DNA of 64,000 nucleotides, from contig JAFCMP010000035.1 of assembly GCA_017506865.1 (NCBI GenBank), positions 744,001 through 808,000 of the forward strand, in the 5' to 3' direction. Below the pieces are notes generated by a model. The model did not search any database. It had not been told where the DNA came from and was given only the letters and a program-made list of their open reading frames with translations. The position numbers and the translations under genes are program-made. Of the stretch, positions 1 through 64,000 are shown piece by piece (the first letter of the stretch is position 1; each line of letters starts with the position of its first letter). Source of the DNA: Tribonema minus. Taxonomy: Eukaryota > Sar > Xanthophyceae > Tribonematales > Tribonemataceae.

Positions 1-71
1 CGTGCTGCGCTGCATGAAGGGCGATTACAGTCACTTGACCTTATCAAGAAGCTTGTAACGCTGACTAGCAA

Positions 72-268
72 CACCAACATGCTGCTCAACTCCAACGACA
101 AGAAAACTGCGGCACGTCAGACCTGCACGCCCATCCCCGTGAGGAAGGAGAGGAGCATGTGACACTTGACTGACTTGACTAGTCAACTTCAACATGCTGC
201 TCAACTTCAACAATGACACAACTGCGGTACAGCCACCTGCACGCCCGCGCCTGCGAGGACGGACGAGT
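72..268 (-). repeat. Two echoes of the 3' edge and donor of TM9SF exon 363-504
   Basis: The exon end encoding LAGTGVQ plus the first intron bases recur at about 222-268 (VLAGAGVQ) and about 72-160 (LTGMGVQ). Each is flanked by a CAACTTCAACAATG-like segment that also borders the real exon at 322-360. Unit spacing is about 120 bp. Both keep a GT after the CAG, so they look like decoy donors. Confidence 0.7.
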
Positions 269-362
269 CAACTTCAACATCATCATCAACTTCAACAATA
301 ATACATCCCACAGTATCACACACAAGTCAACTTCAACAATGCTACAACCGCAGCGCGTCCAC

Positions 363-3300
363 CTGCACGCCCGTGCCCGCGAGCACGGAGAGGACCATGG
401 GGGAGAACGCGGGGGGGCGGAACACGTCGCCGTGCACGAGCTTCCAGCCCGACTCCTCCTGCGCCTCCTCGAGCGTCTGTGCCTCGTTGTACGAGGCAAT
501 GTCCCTGCGCGCGCGCGCATGCGGGCGCGACGGTTATGCGTCAGTTACACGGCAAGCAGTGCTCAGTGATTGCGCGTGAACGGCGCGTGCGCAGCAGCGT
601 GCGTGGCAGCGTGCACGGCATGCCTCTCGCGCCTCTGCCTGTGTAACAGGCAGCGCTCGGTGATATGCGCATCGCGAGCGGCGGCGTGATCGTCACCAGC
701 GCGACATGCGCTGTTGCAGCGGATCTTGAAATTAAGGTGCTGGTATAAACACAAAAACCATCAGGTTCTGCGTCAATACTTTGCTGTGCATCATTGGTAG
801 TCAGCTCTAACCGAAAGCCTCCCTGCAACACACAGTGTGGTACCTCGCAAATACCTTGTCACGAGGCAACAGACACTAATGCAGCAGTCTCGAAGAGCGA
901 GAGAAAAATATACCCAGGGAACCAGCATAGTGTTTGCTGCTGCTCTGAGCGAGTGTATCGATACTCTGTGCTGCTCTGAATGACATAATCAATAATGCTG
1001 CTTGCTCTCGAATGAAGCGTTTGCAAGACACCCATCATTCCCTCACAACGCGCCGTCTGAGAGCTCACTTGTGCAGGGTGCGCAGCATGATCATGGCCAC
1101 CACGCCCGTGAGGAACAGCGTGATCATAAGTGAATTCACGACGCTGAAGTAGTGGATTTCATCCTCCGGGTCGCCGAGCATGTACGCGTCCCAGCGGTGC
1201 GCCCACTCAATGTCGCTCCTCTCCCACCGCACGTCGTAAGTGAAGATCACCTGGCGGCCAAGACGTGCGCACACGAGGTAATTTATCAGTCTGTATGCTT
1301 CAATGAGTGCATGTTTCGGAACTAAAAAAATACGAAGACTGGTGTCGTGAGTGAAGATGACATACGGCCCAGATGAGGCATAACGTTGCACACATCAGCT
1401 TGAAGTGCATCCTTCACATCCGCAAAGAAGTAGACTGCTGTCCTACGTCAAGATGGTCTGTGAGGCACATTTTGCACACACCAAAATGCAGCTCGTCATT
1501 CCCAATGTTAGGCGTGCTCTTTAGAGCCATGAAACCAGACGGGCGTCCGTCGCTAAGTGGCAGTGACAAAACTAGACACCGTCGCAGAGTAGGATACCCA
1601 AGGTGGACCCGATGCAAAGTGCAGAAGAGCACCTGACCAGGGCAGGCCGGATTGCAAAGAACTGATTATTGTGCAGGTGCTTACGCGAGTGGAGAAACAG
1701 TCCTGACACAGGGTCAGAATAGTACTGAACTGGTGCTGGACCAGTCCATGGTGGACTAACAAGAGTGACTCCACTGTTGTGAGAACCTGTGTAGGTATGT
1801 AGGCACATGCAAGTAGGGTATGTAGGTTTCATACTCCGTCAGGCAGCAGGCGCACGAGTCCACCATCAACTTGCCACCAGCTCAGCTATGCTTGACCCCA
1901 ATGTCGCTGACCCTGACTCTGACTCTAGCCTACTTCGCAGCGGAACGCCACCTCAGCATTGATGTTGCGGCTACATACGCAGCGTTGCATTCAAGGCTCA
2001 CCTCCCCTGCCTGGTCGACGAACTGAGGCGCGCCGGCGGTGCGCGTGAGGGGCTCCGTCGGGCTGCACGTCGTCAGCTCTGCCGTCATGTCAAACTCCTT
2101 CTGCGCTATGCTTGACCCCGATGTCACAGACCCTAGCTCTAGCCTACCTCGCAGCTGAACGCCACCTCACCAACGACGTTGCAGCTACGCAGTGCCAACT
2201 TCAAGAGCTCACCTCTCCTGCCTGATCGACGGACTGTGGCGCGCCGCCGGTGCGCGTGAGCGGCTCCGTCGGGTTGCACGTCGTCAGCTCCGCCGTCGTG
2301 TCAAACTCCTTCTGCGGCGCGGCAGCAGCAGCCATGGTCAACACAAAATTGAAATAGTGATTGATCGATTGGGGAAAGCGAGTTGTGTTTCCTCTGTTTG
2401 ACCAACTTCGCATTGGAATTAAAGGCAGCCAGCTCCGCCGTCGTGTCAAACTGCTTCTGTGGCGCGGCAGCAGCGGCCAGGGTCAACACGCAAAAAGTGA
2501 GAGCGTAGAGCTTACCGTCGCGCCAGAGATGGACAACCAAAGGACCCCCAAGCAGACACAAGACTCGTGGCTGGTGCATGTGTCGCGAGAAGTGATCATT
2601 GACAACGAAGGAGGCAAACATGAACTGTCACGTCAGTGCCCCAACATCGCCATGAGCTGAGCCGTGCGCTGTCAACGAGCAAAACGGTGACGAATTGATC
2701 GGGGAAAACAAGTCGTGTTTCCCTGTTTTGACGAACCTCGCATTGGAATTGAAGGCATTCGGAGCTCAGTTGTACTTACTGCTTGGGAGTGGCGGCGCAG
2801 CGGAAACGTACTGCAACATCATGTCTGCACAACAATCACATTCGCTGGAAATCATTCCTCAATGAACGTGCTATGCAGATGTAGAGTCAAAATTAGCTCT
2901 TGTGCGTGCGTCAAGCTACATGCGCAGACGCCGAAACATAGTCCACGCCATACGCAACCACTGACGTCAGTTCATGGAGGGCTGTTGTCCCGTTTACATG
3001 GGCACGAGTATGCATCGCACTCGCCACGTTCTTGACTGCTGTGGCGTTCCGGCGTTCCGGTTCAATTGCTTGACGGTGCGAGCAAACGATAGGGCCACGC
3101 AACCATTAGGTCCACGCGACAAATGTGCCACCAGGCCTAATTGAGAATGCCAGAAAAAACACCTGGGCGGCCATGCGGCATGAACTGCATGATCGGCATG
3201 CACGAGCGCGCCGATCAGCATCGTGGGGCTGGAGTCAAGCACAAAGGTAGCTCTAGGGTAGGGGGCGCGTGTCGCCATTTATTCTGGCTGTCGCAACGTA

Positions 3301-6300
3301 CCCCAACACCAGCACAATGTCATCATGCGAGAAGCTGTGCTGCAATGCCTCATGTCCTGCATGTAGCGAGTGACAGTGCTCAGCGCGGCACCTACGGTGA
3401 AGCATCCATCCACCGCGCGGCGCGGGACGCCGCCGTGCGCCTTGCAGAGTCCCGACTGCTTGTCCACGACAGCCTGTGCATGCCCTCATCGCCAGCGCAA
3501 GGCAGCGACCCGCACCCGCCATACACCGAAGGCCGGCAAAATTTGTTCTATCAAAATTCACTTATGGATCCGAAGCTAAAATTGAACTACAGTAATAAAA
3601 AAGAAAGCATTGCTTCAATACGAGAATATTTATTCCGTGTTGCTAATTTAGCATTCGCACTTACTAAAGCTATTGCATTGTCTGCATTGATGATAGCCCT
3701 CACAAACCTTTTCGCATTCTAAAAATGCTAAGCACTTGCGCTGCGATGGCGGCGCGCACATTACATGCATGCCATCGCAGCGACGATGGCAGCGAGCGCC
3801 TGGCCACCGCCGCGTGGGAAGCACGAATGGGGGGAGGCCACATCATGCATGCTGTGGGAGGCTGAAGCGCGGGTCACACAACAAGGGATGAAAGCGCTGC
3901 CACGCCACCCGCCGCCCCTGCCGCCAAGAATTTAGTGCTCGCTGCTGCGGCAGCCATGCGGTGCAGGGAACGCTCGCTCATGGCAGCACAAGGTGTACCT
4001 GATGTTACGAATGTCCCCTGCTGCGCCTTTTCAGAGGGATGACCCCTTCTTGCCAAAGAGTGTGAATGACTCTGATGAAAGAAAATACTTCTCGAAGTAG
4101 AAGTACAAAGAGGTGGGTGAAGAGTTCCAGAAGGTACGAATGGAGAACGCGATTTTCTCACCTAGAATATTTTTAATGACTCTGACGAAAGAAGATACTT
4201 CAAAGTACAAGTACGTAGAGGTGGGTGAAGAGTTCCATAGGGTGGAATTCCACAAATCGATTCTCTCACCTTGTTGTCAAGCAGCGTGTACGCGTGCTTA
4301 ATGCTCACGGGCGTGATCTCAAAGCACGATGCGCTTGCCAGGGAATGCTTCACTGTCGTGGAGCACCTTGCCTCTGACAAAAGAATATCCCTCTTTTTGT
4401 TGAAGTAGAAGTACTAAGAGGTGGGCGAAGAGTTCCAGAGGGTGACACCAAGAACGCAATTTCCTCACCTTGTCATCGGGCAGAGAGTACGCGTGCTTGA
4501 TGCTCACAGGCGTTTTGGTAGAGAACTTTCCATGACTCTGACGAAAGAAGATGCGGTATTTTTTTTATAGCATTTGGAGGTGGGCGAAGAGTTCCAAGGG
4601 GGGAAACCAAGAACGCAAGTCTCTCACCTTGTCGTCGGGCAGCGTGTACGCATGCTTGATGCTCACTGGCGTGATCTCAAACCCGACTATGCGCTTGCCG
4701 GGGAACGCCTCGCTCTCGTGGAACAGCACCTTGATGCTGGAGTGGTTGTTCAAGTAGTGCGCCCTGGACAAATCGTGAGGCAGTGCATGAGGCCGTGGGT
4801 CAGTTGCTGACATGTGCAACAAACAGGAAGTGTTGATGATTGCGGCGCTTGGCAGGGACTCCATTCTCAAGGGCTGCAGATTTGTGCAGGTCTTGCGCCA
4901 GGTTTGCGTTTGCGAGGCAGCACGTGCGCATTCATGAGGCGCTTGGTGATGCATTCAAGAAGCAGGAAGTGCTGATGCTTCCGGCGGTTGGCATGAATGG
5001 CGCTCTCGAGGGCTGGATATTGAACCCTTAAGTTTGGGGCGCAAATCATTGCCGTCTGAGGTCTCACAGCCTTCTGCAAGTACAGACAGTCTCGACCTCA
5101 ACGGTTACCGCAGTCGCATGGTTGAAGTGACCAAGAAGAAATATGTAGACTGCAAAAAAACGACAGATGCAATCGACCATGTTCTTTCATGTGCGCGCAT
5201 TTAAGAAAAGCAGTGTCCCTGAACAATAAGAAATGGCATGCAGAATTTCGTCTGCTTCATGTTACAGTTGCACTCACTTTTTCCCATCACTTTCTCTCAA
5301 GACCCCCACGGGATGGCCACGGACGACAAAGTCACGCTCGCTGCGCACAAACCCAAGAGCAAAGAGACAAGAGGAGGGCGTGAAGATCTTGGGCTAAAGC
5401 CAACAGCAGAGAGACTGTGGCAAGAAAGAATTTGTTTCAACAACAGAGCAATCACAGCACATGCACGTTTCCATTCAGCACGTGAACACCGGCACTACAG
5501 TACCAGCGCAAGGGTCTGCGCCTGTAGACAACAAGAGAATGAAATGCTCTTTATCAAAATCAGCCGGCGGCAGTGCTCTGCAAGTGGAAAAGGTTGCAGC
5601 GCGTGTTGCTATCATAATTGCTGGCACACGCAAGCCAACCTTGCTGCCAGCGAAACGCAAACCAGCCACTGGGTCGCTCACACGCCCGCAGTGCAGCAAG
5701 CAATGCGCCATCAATTCCGCTGGCAAGCGCAAGGCACACCGCGGCGCCACCCTAACCAAAAATTGTGGGTCGCTCAAACCCCCTGCGGTGGCAGCAGCGC
5801 AAAAATTAAACATGTTGCAAGTCACTCAAACCCCCTGCGAGTCACTCACGTGCCCCCCAGCGCCGCCGGCAGCCCATCGAGCATCATGTGCACGCGGTAC
5901 TCGCCGTCGATGAGCGCGGCAAACTTCTTGGCCTCCGCCTCCGTGAGGTCGCGCCGGCACGCGACCACACAGTTGCGCTCGACGCCCGCGCGCACCTGGT
6001 ACGGCGCCGTCTGCGCAATGGCAAAGACGCGGCAACGCTCAGCCAAAACAGCCAAAGACAAGAACATTGTTCCACAAAGACGTAGCGATGCTGAGCCAAG
6101 ACAGCCAAAGGCCAGGAACGTTGTACGGCGCCGTCTGCGGACGACAGCGCGAATGGCGTGGCGGTGCTCAGCCAGTCGCAGCAGTGACATCGCGCAGACC
6201 GCCGTGCAGAGGGCCCGCGGCTTGAGCCATGACAGCAATAAGTCGCGCACGCATGCTTGTGTGTAGGAGAGGAAGAGCTGACACAACAGCAGTACGGCGC

Positions 6301-9300
6301 CGTCTGCGGACGGCAAAGATGCGGAGATGCTCAGGCAAGACAGCCAAAGACAAGGACATTGTACGACGGAGACGCGACGAACAGATGAATACGCGGCAAT
6401 GCTCAGCCAAGACGACCAAAGACGAAACCATTGCACGGCGCCGGCTGCGGACGGCACCAGACGCGGCGTGGCGGCGCTCAGGCAGAACGATGACCTGGAG
6501 ATGCTTGGTCAAAGGCGCTTTGGCAGAGAGTCGAACTCGGTTGAGTCGAGGTCGGTCCGTCAACGCGGGGAGAGCAACGACACGGACGAGGCTGCTTCAG
6601 AGACTTGAGGAGCATTTCCTCTGTGTCTATGATGACCGCGATACCAAGAAGACAGCGGCCAAAGGACGTAAAAGGCTGTTGCGAACCAAAACCCGCTCCG
6701 AGCAGGTGCCTCGTGTGGAGTGCGTTCAAGGGCGCATACTTACGGGATCTCACTCTTTGCAGCTAGACGATGGGGTACCACAGGTATGCAACTTTGAAGT
6801 AGCTGAATGGGCAAGTCACCTGTACGCTGTCGCCAATCAGCACCTCGCCCAGGTTTTCGCTCTGGTGCCTGCGGCAGCAGGGCACGCAGTACGACAGCAA
6901 CAGCAGTGAAAGACGTGCTCAAACATTAGCCTTCTTGCATCATGTCCATCACAAAGAGCGATACATGCTACGCCACGGCACTTCACAATCTGTCGTCACG
7001 GTAACAATACACTGCGCCATTATACAGCTTTTCGTGACGACAGCCTGCCGATGAAGTACATCACTGAGGCAAAGGCGCTGAGCTGCCATCGTAGCTCACT
7101 TGAGATGTTCCGGCTTGCAGAACGGCGCGTGGTAGAAGTCGTAGGGCAGCTGCGTCTTCGTGGAGTCCAGCGTGACCACCTTCAGGGGCACCTGCAGCAG
7201 ATGAATAGGCAGGGCAACATGTGCGGGGACATGTGATGTTGTGCACCCAGCCTCCAACTTCAACATTGCACTTGAATACTGTTACTATGGCAGTCATGCA
7301 GGACCACGTCACAGCGGGCGGCGATGCCAGTGCTCAGCCATCACCAGCAGCAGCAGGCGCTGCCGCCGCCGATGCGCCTGAATGTGCACAGCTGCGGAGC
7401 GACGCGAAGTGCTCTGCTTGTCGTGGAGCTGCAGCCCATGGGGCGGCATTATCAAAAGAGGGTCACAGTAGTACGCGATTCATGGCCTGGTGACATGAGA
7501 CGAGACCCGCTGCAGTGCATGCTGCTACTGCACCGCAGGGGCGTGCTGCAACTGCCGAGCGCTGCTGCTGCAGCTGAGCGGCGCTGCTGGCGCTGAGAGC
7601 CGCACCATCGACACACGAATGCACAGCGCGCAATGTCCAGCAGCGCAGCAAAGAGCGCTGCTGTTGCTGCTGCTGCTGCTTTTGAGCACTGCTGCAGGTG
7701 CTTACTGCCGCAACCTTGCTACGCCGCTGCGTTGAAACATTCGCAACGCGGCGGCGGCACCTGGACCTGCATCCGGGCGAGGTGTGCTTGCACAGACGCG
7801 ATTTCACCATCACGATATGGGGAATGTCACGGCAGCGCTCAGCGGCGTGTGCAGCGCCGAGTCTCGTTTCCTCGTTCTTGCCGGCGAGTCATGAAACTGC
7901 ACCTGAGCATCGGCCATCCCTGCACCGGCTGCCCAGTTTTGCGTTGCATCGCTCTATGACAGAGGCACACCTCAGGGCATGCCGAGGCTGGGACATTGTG
8001 ATGGGTCACCTCGGGTGGCTTTGCTCTTAGGCTTTTGTTCTGAAGGCTGCACTTAGAAGTAGGACTGGGGCTAGCCCTGATGACCTTCCAGCTCACAAGA
8101 TCTAGATGAAGAGCCTTGTGGCAGATCGCTCGCATGACCATGCACTTATGACAAGACAGCGCGCAATACGCCGTCGAAACATGGAATGCACCAAAGCAAG
8201 AAGCCAGATATACCCCTATCCCAATGACATCAAGCTGGCGAGACCGGCGCCGGCGCCCTGAATGGATCGTACAGTTGGTCCTGCTCAACTTGTGCTTTTC
8301 AATAAAGCACAGCAGTCAGCGCTCCAGTGAGAGCTGCACGGCACGCTGATGTCACACATGCATTCGACACAGCCGTTCGGCAATGACTCTGTTTTGACCG
8401 TCGCCAGGCGGCGTAGACCGCTGCGTCACCGCTCGACCGAATGCGCCGTGAGCGCTGCTGACATGCTCAGCTGAATTGCCAGTACACCCCCGAGGCCCCC
8501 CCCTGGCTGTTGCCGTCGACGATGCGCGCTGCTGAGCTGAGCACTGCTGACCCGTGCGCTGTCACACGAAACCGTTCTCAGGCCATCCTGCCATCGCCGC
8601 AAAACTACGCGCTGCGCAGACGCGGCTCATCCACTGCCCAGCCAGATACGCCGTTGAGCGGTGCTGGCACGCTGGGCGCCGCAGCATGCGCGTCTGTGAC
8701 ACATGCCCGGTGCTACCAAGGGGTGTGCACCACTCCACCGAGGCTCAGCCAGGTGTGCTCCGCGGAGCGCGGAGCATCACGGCAAAACTGAGTGATGCTC
8801 AAGTCCGCACTACTGCACTGCCACGAAGAGCATGCTGCTTAGCCAGCCCTCAGGCGAGTGCGCAGCCTCGGAATAAATGCCACCAGCACATAAACAGCCA
8901 CGTGTGTGCCACTCTGTTGCGTACGACATCATACTTCCGACGCCCTCATATTTTAAGTGCAAGGAAGGTGCAGCACACTTCGGAGTGCAAAGTACTCTCG
9001 CAGTGAGGCCTCGCAATACGCTGCAGTTGTTCCGCCGAATGAATACAGCACGCACAGAAGCTGTGATGAATCCTGCAGGCTGACAGGCCAAGTGCCAAAT
9101 ATGTTGGCCGATGACGGCAGTAGTGAAGCGGACCTCATTGGGGCCGCATACTTTGAAGCATAAATGCCGTACACGGTGTTTGCTGACACTTCTTTTCTTT
9201 GTCAAACAGCGCTGATGTGGTGCTTCGCTACATGACAAGCCAATGTCGCCAACGATGTGTGCATGGCGCAAAAGTCCCTGAAGACAACTATAAGCAGTTG

Positions 9301-10049
9301 GAGCTGAAGTAGAAGTAGATGCGCACGAGTGCATCAGTGGTATACCAAGTGGCGGCAGTAACGCACTTCAAGTATTTGGGCAAAATCATATGCGAGAGAG
9401 GCCATAAAATGCTGTCTGCTGCAGCGGAACGCACTGACATCGAACAATCTGCACGAGCTTGGGTTGTTCGGTGGCCCTGCTGCACATGATTTACACAGCG
9501 CTGAATTAACTTACCACCTGTTTAGTGAGGTATCAACAATAGTGAGATATGGTGGCAACCTCAACTGAGCCCTACCCCTGAAGCCTTACACACGAGTGCT
9601 GATTCAAAAGCCATGCACCACCTGTGGTAAAATTACTGCACTGTTGCTACAGGATACATTATTCTGGTAGCATCTTTAGATTTGCATTATCTACACGGCA
9701 TCAAACGCAAGCTATCAAGATGCGAACAACTTGCATTCAGTCAGCATTATCGTAGAGCAGTGGTAGCTTCATTGTGCTGACCAGCTGGGATCCTAGGTAT
9801 CAGTCTACTTTCGCTTACAACTCGAGTTTTTATCAACAGAGGTTCACCAATAAAGGCAGTCGAGCACCATGACTCCGTCTCCTTGCCTGTTCCGCTTTTG
9901 GTGAACAGATACATGCGGAATCCATTGCCACAGTCGCGTACCTCTTCCTCGGCTGCATAGTTCTTCGGCGCCAGAATGGGCACGTAGAATGCATTCGCTC
10001 TCCCGACAGCTCCCGCCAGCGCTGTCAACGCCAGAGCCAGGAGCGCCAT
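363..10049 (-). CDS. TM9SF: TM9SF (nonaspanin/EMP70) multispanning membrane protein, 3' end outside window
   Basis: Exons in transcript order: 9942-10049, 7100-7191, 6820-6868, 5850-6010, 5304-5340, 4628-4763, 2213-2311 (or its copy 2002-2100), 1069-1250, 363-504. Exon 1 begins with a signal peptide (MALLALALTALAGA) and then the mature start FYVPILAPKNY. Family landmarks follow in order: KTQLPYDFYHAPFCKPEHLK, SENLGEVLIGD, EEAKKFAALIDGEYRV, RIVGFEITPVSIKHAY, VIFTYDVRW, the first membrane span MITLFLTGVVAMIML with RTLHKDIA, and GWKLVHGDVFRPPAFSP. Nonaspanins are Golgi/endosome proteins with a luminal N-terminus and nine spans, implicated in membrane-protein sorting. All joins keep frame except 5304-5340 (ends phase 0) to 4628-4763 (enters phase 2), so a small exon in 4764-5303 was probably missed. 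The other eight spans lie beyond base 1. An in-frame ATG at 10082 is an alternative start. Assignment is secure; exact ends are by eye. Confidence 0.92.
2002..2100 (-). CDS. TM9SF: TM9SF exon, copy B: intact tandem duplicate, candidate mutually exclusive exon
   Basis: A second 99-nt, 33-codon, phase 0/0 version of the exon lies 112 bp downstream in the transcript. It reads KEFDMTAELTTC...FVDQAGE, with its own CAG acceptor (2101-2103) and GTGAGC donor. Changes from copy A are mostly amino-acid replacements (T to M, N to S, G to A, S to F) with no stop or shift. Including both copies would also keep frame. Whether A, B or both are used cannot be told from DNA. Confidence 0.6.
2213..2311 (-). 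CDS. TM9SF: TM9SF exon, copy A (33 codons)
   Basis: This exon has an acceptor CAG at 2312-2314 and a GTGAGC donor below 2213, and reads KEFDTTAELTTC...SVDQAGE. It enters and leaves in phase 0 and joins LPDDK (exon 4628-4763) to VIFTYDV (exon 1069-1250), exactly where TM9SF proteins have a 'TTC' segment before the VxFTYDV motif. Its neighbour copy at 2002-2100 is the same length. Confidence 0.85.
2426..2490 (-). repeat. Third, partial copy of the duplicated TM9SF exon start
   Basis: The 5' third of the exon (KQFDTTAEL) and its acceptor-side flank recur upstream of copy A and then decay into unrelated sequence. A separate direct repeat, about 63 bp at 2361-2424 and again at 2695-2757 (both contain GCATTGGAATT), shows that the duplication activity extends further up the same intron. 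Confidence 0.65.
3539..3722 (+). other. AT-rich patch with a short open frame; possible foreign or organellar insert
   Basis: This stretch inside a TM9SF intron changes abruptly from GC-rich to strongly AT-rich sequence. In the plus frame ending at TAA 3720-3722 it encodes a tail with NYSNKKESIASIREYLFRVA followed by a hydrophobic segment ending in ALTNLFAF. The frame runs back into GC-rich sequence to 3141, but I do not trust that part as coding. I do not recognise the peptide. Options are a nuclear copy of plastid or mitochondrial DNA, or a remnant of a low-GC mobile or viral element. Confidence 0.4.
4040..4620 (-). repeat. Four-unit tandem array echoing the 3' part of TM9SF exon 4628-4763
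   Basis: Units start near 4067, 4177, 4374 and 4534 with ACTCTGAYGAAAGAAG-like bases, followed by GAGGTGGGYGAAGAGTTCC and a CTCACC donor complement. Two units also carry degraded exon sequence: 4264-4370 (EITPVSIKHAYTL, then NK) and about 4467-4516 (SIKHAYSLPDDK). The real exon 4628-4763 is the terminal, intact member. Confidence 0.8.
6011..6480 (-). repeat. Tandem array echoing the acceptor and 5' edge of TM9SF exon 5850-6010
   Basis: The exon start with its CAG (plus-strand form TACGGCGCCGTCTGCG) recurs near 6123, 6292 and 6433. Each copy is followed by the same intron block (CTCAGCCAAAACAGCCAAAG and variants; extra copies of this block lie near 6040, 6340 and 6395). The unit is about 120-170 bp. 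A smaller doublet, AGTCACTCAAACCCCCTGCG, lies next to the donor side at 5769-5838. Confidence 0.7.
7192..9941 (-). other. Long first intron of TM9SF
   Basis: About 2.75 kb between the signal-peptide exon and exon 2. I see no supported exon or RNA gene here. Open frames up to 174 codons at 8554-9334 are on both strands and match nothing I know. CTTCAA-type motifs and a GAAGTAGAAGTAG stretch near 9305 occur as in other introns of the window. Confidence 0.4.
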
Positions 10050-11135
10050 GCTCGCCTCGCTGCCGGCGAAAGTCGGGCCCAATATCTATGCACCACTTGA
10101 ACCTGGTTCTTGCCGCCTGCAAGCGCTCCAGTTGAAGCAGTCCCTTCTCCAGTACGGCGTCCTCTGCGCTGGAGCGTTGCCCCACCACCGCTGTCGGGAT
10201 CCCGGAGCTAAAGTGTCTGCGGATACCTACTGTATCAGGGAACTTCAAGAGCTTGAAGTCGTTGTCGTTGAGGTAGAGAGGTTGGAGCTGCCAGAGGAGC
10301 TGAAGCCAGGCGATCCTGTAAAAGGTGCGCATTGCAACGCACACACACAAGCGTGTGCGCGGCACGTTGCTGTTTGTCGCTTTCTTTGTTTCTGCAGGCA
10401 CGCACGCAGGTTGCACTTGTGGTTGCTGGTACCTTCTCCGCGATTGCGACACGCCCTCAGCGGCAATCTTGCTGCTCGCAGAGGGCGCTGCGGCATGCAT
10501 TCCTCTGTCATGTCGATTGCTGTGTAGTCATGCGAAGGCACGCACGACTGCAGCCCACGAATGTCTGGCAATCCATCCATCGGCGGCGGCAGCATCAGTC
10601 CTAACAGTCTCGTCCTACGTGTAACATACACATCTTGTGCGATTTCCAATGCCTTGGTTCTCACATTTTGTTTTGGCACAACAGAAACTGCTTTGTATTC
10701 CTCTGTGCTCTCGGTGCATAGTTCACAATCGCGTGTCACAGCTCATGCTGTGACCGATCACGCAGGTGCTCATGCACCGCACCGATCACACATAGAGTGC
10801 ATATTACAACAGCTATCGCTGATAATGTCCTTCATCTGCGGGCTGCTATTCGCATTGCACTGTACCGGCTCTTCCAGGTCGTGTAACGCGCGCAAGTTTT
10901 GGAGGGGCACGCTGCTGGCTGCTGCCAGGTTGATTCGTTCTGCTGATGATGGATGGACGGTGCACCCCCATCGACAAGGCGCACTCACACAATACCAACA
11001 CTACTAGCATCATCATTACGTTGACCTCTACAGTTGTCTTCAGGTTGACCTGCCAGGCGGTACGCGCAGCGGGGGCCGGACACGCTGCTGCTTCCACGTG
11101 CACTTGTGCTGCTGGGGCTGACGGCAGGAGGCGCC
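10050..11135. promoter_or_regulatory. Divergent intergenic region between TM9SF and spermidine synthase
   Basis: About 1.09 kb separates the TM9SF start (10049, minus) from the spermidine synthase start (11136, plus), so it should hold both promoters. No TATA box can be assigned. A possible 5' UTR splice acceptor (TGACGGCAG) lies just before the spermidine synthase ATG. No gene seen here. Confidence 0.45.
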
Positions 11136-19408
<8,273 letters not shown>

Positions 19409-20770
19409 GGGCGCTCTTTTCCCTTCTTCCCTTGAACCTAGGGTTAGCGCCAGCTCTGGTTTGTGGCAGTGCTCTCAGCCCTGACTCCAAATGAGCTGTA
19501 GAACATTGCGCTCAGCATGCGACCTTTAATTATCCCGGTTTCACTTCGCTGCTTCGGGCCAAGGCCCCGCTGTGAGGTAGAGTTGGGGGGGGGGAGGGGG
19601 GAAAGTGGGGAGGGGCTGCACTGTTACAGGTGTGCTAGCAGAGTCAAATTTAAAACTGATGCACAGCATGCAGATGCTACTGCTTGCTTGTTTTCTTCTG
19701 CTGTTGGGCTTCGCGGTTGCATTCTAGCTATACCTTTTGCAGTTACATTTGTCAAATGCAGCCGCCCAGACTGCTGCGGTTGCCGTTGTGGCATGCTGGG
19801 AAGTTCCCTCAGCCATCTGCGTGCGCATTGTGAGATCGTGCGCGTATTGCAACGCGTGATCAGCGCATGACATGCATATGATGTACTTCGTCAATCCTTT
19901 GCGTTGGCATCGCTTAGCCTACTTGGTGTACATGCTGTACTGTCGAACATGTTCTCCCCGCAGGGGCAACCCCCTTTGATGTCATCATAATAAATGATGC
20001 CAGGACCCTCTTGAGTTTGGTGGGCTGCCCCCCAAGGATGCTCAGCCCAGCACTCAAGGGGGGGTAACAGGATATGCCACCCAGGCATAATGTTGCCTCA
20101 TAACTACTACGTCAAGCCCAATAACCACAGCACACTCTCACGGATTTGGCATTGGATGGTGATTTCAGTGCATGCATCACGCCCCGCGGAAGGCCGCCGA
20201 CCATCAAGGCCTGTTTGGAAGGCTGTTTTTGCACCTACCGTGCCTGGAAATATATTCGCATTGCGTTCAGTGTCAGTGCGGCAATGGCGCGCCTGATGTG
20301 CCTTCTTTGAAATTGTCTCAAGTAGTCAACAAAAACGTCAAACAATGGCTGGGCACTCAGAGCGGCTCACTCCTGGTACTACTAGTAGCTATAGGCAACG
20401 CGCATTGCATTGACACAAATTGAAGCTGATGTGACTCAGTTGATGCAGCAACATGATCATTGACAGCAAGCATTTTTTGTCGCCTGCGTCCCACTGAGTC
20501 AGCCGACTGCTTTGTGTAACAGCTGCGCGAAGTATGAGCTGTTCAACAGGCTTGCCACCGTTCAGCAAGTTGCTCTCTAGTATACCAGCAACCCTCACCA
20601 CCACAGTCACGGTGCCTCAGTGCTGCAGAAGACAGTGTCGCTCACTCAGTTTGACAGTCATGCGGAAAGAGTCTGACTCTGTACTTTTTATTAATTCTCG
20701 CTCAGGGCGCGAAAAAGCCCTGTACTTTTTATTATTGCCTCCCTTGGGCCTTTATAAATACAAGTCCATG
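19409..20770. other. Downstream of spermidine synthase: no gene seen
   Basis: 3' flank and intergenic sequence. There is a short G-rich run at 19587-19615 and no supported exon. A 33-bp element containing TTAATTCTCGCTCAGGGCGC at 20688-20720 recurs exactly at 21345-21377, inside the spacer of the inverted repeat next to it. Confidence 0.4.
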
Positions 20771-21293
20771 CGTACTTATGATCTTGTATTTATAGCAGCC
20801 CCAAGGTGGGCTTGATGCGTTGGATAAGAATGCAAAAAACTAAAATCGGACGGGCCCTTAGAGCCCTGCGTTGCAGGCTTGTACTAGACTCATGGGGGGC
20901 AGACACAGCGGCACCCAGTCTGAGCCACACCTATCGTAGCCGATGTCTCCATCTCTTGAGCGAAAACGCCGGAGGACCGCGGTTATGCCTCTAGTATACA
21001 TCTGGGCCAGAGGCGCCCGGTCCTCGATTCCTTGCCTAAGCACGCCGCTGACGTGCCTGGCCGAGGTTCTCTTTCTTGCGTGTTCAAGCAAACGATCTAC
21101 AGTGTGCCCTGATGCTATCCGTATCCCCATGTTCCAATATCCCCTGCTGCTGCCCAAAGCCGTATCCTCACCACACGCGACTCCGCAGCTCCTGCTCACA
21201 GCCAGCATCTCCCATCCCCTTGCTGCCTGATGCACCCTCGCCACCATCAGCGCCACCGCGAGTGCTGCCGCACCTCTCGGTGCTAACGAGCAG
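20771..21293 (-). repeat. Left arm of a near-perfect 523-bp inverted repeat
   Basis: This arm is the reverse complement of 21412-21934 with equal length and only about three differences noticed (near 20953, 20969 and 21261), so the duplication is young or maintained. It starts at CGTACTTATGATCTTG and ends at GCTAACGAGCAG. The spacer is 118 bp. Confidence 0.92.
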
Positions 21294-21325
21294 TATATGT
21301 GCTCAAATGTACAGCGTACTTTCAT
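20858..21325 (-). CDS. Hypothetical open frame in the left arm
   Basis: A 155-codon frame, of which about 133 residues match the right-arm frame 21449-21847 with one difference seen (S/L before RDGDIGYDRCG). It contains RGYWNMGIRIASGHTVDRLL and GVLRQGIEDRAPLAQMYTRG. I recognise no family. The near-identity of the arms means conservation here is not evidence of selection. It could be a fragment of a mobile-element protein or non-coding. Confidence 0.3.
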   Translation of the reverse strand: MKVRCTFEHIYCSLAPRGAAALAVALMVARVHQAARGWEMLAVSRSCGVACGEDTALGSSRGYWNMGIRIASGHTVDRLLEHARKRTSARHVSGVLRQGIEDRAPLAQMYTRGITAVLRRFRSRDGDIGYDRCGSDWVPLCLPPMSLVQACNAGL

Positions 21326-21411
21326 TATATTCCATGCGTACTTCTTATTAATTCTCGCTCAGGGCGCGAAAAAGCCCAGATGATGGTCTAACTTGATGCT
21401 GCTGTACAACT

Positions 21412-21934
21412 CTGCTCGTTAGCACCGAGAGGTGCGGCAGCGCTCGCGGTGGCGCTGATGGTGGCGAGGGTGCATCAGGCAGCAAGGGGATGGGAGATGC
21501 TGGCTGTGAGCAGGAGCTGCGGAGTCGCGTGTGGTGAGGATACGGCTTTGGGCAGCAGCAGGGGATATTGGAACATGGGGATACGGATAGCATCAGGGCA
21601 CACTGTAGATCGTTTGCTTGAACACGCAAGAAAGAGAACCTCGGCCAGGCACGTCAGCGGCGTGCTTAGGCAAGGAATCGAGGACCGGGCGCCTCTGGCC
21701 CAGATGTATACTAGAGGCATAACCGCGGTCCTCAGGCGTTTTCGCTTAAGAGATGGAGACATCGGCTACGATAGGTGTGGCTCAGACTGGGTGCCGCTGT
21801 GTCTGCCCCCCATGAGTCTAGTACAAGCCTGCAACGCAGGGCTCTAAGGGCCCGTCCGATTTTAGTTTTTTGCATTCTTATCCAACGCATCAAGCCCACC
21901 TTGGGGCTGCTATAAATACAAGATCATAAGTACG
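21412..21934 (+). repeat. Right arm of the 523-bp inverted repeat
   Basis: Mirror copy of 20771-21293. With the 118-bp spacer it could form a very long hairpin. The spacer repeats flank sequence from outside the left arm (the 33-bp block and CCATGCGTACTT), which suggests that the palindrome formed by fold-back copying of adjacent sequence. Confidence 0.92.
21449..21847 (+). CDS. Hypothetical open frame in the right arm
   Basis: 132 codons, MALMVARVHQAARGWEML to QACNAGL, essentially the same protein as the left-arm frame. No known motif, signal peptide or membrane span seen. See the left-arm entry for alternatives. Confidence 0.3.
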   Translation: MALMVARVHQAARGWEMLAVSRSCGVACGEDTALGSSRGYWNMGIRIASGHTVDRLLEHARKRTSARHVSGVLRQGIEDRAPLAQMYTRGITAVLRRFRLRDGDIGYDRCGSDWVPLCLPPMSLVQACNAGL

Positions 21935-22248
21935 GAATCTGCATGTCGTGTGACTTCTGAAAGTGTCTCAACGACAACCACTCAAACTGGAAGACACACC
22001 AACCACAAACAAAAGCACCAAAACCAAATCCAACCAACCATCATGGCCACCACGTTGCAACCAACCATACCGTACCATAACCATAGAGCTAGGCTTTTCA
22101 CAGCCCGAAGTGGAAGCTTCACCACAGTCATTCTTAAGATGGGCACACAAACAATAAACACAAAGGGCTTGGACACAACTCGCATAAGCGAATGAAATGC
22201 ACACATGTAGAAGTCAATTGTGCTCGTGCAGACCCAGACGCACGGTGA

Positions 22249-22617
22249 CCTCTTTCACGGCCTTCGCAGAGCCGCTGAGGCGCTTCCGAATGCTCCTTGG
22301 GAGACTGCGAAGGCTCCTGGAGAGTACAGCCACGGAGCTACTATCCGCCCAGCAGGGCCATCCGCGCGCCGGCTGCAGAACGTGTCCATCAAAACTATCA
22401 ACATGCTCGCTGTGCACTTTGCAGCCTTCAGGTCCGCCGAGAGCCTCACGAGCATATTGTTCGTCTTGATGGAGACGTTTTGCAGCCGGCGCGGGACGGC
22501 TGCTGGGCGGGCAAAAGCTCCGGGACTCCCAACTTGAAGGAGCCTTCGAAATCGAGATTTCAATCTCTCTTGAGGAGCAGTTGAAAGAGCCTCGGAGCGG
22601 CTCTGTGAAGGCCGTGG
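22249..22617. repeat. Foldback element, diverged arms of about 180 bp
   Basis: Left arm 22249-22439 and right arm 22445-22617 are reverse complements at moderate identity; both ends contain CACGGCCTTCRCAGAGCCGCT. A third relative, in the right-arm orientation, lies at about 23070-23240. All three can encode a GATIRPAGP..RRLxNVSIKT-like peptide, so the family may derive from a protein-coding element. I do not recognise it. Confidence 0.7.
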
Positions 22618-22759
22618 TAGAGGCCACTGTGCGTGGGCTGCACCTCACTGGGGGCGCCCGCTGCATCACGGGCAACGAATGAGCAACACGGAAACTCAGG
22701 TGCAGCAGCAACAGCACTGCCCGGCTCGTGAGCGGAAAGCGCGAAGGCAGAGCAATCAA

Positions 22760-23770
22760 TCGGGAGAGTGGCGTGCCGTGAGAGCAGACAGGCTAGGCAA
22801 GGAGATACTGAAAGCAGTCACGGGGAAGGAACGAGCAGGGAGTGCTCAAGGAAGGGGGGCTGCCGCCATTGCGAACGAAAGTGAGCAGACTGGGCGGGCA
22901 TATGCGCGGTCACCCGTTCAAATGGGCGGCACGACACATGCAGGTCCCCTGTGGTGTTGTGAAGGCATGCATGTATGTCATGTCACAGCGAGGGACCTGT
23001 CACAGACCTTTTTTTTTACGGGTCGTTCGCCGCTGCGGCCGCCTGCTCGTTGTCGATAGGGGGCGAAGACGTGCCGGGGCCGCCCAGGACGATTGCCCTG
23101 GCCGCCGAGGCAGTCAGTGCCAACCCTCAAAGTCAGCGAGCCGCATATTGAAGTCCTGATGGAGACGTTCTTGAGTCGGCGCGGATGGCATGGCCCAGCT
23201 GGGCGGATGGTAGCTCCGTGGCCGTTGTCTCCCAAGGAGCTTGTAACTCTCAGCTGCTTCACGGCGTGTCAACCCTACTGCAACCCTGAAGCGCGCTGCA
23301 ACATCAACTTCGCGTGACGCGAGGCGCCTGTGTACTCAGCTGCTGTGCGCGGTGCAGTTGCGTGCTTGTGTCCTTCCGCTGCGTGAGCTACTGGACCTGC
23401 TGGTGCTGGCGCGCAGGTGGTCAACAGGGGCGTCGGGCATAGAGGACTTATCTCACGCTGAAATTACGCACCTGCAGGACGAGGCGCGCAACACCACGCG
23501 CTCTACGTCGCCATCTTCGAAATCATCGCAGAGATCTCTCTGAAGCATCGCAGCAGCGCACGAGCAGCCGCAGCACAGGCAGCAGCAGCAGCGACAGCAT
23601 CGCCCGGCTCCTGCAAAGTGAGAGCAATCAACCGGGAGAGTGGCGTGCCGTGAGAAGAGAGAGGCTAGGCAAGGAGATACTGAAAGGAGTCATGGGGAAC
23701 GAGCAGGGAGTGCTGAAGGAGGGAGAGCTGCCGCCACTGGGAACGAAACTGAGCAGACTGGGCGATTACC
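22760..23770 (+). repeat. Direct repeat pair of about 140 bp
   Basis: 22762-22900 and 23630-23765 share GGGAGAGTGGCGTGCCGTGA, GGCTAGGCAAGGAGATACTG and GAGCAGACTGGGCG. Both can be read as GEWRAVR..RLGKEILK..., with the second copy open further (EQGVLKEGELPPLGTKLSRL). This suggests relics of an expressed mobile or dispersed sequence. Confidence 0.65.
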
Positions 23771-25296
23771 AAATCGGCGATGGCAAACAGAGGTGGGTTG
23801 ACGACACGAAAACATAGCCTCGAGCCACAGGCACCTGCATGGGTGCAGTCTATGTATCAGCTTGAAATGCGAATAGCATGCCTGACTTGCGCAGTCATGC
23901 AGAGCCACTTTCGGGCCGGTCGGCTGAATGGCTTGCAAAGTGCAAAACATACACAAAAGCGAGACGTGGTGCTGCGCAGCTGCGGTTGGCTGTCCCTTGA
24001 CACAAAGAGGGCAACTGTGCAGCAGTGACATCAGCTTGCGTACAGAATGCAGCTTCGCAGCAAAGCAGCAGTAGGTGTGACATGAGGCTCTGCCTGCACC
24101 GGGCGGTACCGTCAACTGAGGCAACGGTGATTCGAGATGATGCCAGCATTCCTGAACCATCGCTGCAGCATCGCATATGCTGACCCATCTCTGTCTTCAG
24201 ACCATGATTGCATGGCAAAGCGCGATCCCATTGCCACTGCCACTTTGAGCCTACACGCATGCACATGCGTCTGCGCTAATCCGCCTGGCAGCAGCTCGCA
24301 GAGCGAAACGCGTTGCTGCTGCAGCAGTTTGCACACAACGCTGCCAAACCTGTCTGCTACGCCTGCATGCGAACTGCGAGAACCGTTGTATGCTAGTCTG
24401 CAAACGACGCGTCGTCCTACCCGTTTTCTCTGGTGGGTTCGCATCAACAGCCGGGTTTGCGTGCAGGTGGTAGCTGCGCCTTCCACAGGCGCGCGCTGCG
24501 TGCGCTCCCCTTATTAGAGCACTGCGCATGACGTTGAACTTTGGGCACAGAAGCATCCGCGCGCGCGGCAACACACTGAATCGAACAAGTAAAAGAAGCG
24601 AATACATGGGCCTCACTGTCAACCGCAATCTGACCTCAAGACTATCAGCTCAAACTGGATGCTGCCCAAAAAAGTGCAAGTTGTCAGCTGCCGCTCTCTG
24701 GCGACGCTGCGTTTGCAACCTCACCCGTTGCAGTCACATGACGCTTGGACAATGCGCAGGACTGTCAAAACCGTGAACGTCAAGCGCTCTGCAATACATG
24801 AAACATCGCCTTGTGACGGACGCAGCATCATGGAGCTGCGCTTTGTGTCGCGCTTGAAGTGCGCAGCATGGTCGCGAAACGCAGCTCCTGCCCCCCCCCC
24901 CCCCCCCTCCCGCCTATCTCACGCGGTCAACACACTTTAACCCCTAGCTAGTTTAAGCTGCAAAACTACTATGCAGGGGCCCACTCACGTAGCAGTCCAT
25001 GCGCCAAGTTGTCGCCCGCGTTTTTGTGAGCGCAGACGCTGAGTGTGACGGCAGCAGCAGCAGCATCGAGGGGGGGGGAGGGGGGGGGGGGGGCTTTCGG
25101 CTTTCGTGCGTGTGTCGCGGCCTTCCCCTGAACGAGTCCAAGTGATGCACGGGTCCCGCGGCTTTGCCCCTTGGCGCTCTGTCTGAGCGCTGCAGAGCGC
25201 AGCCCAGCAGCACCACTGCCTTGCTCCGAATTGCAGTCATGCCACTAACCGTAGCGCCTAGCAACCACAACGCCTGGCCTGCAGGTGCGTTGCCCC
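23771..25296. other. Intergenic sequence before the PH-MORN-RING gene
   Basis: No supported exon. Contains a C run at 24892-24907 and G runs at 25070-25093. The promoter of the downstream gene should lie here if its start at 25297 is right. Confidence 0.35.
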
Positions 25297-28200
25297 ATGG
25301 CGGCGGTGCTCACTGCACTGCCGGCGACTGCCGCCGACGCGCGTCCAGGAGACGGAGAGTGCGCCCGCGATGAAATGCAACTTCAATTTGCGCATCTCCC
25401 CCGCAGAGCGCGGCACGCAGCGGCACTGGGGGCATCGCGAAACCCCCGCATGCCCTTCGTGCGGCGGCTTGCGCTAGCCCAAGCCTCAATGTGACATCAA
25501 TGCGCACTTGAACCTGACGGGGGGGGCGAATGCGTGCCCGCACCAAGAAGTTTATTGGCCCTCCCTTTGCGTCTTCCCCTGCAGTGCGCGGCGCGGCAGC
25601 AGGGGCGACATTTCCTCCCTCGTGCGCGGCGCCTGGTGGCACGGCAGCGGCGCGGAGGCGCTGTGGGGGAGCGTCGCCAGCAGCAACTTGAAGTGGACCG
25701 GCGGGGTCACCGTGGTCTTCATGGGGACGTGCGTCATGCTGTTCGCCGGCCGCGACCCAAGTGTAAGTCTATGTTGAAGTTATAATTTTCAGGCATGCGA
25801 ATGGTTGCATCAAGCATATGAGCTATGAAGTGTGAGGTGAGGTTCGGCGTCAGGAAAATGGGGAACGTCACCACCAGCACTTGTGTTTGAGCCGCTGGGG
25901 CCACGGTGACTTTTGCGCGGCTCTACGCACATCACGCCCTTCCCCCGCCGGGAATCGCGCGTCAGCACGGTGCACACAATTTCACCACCACTGTGCAACC
26001 TTCAAGTGGTCAAGTACGCGTGGCCGCATAGCGTTTTCACAAGCTCTGTGCATGCATGCAGGCCGTCGTGCGCTTTCTGACGCCGCCCTGCACGAGCCCG
26101 GCGATGTCCATGGCGGTGCTCCTTCGATGCAAAAAAAAATGATAGCCCAATGCTGTTCCCGTCTTGCTCGCCGTGACTGCAGCTCTCCCGCTCTGCTACG
26201 TTTCCACGGCCAATATGCTGCATACTTCTATATCCTCAGCTCTGCTGTCATGCACAGTTTGCAGCATGCTACCACGGACGTCGAATCATCATGTCAAACA
26301 GTGTGACGCGCCTGTCGCTGGTCGTGTCTGTCAGTTCAACTTGAAGAGGGAAGCCACGAAGAGACGCCATCTGCGCGCGCGCTCCCATCGGCAAACGGCA
26401 TACCCATCGTCCAGGCATGACAACCCCCCCCCCCCTGCATCTGCACTTGCACGAGCGTGTGCACATAGGCGGTGGCGACGAGAATTGCAGTTGCCCTCCC
26501 CGCTAAGCAGAGCGAGCAAAATGCGCCTAGTGCTGAGCGCTGCCGCACGGACGACGCTCCGCGCATCACGCCGCCCGCCGCACGCGCATCCTAAACGCAT
26601 GTTCTTCATGTTTGGATTTGGTCCACTTTTCTTTGTTTGCCGCGCGCCGCCGCAGTCGCCGCTGCGCTTTGCGATGGACGTGGCGGGCGAGGGCTGCCAC
26701 CTGGTGCTGCCATGTGGCGGCATCCACGGCACGCCATGTGGCGCGCCGCAAGAGGCGCACCTCGCATCGCCGCGCAAGCGCGACGGGTGAGCTGCGTTGG
26801 GAGCACAGGGATGCGGAGATGCACTTTTGTTCAGTTCTTCAGTGCTGTTGTCTGATCACTCGGGGCTGCCACGTGGCTGGCTGCGGAGGCGCCAGGTGGC
26901 GGCGCGTTGGACGAACAGAACGTCACATGAGCCATTGCTCGCCATGCCGAAGATGCGTGGTCGGTGTGCCACAAGCACAGCAAATGGTGAAGCCTTGTTG
27001 GCAACGCTGGCGGCCGCCCGGCCACACCGCCGCCTGTGCGAAAGGCGCGTCACGTCGTGCTGCGTTCGTCGCGTGGGGACCTGCGCGCGTGTGTGAGCGC
27101 CGAGCAACAGGAAATTGCTGTGGTGATGCTATCTGGTGCCGCCATGTGGCACACACTCACATCACGCACGGTCCTGTGCTGGGTCATGGTCATTGCTTGT
27201 ATAGACGGTGCTGGCCGTTCAGGACCACCGGCAGAGCGGCGGCAGGCGATCAAACGCCCAGAGCGCACGGGTTTTAGCAACGTGAACGATCGGAGCACAG
27301 CGCAGCGCGGTACGGAGTCGCGAGGGCCATCTGCCGATAAGTCAGCGTCGTGCCTGGCATGGGCTGCTGCGATTGCACGGGTACGCTTTAGTGTTGCGTG
27401 CACGCATGCCGCGCCTGTGCGTTCTCGCACTGACACTTGGCATCACTCGTCGTGCACTGGCTGCTTTCTCCTGCAGCGGCAGCGGCAGCGCAGTCAACAG
27501 CAGCAGCAGCAGCAGCGTCGCCGCCGGCAGCGTGGAACAGCTCGAGTTGAAGATGCGACAAGTTGAACTTCTGGACGTGTCCCGCGGCGTGCGGTTGCTG
27601 CTCAGACTGAGCACCGCTGCGGATGCCCAAGAATGGTCCAGTCACGTTCTGGAGGTCCAGCGCCGCGCCGCCACCTTCGTTCAGGTGCCCGCCTGACTCT
27701 GCAGAGACTCGATTCTGACTTTACTCTGACTTGGCAATGGGATCGGGCGCCACCTTGGGTCCCTTGACCCTGACTCTGCACAGACTCGGCTCTGGTTTGA
27801 CTCTGACTTGGCAACGGGATCTGAGTCACTCGCAACACTCAGGGGGGGCATACCTCTTGTGAGCAACGCTCCGGAGGCAGACGCTCGCAGGCATGCGGAG
27901 ACACGCTCATTCATGGGCCTTTCCATTGTACTTCACGTATGCTGAACTTCCAGTATACATTCGTTACGCTTGGCGCAGGGCGCGGGCTCTATTTGAACGG
28001 TGTGGCTGCGCTGCCAACGTCTACAGCGCTCGGCACACTGGTCTGGGGCGCTCATGCCCACGCAAGCTTTGTTACATTGTAGTGGCCAAAATTTCATCTG
28101 AAGTGCGGAAGCGCATGCAACGGGTTGGTGCAGTAATGAGTCTTTCTTCAGGGCACGACAAGTCTGAGTCTTTCTTCAGGGCACGACAAGTCCTCATCAG

Positions 28201-31200
28201 TCCGTGAAGACCCTTCTGGTCCTGGTCAAGACCTGACTTGTGCTGGCGAGGGCGTGCATTGCCCTGCACAACGACTTATTAAAGCCCCGAACCGTTGCGT
28301 GCGCTTGTGCACTTCAGCATTATTCTTGGCCACTACAATGAAACAATGCTTGCGTGGGCACGCGCGCTCAATATCAGCGTGTCTCGTGCTGTAACTGTAA
28401 GCAGTGTAGCCAAACTGTTCAATTAGAGCCCGCGACCTGCGCCGAGTGTCCAACTTGAAGACTTGTACTAGGTTTTCGATGATGATTAGTCTGACCGTTG
28501 AACAGGTGAATGAGTTGCGCCGCCTCCACTGTGCGCTCGGTGGCAAGACCTTTGGCATTTGACTTAGGAATGGTGTCAGGAAGAGGGTTAGGGTTAGGCG
28601 TGCAGCCCGTCGCCCGCCCAGTCTGTGCAAGGGAGAGCGGCGATCATTGAGTGATCACGATCACGCTGACGGATGGCACATGCAGGATGGGGGTGCTGCG
28701 CAGGCAGAAGGGAGGATTGGTACATACTTTGCGACGCATGGTGTGATGCATGCGCTTATGTATGAGTTGCGAGGTGCGTCACCACTCTCCAGCATCCTTC
28801 AAACCGCGCTTCAAGCACGTTCGGCGCGTCCCCGGCAGCTCGCGAAGGCGGCAGCCGCCCTTGGCGGCAGCACGTGACACACGTCGCTGTTCGCTGTGGC
28901 TATGGCTGTGCGTCGCCCGCCTGCAGGATGACGCGCCGCTGCCGCCTGCCAGTACCTCCTCGTCAAGTGTGCGGAATGCGCTAGTTAGGGTCAGGGCTGG
29001 GTGCGACTTGAAGTGCAAGCGCCGTTGCGGCGCAGGAGTGCCTTGTATGCCAACCCCACGCCGTACCTCAAGCGCGCCCTCCTTGCTCCTGTTGTGCGCC
29101 ATCTCCGATCTGCAGTCAGAGAGCTGGAGGGAAGAGCCCGGTCCAGAGGGTGAGTCTATTACGTCAATTGGAAGGCAGAGTCTGGCGCTAGCTCAATTTC
29201 ACTACCGTCATGCTTGAGGATCCTTGACTTCAAAGTATGTTTTGGGAGTTGACTGTGGCAGAAGGCAATTGATTGTTCCAACATGTCATGAGCACCTCAA
29301 CGCACTTCAAGTGCACCTGATACTCTTGAAGTACATGGCACGAGCAGTCCGCGGGTGTGGAGCTGTGCATGCCTGCAGCGTTATGTCACTGCCGCTGTGT
29401 CAGTCACGCACTGCGTCGAGAGGCTAGCCGGATTACACGTTTAAGCAGCGATGCTCAACCAGATGTGTTGCCATGTACGATCACCTATGAATAAAATGGA
29501 AATTCGTGGACGCATTTCATGGCAGGTGCTGGTATTGTCCGCAATGCACTGTGAAAAATCGCACACACCGAGGGCGTCGCAGTAACAAAGCTCAGCAAGA
29601 AGTGGCGCTTCGAACGGATACTGATCTACCACCACGGGGTTGCTCAATACAACTTGCACAACTCAAGTCAAATGGCGTCATCGCCGTGATCGCTGCGCTA
29701 CGCACTGCTCACTTAAGGCGCACAGAGCTAGCGTCTTAGGGTCAGGGTTAGGGTTAGGGTGGGGTAAGGCAGTGCTGCCCTTGGACAGCACTGTGAGCGG
29801 TACCGCGGTACCCGCGAGACAAGCGCATGCAACTCACCCGTACACCCGCAACTGCCCCTATTGGTGTGTTCATGATCGCTGTCATCGTGCCGCGCAGATG
29901 ACACCTGGACGGTGGTGTCAAAGCAGCAGTGCTCAGCGGACCGCGGCAGCGGCGACCGGCGCGCTACTGCGACCTTTGAGACTGCGGACGGTGGCAGGTG
30001 CGCGACGCGTCCCTGTTGCAGCAGCGCTCAGGCATGTGCAATGAAGCGTTTCTGTGACTCGAGACTGATTTTGGGCCTGATTTGCGCAGCATGGATGGGA
30101 GGCGTTGAAGCAAAACTTACTGGATTTGTGGAGTCATCGGTGACATAGCTCCCTGATAAAGCTAGAACTCCAACCTTGCACCGTAAGCCAATGGAAGAAC
30201 GATCTCAGGCGCAGCTTGACTGGGGCGGTCTACCGCAGCTGTCTGCTTGCTGGCGCTAGGTGATACCACATGACCCCCACCGCAGTGGCTGTTTGACTGC
30301 TGGTGCAAGCACGCAACGAGTTTGTGCTTGCATTCGTGCTATTGAACCAGCCGCCGTGTCATCACACGAAGCTCTCGGGCATACTGTCATGGTCATGCCG
30401 TCTCTCGCTGCGCCGCTGTTGCGCTCGTCCGAATCGCGCATCGCTCTCCGCACATCCCCCTACCCTGAGCGGCTGCTCTAGCCCTAACCCTAGCTGTGAC
30501 CCTGCAATTCGCGCGCAGGTACACTGGGCAGACGCATCTGCTGCGCGCGCACGGCGAGGGGACCCTGGTTCTGCCCAACGGTATGCTCTAGGGTTAGGGT
30601 TTAGGGCTGGTGTCAGGAGTCAGCACGGGTATATGCAGTGCTGGTGTTGGGCAGTGGGTGGCCATTGTATTGTGTTAGGGGCAGGGTTAGGGTCAGGGGA
30701 TAGTGAGCGTATAGTTTTCTGACGTGCGCAAGGCGCTGACAACTCACAGGGCACTTTTGCGCATCCCCTAACAGGGTGAAATCTGTGCGGGGACGCGGGT
30801 GCAGCGCACGGGCTTTCTGTGGACCATGCGTGTTCTATTTTGGAGCCCGTACGAAGGCGCAACCTTTGCTCAACCTGATGAATCAAGAATGCGCGTGGTA
30901 TACGGCGAGTCAGAACCGCGAGTTCCCGCCAACCCAATTAGTGCTCTTCTGGCAGCGGGGGCTGCATGCCCCGTGGTTTGCGCCTGATGCGTTTGCGCTC
31001 CTCTGTGTCCATCGTCTCGGATGGAACTCTCCTCGGCGATGCGCAGCTCCTCCTAGCGCCGCACGGGGGCGGGTTCCGCATTTCCAGACCGCGCAGTCAT
31101 CCCACGACGCGAGTGCCACGCCAACCTTATTAGTGCTCTTCTGGCAACGGGGCTGTGTGGCCCGTGGTAGGGTCAGGGTGAGCTTGACGCGTGTTCGCTC

Positions 31201-34200
31201 CTTCCTGTTTTCTATGGCGACGCTCCATTCAGCGATGCGCAGCTCCTCCCGATGCCACCTCGGGCGGTTTTGCGTTTCCAGGCTTCGCACTCTGCCCGTG
31301 GCACAGGCCATCTCAGCGCTGCACTGCGAATGGAGCACCTGCCTCATGACACATACCATCTCAAATGTGTGCGTAGCGACACACGAATTCATGCGGACCG
31401 CGTACGTGCCTACTTCATCTCAGGCGACACCCTCTCTGGCGCGTGGGACTACGACGAGCTGGAGGGACAGGGGTCGTGGAGCACTGCTGGTGAGACGTCT
31501 CCCCATTGCGCATACATGGCTGCTGGCTGAGGATACATTTCATTGAGTAGTACTGTTGCGTATCTGAGGCGGCCACTCACACATCAGCGCGCTGCACAGT
31601 TGCGAGGAACGTGCTCCAGGGGTTGTGCGAGCGCTGCAGCTCTCTTATGACGTGGCTGGCTATGGCGTGGTGGCGCCGGGGATGGCGGATCGCAGGCGCC
31701 GTGTGCACAGATGCGCCGAGCAAGTGCTTTTCCATAAACTTGTTGCGGTCGTGGACACCGAAAGCGTCACTAGTGAATTAGGCGGGTAGGCATGCAGATC
31801 ACTGACCCTGGTCCTGATCTCTGAGTGCAGCGCGCCTCTTCCGCCCTGTGTCACCTGAACTGAGCAATATCACCAGCCCCCACGCTCGGGGCATGTATGC
31901 ACCATCATGAACCCTGGCCCTGACTTCAAAATATCCCGCGCTCCATCGCCCGGTGCCCCGGAGACGCCGCAGCGCGTGATGCTACGCTCAGTGTAGAGTA
32001 TTTATCAGCGTTAACCCTAGCTCTCATCCCCAAAAGCTCCCGCGCACCCATCGCCCCTGCACCCCGCAGACGCCGCGTGCTGCACTACGCTCAGGGTATG
32101 TATGTATCAGCGTTAACCCTAGCTTTATTCCCAAAATCTCCCGCGCACCCATCGCCCCTGCGCCCCGCAGATGCCGCGGCGCGCGTGCGCGACGCTCACG
32201 GTATGCATGTATCAGCATTAATCCTAGTCCCCGAAACCTCCCGCGCTCCTATCGCCCTGCGCTTCGCAGACGCCGCGGCGCCCGTGCTGCGCTACGACGG
32301 GGGCTTCAGCGCGTCCACGCGCCATGGAAGAGGGACCATCACACTAAGAGACGGCCAGGTGCACTGGGGACCTATGTGTGCTGTTTTGTAGCAACGCGCC
32401 ACCGCCGTTCCTCGACTGAATGCAAAGCGGAGGTATTAGGAGAAGGCCTTCCAGGCGACGCCCGCCGTGTGCACACGCGGCATTTGCTGGTGTTTGTACA
32501 CTTCTTGGACGCGCGCACATGCACAGACAGCCCCCCCCCCCCCCCCCCCCCTCCCCCCCGGCCTACGTGTCTGTGATCATACCCTGTGTTAGTTTCTGCT
32601 GCGATGCGCCTTCTGCTGAGCACATATCCCCCCTCCCCCCCCCCCCCCTGCTGCGCGCATCCGCGGCAGGAGCGGGAGCGCCAGCGGCTGCCCATGTTCC
32701 TCACCAGCCTCATCACTCCGCCGCGCGCTGCATCCAAGTCTTGCTTCACCGTCATGAAATGGTTCACTCCTGTTGGCAATGGACCCCCCCCCCCCCCGGC
32801 CAGCGAGAACCGACGCCGGCTTGACCCCAATGCTGTGCCGAGCGCTGCATTCACCTTGTGCTGCGCACTGCTGCCCTCCTCCCCCCCTTCCGCACCTGGG
32901 CTGCAGGAGTGGGAGTGTCAGTGGCACGGCGGCGCGGTTCAGGCTGCGGCCAGTGGCGCCGTGCACGCGTGCCGCGCCGGCGGCTGGGCGTACGCGGGCG
33001 GCTGCGCGCCGTCCGCTGACGATGCCGCGATGCCCGTACGGAGTGGACATGGCAGGTGGGGCGTCTAGTTGCAGTTTTGTCTGTGTAACTGTCGCGCTAA
33101 CTGTTGTGCCATGCAACTTGAAGTGTGAAAGCGAGGCTGCGCGCTGTCCGCCGACGCCGCCGCGATGCCTGTACAGAGTGGACACGGCAGGTGGGGCGTC
33201 TAGTTGCAGTTTGCCTCTGTGACGCTCGTGCCATGCAACTTCAAGTGTGAAAGCGCGGCGGCATGGCGTTCGCCGGCGGCTTTGTGATGTTAGCACCAAC
33301 TGGTCGCGGCAGGTGCGCGCCGTTCTGTTTTCATTTGTCTATGTTGTTGACCTCTCAAGCAATGCTAAGTCTGAAGGCGCGTTGGTGAGCCTGTATGCAA
33401 TGGACACAGCTGGCAGGCGTGGATTGTTCAGTGCCTGATGTGTGCACCAGCCAGATGCCTGAATGCGCGTTAACAGCCCTGTACTTAGTGTTCTTGCCAG
33501 GTACGCGTCTCTTTTGTCGCCATCGTCGGGAAGTCTGAATTCACATGTGCATGAGGCGCAGGCCTGTCTGTGCACTTGTTTCAGGTCTTTTGCGAGCGCT
33601 CAACCTTGCGCGAACAGCGTGTGCAAGCTGGCAAGGTGGCTGAAGCCGCAGCAGAGCAGAGCGCGACTGTCGACCAGCTTCAAAGACACTTTGACAAGTG
33701 TGACAAAGACCCTCAAGATGCACCTCAACAGCAGCATGTCAGACTGTGGCATGTGGCACACAGTCTACATATGGCAGCCATACTGAGCTACATGTTTATC
33801 TGACCGTGTTCATTCGTGTAGAAGTGGTAACTATTTACTCTGGACTTTTTGAAGCAACACGCTCAACTTTTCTCTCCTACCAACCACCTGCCGTCCGACG
33901 TCCCCACACCATTGCGCCCGATGCAAGCGCCCCATTTAGTCCCAAACGCCACGTGTGCGCTCGGAGTAGCATGCGGGCCATGACACCTGATCACCTGATC
34001 ACCCCCTCATCACTCAATCCACCACGCCCCTCCCCCCCGGGCTTCGCCCCCGCTGCTGACCGTCCCACATACATACCCAGGCTGCGGTGCCGCGGCGGCG
34101 ATACACTAGACGCCACGTTCGCCGCCGGCGCGGTCGTCGAGGCCTCCATGGGCGTCCTGCGCTACGCCTGCGGCGCGCTGTACTTTGGACAGCTGCGCGC

Positions 34201-37200
34201 TGCGGCGGGTGGCGGTGGGATGCAGGTGCGTCCTAATCCTAACCTGACCCTAACCCTATCTCAACCCAGTAGCGCTGGGCCTGCTTGGCATTGCAAGAAC
34301 TTCTCTAGAGTCCTCTTGGTTTTGACATGTTGGCAGCTGCATAGTGCGCCAGCATCGGCGGGGCCGTACAGGGGCCGAGCTTAATGCAACGTGGCTCTTT
34401 AAGCACGACATCTGACTTCGGCGTTGCCTCCGGCTGCGGTGCGTGTGGGACTATGCCCCCTCGATCATCACGTCAGCGCGGTGTTCCGCGTGCAAGTGAG
34501 CAGGCTGAAAAAGCCAGCTCTGACCTAGCCTTTGGGCCTACATGACGTAACAAACCGCATCGCAAACCTACCGCTGAGGCCTTTGCGCAACGGTACCCAC
34601 CTGCTCAGGCCCCCGTAGTCAGCAACAGAGGAGTAAAGCGCGCCAAGCCTGCGCCAGCCGCTCCGCTCGTCTTCGCCGCTACATGCGCGGGGCTCATCGC
34701 GCAGCCGGTCACAGCTCGCGCGTGTGCGCCTTGGCACTGCTGAGCGTCGGCGCGTCTGCACTGCGCACCGCCGCGCCGCATGCTTGCGCCGGCTCCCACC
34801 CCGCCTCTCTCATGCGCGTAAATCTCCCCTCGCCATGACGCGCACTTGGCACGATGCGCACATCGCAATCGACGATCATCGACGATGGCGGCAGCTAGCG
34901 TCAGTCCGTCGCCGCCGTGCGCGCAGCAGGCCTCACGCCTGCTGCGTCCGCCCGCCCTGCAACACCCCCCTCTCGTGCGCCCCGCAGACCGGCGTCCCGC
35001 ACGGCTACGGCGAGCTGTACCTGCAGGGCGTTCACGCGCCGTCGCACGACAAGCGCCGCCCCGCGCCGCCGTTGCCGCGGCCGTGTGGCACCGGCAGCAG
35101 CGGCGGCGGCAGCGGCGGCGCGGCTGCCGCGTCCGGCGCGGGCTGCTGCTGCGAGAACGGCGCCGCGGCGGCGGCGCTGCTGGCCCTGGGCGCAGGTGAG
35201 CGATGCTGCAGTTGTGCGCGTAGCCCTGAGCATTGCTGCGCCTGTTGCGAGCTGAGCGTTGCTGCAGCACTGTGGCGCGGCCCGCGAGCGGCAGCGTGCG
35301 CTCTGTTGGCTGCTGCTGTTGCCGCCGCTGCTGCCACCGCCGCTGCTGCCACCGCCGCTGCTGCCGGCGGCGACGGCGGCGGGCAGCGGTGCACGCGCTC
35401 CGAGGGCCGTGTGCGCTTTACCGGCCAGCTGCTGCGCAAGCACTCAAGCCCGCCGACGGTGTGTCCGATGCCGGGCGCGATGCTGCGGCGGCGGTGCAGC
35501 CTCAACTGGAAGTTAGCCACTCTCACCTCTGGTCCTGAGAGACGGCCAAGTCCAGCGGCGGATGGCCTTGGGGGGTTCTGCGGCCACTGTCTGAGTCTCG
35601 TTCACTTTGTTGCTGTTGGCGCGCAGTGCAGTAGCGGTGCTGCAACAGAAGGGGGGTGGGGGTGGCAGCTCTTGCAGCCACGCAATCGCCGCACAGACCG
35701 AACCTGTGATGGGTGGGTTTAGATCAAAGCTGCACCAAATTCTTTACAAATCCTGTGACAGCAGCAGTCGGCTGGGCGGCACCTGGGCAATTGTTGTTCA
35801 TTGTTTGGTTGGCAGCGGGGCGAGCATCGCTGCTTCATCGATGCAGTTGGGGATCAAGCCGCAACATCTCTAGACCCTACACCACTATCATGATTGCTCA
35901 CTGCAAACCAGGCCTCAACTAGTCGATAGCTGCCTGCGTCACAGCCATTTCTCAACTTCAAAATCTGTAAACCGTCTTGTCCGCGGCCATTTGCAGACTT
36001 GCTGTGGTACAAGGGCGAGTTTCGGGACGGCCTTCCCGATGGACGGGGCCTCGTCAATTTCAGGGACAGGCCTCGGAGAGATGCCCAGGCCGCAGACGGT
36101 GAGTGAGCTACAGTTAAGATTGATATGCAATATGATATGCAACTTCAACAAGTCATCAATGGTCGCGTGCGCGGGTGCGACGTGCTGGCAACCAAGAAAA
36201 GATGAAGCGTCCAATCTGCCGGTGCTGTTCGAACATTCGTGTGAAAGCTGCGCGTTTGAAGTCAGCGGAAGTCGGCGGAGTCCTGTGCGAGGGCTGCTCG
36301 CGCGCCCGTCGGTGCAAGCGGCGCACCCCGCTGCGTGCTCGAGAAAAAGTGGGATTGCTTGCTTCGCAGTCTGCACAGCTCTCTTCACAGTCTGCACAGC
36401 TCTACTCGAGGCTTCACGCTGAACAAGGACGTGCGCGTGCATTCATAAAAAGCGGTGCAACGCGACTATCGCCTCTTTATCCGTGCGCTGAGGAAGGCAC
36501 TCGCATGCGTGCGGACGCAAGAATAGTTGCTGTGTGCAGCACTTGCTGCAGGCAAGTCACGTATTCTCCCATGTGCTGCTCTGTTGCGGCCCAGGTTTGC
36601 ATGAGCACTACTTCATCAGGATTGCTGCACACATGACCTACCAGCCATGAGAGGCAATGCTCTTGCTTCCCAGGTTGATTTCACACCGCTGTGAATTTTG
36701 TGAGGGCATCAGGTTACAACCTGGAGCTACATGGCTTAGGGTTTTGATGAACCCTCTGGAGAGGCACACCACATGTGCGCATACTCAATCAACGCGTGCA
36801 TCATCTGACAACCCCCCCCCCCCCCCCCCGTGCCTGCCGCTGCTGTTAATGCCTATTTCTGATGTGTTGCATGCCATTCGCTGCAGACTGCACCACGGCC
36901 GCCGCAGCCACAGCCACCGGCGCGCGCGCTGCTGCACCCTTCTGCACCGTGGGCGCGCCGGCATCAGCGGCGGGCGGCGGCGGTTTTGGCGGTTTTGATG
37001 ATCATGTGCGTCAGTGCTCAATTGTGCTCAACCATCACTCACATTCGTAGGTTGTCTGCGCTTGCGCCATTGCCGACAGCGTTGCAGCACGCGCGCCACG
37101 GACCGAGTGCAGAGGCGCGTAGAGTGCAGTTGCGCGTTGGGGCCTGCCATGCAGGCCTCTAGTCTACACCCACTTTCTGGCAGTTGGTTTTGCTGACACC

Positions 37201-40200
37201 GCGCCGGTAAGCCCCGCCCCGTGTGTGTGCTGTTCAGCCAACGCTCGGCACCCGTTGCGAGGGGCAGCCGCCACAGTGCCTCAGCGGCGGGCAGGGCCCC
37301 CACTTTTAAACTTCAAGTCGGTGTCATGCCATCTGAACCGACGGAGGTGTGCCGCCAGCGGGAACTGGCGACAAAGCGGCTGGTCCCGCGACCACCCCTG
37401 CCGCCGCTGCTGCCTCGTGTGCGGCTGAAGCCACTAAAACTGCGTCAAAAGCCCCATCGCAGTTCACAGCGAAGATCAACCACCTACCGGGAGGAGGAGC
37501 ACGGCTGCTGCACGGCCTCGGTGGGGCCTTCTTCACTCCTAGAGGCAGCCATGCATCAGCTCCAGCCTCGTCGCCCTTCACTCCGGGGCAGCTGGACCAG
37601 CAGGCGTGTGCGATGTTTCACGCTGCTGAACAGGAGCAGTTCTTCCTCGTGCCCGCCGCTGTGACGGGGCGCAGGGGCGGAGCCGCTGCGGGCCGCCTTG
37701 CAAGCAACGGCAGCGCGCTTGCAGGGCCGCCCGGCAGTGCAGGGACAGCCGTTTGTGCCGGCGGCGGCAGCGGCAGGATGTACTGCTCCTGTTGAGCAGT
37801 GTACAACATCTCGCTCGGCTGATGGTCCAGCTGCCCTGGAGTTGGCGTGTAGCTGCCTCGGGGAGTAAAGAAGGCTCCATCGAGGCCGTGCAGCAGCCGT
37901 GCCTCCTGCCCGAAGCAGGCTGCTCTTCGCTGTCAAGTGCAATGGGGCTGTTGTCGCAGTTTTGGTGGCTTTGGCTGCCCACGAGGCAGTAGCAGCGGGA
38001 GGGCTGGTCGCACGCCCAGCCGGCTTGTCGCCAGTTGCCGCTGCCGCCACCACCTCTATCGGTTGAGATGACATGAAACCGACCTGAACTTCGGAAGTGG
38101 GGGCGGGCCCTGCCCGCCCCTGAGGCACTGTGGCGGCTGCCCCTGCGCGGAGGGTGCCGAGCGTTCGTTGGCTGCAGAGCAGGCACACAGGGTGGAGCTC
38201 ACCAATGTGGTGACGGCTGATTTGATTGCCACCCGCCCGCATCTCCTTGCAGCAGCGAGGGGGGGCGGCAAGGCACGGCCTTTCAGTCATGGAAACGAGT
38301 CAAGAGATCATGGAGCCCTAGATGACAAGGCATGGTTGGCCGCCAGTGCCTTCCACCAATGACCGCGGTCGCCGCTGCTGTAGCAACTGGCCACGAGTCG
38401 AACAGTGCCACCATATCCACAGGAGCCAAAGGACTTCTGTGTGCAAGCTTTTGAGGCACGGCCTTTCAGTCATATGTGTTGCTCATTTTGCGAAGCTCTG
38501 CGACTGGAGTCAGCATCCGTCCCTGCGAGCACTTGTGCACGCACGCAAATGTTTGACTGGAAAGCCACTGAGTGTTTACGTCATTGACAGGAGGCCGGTG
38601 TGCTAATGTGTCTTCGTGTGCAGGACGAGGATGAAGACGACGACCACGACCCCAGTGACACTCCTCAGGTAATACTTCAACATGTGCTTGAAGTGTGCTT
38701 CCGCGTGCTTGGTGTGTACTGCAACGAATGCGGCAGCAGCCGCGCGGGATCTGCAGGTCATAGTGCTGTATGAGCAACGAGGAAAAAGGCGTGCGCAGGG
38801 AAGCACGTGTATTTCCCTGGACATTTGTTCGCTGCACCCGTTTGCGAATACACTGTCCACATGAACTGAAGTGGCGAGGGGGCACTTGTACACGGCAGTA
38901 CCCTCCTTCACTTGCCAGACTGAATGCACCCCAAGCGAGTGCACACAGCAACGCCGCGACTGCACCAAACTTCAACGTGTGACATGCCACTGCGTTTGGT
39001 GTTACGTCGACACACCCTGGTGCAGCATCCAGTCCCATACGTGCCTATTCCTGACATTGCGCCACGTGCCTGACTTGCTGGTGACAGGGCCCGCTGTCGC
39101 CTTCCGCCGGCGCGGCGCCGTCCGCCGCAGCGGACTTCAAGAACATCAGGTACTTCAACTTTGAAGTAAATCTTTCGGTTCCAGCCGCCAAGGCATGACG
39201 ACTCTAGCCCGCTGTTCGCGCCATGACGCGTATTCGCGTGTTTCTACGTCATGGCAGCTACAGCATTTTCACGACTGCGGCCGCTGCTTAGGGTTAGGGT
39301 CAGGGTTAGGGTCAGGGGAGTAGCAGCGCCTGGCGGCGTCGGGCGTGTCCTTCCACAAGCGCGCCTCCAACGCGGAAGGCTGTCAAAACATCTGGGGTCC
39401 GTCCACGGGCGCCAGACCGTACACTGTCAGGCCTTGCGCCTCATCGCCAGAGCGGCGCTGTTGCGGCTGCTCGACTCGCGCGCACCCAAGTTTCCCTGCG
39501 GCCCCCCTGCCTATCGCCGCGACCGCTTGTGGCTGGCGCACTATCGGCCGCAGCACGACTATTGATCAGCACCACGACACGCTTACATACGCACTGCGCG
39601 TGAAGTCCTCTCCAGGGGACTCAGGCTGCTGCTCACTCAATGCGCGCAGCAGCATCGTGCCACCGCCGCCCCGCTGACGCCGCGATGCCCGTTGCCAATT
39701 TTACACGCGCGCCCGCAGGTCATGTGAAGACGCGCACGCGCGCGGCCTGCGCCTGGACTTTGAGATTGAGATGCGACGCGGCGCGCTCGTCCGGCGCAGC
39801 AGCCTGCGCCTCGCGGCTCTCAAGGTACGCCGAGCGCTGCCACTTCCCCTTGTTATCCCCCCCCCCCCCCCCCCACTCTCCCCCTAAATGGCAGCCGCAG
39901 TTGCAATACTCTCAGTTGCCGAGGTGCGCGCGTGCACGCGTGGACGCCTGTTGCGCACCGTTAGCGCTGCTGAGTACGGCCGCAGCGCTCAATCGCAAGT
40001 GCCATGAGCAAACTCGAAGCTCGTTAGACCGAGATTAGCCGTCTGAGGAGAGGAGAGGGCCTCGCCTGCTGTGCGAATCTCAACGGAAGCATCAGACATC
40101 ATCGCTGTTTACTTACTGCAGCAGATGCGCGCCAGCTGCCGCAGCACGCGCTGGTTCACTGTAAATGCGTTGCAGTTCTTGAACATTTCTGATGACAGTG

Positions 40201-42216
40201 CTTCTGCCCGCATGTTGCTGTGCTTGCAGATGGCAAGAGCGGAGCTGCGGCGGTTGGAGAGGGCGGTGCAGCAAGAGCGACGGTCGCTGCAGGTGAGGAG
40301 TGTCACCCCCACTGAGTCAACTTCCCTCACACTTCAAGTACTGTACTTTGACTTCGAGGGCGCACCAGCCGTTGGAAGGAAAAAGGGAAAGAAACTGAAC
40401 GCAACGTACGTTCTCACCCCTGAATACCATGCGAGCAAGACATTTGAAAGCAAGGCTGCAGAAGACTGACGCTTTACTTCGACATGACCCACAAGTAGCA
40501 AGCCAGCAAGTGTGACAGGCTTGTTGCAAGTGGCGCTGTCGATGCAGCACGCATGCGCAGCCGCTCGCGCAGATGCTGCAAGCACAGCGGCCGCACCACA
40601 GCAGCAGCACTTCTTGGCATGCTAAGCGAACATCTGTCGCGCAGCTCTAGTACACCATGCACGCATCGCGGCCGCTCGCACTCGCACCTGAGCACAGGGC
40701 GGGGTCAGAGCGCCGTACCTTCCTGCCTACCTACCGCAGAGTTCTTGAGAGCGCACACGCATCGCAGCCGCGTGCTCGCGCCCCGACTCGCGCCTGTTTG
40801 TTGCAGCCATTCATTCATTCGCCTTACTGTTCTCTGTCTGCCACGCGCGCGCGTGCGCAGATGCTGCAGGCGCAGCGGCACTGCCTGGTGTGCTCGGCGC
40901 GCGAGATCAACGCGCTCCTCAACGCGCACGACGCGCGCTGCTGCCACCGCTGCCTGTGTATCGCGTGCGCCGCGACCGCCAGGGAGTGCCCGCTGTGCCG
41001 GACGCCCGTAGGTACGTACACACCCCACTACGCCCACACCACTTCAATAAGGCCGCCCGGCGCCATATTGGTTCCGTCCCAAATTTGCAACTGTGCCGTT
41101 GGCACGGTGATGCAGGTACTCAATCAAGGGGCGTCGTTAGATCTGGAGTGCCGTGCACGTCCTTCGATGCGCCGTGTAGTCTGTTTCGCCTGGTGGCGAT
41201 GGCGCACCAGGACAGCGCCCCCCGCTGCTATGTGTGCGCAAGGGCCCTACCCCGGACGCCCGCGCTCCCCCACCGCTGCGCAGCCACGCTACCAATGGGT
41301 GCTGCAACATTGCGGAGCACAAAGCCACTTTGGCGCGCACACCGCGCGCCTGTCTGCGCCTCGGCGATTATCAAGTGTACGTTGCCGCTGCACCGCGAGC
41401 CTGCCGCTCGAGCATCACGCGTGATCCACCCTGTGCCTGTGTACGAGCTCAGTCGTGTGACAGCCAGCCTTGCGTGTGCGCGTACGCTGGGTAAGGGTTA
41501 GGGGTAGGGTTAGAGTTGACGTTTCGCCGCGTGTGGCGCTCGTTCCCAACTCAGTATCACTGAGTTGCAATTGCTTCGCTGGGCGCTGGCATGACACCTG
41601 CGCGACGTGTCCCCTTTACACGCGCACGGAGCGCAATCCTCGTAAACAGCGCCGTTTGCACGTCAGGTGCACACCCCTGCAGCGGGCGCCGCCTGACTGT
41701 GCCGTCTGCCCGCACCGGCCCAGCAGCAGTTCGCGTCGCCGTGCAAGGCCTCTGCTAGCTGCTCTCTGTGAGCTCCGCTGGCTGCCGCGTCCAAGCCGCT
41801 GGCTGCCGCGTCCAAGCCGCTGGCTGCTCCATGGCCGGCGATGCGTCCCGCGGCGCCTGGCATCCTTTGCTGTGCCGTTTTGTGCTCTCTCCTCAGAGGC
41901 CGGGACGTACGCTGCGTCTGCGTACATCAGCGAGCTTGGCCTTTGTGATGCGCACCCCCGCCACGCAGCCCCATGCTCCTGGGCAAGCGCTGTGCAACGC
42001 CCGCCCTAACCCTAACCCTAAGCTAACCCTAACCCTAACCCTAACCGCAACCCTCATGGATACCACCGTCAACAGTCACTGCCATCATGCGTGATGCCTG
42101 ATTATCTCCCCCCCCCCCCCTCCCCTCCTTGATGCGTGATACCTCATTTCCCTTCCCCCCCTTTCCCCTGCATGCGTGCAGATCCCGCCAAGACGATACA
42201 GATCTTCAGCACGTAG
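25297..42216 (+). CDS. PH-like / MORN-repeat / RING-finger protein (putative E3 ubiquitin ligase)
   Basis: Assembled by phase: [25297-25358 start, weak], 25585-25762, 26656-26786, 27477-27684, 28927-29000, 29036-29149, 30519-30580, 31307-31489, 32270-32358, 32907-33055, 34081-34225, 34988-35195, [about 35387-35458, unsure], 35997-36098, 36887-37005, 38624-38668, 39088-39165, [39327-39528, frame changes inside], 39719-39824, 40230-40292, 40861-41011, 42182-42216; about 860 residues. The first block resembles a PH domain (TVVFMGTCVMLFAGRDPS; last strand and helix VRLLLRLSTAADAQEWSSHV). MORN units follow: YTGQTHLLRAHGEGTLVLPN, YDGGFSASTRHGRGTITLRD, YACGALYFGQL, GVPHGYGELYLQG, YKGEFRDGLPDGRGLVNF. 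An acidic linker DEDEDDDHDPSDTPQ, a coiled coil MARAELRRLERAVQQERRSL and a RING end the protein. MORN repeats bind membranes or partners; RING recruits E2. Brackets mark joins I could not settle. Confidence 0.78.
27967..28456. repeat. Diverged inverted repeat with matching open frames in both arms
   Basis: Arms 27967-28137 and 28284-28456 are reverse complements at roughly three-quarters identity by eye, inside the intron 27685-28926. The plus arm reads ALFERCGCAANVYSARH ... SCPRKLCYIVVAK...EVRKR and the minus arm ALIEQFGYTAYSYSTRH ... ACPRKHCFIVVAK...EVHKR. The frame is kept despite divergence. Spacer about 146 bp. Confidence 0.75.
30933..31290 (+). repeat. Tandem duplication of about 160 bp upstream of MORN exon 31307-31489
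   Basis: 30933-31090 and 31119-31285 share AGTGCTCTTCTGGCARCGGG, GATGCGCAGCTCCTCC and a TTTCCAG near the end. The real acceptor (GTGGCACAG, 31306) lies just past the second copy. This is an intron-side echo. Confidence 0.8.
31938..32300 (+). repeat. Three echoes of the acceptor and 5' edge of MORN exon 32270-32358
   Basis: Units at 31938, 32041, 32143 and the real one at 32242 all carry CGCGCWCCYATCGCCC, a CGCAG or equivalent, and exon-like GACGCCGCGGCGC...GTGCTGCGCTACG. Spacing is about 100 bp. CGTTAACCCTAGCT or a variant separates the units. The second and third units keep CCCCGCAG acceptors. Confidence 0.88.
33004..33320 (+). repeat. Echoes of the 3' edge and donor of MORN exon 32907-33055
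   Basis: The exon end (GATGCCGCGATGCCCGTACG, GAGTGGACATGGCAG|GTGGGGCGTC) is repeated at 33138-33205 (CGCCGCGATGCCTGTACAGA ... GGCAG|GTGGGGCG) and, more decayed, at 33258-33320. Each copy is preceded by GTGCCATGCAACTTSAAGTG then TGAAAGCG. The second unit has a perfect copy of the donor context. Confidence 0.9.
35080..35395 (+). repeat. Low-complexity GCC/GCT-rich segment
   Basis: Trinucleotide-like GGC, GCC and GCT runs in MORN exon 34988-35195 and the following intron. They encode a GSSGGGSGGAAAA / AAAAALLALGA tail after the GYGELYLQG unit. The exact limits of the next exon are uncertain because of this: either CAG|CGGTGC at 35387 (EGRVRFTGQLL) or an in-phase but weaker acceptor at 35288. 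Confidence 0.6.
40861..41011 (+). CDS. RING-finger exon of the MORN-RING gene
   Basis: Phase 0 in, phase 1 out. The exon reads MLQAQRHCLVC..., then NALLNAHDARCCHRC, LCIACA and CPLCRTPV. The spacing is that of a C-terminal C3HC4-like RING (CxxC, then C.H.C..C, then CPLC) of the type found at the end of many plant E3 ligases. The terminal exon 42182-42216 completes it in phase with DPAKTIQIFST and TAG. Confidence 0.88.
41205..41725 (+). repeat. Decayed echoes of the 3' part of the RING exon
   Basis: Segments at 41205-41262 (GCTGCTATGTGTGCGC ... CCCCGGACGCCCGCG), 41591-41630 (HDTCATCPLYTRT in one frame) and 41690-41725 (DCAVCPHRP) resemble the end of the RING exon. They sit in the intron after it. 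Similarity is partial, so confidence is moderate. Confidence 0.45.
42003..42053 (+). repeat. Interstitial CCCTAA tract
   Basis: About seven CCCTAA units with one AAGCTAA interruption, in the last intron of the MORN-RING gene. This is the longest telomere-like tract in the window. A TTAGGG-orientation tract lies in the same intron at 41490-41515. Confidence 0.85.
42182..42216 (+). CDS. Terminal exon of the MORN-RING gene
   Basis: The acceptor is a strong pyrimidine tract ending CATGCGTGCAG. AT completes the phase-1 codon to Asp, then DPAKTIQIFST and TAG. A short basic/hydrophobic tail after CPLCRxP is usual for C-terminal RINGs. A competing acceptor at about 41896 with an in-phase open frame was judged less likely. 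Confidence 0.75.
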
Positions 42217-44715
42217 CGCATCGACACGCGCAGGAAAGGGGGGGGCAACGGCAGCCGTGCAGGCCTTCTGTTGAAGTGGGCTCCAGCGCCCAGAAGATGA
42301 TGCGCTCCCGCGCGATGCCGCAAGGGATGCAGTGTGTCTGAGGATACATCCGATTCGCAGCTGCCGCGCTTGGCACAGTTGACTTGAAGTTGGCCAGTGT
42401 GTGCAAGCCCCAGAGAGCAGCAGTAAGCCGCTCACAACCGCGCAGCGTCAACGTTGAAGTACAGCCCCACGTGCAGCGGCACGCCGCACACGGCACTAGT
42501 CAAGTAAAAGCAGCAGCGGCGGCAACAGCACTGCTGGCTCGAACCCCCATTTGTGAGTAAAACGCACGATCTGGCAATGGAGAACATCTATTGTAGCCTC
42601 TCTCGGAGACCTCGCCCATGGCGCACCATGTGGATCAGCAGCGCTTGCTCCTGCAAGACACGAACCCGCCTTCCACGCCCTATAGTTCGTCACGTAGCGG
42701 GAGCACACGGCGCAGCACGCAATACGGGGGGGGTGCAGTGCAGCCGACCTCAACTCAGTCCAGCCTCACTTGAGCGTGGCATGTGGCCCGCCGCCGCTGC
42801 TGCGCGGACTGCTTCTGCGACAGCGCTGCCCCGCAGTATTTTGCGCCAGCTGTAGTTAGTTTATTGATGACCATGGCTCGTCCTCCTGCAACGCACGGTC
42901 GTGCATGCACACACGGTGTGCAAACAGAATCCCGCAGGTGTTGCGCTGCTGCTGTCGCATGCCAGCGCCGCGTTGCGCGGCTTGCTGGTGGCCCTGCTGT
43001 CTGGGGGCATCGGCAGGGGCGAGCCCGCTAGCTGCAATACCTACTTACCATATGCACCTCAGAGTGCGCGACGTGCTCTCCGTTGCTGCTCACCAAGTGT
43101 GTCAATCTTGCGTCGTTGATGTCCGGGCGCGCTGCGAGTTGCAGTCGAGCTTCATGCAGCAGCGCTCAGGTGCCCGCTTGTCCCCATGCTACGCAGCTGT
43201 GCGGTGGCTCATCCAAGTAGCCTTGGTGAGCTCATGGGTCTGTGTGTGACCCCGTCCTACACCTGCCCTGGGAGCCGAACGGGCTGCAGGCTGGGGAGCG
43301 TAGCGTCACTGCCAGTGTCATGCTCGATGGAGGGTTGCTTGCCAGCGGCATGCACGTTACATGCCAACGGGCCAATCCTGAGACTGATGGCCTCGAGATT
43401 ATAGCACCCAGCCATGCAGTCCGCACAGCTCTCTGTGGCACTGTTGCTCTTGAAGAATGAAGTGCTTTGGCACCTTGTAGGGGGTGGGCGGAGGGGGGGT
43501 TTCATACTTCTACCATGCATCACGCCAGTCTAAGGGAGGTGTCATTTGCTTGACGTTGGATTCTGTTCAGTGTGACAAGTAAATCGTCACTCCTGTACGT
43601 CCTGCACCAATCGGTGTTGCAAATGCCTTTCTGCCTCCTCTGCTGCCTTCGCCAGTGTGCATTGGCTAAGGCACCGTATCTCTCATTGCATGATGAGTGC
43701 ACTGTGCGTGATCATGAGCTGACGCAACGTATATTCACAGAGTCCGCCTGCGCACGGCTCAGGTGTGAAACAAACTGGGGGCGGGGAGGCCTCCATCGTG
43801 AGGATACTTCTTGAAGAACTGGAGGTTTAGACAGTGCCTACATAGCAAGTGCAACGTGCCACAGCAGAACAGGTGATGAGCGCTGCCACATGACAGCCAC
43901 GTGTCTCAAGCGGTAACGACAGGCGCGCTATGTGTATTAGACTTGTGACGATGTCAACTTCAACTTCACACTCATGCGCCCCCCCCCCCAACTCAAATCG
44001 TACGATCTGAGCAAGGTGGCGCCAAGAAGAATGGCCGACTTAAATGATGAGCGCCCCGCAGGGAGTTGAAAGCAACCCCCTCGCGGCAGGCTAGGGTGCG
44101 GGCAAAGCCGTGCCAGAGCCCGTGCCCTAGCCCTAGTTAGGTGCCGTCATCAACCCAAATAATACTCGCGGGCGATCACGACCCTCACCTACGGTCAATG
44201 ATGAGACAAAACTGCTCCGCCGGTTCGGCGGGCGCAGCGCTGAGACGGGTCACCCGAAAACCGCACGCACAACGCTCAACCCCCCTCCCCCCCCCCCGCC
44301 CCCCCTTGTCTGCGCTGATACGTACCAGCCCGCGCTGTCAGCTGCGGCGGCTAGGGGGCCACAAAAACGTTACTTCTAATCCCCCCAAATCCAACCGCGC
44401 GCCGTCTTCGCAAGCGCGCACGCCCCGCCGCACGCACTGCGCTCTGTCTGTCCGCTGCCGAGCGCACTGAAGAGACTGAATCCGGCCAATCACGCGCCGG
44501 CATTGTGGAGCTGCCGATTCACTGCCCCCCCGCCCCCCACACTCACACATGGGTAGGAGTTAGCCCCAGCCCTAACCCTAGCATTGGGGTTGGCGCTCCG
44601 GAGGCCACAGTGCTCGCGGCCGCGGCGGCAGGCCGGGTCCCGCGGCAGTGACCCCAGGCGGGAAGGATGGGGACAGTAGGGGGGCAGCGGTGGTGCATTA
44701 GACCCGCGCAGCGCC
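42217..44715. other. Convergent intergenic region, no assigned gene
   Basis: Between the stop of the MORN-RING gene (plus) and that of the EF-hand gene (minus). Short open frames occur on both strands; none could be tied to a family or spliced convincingly. Homopolymer C runs at 43979-43989 and 44281-44306. Confidence 0.35.
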
Positions 44716-47700
44716 TTAGAGCAGCCTGCGTGCGGGGGGCGGGACTTCGGCCGGAGGCGCGCCGTCTGCGGAGAAGCAAGAAGCAGAGCGCGCATGCTGT
44801 CGGTTAGCGTCGGGGGAGACTGTGGGGGCGATGCGTGCACGGAGGCATCTCTGCACACGCCAAAGGGGGCTGTCATAGTACGGTCGCGCTGCTGCTGATG
44901 GTCTTGCTGACAACCTCATTGCTGCCGATGGTGACGACCGAGACTTGTGTGGTGCTGACGTGCATGCGCGTATCAACAGGTACAGTTTGCGCAATGTGGC
45001 CTTCAGAAAGCCGGCAGCAGTGCCGGGACCTGACGCCGATTTGCTGTTGTCATCCGGAGCATCGGCAGCATCACCTTTAGCAGCTGAGACCTCGCTGCAA
45101 TGCAACGTTCAAGTTCAAGTGGCGACTCACCGGCGGGCGGCGGCGGCGGCACCACGTCCGCGCCGTCTATCACCCCATCACCATTGTTGTCGGCTTCGGG
45201 AACCCCGTCACCGTTCACATCGACAGGTGCCGGCGCAACGGGGGCCGCAGGATCCACGACTGGGGCAGCCGGATCCACCACTGGGGCAGCGGGGTCCACG
45301 ACTGGGGCAGCCGGGTCCACGACTGGGGCAGCGGGGTCGACAGGGGGCGGGGGCGGCACGACATCGGCGCCATCTATTACCCCGTCACCGTTGTTATCCT
45401 GCTCTGGGATGCCGTCACCATTGACATCGATGCCGCCTTCCACGCCGCCGACCGCTGCGGGGGTGATAGCGGGGGCAGGCGACGGAAGAGGGGGGGGGTG
45501 AGGGGCGTGCGCGGCGGGCGGAGGGGGTCTGGTCCCCTGAAATATGTCTGAATGCAGAGGTGATGGCTGGATGCACATGAGGAAACAGGGGGGGTTGAGG
45601 GTGTGGGGGGGGGGGTAGCGTTCCCCTGTGCCTCACTCCAGCAACTCCTTTTGAAGTGTGTGGCCCCCCTCATCTCTCGGCAGAGATGTCCCCCAGGTTC
45701 TGTAAACATCACAAGATCCCTTTGCTTAGCTCTTACACAGGTGTTCAGTTGACCACATGTGCACGGCAACGGTGCGTGCACTGCAGGGTAGGCATGTACT
45801 TGCAGTGCTGCAATATGGAGTCTTGTCCGAATTTAAGGACACTGTCCGACTAATGCGGAATGGCAGTAAAGAGGGGTGACCGCCAATTTGAGATGGCCAG
45901 TTAAAAGGGTGACCTGTATTTGTGGAATAGGCCCAATACGCATTGCCAGGCATCAGATAGCACGAGAGCTATCTAAGGACACTGTCCGACTAATGCGGAA
46001 TGGCAGTAAAGAGGGGTGACCGCCAATTTGAGATGGCCAGTTAAAAGGGTGACCTGTATTTGTGGAATAGGCTCAACACGCATTGCCAGGCATCAGATAG
46101 CACGGGAGCTTCTTCAACTTCAAACAATTTGCCGAGAAAAGGTGCCCGCGGAGAAGCGAAAGGTGTTCAAGGCCAAGGCGGACGCCAAAAGCAGCTGTCT
46201 TAGGTGACAAGCAACGCAAGATCAGCTTCTTCTGCACCTGTCTAGCTGCTGCAGGAGACTTGTAGCGCAGTTTGAGTCGAGAAGTAGTTTGATCATGTGC
46301 GTGCGTGCCGGTGGTGGCGGGGGCGATCGTCGTAATTGATGCTGGCGAGGGCCTTCGCTTCGTCATCAACGAGCAGCAACAGCAACAATAATTGAGAGCC
46401 TGCCGCGATCCTGCCGCTCGCAACGATTATGCCAACACTGGCCCACAGTCGCCAGCAGGAGGTGTAACTCGGCCATACAGAAGGCATATGTCCTGCAAGT
46501 GCTTGCTGTTTGCGCAAGAAACCTTGTGCATTCACACAGTCTTGTGCGGTGAAGTGTATGTTACCGTCTTGGTGAAAGCTGAGGCGATATGCGGCAAAGT
46601 GTATGTACCTCAAACCCCCCTGACCAACAATTTGGGATGGCCAGCTAAAGAGGTGACCTATAATTTGGGTGGCTCAGTTGAAACTGACGCATTGGTCGGA
46701 CAGTGTCCTTAAATTCAGACAAGACGGTATGTTAGTGTAGCATTGGCAGCTGTCTATAGGTTGCACAGTTGGCGCTTACGCAAGAGATCGGCGTGCGCTT
46801 CACTTTAAGTGCCCAGGTCAAGGGCCACTGATGCCATGGGGTTGGCAGACTTGATCAAATGGCACCTTCACTCGCTGGCGCCGCGCGCACTTCTCAGTTG
46901 ATGACGCCAATGCTGTTCACGCGCATGCATTGCTAGAGTCTGATCTTTCGTTTGACAATATGATGTTGAAGGACTGCACCATCGCATGCTGCACGAGTTG
47001 CTCCTGTAAACAAGCAGTGTCTCGGATCCACAGGTATGGACTCTTAGGTGACAGCAATTGGCGCTGCCGCATTCAGGCGGATGCACGCAGCCGTGTCCGG
47101 TATGGTGATGTACGTTTTCACACTTGACGGTAATAGCGTCAGAATTTGCGCAACGCTCATCTCATGGTACATAATGTGCCGGCTATGTCACTGTGTGATG
47201 TGTGGTAACGACACCACACATCGACAGTGCCGACGCAAGCAGTGGGGCAATCGCTGGCGTATCCGCATCATCTGCGCCACGGTACAGCATCAGTATCGCG
47301 CAGTGCTGATGGTAACGGCAGAGCGCTCACAGACACTTTCTCATGGCAATGCCGCTGCTTACTAAAACGACAACACGCAGTTCTACAATGCGCGCAATCT
47401 CAATGCGCGCTTTCCGCCGATCCAGCATGTGCTCTGTGGCACCATCCGAAAGCGCCGCCGGCACAACTCCCAGCAGCGGAGGAGGCACTCACCGGGGGGG
47501 ACGTCCTCCAGGTCGATGACCCCATCGCCGTTGACGTCCTCGTCCAATACGCCGTCGCCATCAACATCCACAGGCTTGGGAGGCACAGGCTTCACAGGCT
47601 TCACGGGCTTGCCGGGCTTTTTCGGCGGGACGACAGCGGCTTCCTGAGTGGGAGCCACAGTGGGCGCCGTGGAAGGGGCTACGCTGGGTGCGGTGCTGGG

Positions 47701-48768
47701 GGCGGCGCTGGGGGCCTCGGTGACCGCGGCCGGTGCGAGCTCGCGCTGCAGCAGGCGGGGGGGATGAGCGTGTGGTGCGGCGGTACTTTTTCGTCAGCAA
47801 TCTTGCTGGGACAGGGCTGTCAGCTCTCTTGCTGGGACAGCGTGCGGTGCAGCGGTATTTGTTTGTCAGCTGCCTCGCTGGCAAAATTTGTGAGCTGGCT
47901 GCAACGCATGTGAAGAAGTGGTTCACCAGCTCGCTTGCTTGCGACGTATGTGAACGTTGTGCGGCGCAGAGTGTGTACGAAGTGCCGCATCGACTCGCGC
48001 TGGAGGTACCAGGTCGTCGCGCACCGGTCAAGCTCCGGCATGGGGTCAGCCTTGCACGCAGCATCAGCTGCTTGTGACCATCATGATATACAGGTCGCCA
48101 CGGCACATATATGCAGCCGATATGTTTCAACACACAGGACAGGATTCCGAATGTCTGTGCCGTGTGTTCCAGATCATGTTTTGTACCACGCTGTCACAGA
48201 TTCACGCCTCTCACGTTAAGCTTGTGTGCACAGCGTGTAGATACACTATGAATGGCGAGCGTTCCAGCACTATGGCCAGTATTGAGTGTGCGGCGAGTGT
48301 GTACATGTCGTTACAATTAGAGTGTCGCGCGCATTATCAAAGACACGGCTTTGACACGGCTCACACATTGCTGTGAGTTCGCCCGCCATCCCCTGCCGCC
48401 TCCGCCAAATTGAACGCGTGCATCACACAAGCACTCGAGAGTGCATTGAGCCATGTTATCGCGCAGCCTTTGCAGCGTGTGTTCAGGCGTATCTTCTCAC
48501 TCCGCGCAATTACACGCACAGCCATCCGATAGCGCCGCGACGCGCGTCAACACACCACTGAACTTTGCAAACTGAAGCTTCAAGTGTTGCGATCGAGCAG
48601 CGCAGGCGGCGGGTCGTGTTCAGGCCAGCATTCATCATGATCCGCTGCTAGTGTTGTTCGACCGCTTACCTCCATGGCCTCGTGGCGCCAGAGCGCGCCG
48701 CGCATGGAGAACGCCGACGTGTCCGCCAGGAGCATACATAGCGCAAGCAGAGCTGCCCGGATCGCCAT
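44716..48768 (-). CDS. Secreted EF-hand/dockerin-like calcium-binding protein, complete
   Basis: Exons: 48670-48768, 47493-47745, 45131-45454, 44716-44765. All phases match and a TAA ends the frame, giving 241 residues. Exon 1 is a signal peptide (MAIRAALLALCMLLADTSA). Exon 2 has an APS/APT-rich stretch, PGKPVKPVKPVPPKP, and a paired loop DVDGDGVLDEDVNGDGVIDL. Exon 3 carries two more paired loops (DVNGDGIPEQDNNGDGVIDG and DVNGDGVPEADNNGDGVIDG) separated by five VDPAAPV repeats and poly-Pro. The spacing of Asp/Asn (DxNxDGxxxxD) is that of Ca-binding loops of dockerin, EF-hand or thrombospondin type 3 type. A secreted Ca-binding or cell-surface/matrix role is inferred. Pro/Ala-rich spacers suggest an extended, possibly glycosylated protein. 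I recognise no named family for the whole chain. Confidence 0.85.
45233..45346 (-). repeat. 21-bp tandem repeats encoding VDPAAPV
   Basis: Five near-identical 21-bp units (plus-strand form GGATCCACGACTGGGGCAGC and variants) inside exon 45131-45454. Differences are mostly silent, typical of a coding minisatellite under frame constraint. Copy number probably varies between strains. Confidence 0.85.
45820..46725. mobile_element. MITE-like element with 38-bp terminal inverted repeats
   Basis: Left end 45820-45857 (GTCTTGTCCGAATTTAAGGA then CACTGTCCGACTAATGCG) and right end 46688-46725 are reverse complements with two mismatches. The element lies in intron 45455-47492 of the EF-hand gene. It has no transposase-sized frame, so it is non-autonomous. 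A clear target-site duplication was not found, so exact ends may shift by a few bases. Interior GTGACC..TTTG blocks are repeated. Confidence 0.75.
45834..46113 (+). repeat. Two tandem 140-bp units inside the TIR element
   Basis: 45834-45973 and 45974-46113 are almost identical (for example GGCAGTAAAGAGGGGTGACC, then GCCAATTTGAGATGGCCAGT). A diverged third version lies at 46622-46690 next to the right terminal repeat. A subunit GTGACC...ATTTG recurs within each unit. Confidence 0.88.
47775..47890 (-). repeat. Tandem doublet just upstream (in transcript) of EF-hand exon 47493-47745
   Basis: GTGCGGCGGTACTTTTTCGT and GTGCAGCGGTATTTGTTTGT, each followed by CAGC...CTTGCTGGGACAG or a close variant, lie about 65 bp apart on the acceptor side of the exon. 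This is a further intron-side echo. Confidence 0.6.
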
Positions 48769-51083
48769 CGTGCTGGTCCTGTTGCGGTGCTGTGGGACAA
48801 TGTACACCAGCTTGGCAAACCTGCAAAGATTCCACTGTTCAAACTAATTACCCCTCCGCGCCAACGAACGGCAGCCCGAGACACCCCAAATTATTTGAAG
48901 TTCAACTTCAGATAAGCGAGATTCCGCAGTTGCAGCAAGAGAAGAAGAGACGATAGAGTACACAACGACGAAATCAGGCACTTTGTAACCTCTGCAATGC
49001 CCGCCTTCCACACTGCGTCTTCGATGTGAAGTTTCCCCTCTTATGTGACCCCTCGCAGCAACACACAATTTTTTGTTAATTTTTTTGCGATCTCTTAGCC
49101 AAATCTTGCTGGCATACAAGCGCATGGTGCTGGCTGAAGCAGGCCGAGATCACGCACTGTTTTGCAGTGCCACACGCGAGAAGGACTTTGTCTATTTTTG
49201 GACGGGCGATGTACACGCGCGCGCGGCTCATCTTCGCGTTGTTTCGCGCCGTTCTGTGTGGCAAGCATTTTGATGCACATACCTCCGGCATGACCGTACA
49301 CCGCGACAACCCCTGCCTTTTTTTGTCCAATCCAGTGCCAGTGCAGCCCGGAGTTATGACTGGCTGTTCTCGATCTCAGCGCAAGATTCGACATTGCACC
49401 CCCCCCCCCCCCCGTAGAATTCTGCACATTCTTGACTGGCCATCAAGATTGAAGTCTTTCTCAGTCCAGTTGCACATATCGATACTGAGTTTGGGAACGT
49501 GCTTGATACTTAGTGCCAGCTGCGATGGCCGGCTATATTGTGTTGAATATGCTGCGTGCATGTTTTGTGCCACCTGAACGTTGGCAATTGCATACATGAT
49601 GTTATTGTATGTAATGGGCGGCTGCATGATCGTAATACACTTGCTACAGTGCTTCGGCAGATCATTGTCTTGCCGCAAATCGACAAAATTCACAGTGTTT
49701 TGGCAGGGGCCACCAAGTAGGCGTGGGTTTCTTATAAATCGACAAACAGAGCCACAGTTTTGAAGTGAGCCATACATCAAGGTTATGCGAGCTGGAGCTA
49801 GGTTTATGCGAGCTGGAGCTAGGTTGCTGACACGTTATGATGACTTGTGCCGAGCCTCCCGCCCTCGTCATCTGCGATCACCATGGACGTGAAGAGATGT
49901 GTTTTTTAGCGACGCTTTCAAGAGTCGAGGGGGGAAGCATGGCCCGAAAAGCTTGCAAGTTTGGTTTGGCGACGCACGTCCCTGTGAGTGTGTTTTGAAT
50001 TTTGAGCTGACAAATGTGCATGTAATGAGCCAGTAATGCTTCACAAACTGCCACTGCAAAGGGCAGTCAACATGATACTGTGCATACATCCGTCACTGAA
50101 CACACCGTGCTTTGGGTGAGACGCACGCTTGATGATAGCATTCACTGTACTATGCCATGGCCCATGAGCATTGATAAATTGCAGAGAAACGCATACTCCC
50201 GATTTGCCTTGTTGCAGACTAAGGATACAAGCGTGTTCGTTGCAGGATGAGTTCATAGCGCCCAGAAATTGGACTTTTATCACACTTCAAACACACCCAC
50301 GACTATCCCCGCACGGTGTCGCTGCATCACCACTGCTGCAAGGCTTCTGAGGCACTAAACTTCCACTTACTTCAACCGCAAGATGAAGTTGATGACAAAG
50401 TGAAGTTTGAGATTGTGTCCTCTCGCTCTTGCTTGAGCGAGTCGACAGTGGTGGCGGTCATGTTGGTGGATTGCCGGCTGGTGCCAAGCACTGTAAGCTT
50501 CACTGGAGCTGCAGCCGTCTCGGTATTCTCGGCTGCAACAGCACCAGTGTGCGACAGCAGGCAAGACCATGTTGCCTAACTTTTGATGATAGCCTACGCC
50601 AAAGTTTCAGTGGCTGTACATCAATTTCAATAATGCTGAGTGCACACATTTTGCAGTATAGTAATGATGACATGTACTGCAGTACGTCATGAGAAAGAAG
50701 CAGGCCTCCCCTCTGCCTCGCCACAATGTGTGCTGGCATGATATCGGACAAGCACTTGTGCCATTTGTCACAAGAACCTGTGGTGTTGATCACTGCGGAG
50801 ATGGCACGGACGGCAGTCAGCGGCCAACCTACAGCTCGCACACTCCCCCAGGACCATCATCGCATGGCGACTTTGCCAACATGTACTCGCAGTTGCGCCT
50901 TCCGCTGCAACTCGAAAGTCAACTGGGCTGCACCTCCACATGCGATGCATTGCGGCGCCGCTCAAGGCCTCATGCGATAAGCTCACGTCGCTCCGTATGT
51001 CTGCTGCAGCAGCAGGCACCACTGCGGCAGGAGGCAGCGGCGGAGCTGGCCGTCGCTGAGCGCTGCTGCTGGCCCGGGCGCTG
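48769..51083. promoter_or_regulatory. Divergent intergenic region between the EF-hand and M41-like genes
   Basis: About 2.3 kb with no supported exon; it should contain both promoters. It is less GC-rich than the genes. A C run of 16 is at 49398-49413, and a 21-bp direct repeat containing TATGCGAGCTGGAGCTAGGT lies at 49783-49823. Confidence 0.4.
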
Positions 51084-54000
51084 ATGGCGATGGCGGCGCT
51101 GACAGCAGCAGCAGTGCGCGCAGCGCTGTTGGCAGTAGCGGCGGCGGCGGCGGCGCGGAGCGTGTAAGTGGTGCAGCTCAGCATCGATGCCAATCTCAAC
51201 TTGAAGTCCCTGAGAGTACACGTGGCGCTGCTCATAGCGAAGGCGGCAGTCAGCATCGCTGGCGCGGAAGGAAGACTGCCGATGCTGATGTCAGCGGCAA
51301 CGGCAGCTGCGCCGCAGAGGCAGAGGCCTGGCAGACGGCGCTGGCGCTGCTGCGCGGCGGTCGGATAGCTGATGCGGCAGCAGTGCTCCGCACAAGCGGC
51401 AGCAGCAGCAGCAGCAGCAGCGGCAGCGCCGTTCAGGTCGCGACCACTGATCCCACACCAGTGCTCAACAGCAGCTTCAACGCCGGCGAAACCCCAGCGG
51501 CAGCCCAGACGGTCACCGCCAGCAGCACCGGCAGCAGAGCCAGCAGTTGTAGCGGCCACAGAGCTCGCAGCAGCAGCGGCGGCGCGGGCCGCAGCAGTGG
51601 CAGCGGCGGCGGCAGCAGCGGCGCGGCGCACGCCGCGGAGCTGTGCTTCGCGTGCCTGGACGCGCTCACCGCCACCAGCCGCGCGCGTCTGAAACTTCAA
51701 CTTCAAGTTGAACTCGAGGAGCGTCACCGCGAGGCTGCCGCAGCAGCAGCGGCAGCAGCGGCAGCGCCCGCAACAGCTGCAGTCAGCCTCATGGAGACGT
51801 GGGCGGTGGACGCGGAGCTGGAGCGCGGCGACGCTGCCGCGGCGGCGGCGGCGGCGGTAGCGGTGCGCGCGTACCGGCGGCTGGCGGAGGGCGGAGCGCT
51901 GCCGCGGTTCGGCGCGGCGGCGCGCGCGCTGCCGCAGGGGCGGCCGCGCGCGCCGTCACGGGCTGAGGTGGGTCAGTAAACGCGCATGCGGCGCGCAGCT
52001 GCGGTCTTGAATCATGGCGCTGCTGTTGTCATTCGTGAATTTGTCTGGCGACGCGGTGGTGCGATTTACGTCCTTCGATGCAATGCGGGTCGCGCCAGGC
52101 GCGCGCCGGGATTCGATGTCGGGGCGCGGCGACTGCTGGCGGCTCGCCGCGCACGTGGAGCGCTGCTGCAGTCTCGAGGCGATTGCTAGCGACTGCGCAG
52201 GTGCTCGTGCGCGTCTGGCGGACGAGATTGGCAGCGTCTGTGAAGCGCGCTCGCCGCATGCGGCGGATGCGGAGCACACCGTGGAGCGCTGCCGCGACTG
52301 GTGCGCCCCAAGGCTACTGTCAAGCTCCGAAACGCGCTCTGCCAATTTGCATGTGTCAGCTCGGTCTCGGGAGAGGGTCATGGAGTCAAGCTGGCACGCA
52401 ATCGGTAGTGTACTCGCGGAATGGCACGCTGTCGCGGTTGAATGTAACCGCTGATTCTGCGGGCTATGTGGCGACGCCGTACTTTCGCGTTAGGCTTCTG
52501 TAGCTCCTCGACGAAGCCGCAGCGGCCAGTCGGTCGATGTGTTGTGAAGTACTTGTGATGTTGTGAAGTACTGTACTGCCTCAGTCGACTGAACCAGCTT
52601 CAACTTGCTGACAGTCGACACCTGCCTTACTCAGAGCATGCTCCGCACCCATTCCGCAGACGCTGCCAGACGCGCCACTCGAGCCGTGCTCAGCACGCTG
52701 CGCATACATGCGTACCTACAGTATCGGGCTGATCGCCGTTGTCGTGCTGTGCCTCTCTTTCCTGGCGTGCCGCTGCTCCATGCAGCTGGAGCGCCTGGTG
52801 GGGTCCTCTGAGCGATACGCATACATGCACCCGTACATACGTACAGCCTCGAGGTGACGACCAGTGCCCCGCTGTGCGTCTGTTTTCCTGCCGTGCCCCC
52901 GCTCTCTGTTCAGTTGGAGCGCTTGGTGGGGGTGCCCACGCGCCGGCTGGCGCCGCCGCGGTGGCCGCAGATCCTGTGGGGGGCGCTGATTGGCGCGGCC
53001 GCAGCGGCGTTCGTGTGGGCAGGTACGTCAATCATTGTACATACTTCAAGAAGTATGTATACTTCAACTTTTGTCATTTTTGCAGTACATTTACATGTAT
53101 TTTCAGGTATATACCTGTTCAAAGTATATGCTTCATGAAGGACATGTGTTGAGCCATGCTCTCGCTTTGTTTGCATCGCTCCCTGCGGGGTTCAAGTAGG
53201 GCTACGCAGGGTTTGGTTACCTCCAGAGACTCCCCATCCTGCGGGCCATCGAGCTCGCTGGCAAAGTGTGCGCGCCACCATGCACCTTAAATACCTCTCC
53301 TGATCAGCATGTTTCAAAAAGCGCGTCATGCTGACCTAACCCTAAACCTCAGCACCTTCAGATCTCGTGCAGATTTGACGGTTGTGGGTACGAGTACGCA
53401 CGCCACCAGGGATTGCGTGGCGTAGCTCGCAAACTTCTCAGAGCAGAGACGCGCTCGATCCCTTGTCGATTAGCCGCCCGTGCATGCTCTGCCATGTTGT
53501 TCTGGCCCCCACGATGCTGCTGCCGGCGGCTGGGGCGCTTCTTGCAGTACCCCGCAGAGTCCATGACGGACGGCTGCGCCCTCAGGCGAACTTGCGCTGA
53601 GAGGTACAGAGTAGGGTTAGGGTTAGAATTAGGGTCAGGGTCAGGGTCAGGGTAAGTGTTAGGCAGCAGCAGCTGCCGCAGTTGCCGACAACACGCCTGA
53701 TAGCGGCGCGCACTCAAAGTCTCCTCGTGCCCGGCGCCCCGCCCTGCCTGCACGCACCAGCGTTGCAGAATTCACCCGCGTGTACTCCGCTGTACACTGT
53801 ACTCCCGCTGTACTCCCGCCGCAGGCACGGCCGCCGCCAACGAGAGCATGCTGGCGGCGCGCGCGGTGGCGTTCCCCGACCCCGAGCCCGCGCACACCAT
53901 GCGCGAGGCACTCGGGCTGGGGGTAGGCAGGTATCACGGCGGCGGCGGCGGCGGCGGCTATGCGGCGGGTATACATACCCCTAGCAGGACGGTCCTGTGG

Positions 54001-57000
54001 GGGTCGTGGTGGGCGATGGTGGCGCTGGTGCTGGACAGGTCGACAAAATTTTTAAAGTGTGACTCTACTGCACTACAAGTTCAGCTCTGTGGGCTGTGTA
54101 TTCGAAGTGTGATCTGTGAGACTCTAGTGCAATTTCTTCTACGCGGGCGCTGGGAGTCTTTGAATCTGGGTAGTTGAGGTTTGCAACACTTCAAGTCAAG
54201 CATCAGGCTTTTTCAACCAACACACGCACACTTGCCTGCTGCAGTCACAACTACACGCGGGTTGCCACCTACGCCTCGCAATGATGCAAACGCTCATGTA
54301 TGAAATGCTGTGCGCAGGGAGCTCCTGGAAGGCGGCTTGTTCAGGGGCGGAGCGCTGCTGCTGGTGCCGGGTCTAGCGCAGCGCGCTGCCATACACGAGG
54401 TGAAGTTGACACTATTGACATTGAAGTTTGCAACGCGGACAACGGACCGATGATAGACATATGCAATTTTTTTGCTGCGATCGTGAGGCATGACGGCACA
54501 TAATGATGGCACGATCTCTCTCAGTGAATGGCACCAAAGTGCTGCTGCTCACGACAGGTCTAGCACGGCGCTGCCAGTACAAGATGTGAAGTTGAAGTTG
54601 AAGTGTGCTACGGCGTCAGACAATGAAGACGTTCGCACAACTGCTCGATCTCGGGCTGCATGTCTAAGCACGGTCATACAAGTGATGCTGCTGGCCTGCC
54701 GCACCGCCGCCCGTGAGGCTAAGTTGACATTGAAGTTCAGTCATCACGATGGGAGACGCTCCTGCAGATCAAGTGGGTACGCATTCACACTTGCGCTTTA
54801 CAGCAAAGGCAGGGGGGGGGGGGGGGGGCTCCCCTGAGCTCTGGAGGCTGCTGAGCTCTGTCGCACGACCGCTGAGAGCCCCTCTCTGTGGCCTTGCAGC
54901 ACGTGGAACCAGGAGGTGCTGCACCAACGGAGCGTCCGCGATCGTGTGTCGCTTCCGGCCCGCTGAAGTTTTGCGACTGAGTCTTTATCAGCCAACATGG
55001 TGCCTTGCACTTTTACCCCACTTGTACAGCACGCGAACCACGGCAGTTGCTGCCGAATCTGCTTCTGCGTTGTCGCGCGGTCATCTCAGCGTGCGCTGGT
55101 CACTGCCACCCCACTGCATGTCCGCTTTGCGGCCGGCCGCCCCACGCTGCCCCATCATTCTTGCAGAATCGCCCTCTTGTGCGATGCTCTCCGCTCGGCA
55201 CGCCGTGACTCGCGCTTCAGCACGGACAGATGTGTGCACTCGCCTCTTGTGCGATGCTCTCCATTCGGCACGCCATGACGTGCGCTTCAGCGCATGGACA
55301 GACGTGTGCATCCTCATTTTGTGTTTATGTATGGGCTCTTGTGTTGCAACGCTCCCATGAAGCTTCATCTGCCTCGCGTGCGCCTCTGCCTTGCGACGCA
55401 GGCTGGTCACTTCTACGTTGCCCACCTCCTGGGGTGCGCCGTCACGGACTTCAGCGTGGGGGGTTGGACTGCACTTCAACAGGTGACTTGAAACCTGTCA
55501 AATTCAATGTTAAAGTTTTGTAGTGCTCGCGCAAAAGTGCCACAGTTCGTGGTAGCCTTATCTTCTGCAGTAGGTCACAATGAGGGCCCGGGCCAGTGAG
55601 GTTCAGTGACTCGGGCAAGGCGCCAACTTCACCTCAACTTCAACTTCACCCCACGCTGCGCGCTTGCGTGAGCCCCTGCGCGCGCTTGCTGACACCCTGT
55701 TCTTCACGCTGCAAGGTGTACTAGCTTAGACCTTTCTCAATGGTGAGGGCATCCACTTCACCGCAGCGAGGCTGCGTCACCTGCAAATGCGGACATCATT
55801 GTATGATGGATGAACTCATGACAGTGTCAAGGCGGGTCTGCATCAGAAGAAGGCACCTCGCGCTGACTGAGCACGGCTACAACACCCCCCCTGCTGCACT
55901 CTACGACCTCTCGCGCACGCCCCCCCAGGGGCGGAGCGCCGCGGGCGGGTTCACGGCGGTACACGATGTACAGCTGAGCACTGCTGCTGCTGCTGCTGCT
56001 GCTGCGGACAACATGCCACCGAGCGCTGCCGCGGCGACCACCGGAGCCCCCCTAACACCCTGGCCCGCCGGTACCGGTACCCCCAACTCCCCCCCTGGCA
56101 CCGTTAATGGCAGCCCGGGAGTGCAGCGGAGGGGAGAGCTGGGGGGCAGCGCTGGCGAGGGGGACAGTGGTGGCGGTCTGGGGTCAACTTCAAGTCCTGA
56201 TGCTGGGGCTTGGCGGTCGAGCGCTGCCGCGGGGGACAAAGAGGGGGACTGGGGGGGACCCACGGGGGATGACTATGGCGCGCTAAAGCGGGCGTCCGTG
56301 ATACTGATGGGCGGCGTCGCGGCGGAGGTGATCCGCTCAAACCCTCATTCAAGCCCTAGTTCAGTCCCTCACCCTAAACTTCAATTTTTACCCCTGAGAG
56401 CCATTGGAGACCGTGGCCTCCGTTGGGAGCTGCAGGCACTTGCAAGGCTGGTCATGTGCGATGGCGTAGGCGGATGTGAAGAGTACCGAGGGGCGAAGTC
56501 GCGGCAAAGAAAAAAAGTGTGGGGTTAAGCATTCAATATTGAAGTTTGACTTCAGCTTCTTCGTCTTGTCAGGACGACACTCCCCAAACCAGCGCTGCCG
56601 GCACGCGTTACCCCCTTGTTCTAACCTACATGCTTACTATCAGTACACTTACCCCTGCCCTCACTGCCGTCAGAGGACCCGATGGCGCTGTCCAGCTCAC
56701 CTGCGAAAGAAAACCGTAACCCGCCACGCATAACAGCGCCGCGCGTAACCGCTGCAGGCGTCACCGCAGCCCCGCAGGCCGTTGTTGTGGGCAGCGCGCT
56801 GGGCAGCCTCTGCCACAAAACCGCAACCGCAGATGCGTAACTGCCCCGCGTTCAACTGCCCCCCTGCATGATTGCCGCCCGCAGGCCGTCGTCCGGGGCA
56901 GCGCGCAGGGCGGCCTGCCTGCTCGCAAAACCGTAACCATCGATGTGTAACTGCCCTGTGCGGAACTGCCGCAGGCCGTCGTCCTGGGCAGTGCGCTGGG

Positions 57001-58585
57001 CGGCCTGCACGACACGGAGCAGCTGGCACGGCTGCTGCGCCAGCTGCTGCCGCGCGTCACGCCGGACGAGGCGCAGGTGAGGGTTCCCTAAACCTGACCA
57101 TAACCTGATCCTGACCTTACTGTAACCCAACCCTGGCTACCAGCAGCAGCGCTCAGCTCGGTGATGACAGCTGCGTGCGCTCGAATCACTAGTCAGTGTA
57201 AACTAGTATTTGTATGGCCAACGGCAGGGTTGTCCATTTGGAAGGACGCCTGAATCTTGACTGCATGCGGTCGAATCGTTTGACCACTGCGAACTATTTC
57301 AAGGCCTACAGTAACGGTCCGATTTGTTTGCAACACTTAAAAGGCGGCCTAAGATTTGCACCCCAAGGGCGGGGTTAGGATTTGCTCGTTGCCATGAACA
57401 AGTTGGATGCGAGCGATCGTTGACACCATCGCCCAGCTATCATTCGGTTTTCCTCGCTCGCAACACCCCTGAAAGCGCATGCGAGCGCGCAATGGCGCCC
57501 TCACTGCGCAGCTCCTCATGTTCAGGCGGCAGTCCAGCGATTCGCAACTAACCCTAACCCTAAGGTCAGGGCTGGCATGGCGTGTCCATGTCTACAGCTC
57601 CAACCTACATGGAGGCTGGACGCATATCCACTGCCTGAGATTGCTGCTGTTGATTGAAGGTGTGTTGCTTCCACGCCGTCAAGCAGCACGACCGTTGAGG
57701 GTCTTCCGCACACTGGAAGTATCAACTTAAAAGTTACCATTCGGTTTCGTCTGATCAGCGCACCTTCTTCACAAGCTTTTCAAGAGCCTTTGTTGCAGTC
57801 TGCAGAACGTGACATGTACTAGATTCCCAGATCCCTAGATTTGTGATGTTCTTGCTCGGTGTTCGGCTGAGTCGAGAGTGATTGACATCAAAGATACCAA
57901 CAACCTTGACAAAGTACTTCATGGCAAAGAGTAGCCCTGCATCGACCAACTGCACAAGTGAAGTGTTGTGCCTCAGGTGAAATGGGGAGGATGAGACTAC
58001 AGCAATAGCAACATCACATTGCCAATTTGACAGCTGTAAGGCTGCCCTGCTGTCGCAGATCAGCACGACCCAAGTCACCCAATGGCAGTGGCAGCAGCTC
58101 ACGACGCGCCTAACTGTCAGTTAGTAGGTGACTGAGGCCTGCATGCTGGCCGCCTGCCGGTGAACGGGTAGTCTGGCATCAGCTGCATGGTGTACCCAGT
58201 TGCACGCAGCAAATAAATTTAGTGGGCAGTAGTGCACTCTCAGTAGTCTGCCGTTAACCTAGCATCTGTGCATTCCCTTTGTATGGGTGCATGCACAGCT
58301 GTACTTATAGTTGAAGTTTCAATGTGTCCTGTGCGCGCCTGTTTGCGACCGCAGGCCTGGGAGAGGTGGGCGCTGGCCGTCGCTTGCCAGTTGATTCAAG
58401 AGGGGGTCAGCGCCCCTACAAGCGGCCCAGCCTCATACCCGCTGCAGGGGCAAATGCCCCCCCATGATAAAGTAGCCGTTCGAGTGCAGGGTCAAGCAAC
58501 AAAGGGTCCGTTCGTCAGGTTGTTGGATGCCATGCGCACTGGCAGCGGTATCGGTCAGTGCTTGAAGGCCGTGGAAGGCACATAG
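51084..58585 (+). CDS. HEAGH membrane metallopeptidase-like protein (plant-type, M41-related)
   Basis: Exons: 51084-51163, 51250-51967, 52914-53022, 53210-53265, 53825-54038, 54318-54399, 55402-55482, 55929-56327, 56975-57076, 58355-58585; about 690 residues. Phases match except 53210-53265 (ends phase 0) to 53825-54038 (enters phase 1); a candidate exon at 53548-53603 does not repair this. The N-terminus MAMAALTAAAVRAALLAVAA looks like a transit or signal peptide. Then AYRRLAEGGALPRFG, membrane segments (ILWGALIGAAAAAFVWAG; VLWGSWWAMVALVL) and the zinc motif IHEAGHFYVAHLLG, split by an intron as HE|AGH. ALKRASVILMGGVAAEAVVL, SALGGLHDTEQLARLL and the C-terminal FVRLLDAMRTGSGIGQCL fit the plant family of FtsH-peptidase-like proteins that lack an AAA domain, often chloroplast-located. 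An Ala/Gly/Pro-rich insert of about 100 residues in exon 55929-56327 is unusual. Confidence 0.83.
51380..51860 (+). repeat. Ser/Gly/Ala-coding trinucleotide-rich segment
   Basis: CAG, GGC and GCN-rich stretches in exon 51250-51967 encode SGSSSSSSSG, a GGGSSG region and a run of 12 Ala. The minus strand also stays open for 319 codons here, an artefact of the same composition. Confidence 0.7.
52014..52454 (+). other. 146-codon open frame inside an intron of the M41-like gene
   Basis: It lies wholly within the inferred intron 51968-52913, yet has exon-like GC3 and a plausible sequence (WRLAAHVERCCSLEAIASDC, ADEIGSVCEARSPHAADAEH). Splicing it out gives a perfect phase join from AE to LERLVGV. 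It may be a retained or alternative exon, a diverged echo, or chance. No family recognised. Confidence 0.35.
52741..52913 (+). repeat. Echo of the acceptor and start of exon 52914-53022
   Basis: At about 52745-52805, GTGCCTCTCTTTCCTG...CCATGCAG|CTGGAGCGCCTGGTGGGG copies the real CCTGCCGTGCCCCCG...TTCAG|TTGGAGCGCTTGGTGGGG 130 bp downstream. The echo keeps a usable acceptor and the frame LERLVG. Confidence 0.85.
54528..54735 (+). repeat. Two echoes of the 3' edge and donor of exon 54318-54399
   Basis: The exon end GCGCTGCTGCTGGTGCCGGG ... ATACACGAG|GTGAAGTTGA is copied at 54538-54600 (GTGCTGCTGCTCACGACAGG ... GATGTGAAGTTGAAG) and 54685-54735 (GATGCTGCTGGCCTGCCGCA ... GTGAGGCTAAGTTGACATTG). AAGTTGAAG motifs lie at every unit end. 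The exon holds the HE of HEAGH, so use of an echo donor would destroy the active site. Confidence 0.75.
55164..55309 (+). repeat. Tandem doublet of about 70 bp in the intron before exon 55402-55482
   Basis: CTCTTGTGCGATGCTCTCC, then CGGCACGCC, CGCTTCAGC and GACAGAYGTGTGCA are repeated once with few changes. Confidence 0.8.
56778..56974 (+). repeat. Two echoes of the acceptor and start of exon 56975-57076
   Basis: CCGCAG|GCCGTCGTCCTGGGCAGTGCGCTGGGCGGC of the real exon recurs at 56778 (GCCGTTGTTGTGGGCAGCGC) and 56885 (GCCGTCGTCCGGGGCAGCGC), about 90-107 bp apart. Both have intact CGCAG acceptors and diverge after about 33 nt. Each is followed by GCAAAACCGTAACC-like sequence. Confidence 0.9.
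57755..58102 (-). CDS. Hypothetical open frame on the opposite strand of an M41-like gene intron
   Basis: 115 codons in a less GC-rich part of intron 57077-58354. It reads WVVLICDSRAALQLSNWQCD, DAGLLFAMKYFVKVVGIFDV and ends KALEKLVKKVR. The composition looks protein-like, but I recognise no family and see no flanking splice sites. Possibly a mobile-element relic. Confidence 0.3.
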   Translation of the reverse strand: MSCCHCHWVTWVVLICDSRAALQLSNWQCDVAIAVVSSSPFHLRHNTSLVQLVDAGLLFAMKYFVKVVGIFDVNHSRLSRTPSKNITNLGIWESSTCHVLQTATKALEKLVKKVR

Positions 58586-61500
58586 CTTTTGACCACTCTT
58601 CACCTGTGGTTCAGCCGCAGTTCACCAAAGTCCATCCACGGTGCAGGGTTCACCTGCGTTTATAATAATATCGCGATGAGAGCGCCCATCGGAACAGTGC
58701 GACTTCGATGCATGGCCGGGTGTGTCTCGCCATCGACAATGACCGCATTACTGCGGCCGGCGGTGCAATGACGCGGGGTACCTCCGCAAGAGCAGTCCGA
58801 AGTGGACCACAGTGAAGTATTGCGGCTCGTTGGCCAACGATTTGGGCTGCGGCTGGCACCAGGCACACTTTAGCAATCAAGGGCGCTTTGGAAGGACGCG
58901 GTTGTGGGGTCGGAGGTATCCGACAAGTGAGCGTGCGAATGACCACAGCCAGCAAGTTGCACTAAAGCCACTGTCACTACAAATCGCGGCATTGGCTTGT
59001 GCCATTTGCCATCAGCGCGGCGATGCGCACTCGACTGTTGCACCCGCTATTGATAGGGTCACATATACAATATAGTGAGGGTAGGCAGGGTAGTTATCGG
59101 TTGCTCATTTCAAACGTGAGCTACCCGCTGTGAGTGCCTGCACTGGTGCGCTTGCAAGAGCGCTGAGCGTGATGGGATACCCGGTTTGGGGTTTGTGAAT
59201 AGAAACTTGAGCAGTTAGACGTGACATGCTGCCACCTGTGATGACTGCTTGTCGTGTATCATGCGAGCTTCGTTGTGTGATGATGCTACCGACCAATGAC
59301 GCGTAAACTTACTGTAGTATGACTACTACAGTCAACATAAGCTCTGCAATGCCTTGCAAATGACACGCAAGTGCCTCTGTCCACTTACAAGTCCATTTCC
59401 AGTCATTCAGAAGGGCAGGTGCCAGGCATTAAGGACATTCGTGGCGCAGGCTGCACGACTGTGTACCGCCTCAGGTGCAATGGAGGGGCATTCCCTCACG
59501 CCACAAGATGTGTCACGCGGCCAGCATTTGGGCAGCAGGCACCAAGAAAACTGACAGCGCACCTGGTGACATTGACGTCAAACGTGCATTGAGATGTGAC
59601 CGCCGCGCGGCTGAAGGCGGGCGTGGCAGGGCACATCAGTGCTGCGGTTCGAGAGGTGCGCGCACCGCGTTGAGACGCGCATGTCGATGGTGGTGTGCCC
59701 GCTACACAAGAACTCATCATTTCAACAGTGGAGGGGTGTGTGCATGAGTGCTGCTGAACAACCACTGGAAAGGCCGGGGTGACGCGTGCAGGTGGTGGTC
59801 CCGTGCGCCGCTCGACGACCACTCGTGCTCTGATTTCAAGACGGTCAGCTCGGAACGACCATGCCCAAGTGCGCCGCGACGCGGGCGCCGGCTGCTACTC
59901 GCGCTGTGGGGGTGTAGAGAACGGAACGCGGTGCGCCAACCGCACAACAGCTACTCAGAAGGCAACGCCCATGTAAGGCGCGACGCATTCGTCGGCGGCA
60001 ACTCGCCCTGTGGAGATCTGGCAAGGGGGGCCAGGGGGCGGCGCCCGTGCGCATCGGTGCCACGCCGCGGTACGCACACTGCACAACAACTGCTCAGCGT
60101 GGCACATGTGCGCCGCGACGCGTGCGCCGGCGGCAAAGCGGAGATCTAGCGATTCGGCAGGGACCGCGGCGCGCCTGTGCACAAGCGACGCGGTGCGCCA
60201 AACGCACAACGCACGACAGCTACTCCAAATGGCAATGGGAGGGGGGGGGGGGGGGGGGGGTGCTGACGCTGTTTGCAGCACACGCAGGCCGGAATCATAT
60301 GCCAGCATGCCAGCACTGGGCATCAGACCGCATCTCTACATGAGTACTTGACCGCTGATTCTCGCTTGGAGCGCAAACTTCTGTGGAACAAGTCCAGAAG
60401 ATGGCTGTCGTGACAATATCATGCCGCCATTGCTGCTGTGCGCAGCTGGATAGAGCAACGCACCTACAGAATGTGTGGGGGGCGAAACCTTCCGCAAAAA
60501 CAAACACTGGTTGCGGCGCGTGCGGGCCGGAATCACACTCCACTTAATATTTGGCATCGCATTGCATCTCTACATGCATGCTGTTCCCATTGAATCTCGC
60601 TTAGAGCGTGAAATTCTGCTGATCTAGTCCGGATGATTCATGTCAAAGCGCGCTGCCAAGGTCTACATCTGGCTTGTGACAAAGTGTCTAGATGCGGATT
60701 GACAGGCATCGTCGAGTACCACAATTTGCACTCTTCATGAATGTATTGCACTGGGACAAGCCCACAAGCTTGCGCTGTCCGTTGACCCATGATGACCGAT
60801 TGGTGCTGGCCTCTTTCCCACCTTGATCCTTGGCCATGGCAGCAAACAGTGCTGCCCGTGAAATGATCGTTTTCACAGCGCCTAGATGAACGTTTGTCAA
60901 CTATTGCCTGCTGTCCTGCCAGTGGCAGCCCCCCCTGTGTTCTCTGCTCCAGGCGAACGCGCAATCGGCATGGCAAGAGGTCCCGACATCAATGAGCGCA
61001 CCTCTGAAGTGAAGCAACAAACATGAGCATTGCCGGCCAATGTGGCAGTAGCAAAGAAGACACCTCCCCGAGCCAAATGAGCAAGTCAGATGTATAGTGC
61101 TGCTGCTGCTGCTGCTGCTGCTTCACGTGCAATTACACTTCCTGCTGCTCTGCAGCAGCAGGGACCATTGGATCAGTAGAAGCAGCAGCGGCGCAGGCGG
61201 CACTGAGCCTCTACAATGCTGCCGCGGCAGCGCAATAGATGTCGACCACTCTCTTCATTGAAACTGCGGCTGCTACAGCTGCTGCGAAACATCTATTACA
61301 TGTCAACAACACAGCCCCTGTCGGCGGCCGAATACGCACAGCACCCTATGAAACCACGACACCGTAGGGCACTCGCGCAGCGCCACTGCCCCTGCCCACT
61401 GGTCAGCAGCAGCATTGGCGGCGTGCCGCTCGACGCGCACTGCACTGCCTCCAAAAGGGGCATGGCGCATCAGAAACGGCTGCAGCAGCGCCCGCGTTCG

Positions 61501-62083
61501 CGTAGGTGGGGGGCGCCCTGCCCCCGGGCACAGGCAGCTGTCACCGCTGCTGTGGCTCAAGGGGGACGACCGCCGAGCGCGCGGCGCGCTCACACCGTGG
61601 CTGCCCTCAAGATGTGTTCAACGCAGAGGGGGGGGTCCTGCGTCTCCGCGCAGATGGCGCCGAATTCACGCGACCGCGCCGCAGCTGCCGCCGCCCTCAT
61701 TTACGCCGGCAGCATGGTGGTGCCCTCGCCACTGCCTCTGCGCACGTGTGACGTTGCCGACGCCAAAAGCTGCTGCTGCATGCCCCAACCCCCCCCCCCC
61801 CCCCCCCTCCTCCTCCTCCCACTCTCCGAAAGCGCGCCACTGCCGCCTAGCCGAATTCGACGTCATGGCCGCTGCAAACCGCCCCTCGCGCGCACAGCAG
61901 CAGCAGCGGCGGACGCACGTGGGCATACACTGCCGTGCGCACGTGGAGCACGTTCCGACGCGCACTCCCCCCTCCCCCGCCCCCCCGCCTTCTGCTGCCG
62001 AAACGCGCCCCCGTGGGCTACTGCGGCAACGGCGCCGCCCGAGAAAGGTTGCGGGCAACGATGCTGAGCACTGCAACCTCCAG
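58586..62083. other. Convergent intergenic region with local tandem repeats
   Basis: No supported gene. GCGCCGCGACGC-containing units recur at about 59868, 59970 and 60105 (VRRDAGAG, VRRDAFVG, VRRDACAG in the plus frame), like the echo arrays elsewhere but without an identified parent exon. A G run is at 60240-60260, (GCT)n at 61099-61124 and a C run at 61789-61807. Confidence 0.4.
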
Positions 62084-63471
62084 CTACTGCTGCAGGGTCA
62101 TGTCAAGACCTGTGTGCGCGGCGCCCGGGTCAGCCGCCCCCGGCGCAGGCGGTGCCGGCGCCGCCGCCACCAGCGACGGCGGCGGCAGCAGCGGCGGTAC
62201 CCCCGTGAACTCTGCAGGCGGCGCGGCGGCGGGCGCGGCGGGGGCGGCGGCAGCGGCAGCGGCGCCGTGCTGCTGCTCGCCGACGCTGTGCGCTGGCTGC
62301 TCCAACGGCTGCTGCTGCTGCTGCAGCTGCAGCTGCGGCGGCTGCTGCGGCACGCCCAGCTGCAGCGGCGGCGGCGCCTGCTGCTGGTGGTCGTGGGGCG
62401 GCCACGGCAGCTGCTGCAGCGGCGGCTCTGGCGCCGCCGCCGCCGCCGCCGCTGCCGCCGCCGCTGCTGCTGCGTCAAGAGGAGCGGTGGGACCGGCGGC
62501 GCCGTCTGGCGGCATGCCCGGCTGGAAGCGCAGGCGCTTGCGCGCGGGGCCCTGGCCGGCAGCGGCGGCGGCGGCGGCAGCGGCGGCGGCGGCAGCGGCG
62601 GCGCGCTTGGCTTGCGCGTCGGCATCTGAATCAACGGCGAGGAATGCACGTGGTGATGAAAGCGTCAGCGCGGCCGGCATGTGTGCGGGCGATTCAATTG
62701 CTGCCTGCAGACAAAGAGGCATCCGATTCGCGCGTGCAAGTTTTTTGTGTTATCGACTGGTCGGTCTTGACGTGCTGGTGACAGTGAGTGGCGGATTTCA
62801 TTCGACCGTCGTTGCAGAACATGAGACCAAAGCTGCCCGCTTGACGTTACGCACAGCGCGGCGCTTACGGGACTTGTGGCACCGCAGCAAGTGCAGTGCT
62901 GCGCGGCGCGCTTTGATCGACGTGCGCCGCAGCAGCAGTGACGGCGACGCGCGGCCGCGGCGCCCACTAGGCGCGCTCGCGCAGCTGAGGCGGCGCGTCA
63001 CGCTCCCCAATGCACATCTTCCTCCTCCTCAAAATGCAGCTGCTCAACATCGGCTGCATCAGGGCTGGTCGCCCTGAGCATCTGAGCCTGCGCACATGCT
63101 TTCCCAACGGCAGCAAACACCACGCGACACTCCCGCCGCAGCGCGCAGCACGGACGAGCAGACAGAAAGGGCGCGCGGAGGGAGCGCAGGCGCGCGCGAT
63201 CGCTCACCTTCGGCGCCGGCGGCGGCGGCCGCGTCGGCAGCAGCCGCTGCGGCGGCGGCAACTGCGCCGTCGTGCAGCGCGGCGTCGAAGAAGCGCTCGT
63301 GCGGCAGCGCCTTGGGCGCGCCGCCGCCGTCGCCGCCGTTGCGCTGGTCCAGCGCGCTGCCGATGTGCGCGGCGGGCAGCGTCGGCGCGGCGGGGCTGCC
63401 GATCAGGCTGCCGAACATCTTGGTGCCCGGCGCGCCGGGGGCGAAGCTGCGCGCGGTGGGGGGTGTCGGGG
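62084..63471 (-). CDS. Ala/Gln/Pro-rich protein, probable nuclear regulator; 3' two exons
   Basis: Exon 63208-63471 enters and leaves in phase 1, with good CAG and GTGAGC sites, and reads GTKMFGSLIGSPAAPTLPAA, LPHERFFDAALHDGAV and an Ala run. Exon 62084-62625 joins in phase (G|AT = Asp). It contains DADAQAKR, long Ala runs, the basic patch ARKRLRF, and the Gln/Pro-rich HDHQQQAPPPLQLGVPQQ and LQLQQQQQPLEQP, ending TLQQ and TAG at 62084. Low-complexity Gln/Ala/Pro plus a basic patch suggests a transcription or RNA-binding cofactor, but no folded domain is visible here. A donor at about 62102 could replace the stop. Upstream exons lie to the right, possibly outside the window. Confidence 0.5.
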
Positions 63472-63639
63472 CTGACGTTGGATTTTGGGGCACACTCGGC
63501 AGAGGGCGCGACGGTGGCGGCGAGCGAGGTCGTGAAGGAAGTGCAGGCTGGGAGCGCAAGCGTGTATTGTGTGGAAGGCGCGCTGTAGGCGCTGAGTGCC
63601 GATGTGGACAGTTATCAAGCTGGGGGGAGGGGGGGTGGT

Positions 63640-63960
63640 ACGCACTTGGAGTCGTAGTGTGGCGGCGCTGTCGTCCGTGCATGCACACATGCACACAGCA
63701 GCTACTGAATATATGTGCGTTTGTGTGTGTATATATACATGCGTTACGCGCTTGGAGTCGTAGATGGCAGCGCTGTCGTCCGTGCATACATACATGCACA
63801 CAGCAGCTCATACATATATATATACTTCAAAGTATACATGTGCGTGTGCACGTATGCGTACATGTAGTATGCCGTATACGTTACGCACTTAAAGTCGTAG
63901 ATGGCAGCGTTGTCGTCCATGCATACATGCATGCACACAGCAGCTTATATAGAAGTAGAA
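63640..63960 (-). repeat. Three tandem units of about 65 bp in 110-130-bp spacing
   Basis: Units near 63641, 63743 and 63881 share TACGCRCTTRRAGTCGTAG, GGCRGCGYTGTCGTCCRTGC and CACACAGCAGCT. On the minus strand each encodes a GACGACARCGCYGCC... block (DDSAAIYDSK in the second unit) followed by GTGCGTA or CGCGTAA, so this looks like an exon-edge echo array of the upstream part of the same gene. TA-rich (GT)n spacers separate the units. Confidence 0.6.
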
Positions 63961-64000
63961 GCATATACTTCGAAGCATGTGTTTTGTGTGTATATATGCA

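What the first reader, a model, noticed from the sequence alone, without database searches (positions are those of the whole stretch)
1..64000. Introns carry tandem 'echoes' of the adjacent exon edge, splice site included
In TM9SF, spermidine synthase, PH-MORN-RING and the M41-like gene, the intron next to an exon holds two to four degraded copies of that exon's edge together with its acceptor or donor, at 80-200-bp spacing. I count at least twelve arrays in 64 kb, on both acceptor and donor sides. Copies lose exon sequence with distance but often keep AG or GT. This is not ordinary intron noise. It suggests a process that repeatedly makes short tandem duplications at exon-intron borders, seeds new introns or alternative exons, and leaves decoy splice sites. 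It fits the general idea of intron gain by tandem duplication of AGGT-bearing segments, but such density is unfamiliar to me.
Basis: partly seen in the sequence, partly recalled or inferred. Interest (0 to 1): 0.88.

Follow-up and report, generated by a model that had tools for sequence, protein, structure and literature searches.

The report
Splice-site duplication echoes in Tribonema introns
In this yellow-green alga, many introns hold worn copies of the neighbouring exon's edge, splice site included, left by a process that keeps making short local DNA duplications; the copies examined look like passive debris that splicing skips, but they pile up at exon borders more than expected.

Summary
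In 329 kb there are 278 direct pairs 40-1000 bp apart, against 19 inverted pairs with separate arms and 34 palindromic hits. An 80-nt probe centred on an exon edge finds a copy in the adjacent 800 nt in 60 of 283 cases, in a mismatched intron 0 of 283; at +200..280 it is 20 of 298. At 52 edges fixed by proteins: 18 of 52, against 2 of 774.

67 of 125 arrays span no filtered exon edge. Edges exceed deep intron about 3-fold (bootstrap 2.2-5.0); longer persistence should give only 1.3-1.4. Copies lie on their own edge's side (22 of 24), not in the AGGT intron-birth arrangement. They decay like neutral DNA (35 of 38 indels shift the frame), and one transcript-derived protein omits them. Best explanation: recurrent short duplication, perhaps by break fill-in repair, tolerated where splicing removes the extra copy.

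The parts
4628..4763 (-). TM9SF exon ending in ...TLPDDK with donor GTGAGA
   Evidence: protein P0121, named for T. minus
4065..4733 (-). donor-side array: three degraded copies of the exon end, donor and intron start (about 4513-4469, 4366-4270, 4161)
   Evidence: no other match in the genome by DNA search, which skips common words
5850..6010 (-). TM9SF exon with acceptor GCGCAG|ACGGCG
5999..6485 (-). acceptor-side array: repeated intron end, CAG and first exon nucleotides
2213..2311 (-). TM9SF exon used in protein P0121 (KEFDTTAEL...)
1885..2757 (-). array around that exon: whole-exon copy at about 1999-2103 (donor side) and partial exon-start copy at 2430-2489 (acceptor side)
62..399 (-). 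donor-side array at the TM9SF exon 363-504
16764..16944 (+). array spanning a predicted acceptor (16914)
16996..17226 (+). array spanning a predicted donor (17023)
27669..27821 (+). array spanning a predicted donor (27684)
31882..32293 (+). array of about 3.5 copies, period about 103, running into a predicted exon start at 32270 (not in the filtered edge list)
33000..33315 (+). array spanning a predicted donor (33055)
52713..52931 (+). array spanning a predicted acceptor (52914)
56771..57008 (+). array spanning a predicted acceptor (56975)
45831..46110 (.). young two-copy tandem duplication (140 bp, 97%, no spacer) that spans no filtered exon edge

Best explanation
The genome (very probably Tribonema minus) suffers frequent short local duplications (offset mostly 60-500 bp, and shorter young ones) that copy DNA, mostly in the same orientation, next to or near itself. 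Shown: they occur in most of the sampled segments, direct pairs far outnumber inverted ones, part of them are head-to-tail, the exon-edge copies decay like neutral DNA, and one transcript-derived protein holds each exon once. Inferred: they arise by fill-in of staggered breaks followed by end joining. A duplication inside an exon is purged; one that spans a splice border is tolerated, because splicing from the exon-proximal donor to the exon-proximal acceptor discards the extra copy, so the intron lengthens and gains a decoy splice site. A further excess at borders (about 1.6 to 2.4 fold after correction for persistence) is shown statistically but not explained.
For: Wide occurrence: 20 coordinate-chosen 10-kb segments plus six of the window gave 153 direct pairs at offset 60-1000, 6 inverted with separate arms, 16 direct further apart, 0 in shuffles; 24 of 26 segments have at least one local pair. 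125 arrays span 14.5% of 329 kb (the sample includes gene loci chosen by Pfam). Edges. Same arrangement at Pfam-chosen TM9SF paralogues on C3, C35, C445 and partly C44. Neutral decay: codon-position mismatch 0.108, 0.104, 0.209, and 35 frameshift versus 3 in-frame indels in 39 border-crossing echoes. Little microhomology: 12 of 28 young pairs end within -2 to +1 nt of an exact period. A head-to-tail unit is at least 80% recovered in 30 of 60 edge echoes. Protein P0001 (assembled transcript; source organism not shown) holds each C3 exon once, while 8 further matches to its exon edges lie outside the exons; P0121 likewise, but it is the genome's own annotation. Small duplications, mostly without microhomology, from fill-in plus end joining are shown in mouse and human cells (PMC8355091, passages read).
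Against: Only 26 of 278 pairs are directly adjacent; the median spacer is 112 bp. Several 93-100% identical copies have spacers of 41-288 bp outside the match, and 15 of 60 edge echoes recover under half a unit; part of the process may be templated insertion. Inverted copies exist too: my first counts left out palindromic hits, of which there are 34, 8 of them longer than 150 nt; a fill-in model does not make these. 7 of 28 young pairs have 4 or more nt of excess identity, 9 of 28 are incomplete, and 23 of 28 have periods of 18-47 bp, shorter than the echo periods. The enzymes were not examined. Places differ strongly: the TM9SF paralogue on C41 has no array, and edge echoes are overdispersed among segments (chi-square 72.8, df 32).
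Confidence: 0.68

Rival explanations
1. Exon-intron borders are themselves mutational hot spots (chromatin, R-loops or the composition step at GC-rich exons), so duplication is targeted to them. This adds to the best explanation rather than excluding it.
For: Edge 60 of 283 against 20 of 298 at +200..280 in the same genes; ratio 3.1 (2.2-5.0). Intron sequence beside the border is also raised: 44 of 287 at +25..105. 58 of 125 arrays span an edge, null 36.1 sd 4.7. Persistence gives only 1.3-1.4.
Against: 67 of 125 arrays span no filtered edge. The simulations are crude; stronger constraint near borders, faster turnover deep in introns or gene-finder errors could account for more. At protein-fixed edges the decline is shallower (18 of 51 at the edge, 10 of 49 at +300..380). 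In the first, coarser random-placement test the excess stayed within the null range (25 vs mean 20.0, max 30; 24 vs 18.8, max 29).
Confidence: 0.4
2. Intron birth by tandem duplication of AGGT-bearing exon segments (Rogers model).
For: Duplications often include exon sequence and AG or GT.
Against: Echo positions are the opposite of the prediction (22 of 24 on their own side); same-intron border similarity disappears on inspection.
Confidence: 0.04
3. Echoes are functional: alternative exons or back-up splice sites kept by selection.
For: GT and AG kept at 72 of 78 nucleotides (92%) against 89% at exon codon positions 1 and 2 (1015 of 1135); one whole-exon copy in TM9SF has an open frame and both splice sites.
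Against: That difference is small, and alignments that must cross the border favour matches there. 35 of 38 indels shift the frame; the mismatch pattern fits a free copy and a constrained exon. P0001 omits the copies.
Confidence: 0.1
4. Introner-like or other mobile elements supply the repeated intron sequence.
For: A piece of about 91 nt inside the array 5999-6485 has 22 further copies in the genome.
Against: Arrays 1885-2316 and 4065-4733 matched nothing but themselves or their own array (the search skips common words, so this is not proof of rarity); copies contain the exon of their own gene.
Confidence: 0.05
5. Assembly artefact.
For: None found.
Against: 189 of 278 pairs are below 85% identity; arrays differ between paralogues on four contigs; C3 exons map cleanly to a transcript-derived protein. 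Raw reads were not available.
Confidence: 0.01

Closest known systems
Potato RdRp gene: tandem duplication across an intron-exon boundary (Ma, Lan and Niu 2016, PMC4974935; abstract and passages read)
   Different: There a single event produced a new intron and extra exon sequence; here many events, and copies end up inside a longer intron.
Small tandem duplications by Pol alpha-primase fill-in and end joining (PMC8355091; start of abstract and passages read)
   Same: Direct, short, in normal cells mostly without microhomology.
   Different: Shown in mouse and human cells at nuclease-made breaks; no preference for exon borders in the passages I read; enzymes untested in this alga.
[quoted passage not shown]
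   Same: Tandem duplication near AG and GT.
   Different: Geometry of the copies is opposite to the model.
Human introns said to derive from tandem arrays (Zhuo et al. 2007; recalled; only its title words were matched in other papers' text)
   Same: Arrays in or beside introns.
   Different: Not read; not compared here.

Membership tests
AGGT tandem-duplication intron gain | donor border and acceptor border of one intron are homologous | tested here: not met
   10 of 128 at first; 9 are overlaps of the two probe windows, 1 a coding repeat
AGGT tandem-duplication intron gain | echo of exon 1 lies beside the acceptor, echo of exon 2 beside the donor | tested here: not met
   own side in 9 of 10 and 13 of 14
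Microhomology-independent small tandem duplication | direct orientation, short distance | tested here: met
   278 direct local pairs against 19 inverted pairs with separate arms and 34 palindromic hits; so mostly, not only, direct
Microhomology-independent small tandem duplication | copies directly adjacent, head to tail | tested here: inconclusive
   30 of 60 edge echoes recover at least 80% of a unit; only 26 of 278 pairs adjacent
Microhomology-independent small tandem duplication | little or no microhomology at the junction of young copies | tested here: inconclusive
   12 of 28 within -2 to +1 nt; 7 of 28 with 4 or more; 9 of 28 incomplete
Microhomology-independent small tandem duplication | dependence on CST, Pol alpha-primase, Ku | not testable with these tools
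   needs mutants
Introner elements | near-identical unit dispersed among many genes | tested here: not met
   3 arrays searched: 2 without a dispersed match, 1 sharing only a piece of about 91 nt
Tandem mutually exclusive exons | copies keep the reading frame and appear in mRNA | tested here: not met
   35 of 38 indels shift the frame; absent from P0001 and P0121; minor isoforms not testable

The most novel reading that the evidence does not exclude
In this lineage exon-intron borders are true duplication hot spots: a border-centred process copies exon edge plus splice site into the intron again and again, so introns lengthen from their ends and are largely built from eroded echoes of their own borders.
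Probability: 0.35. Interest if true: 0.82.

Novelty: new variant of a known kind. Interest (0 to 1): 0.6.

Why it matters
How introns lengthen is usually answered with transposons. Here the spans of recognisable local duplication arrays cover about one seventh of the sampled sequence, and about one splice edge in five carries a visible echo. That makes intron growth, decoy splice-site load and the first step of duplication-based intron gain measurable in one genome, by comparing strains, RNA and relatives.

Tried and rejected
Rejected: AGGT intron birth; introner families; echoes as functional exons; assembly artefact. A first random-placement test at pair level on 202 acceptor and 187 donor edges, echo-like exons not yet removed, gave only a weak excess inside the null range (25 vs 20.0, 24 vs 18.8); I report it beside the later, cleaner tests. 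A link with coding density or GC was not seen. A breakpoint motif was sought: AACTTCAA-type words are enriched, but only 26 adjacent junctions could be examined and the density there is erratic. (exon extents) was flawed, because the target could include the exon itself; one search replaces it. My inverted counts leave out palindromic hits; one search counts them (34). A match beyond the last C3 exon at first looked like an echo without a splice site, but the sequence suggests another donor (AAG|GTACGT), so I do not use it that way. No other eukaryotic genome was available, so whether this density is unusual among algae was not tested. Searches for a description in print: listings only, apart from PMC8355091 (start of abstract and passages) and PMC4974935 (abstract and passages); none of the listed papers appears to report this in Tribonema, but the listings were capped and subscription journals are mostly missing.

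Rows dropped: 208 of 418 predicted exons by score or length; 16 of the remaining 210 that resemble a better exon nearby; low-complexity probes and probes too near a segment end (389 to 305 edges, 358 to 283); the segment C35:742860, which mostly repeats the window, left out whole and the edge tests (it is used).
Full report
What it is in. The window is G000:C35:744001-808000 of a 158-Mb genome. A protein named 'putative endomembrane protein 70 [Tribonema minus]' lies on a contig of 1,537,782 bp, the length of C35; another T. minus protein lies on a contig of 415,978 bp, the length of C44. So the organism is very probably Tribonema minus, a yellow-green alga.

The observation. Self-BLAST of the window gives 38 direct pairs with offset under 1000 bp, against 3 direct pairs further apart and 3 inverted ones. 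The same holds elsewhere: 26 segments of 10 kb (20 chosen by coordinate alone, 6 from the window) gave 153 direct pairs at offset 60-1000, 16 further apart, 6 inverted; shuffled segments gave none; 24 of 26 segments hold at least one local direct pair. These inverted counts leave out palindromic hits, in which both arms form one interval. Over the whole 329-kb sample there are 278 direct local pairs and 19 inverted pairs with separate arms plus 34 palindromic hits, 8 of them longer than 150 nt. So direct copies prevail, but inverted ones exist.

Genes chosen without regard to echoes. The Pfam family of TM9SF was searched in the genome. Duplication pairs straddle or abut the edges of many Pfam-matched exons on C3, C35 and C445 and some on C44; the C41 gene has none. 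Two CCT chaperonin genes show few.

Edge test. I wrote a small gene finder trained on Pfam-supported exons (it covers 12,634 of 13,941 Pfam-matched nucleotides, which were also its starting material). For 283 usable edges, an 80-nt probe centred on the edge finds a copy (score 36 or more) in the adjacent 800 nt in 60; in a mismatched intron in 0. Pfam-anchored edges: 19 of 71 (control 1). Just inside the intron (+25..105): 44 of 287; +200..280: 20 of 298; +300..380: 20 of 293; random non-exon positions: 21 of 500 (control 2). Random segments alone: 29 of 161 at edges, 12 of 172 at +200..280; window alone: 12 of 45 and 1 of 45. With exon junctions fixed by three proteins (P0001, transcript-derived, source organism not shown; P0002 and P0121, named for T. 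minus and so from its annotation), 18 of 52 edges have an echo, against 2 of 774 mismatched probes; there the decline into the intron is shallower (8 of 50 at +200..280, 10 of 49 at +300..380).

Is the edge excess more than preservation? 125 arrays span 14.5% of 329 kb; 58 of 125 span a filtered exon edge, against 36.1 (sd 4.7) by random placement in the same segments, 0 of 500 reaching it (odds about 2.1). Simulated neutral duplications with a constrained exon copy are found 1.33 times more often at edges, 1.30-1.43 with deletions. The edge-to-deep-intron ratio is 3.1 (2.2-5.0). Dividing one by the other leaves about 1.6 to 2.4 fold unexplained. A coarser earlier test gave an excess within the null range. 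Echoes cluster by segment (chi-square 72.8, df 32).

How the copies behave. In 39 border-crossing echoes, mismatch to the exon at codon positions 1, 2, 3 is 61/566, 59/569 and 120/573; the third position is twice the others, as expected if the copy mutates freely and the exon only at silent sites. Of 38 indels in exon-derived parts, 35 shift the frame. GT remains at 36 of 38 nucleotides and AG at 36 of 40 (recounted); against 89% at codon positions 1 and 2, and given the bias of alignments that must cross the border, this is no proof of selection. The nearest copy is the more similar in 8 of 12 arrays. P0001 and P0121 contain each exon once, while further matches to the same exon edges lie outside the exons.

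Arrangement. Echoes of an upstream exon's end (10 of 108 introns tested) lie nearer the donor in 9 of 10; echoes of a downstream exon's start (14 of 105) lie nearer the acceptor in 13 of 14. This is local duplication across a border, not intron birth from AGGT.

Mechanism. Young copies in the same sequence include two-copy tandems of 133 bp (100%), 140 bp (97%) and 173 bp (97%). Of 28 young pairs, 12 end within -2 to +1 nt of an exact period, 7 have 4 or more nt in excess, 9 are incomplete. That favours fill-in of staggered breaks and end joining (PMC8355091, passages) over slippage between repeats, but it is inference. Against a purely tandem process: 26 of 278 pairs are adjacent, some copies of 93-100% identity have spacers outside the match, and among 60 edge echoes 30 recover at least 80% of a head-to-tail unit and 15 under half. 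Templated insertion may contribute, and the palindromes need yet another route.

Comparison. The nearest printed case I found is a potato gene in which a tandem duplication across an intron-exon boundary made a new intron (PMC4974935, abstract and passages). What appears new here is density, the both-sided pattern and the border excess. The searches named in 'tried and rejected' listed no description for Tribonema; most subscription journals are not in that library.

Verdict. Observation confirmed and extended; interpretation partly supported. New variant of a known kind.

Noticed in passing
window 20771-21934, 37206-38203, 27966-28449, 22226-22643: Four long imperfect palindromes (1181 nt at 93%, 1036 at 75%, 491 at 70%, 443 at 70% aligned). 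The first carries nearly the same reading frame back to back on both strands (20858-21358 minus, 21392-21847 plus).
   Followed up: partly
window 30051-30230 (+): Match to bacterial-type LSU rRNA (Rfam RF02541, 70 bits) inside the nuclear contig: probably an organelle-derived fragment.
   Followed up: no
window 14406, 39290, 42004-42054, 53612-53663 and elsewhere: Short interstitial runs of the TTAGGG/CCCTAA telomere-like unit; TAACCCTAACC occurs 29 times in 12 of 21 sequences.
   Followed up: partly
non-coding sequence of window and loci: Words AACTTCAA, ACTTCAAG and their complements are strongly enriched (96 vs 11 expected for AACTTCAA); such words are about twice as dense inside duplication arrays as in other non-coding sequence (2.34 vs 1.01 per kb). 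Cause unknown.
   Followed up: partly
window about 6185-6275: A piece of about 91 nt with 22 further copies at 72-84% identity; on C71, C212, C246 and C4 some lie in same-strand pairs 4.4-4.5 kb apart, like ends of a retroelement.
   Followed up: no
G000:C41:239718-248222: TM9SF paralogue whose long introns hold no detected echo, unlike its relatives.
   Followed up: partly
window 45003-45632 (-) and 47383-47793 (-): Reading frames with DVNGDG/DVDGDG motifs, the first also with a PAAPVVD tandem repeat; calcium-binding type repeat by recall only.
   Followed up: no
L043:4458-4947: Cluster of nested, near-identical short duplications built on GTACTTTTTATTAATTCTCGCTCAGGGCGCGAA, also seen at window 20681-20720 and 21338-21377: a dispersed short repeat, and a case where local pairs are not plain tandem copies.
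   Followed up: no
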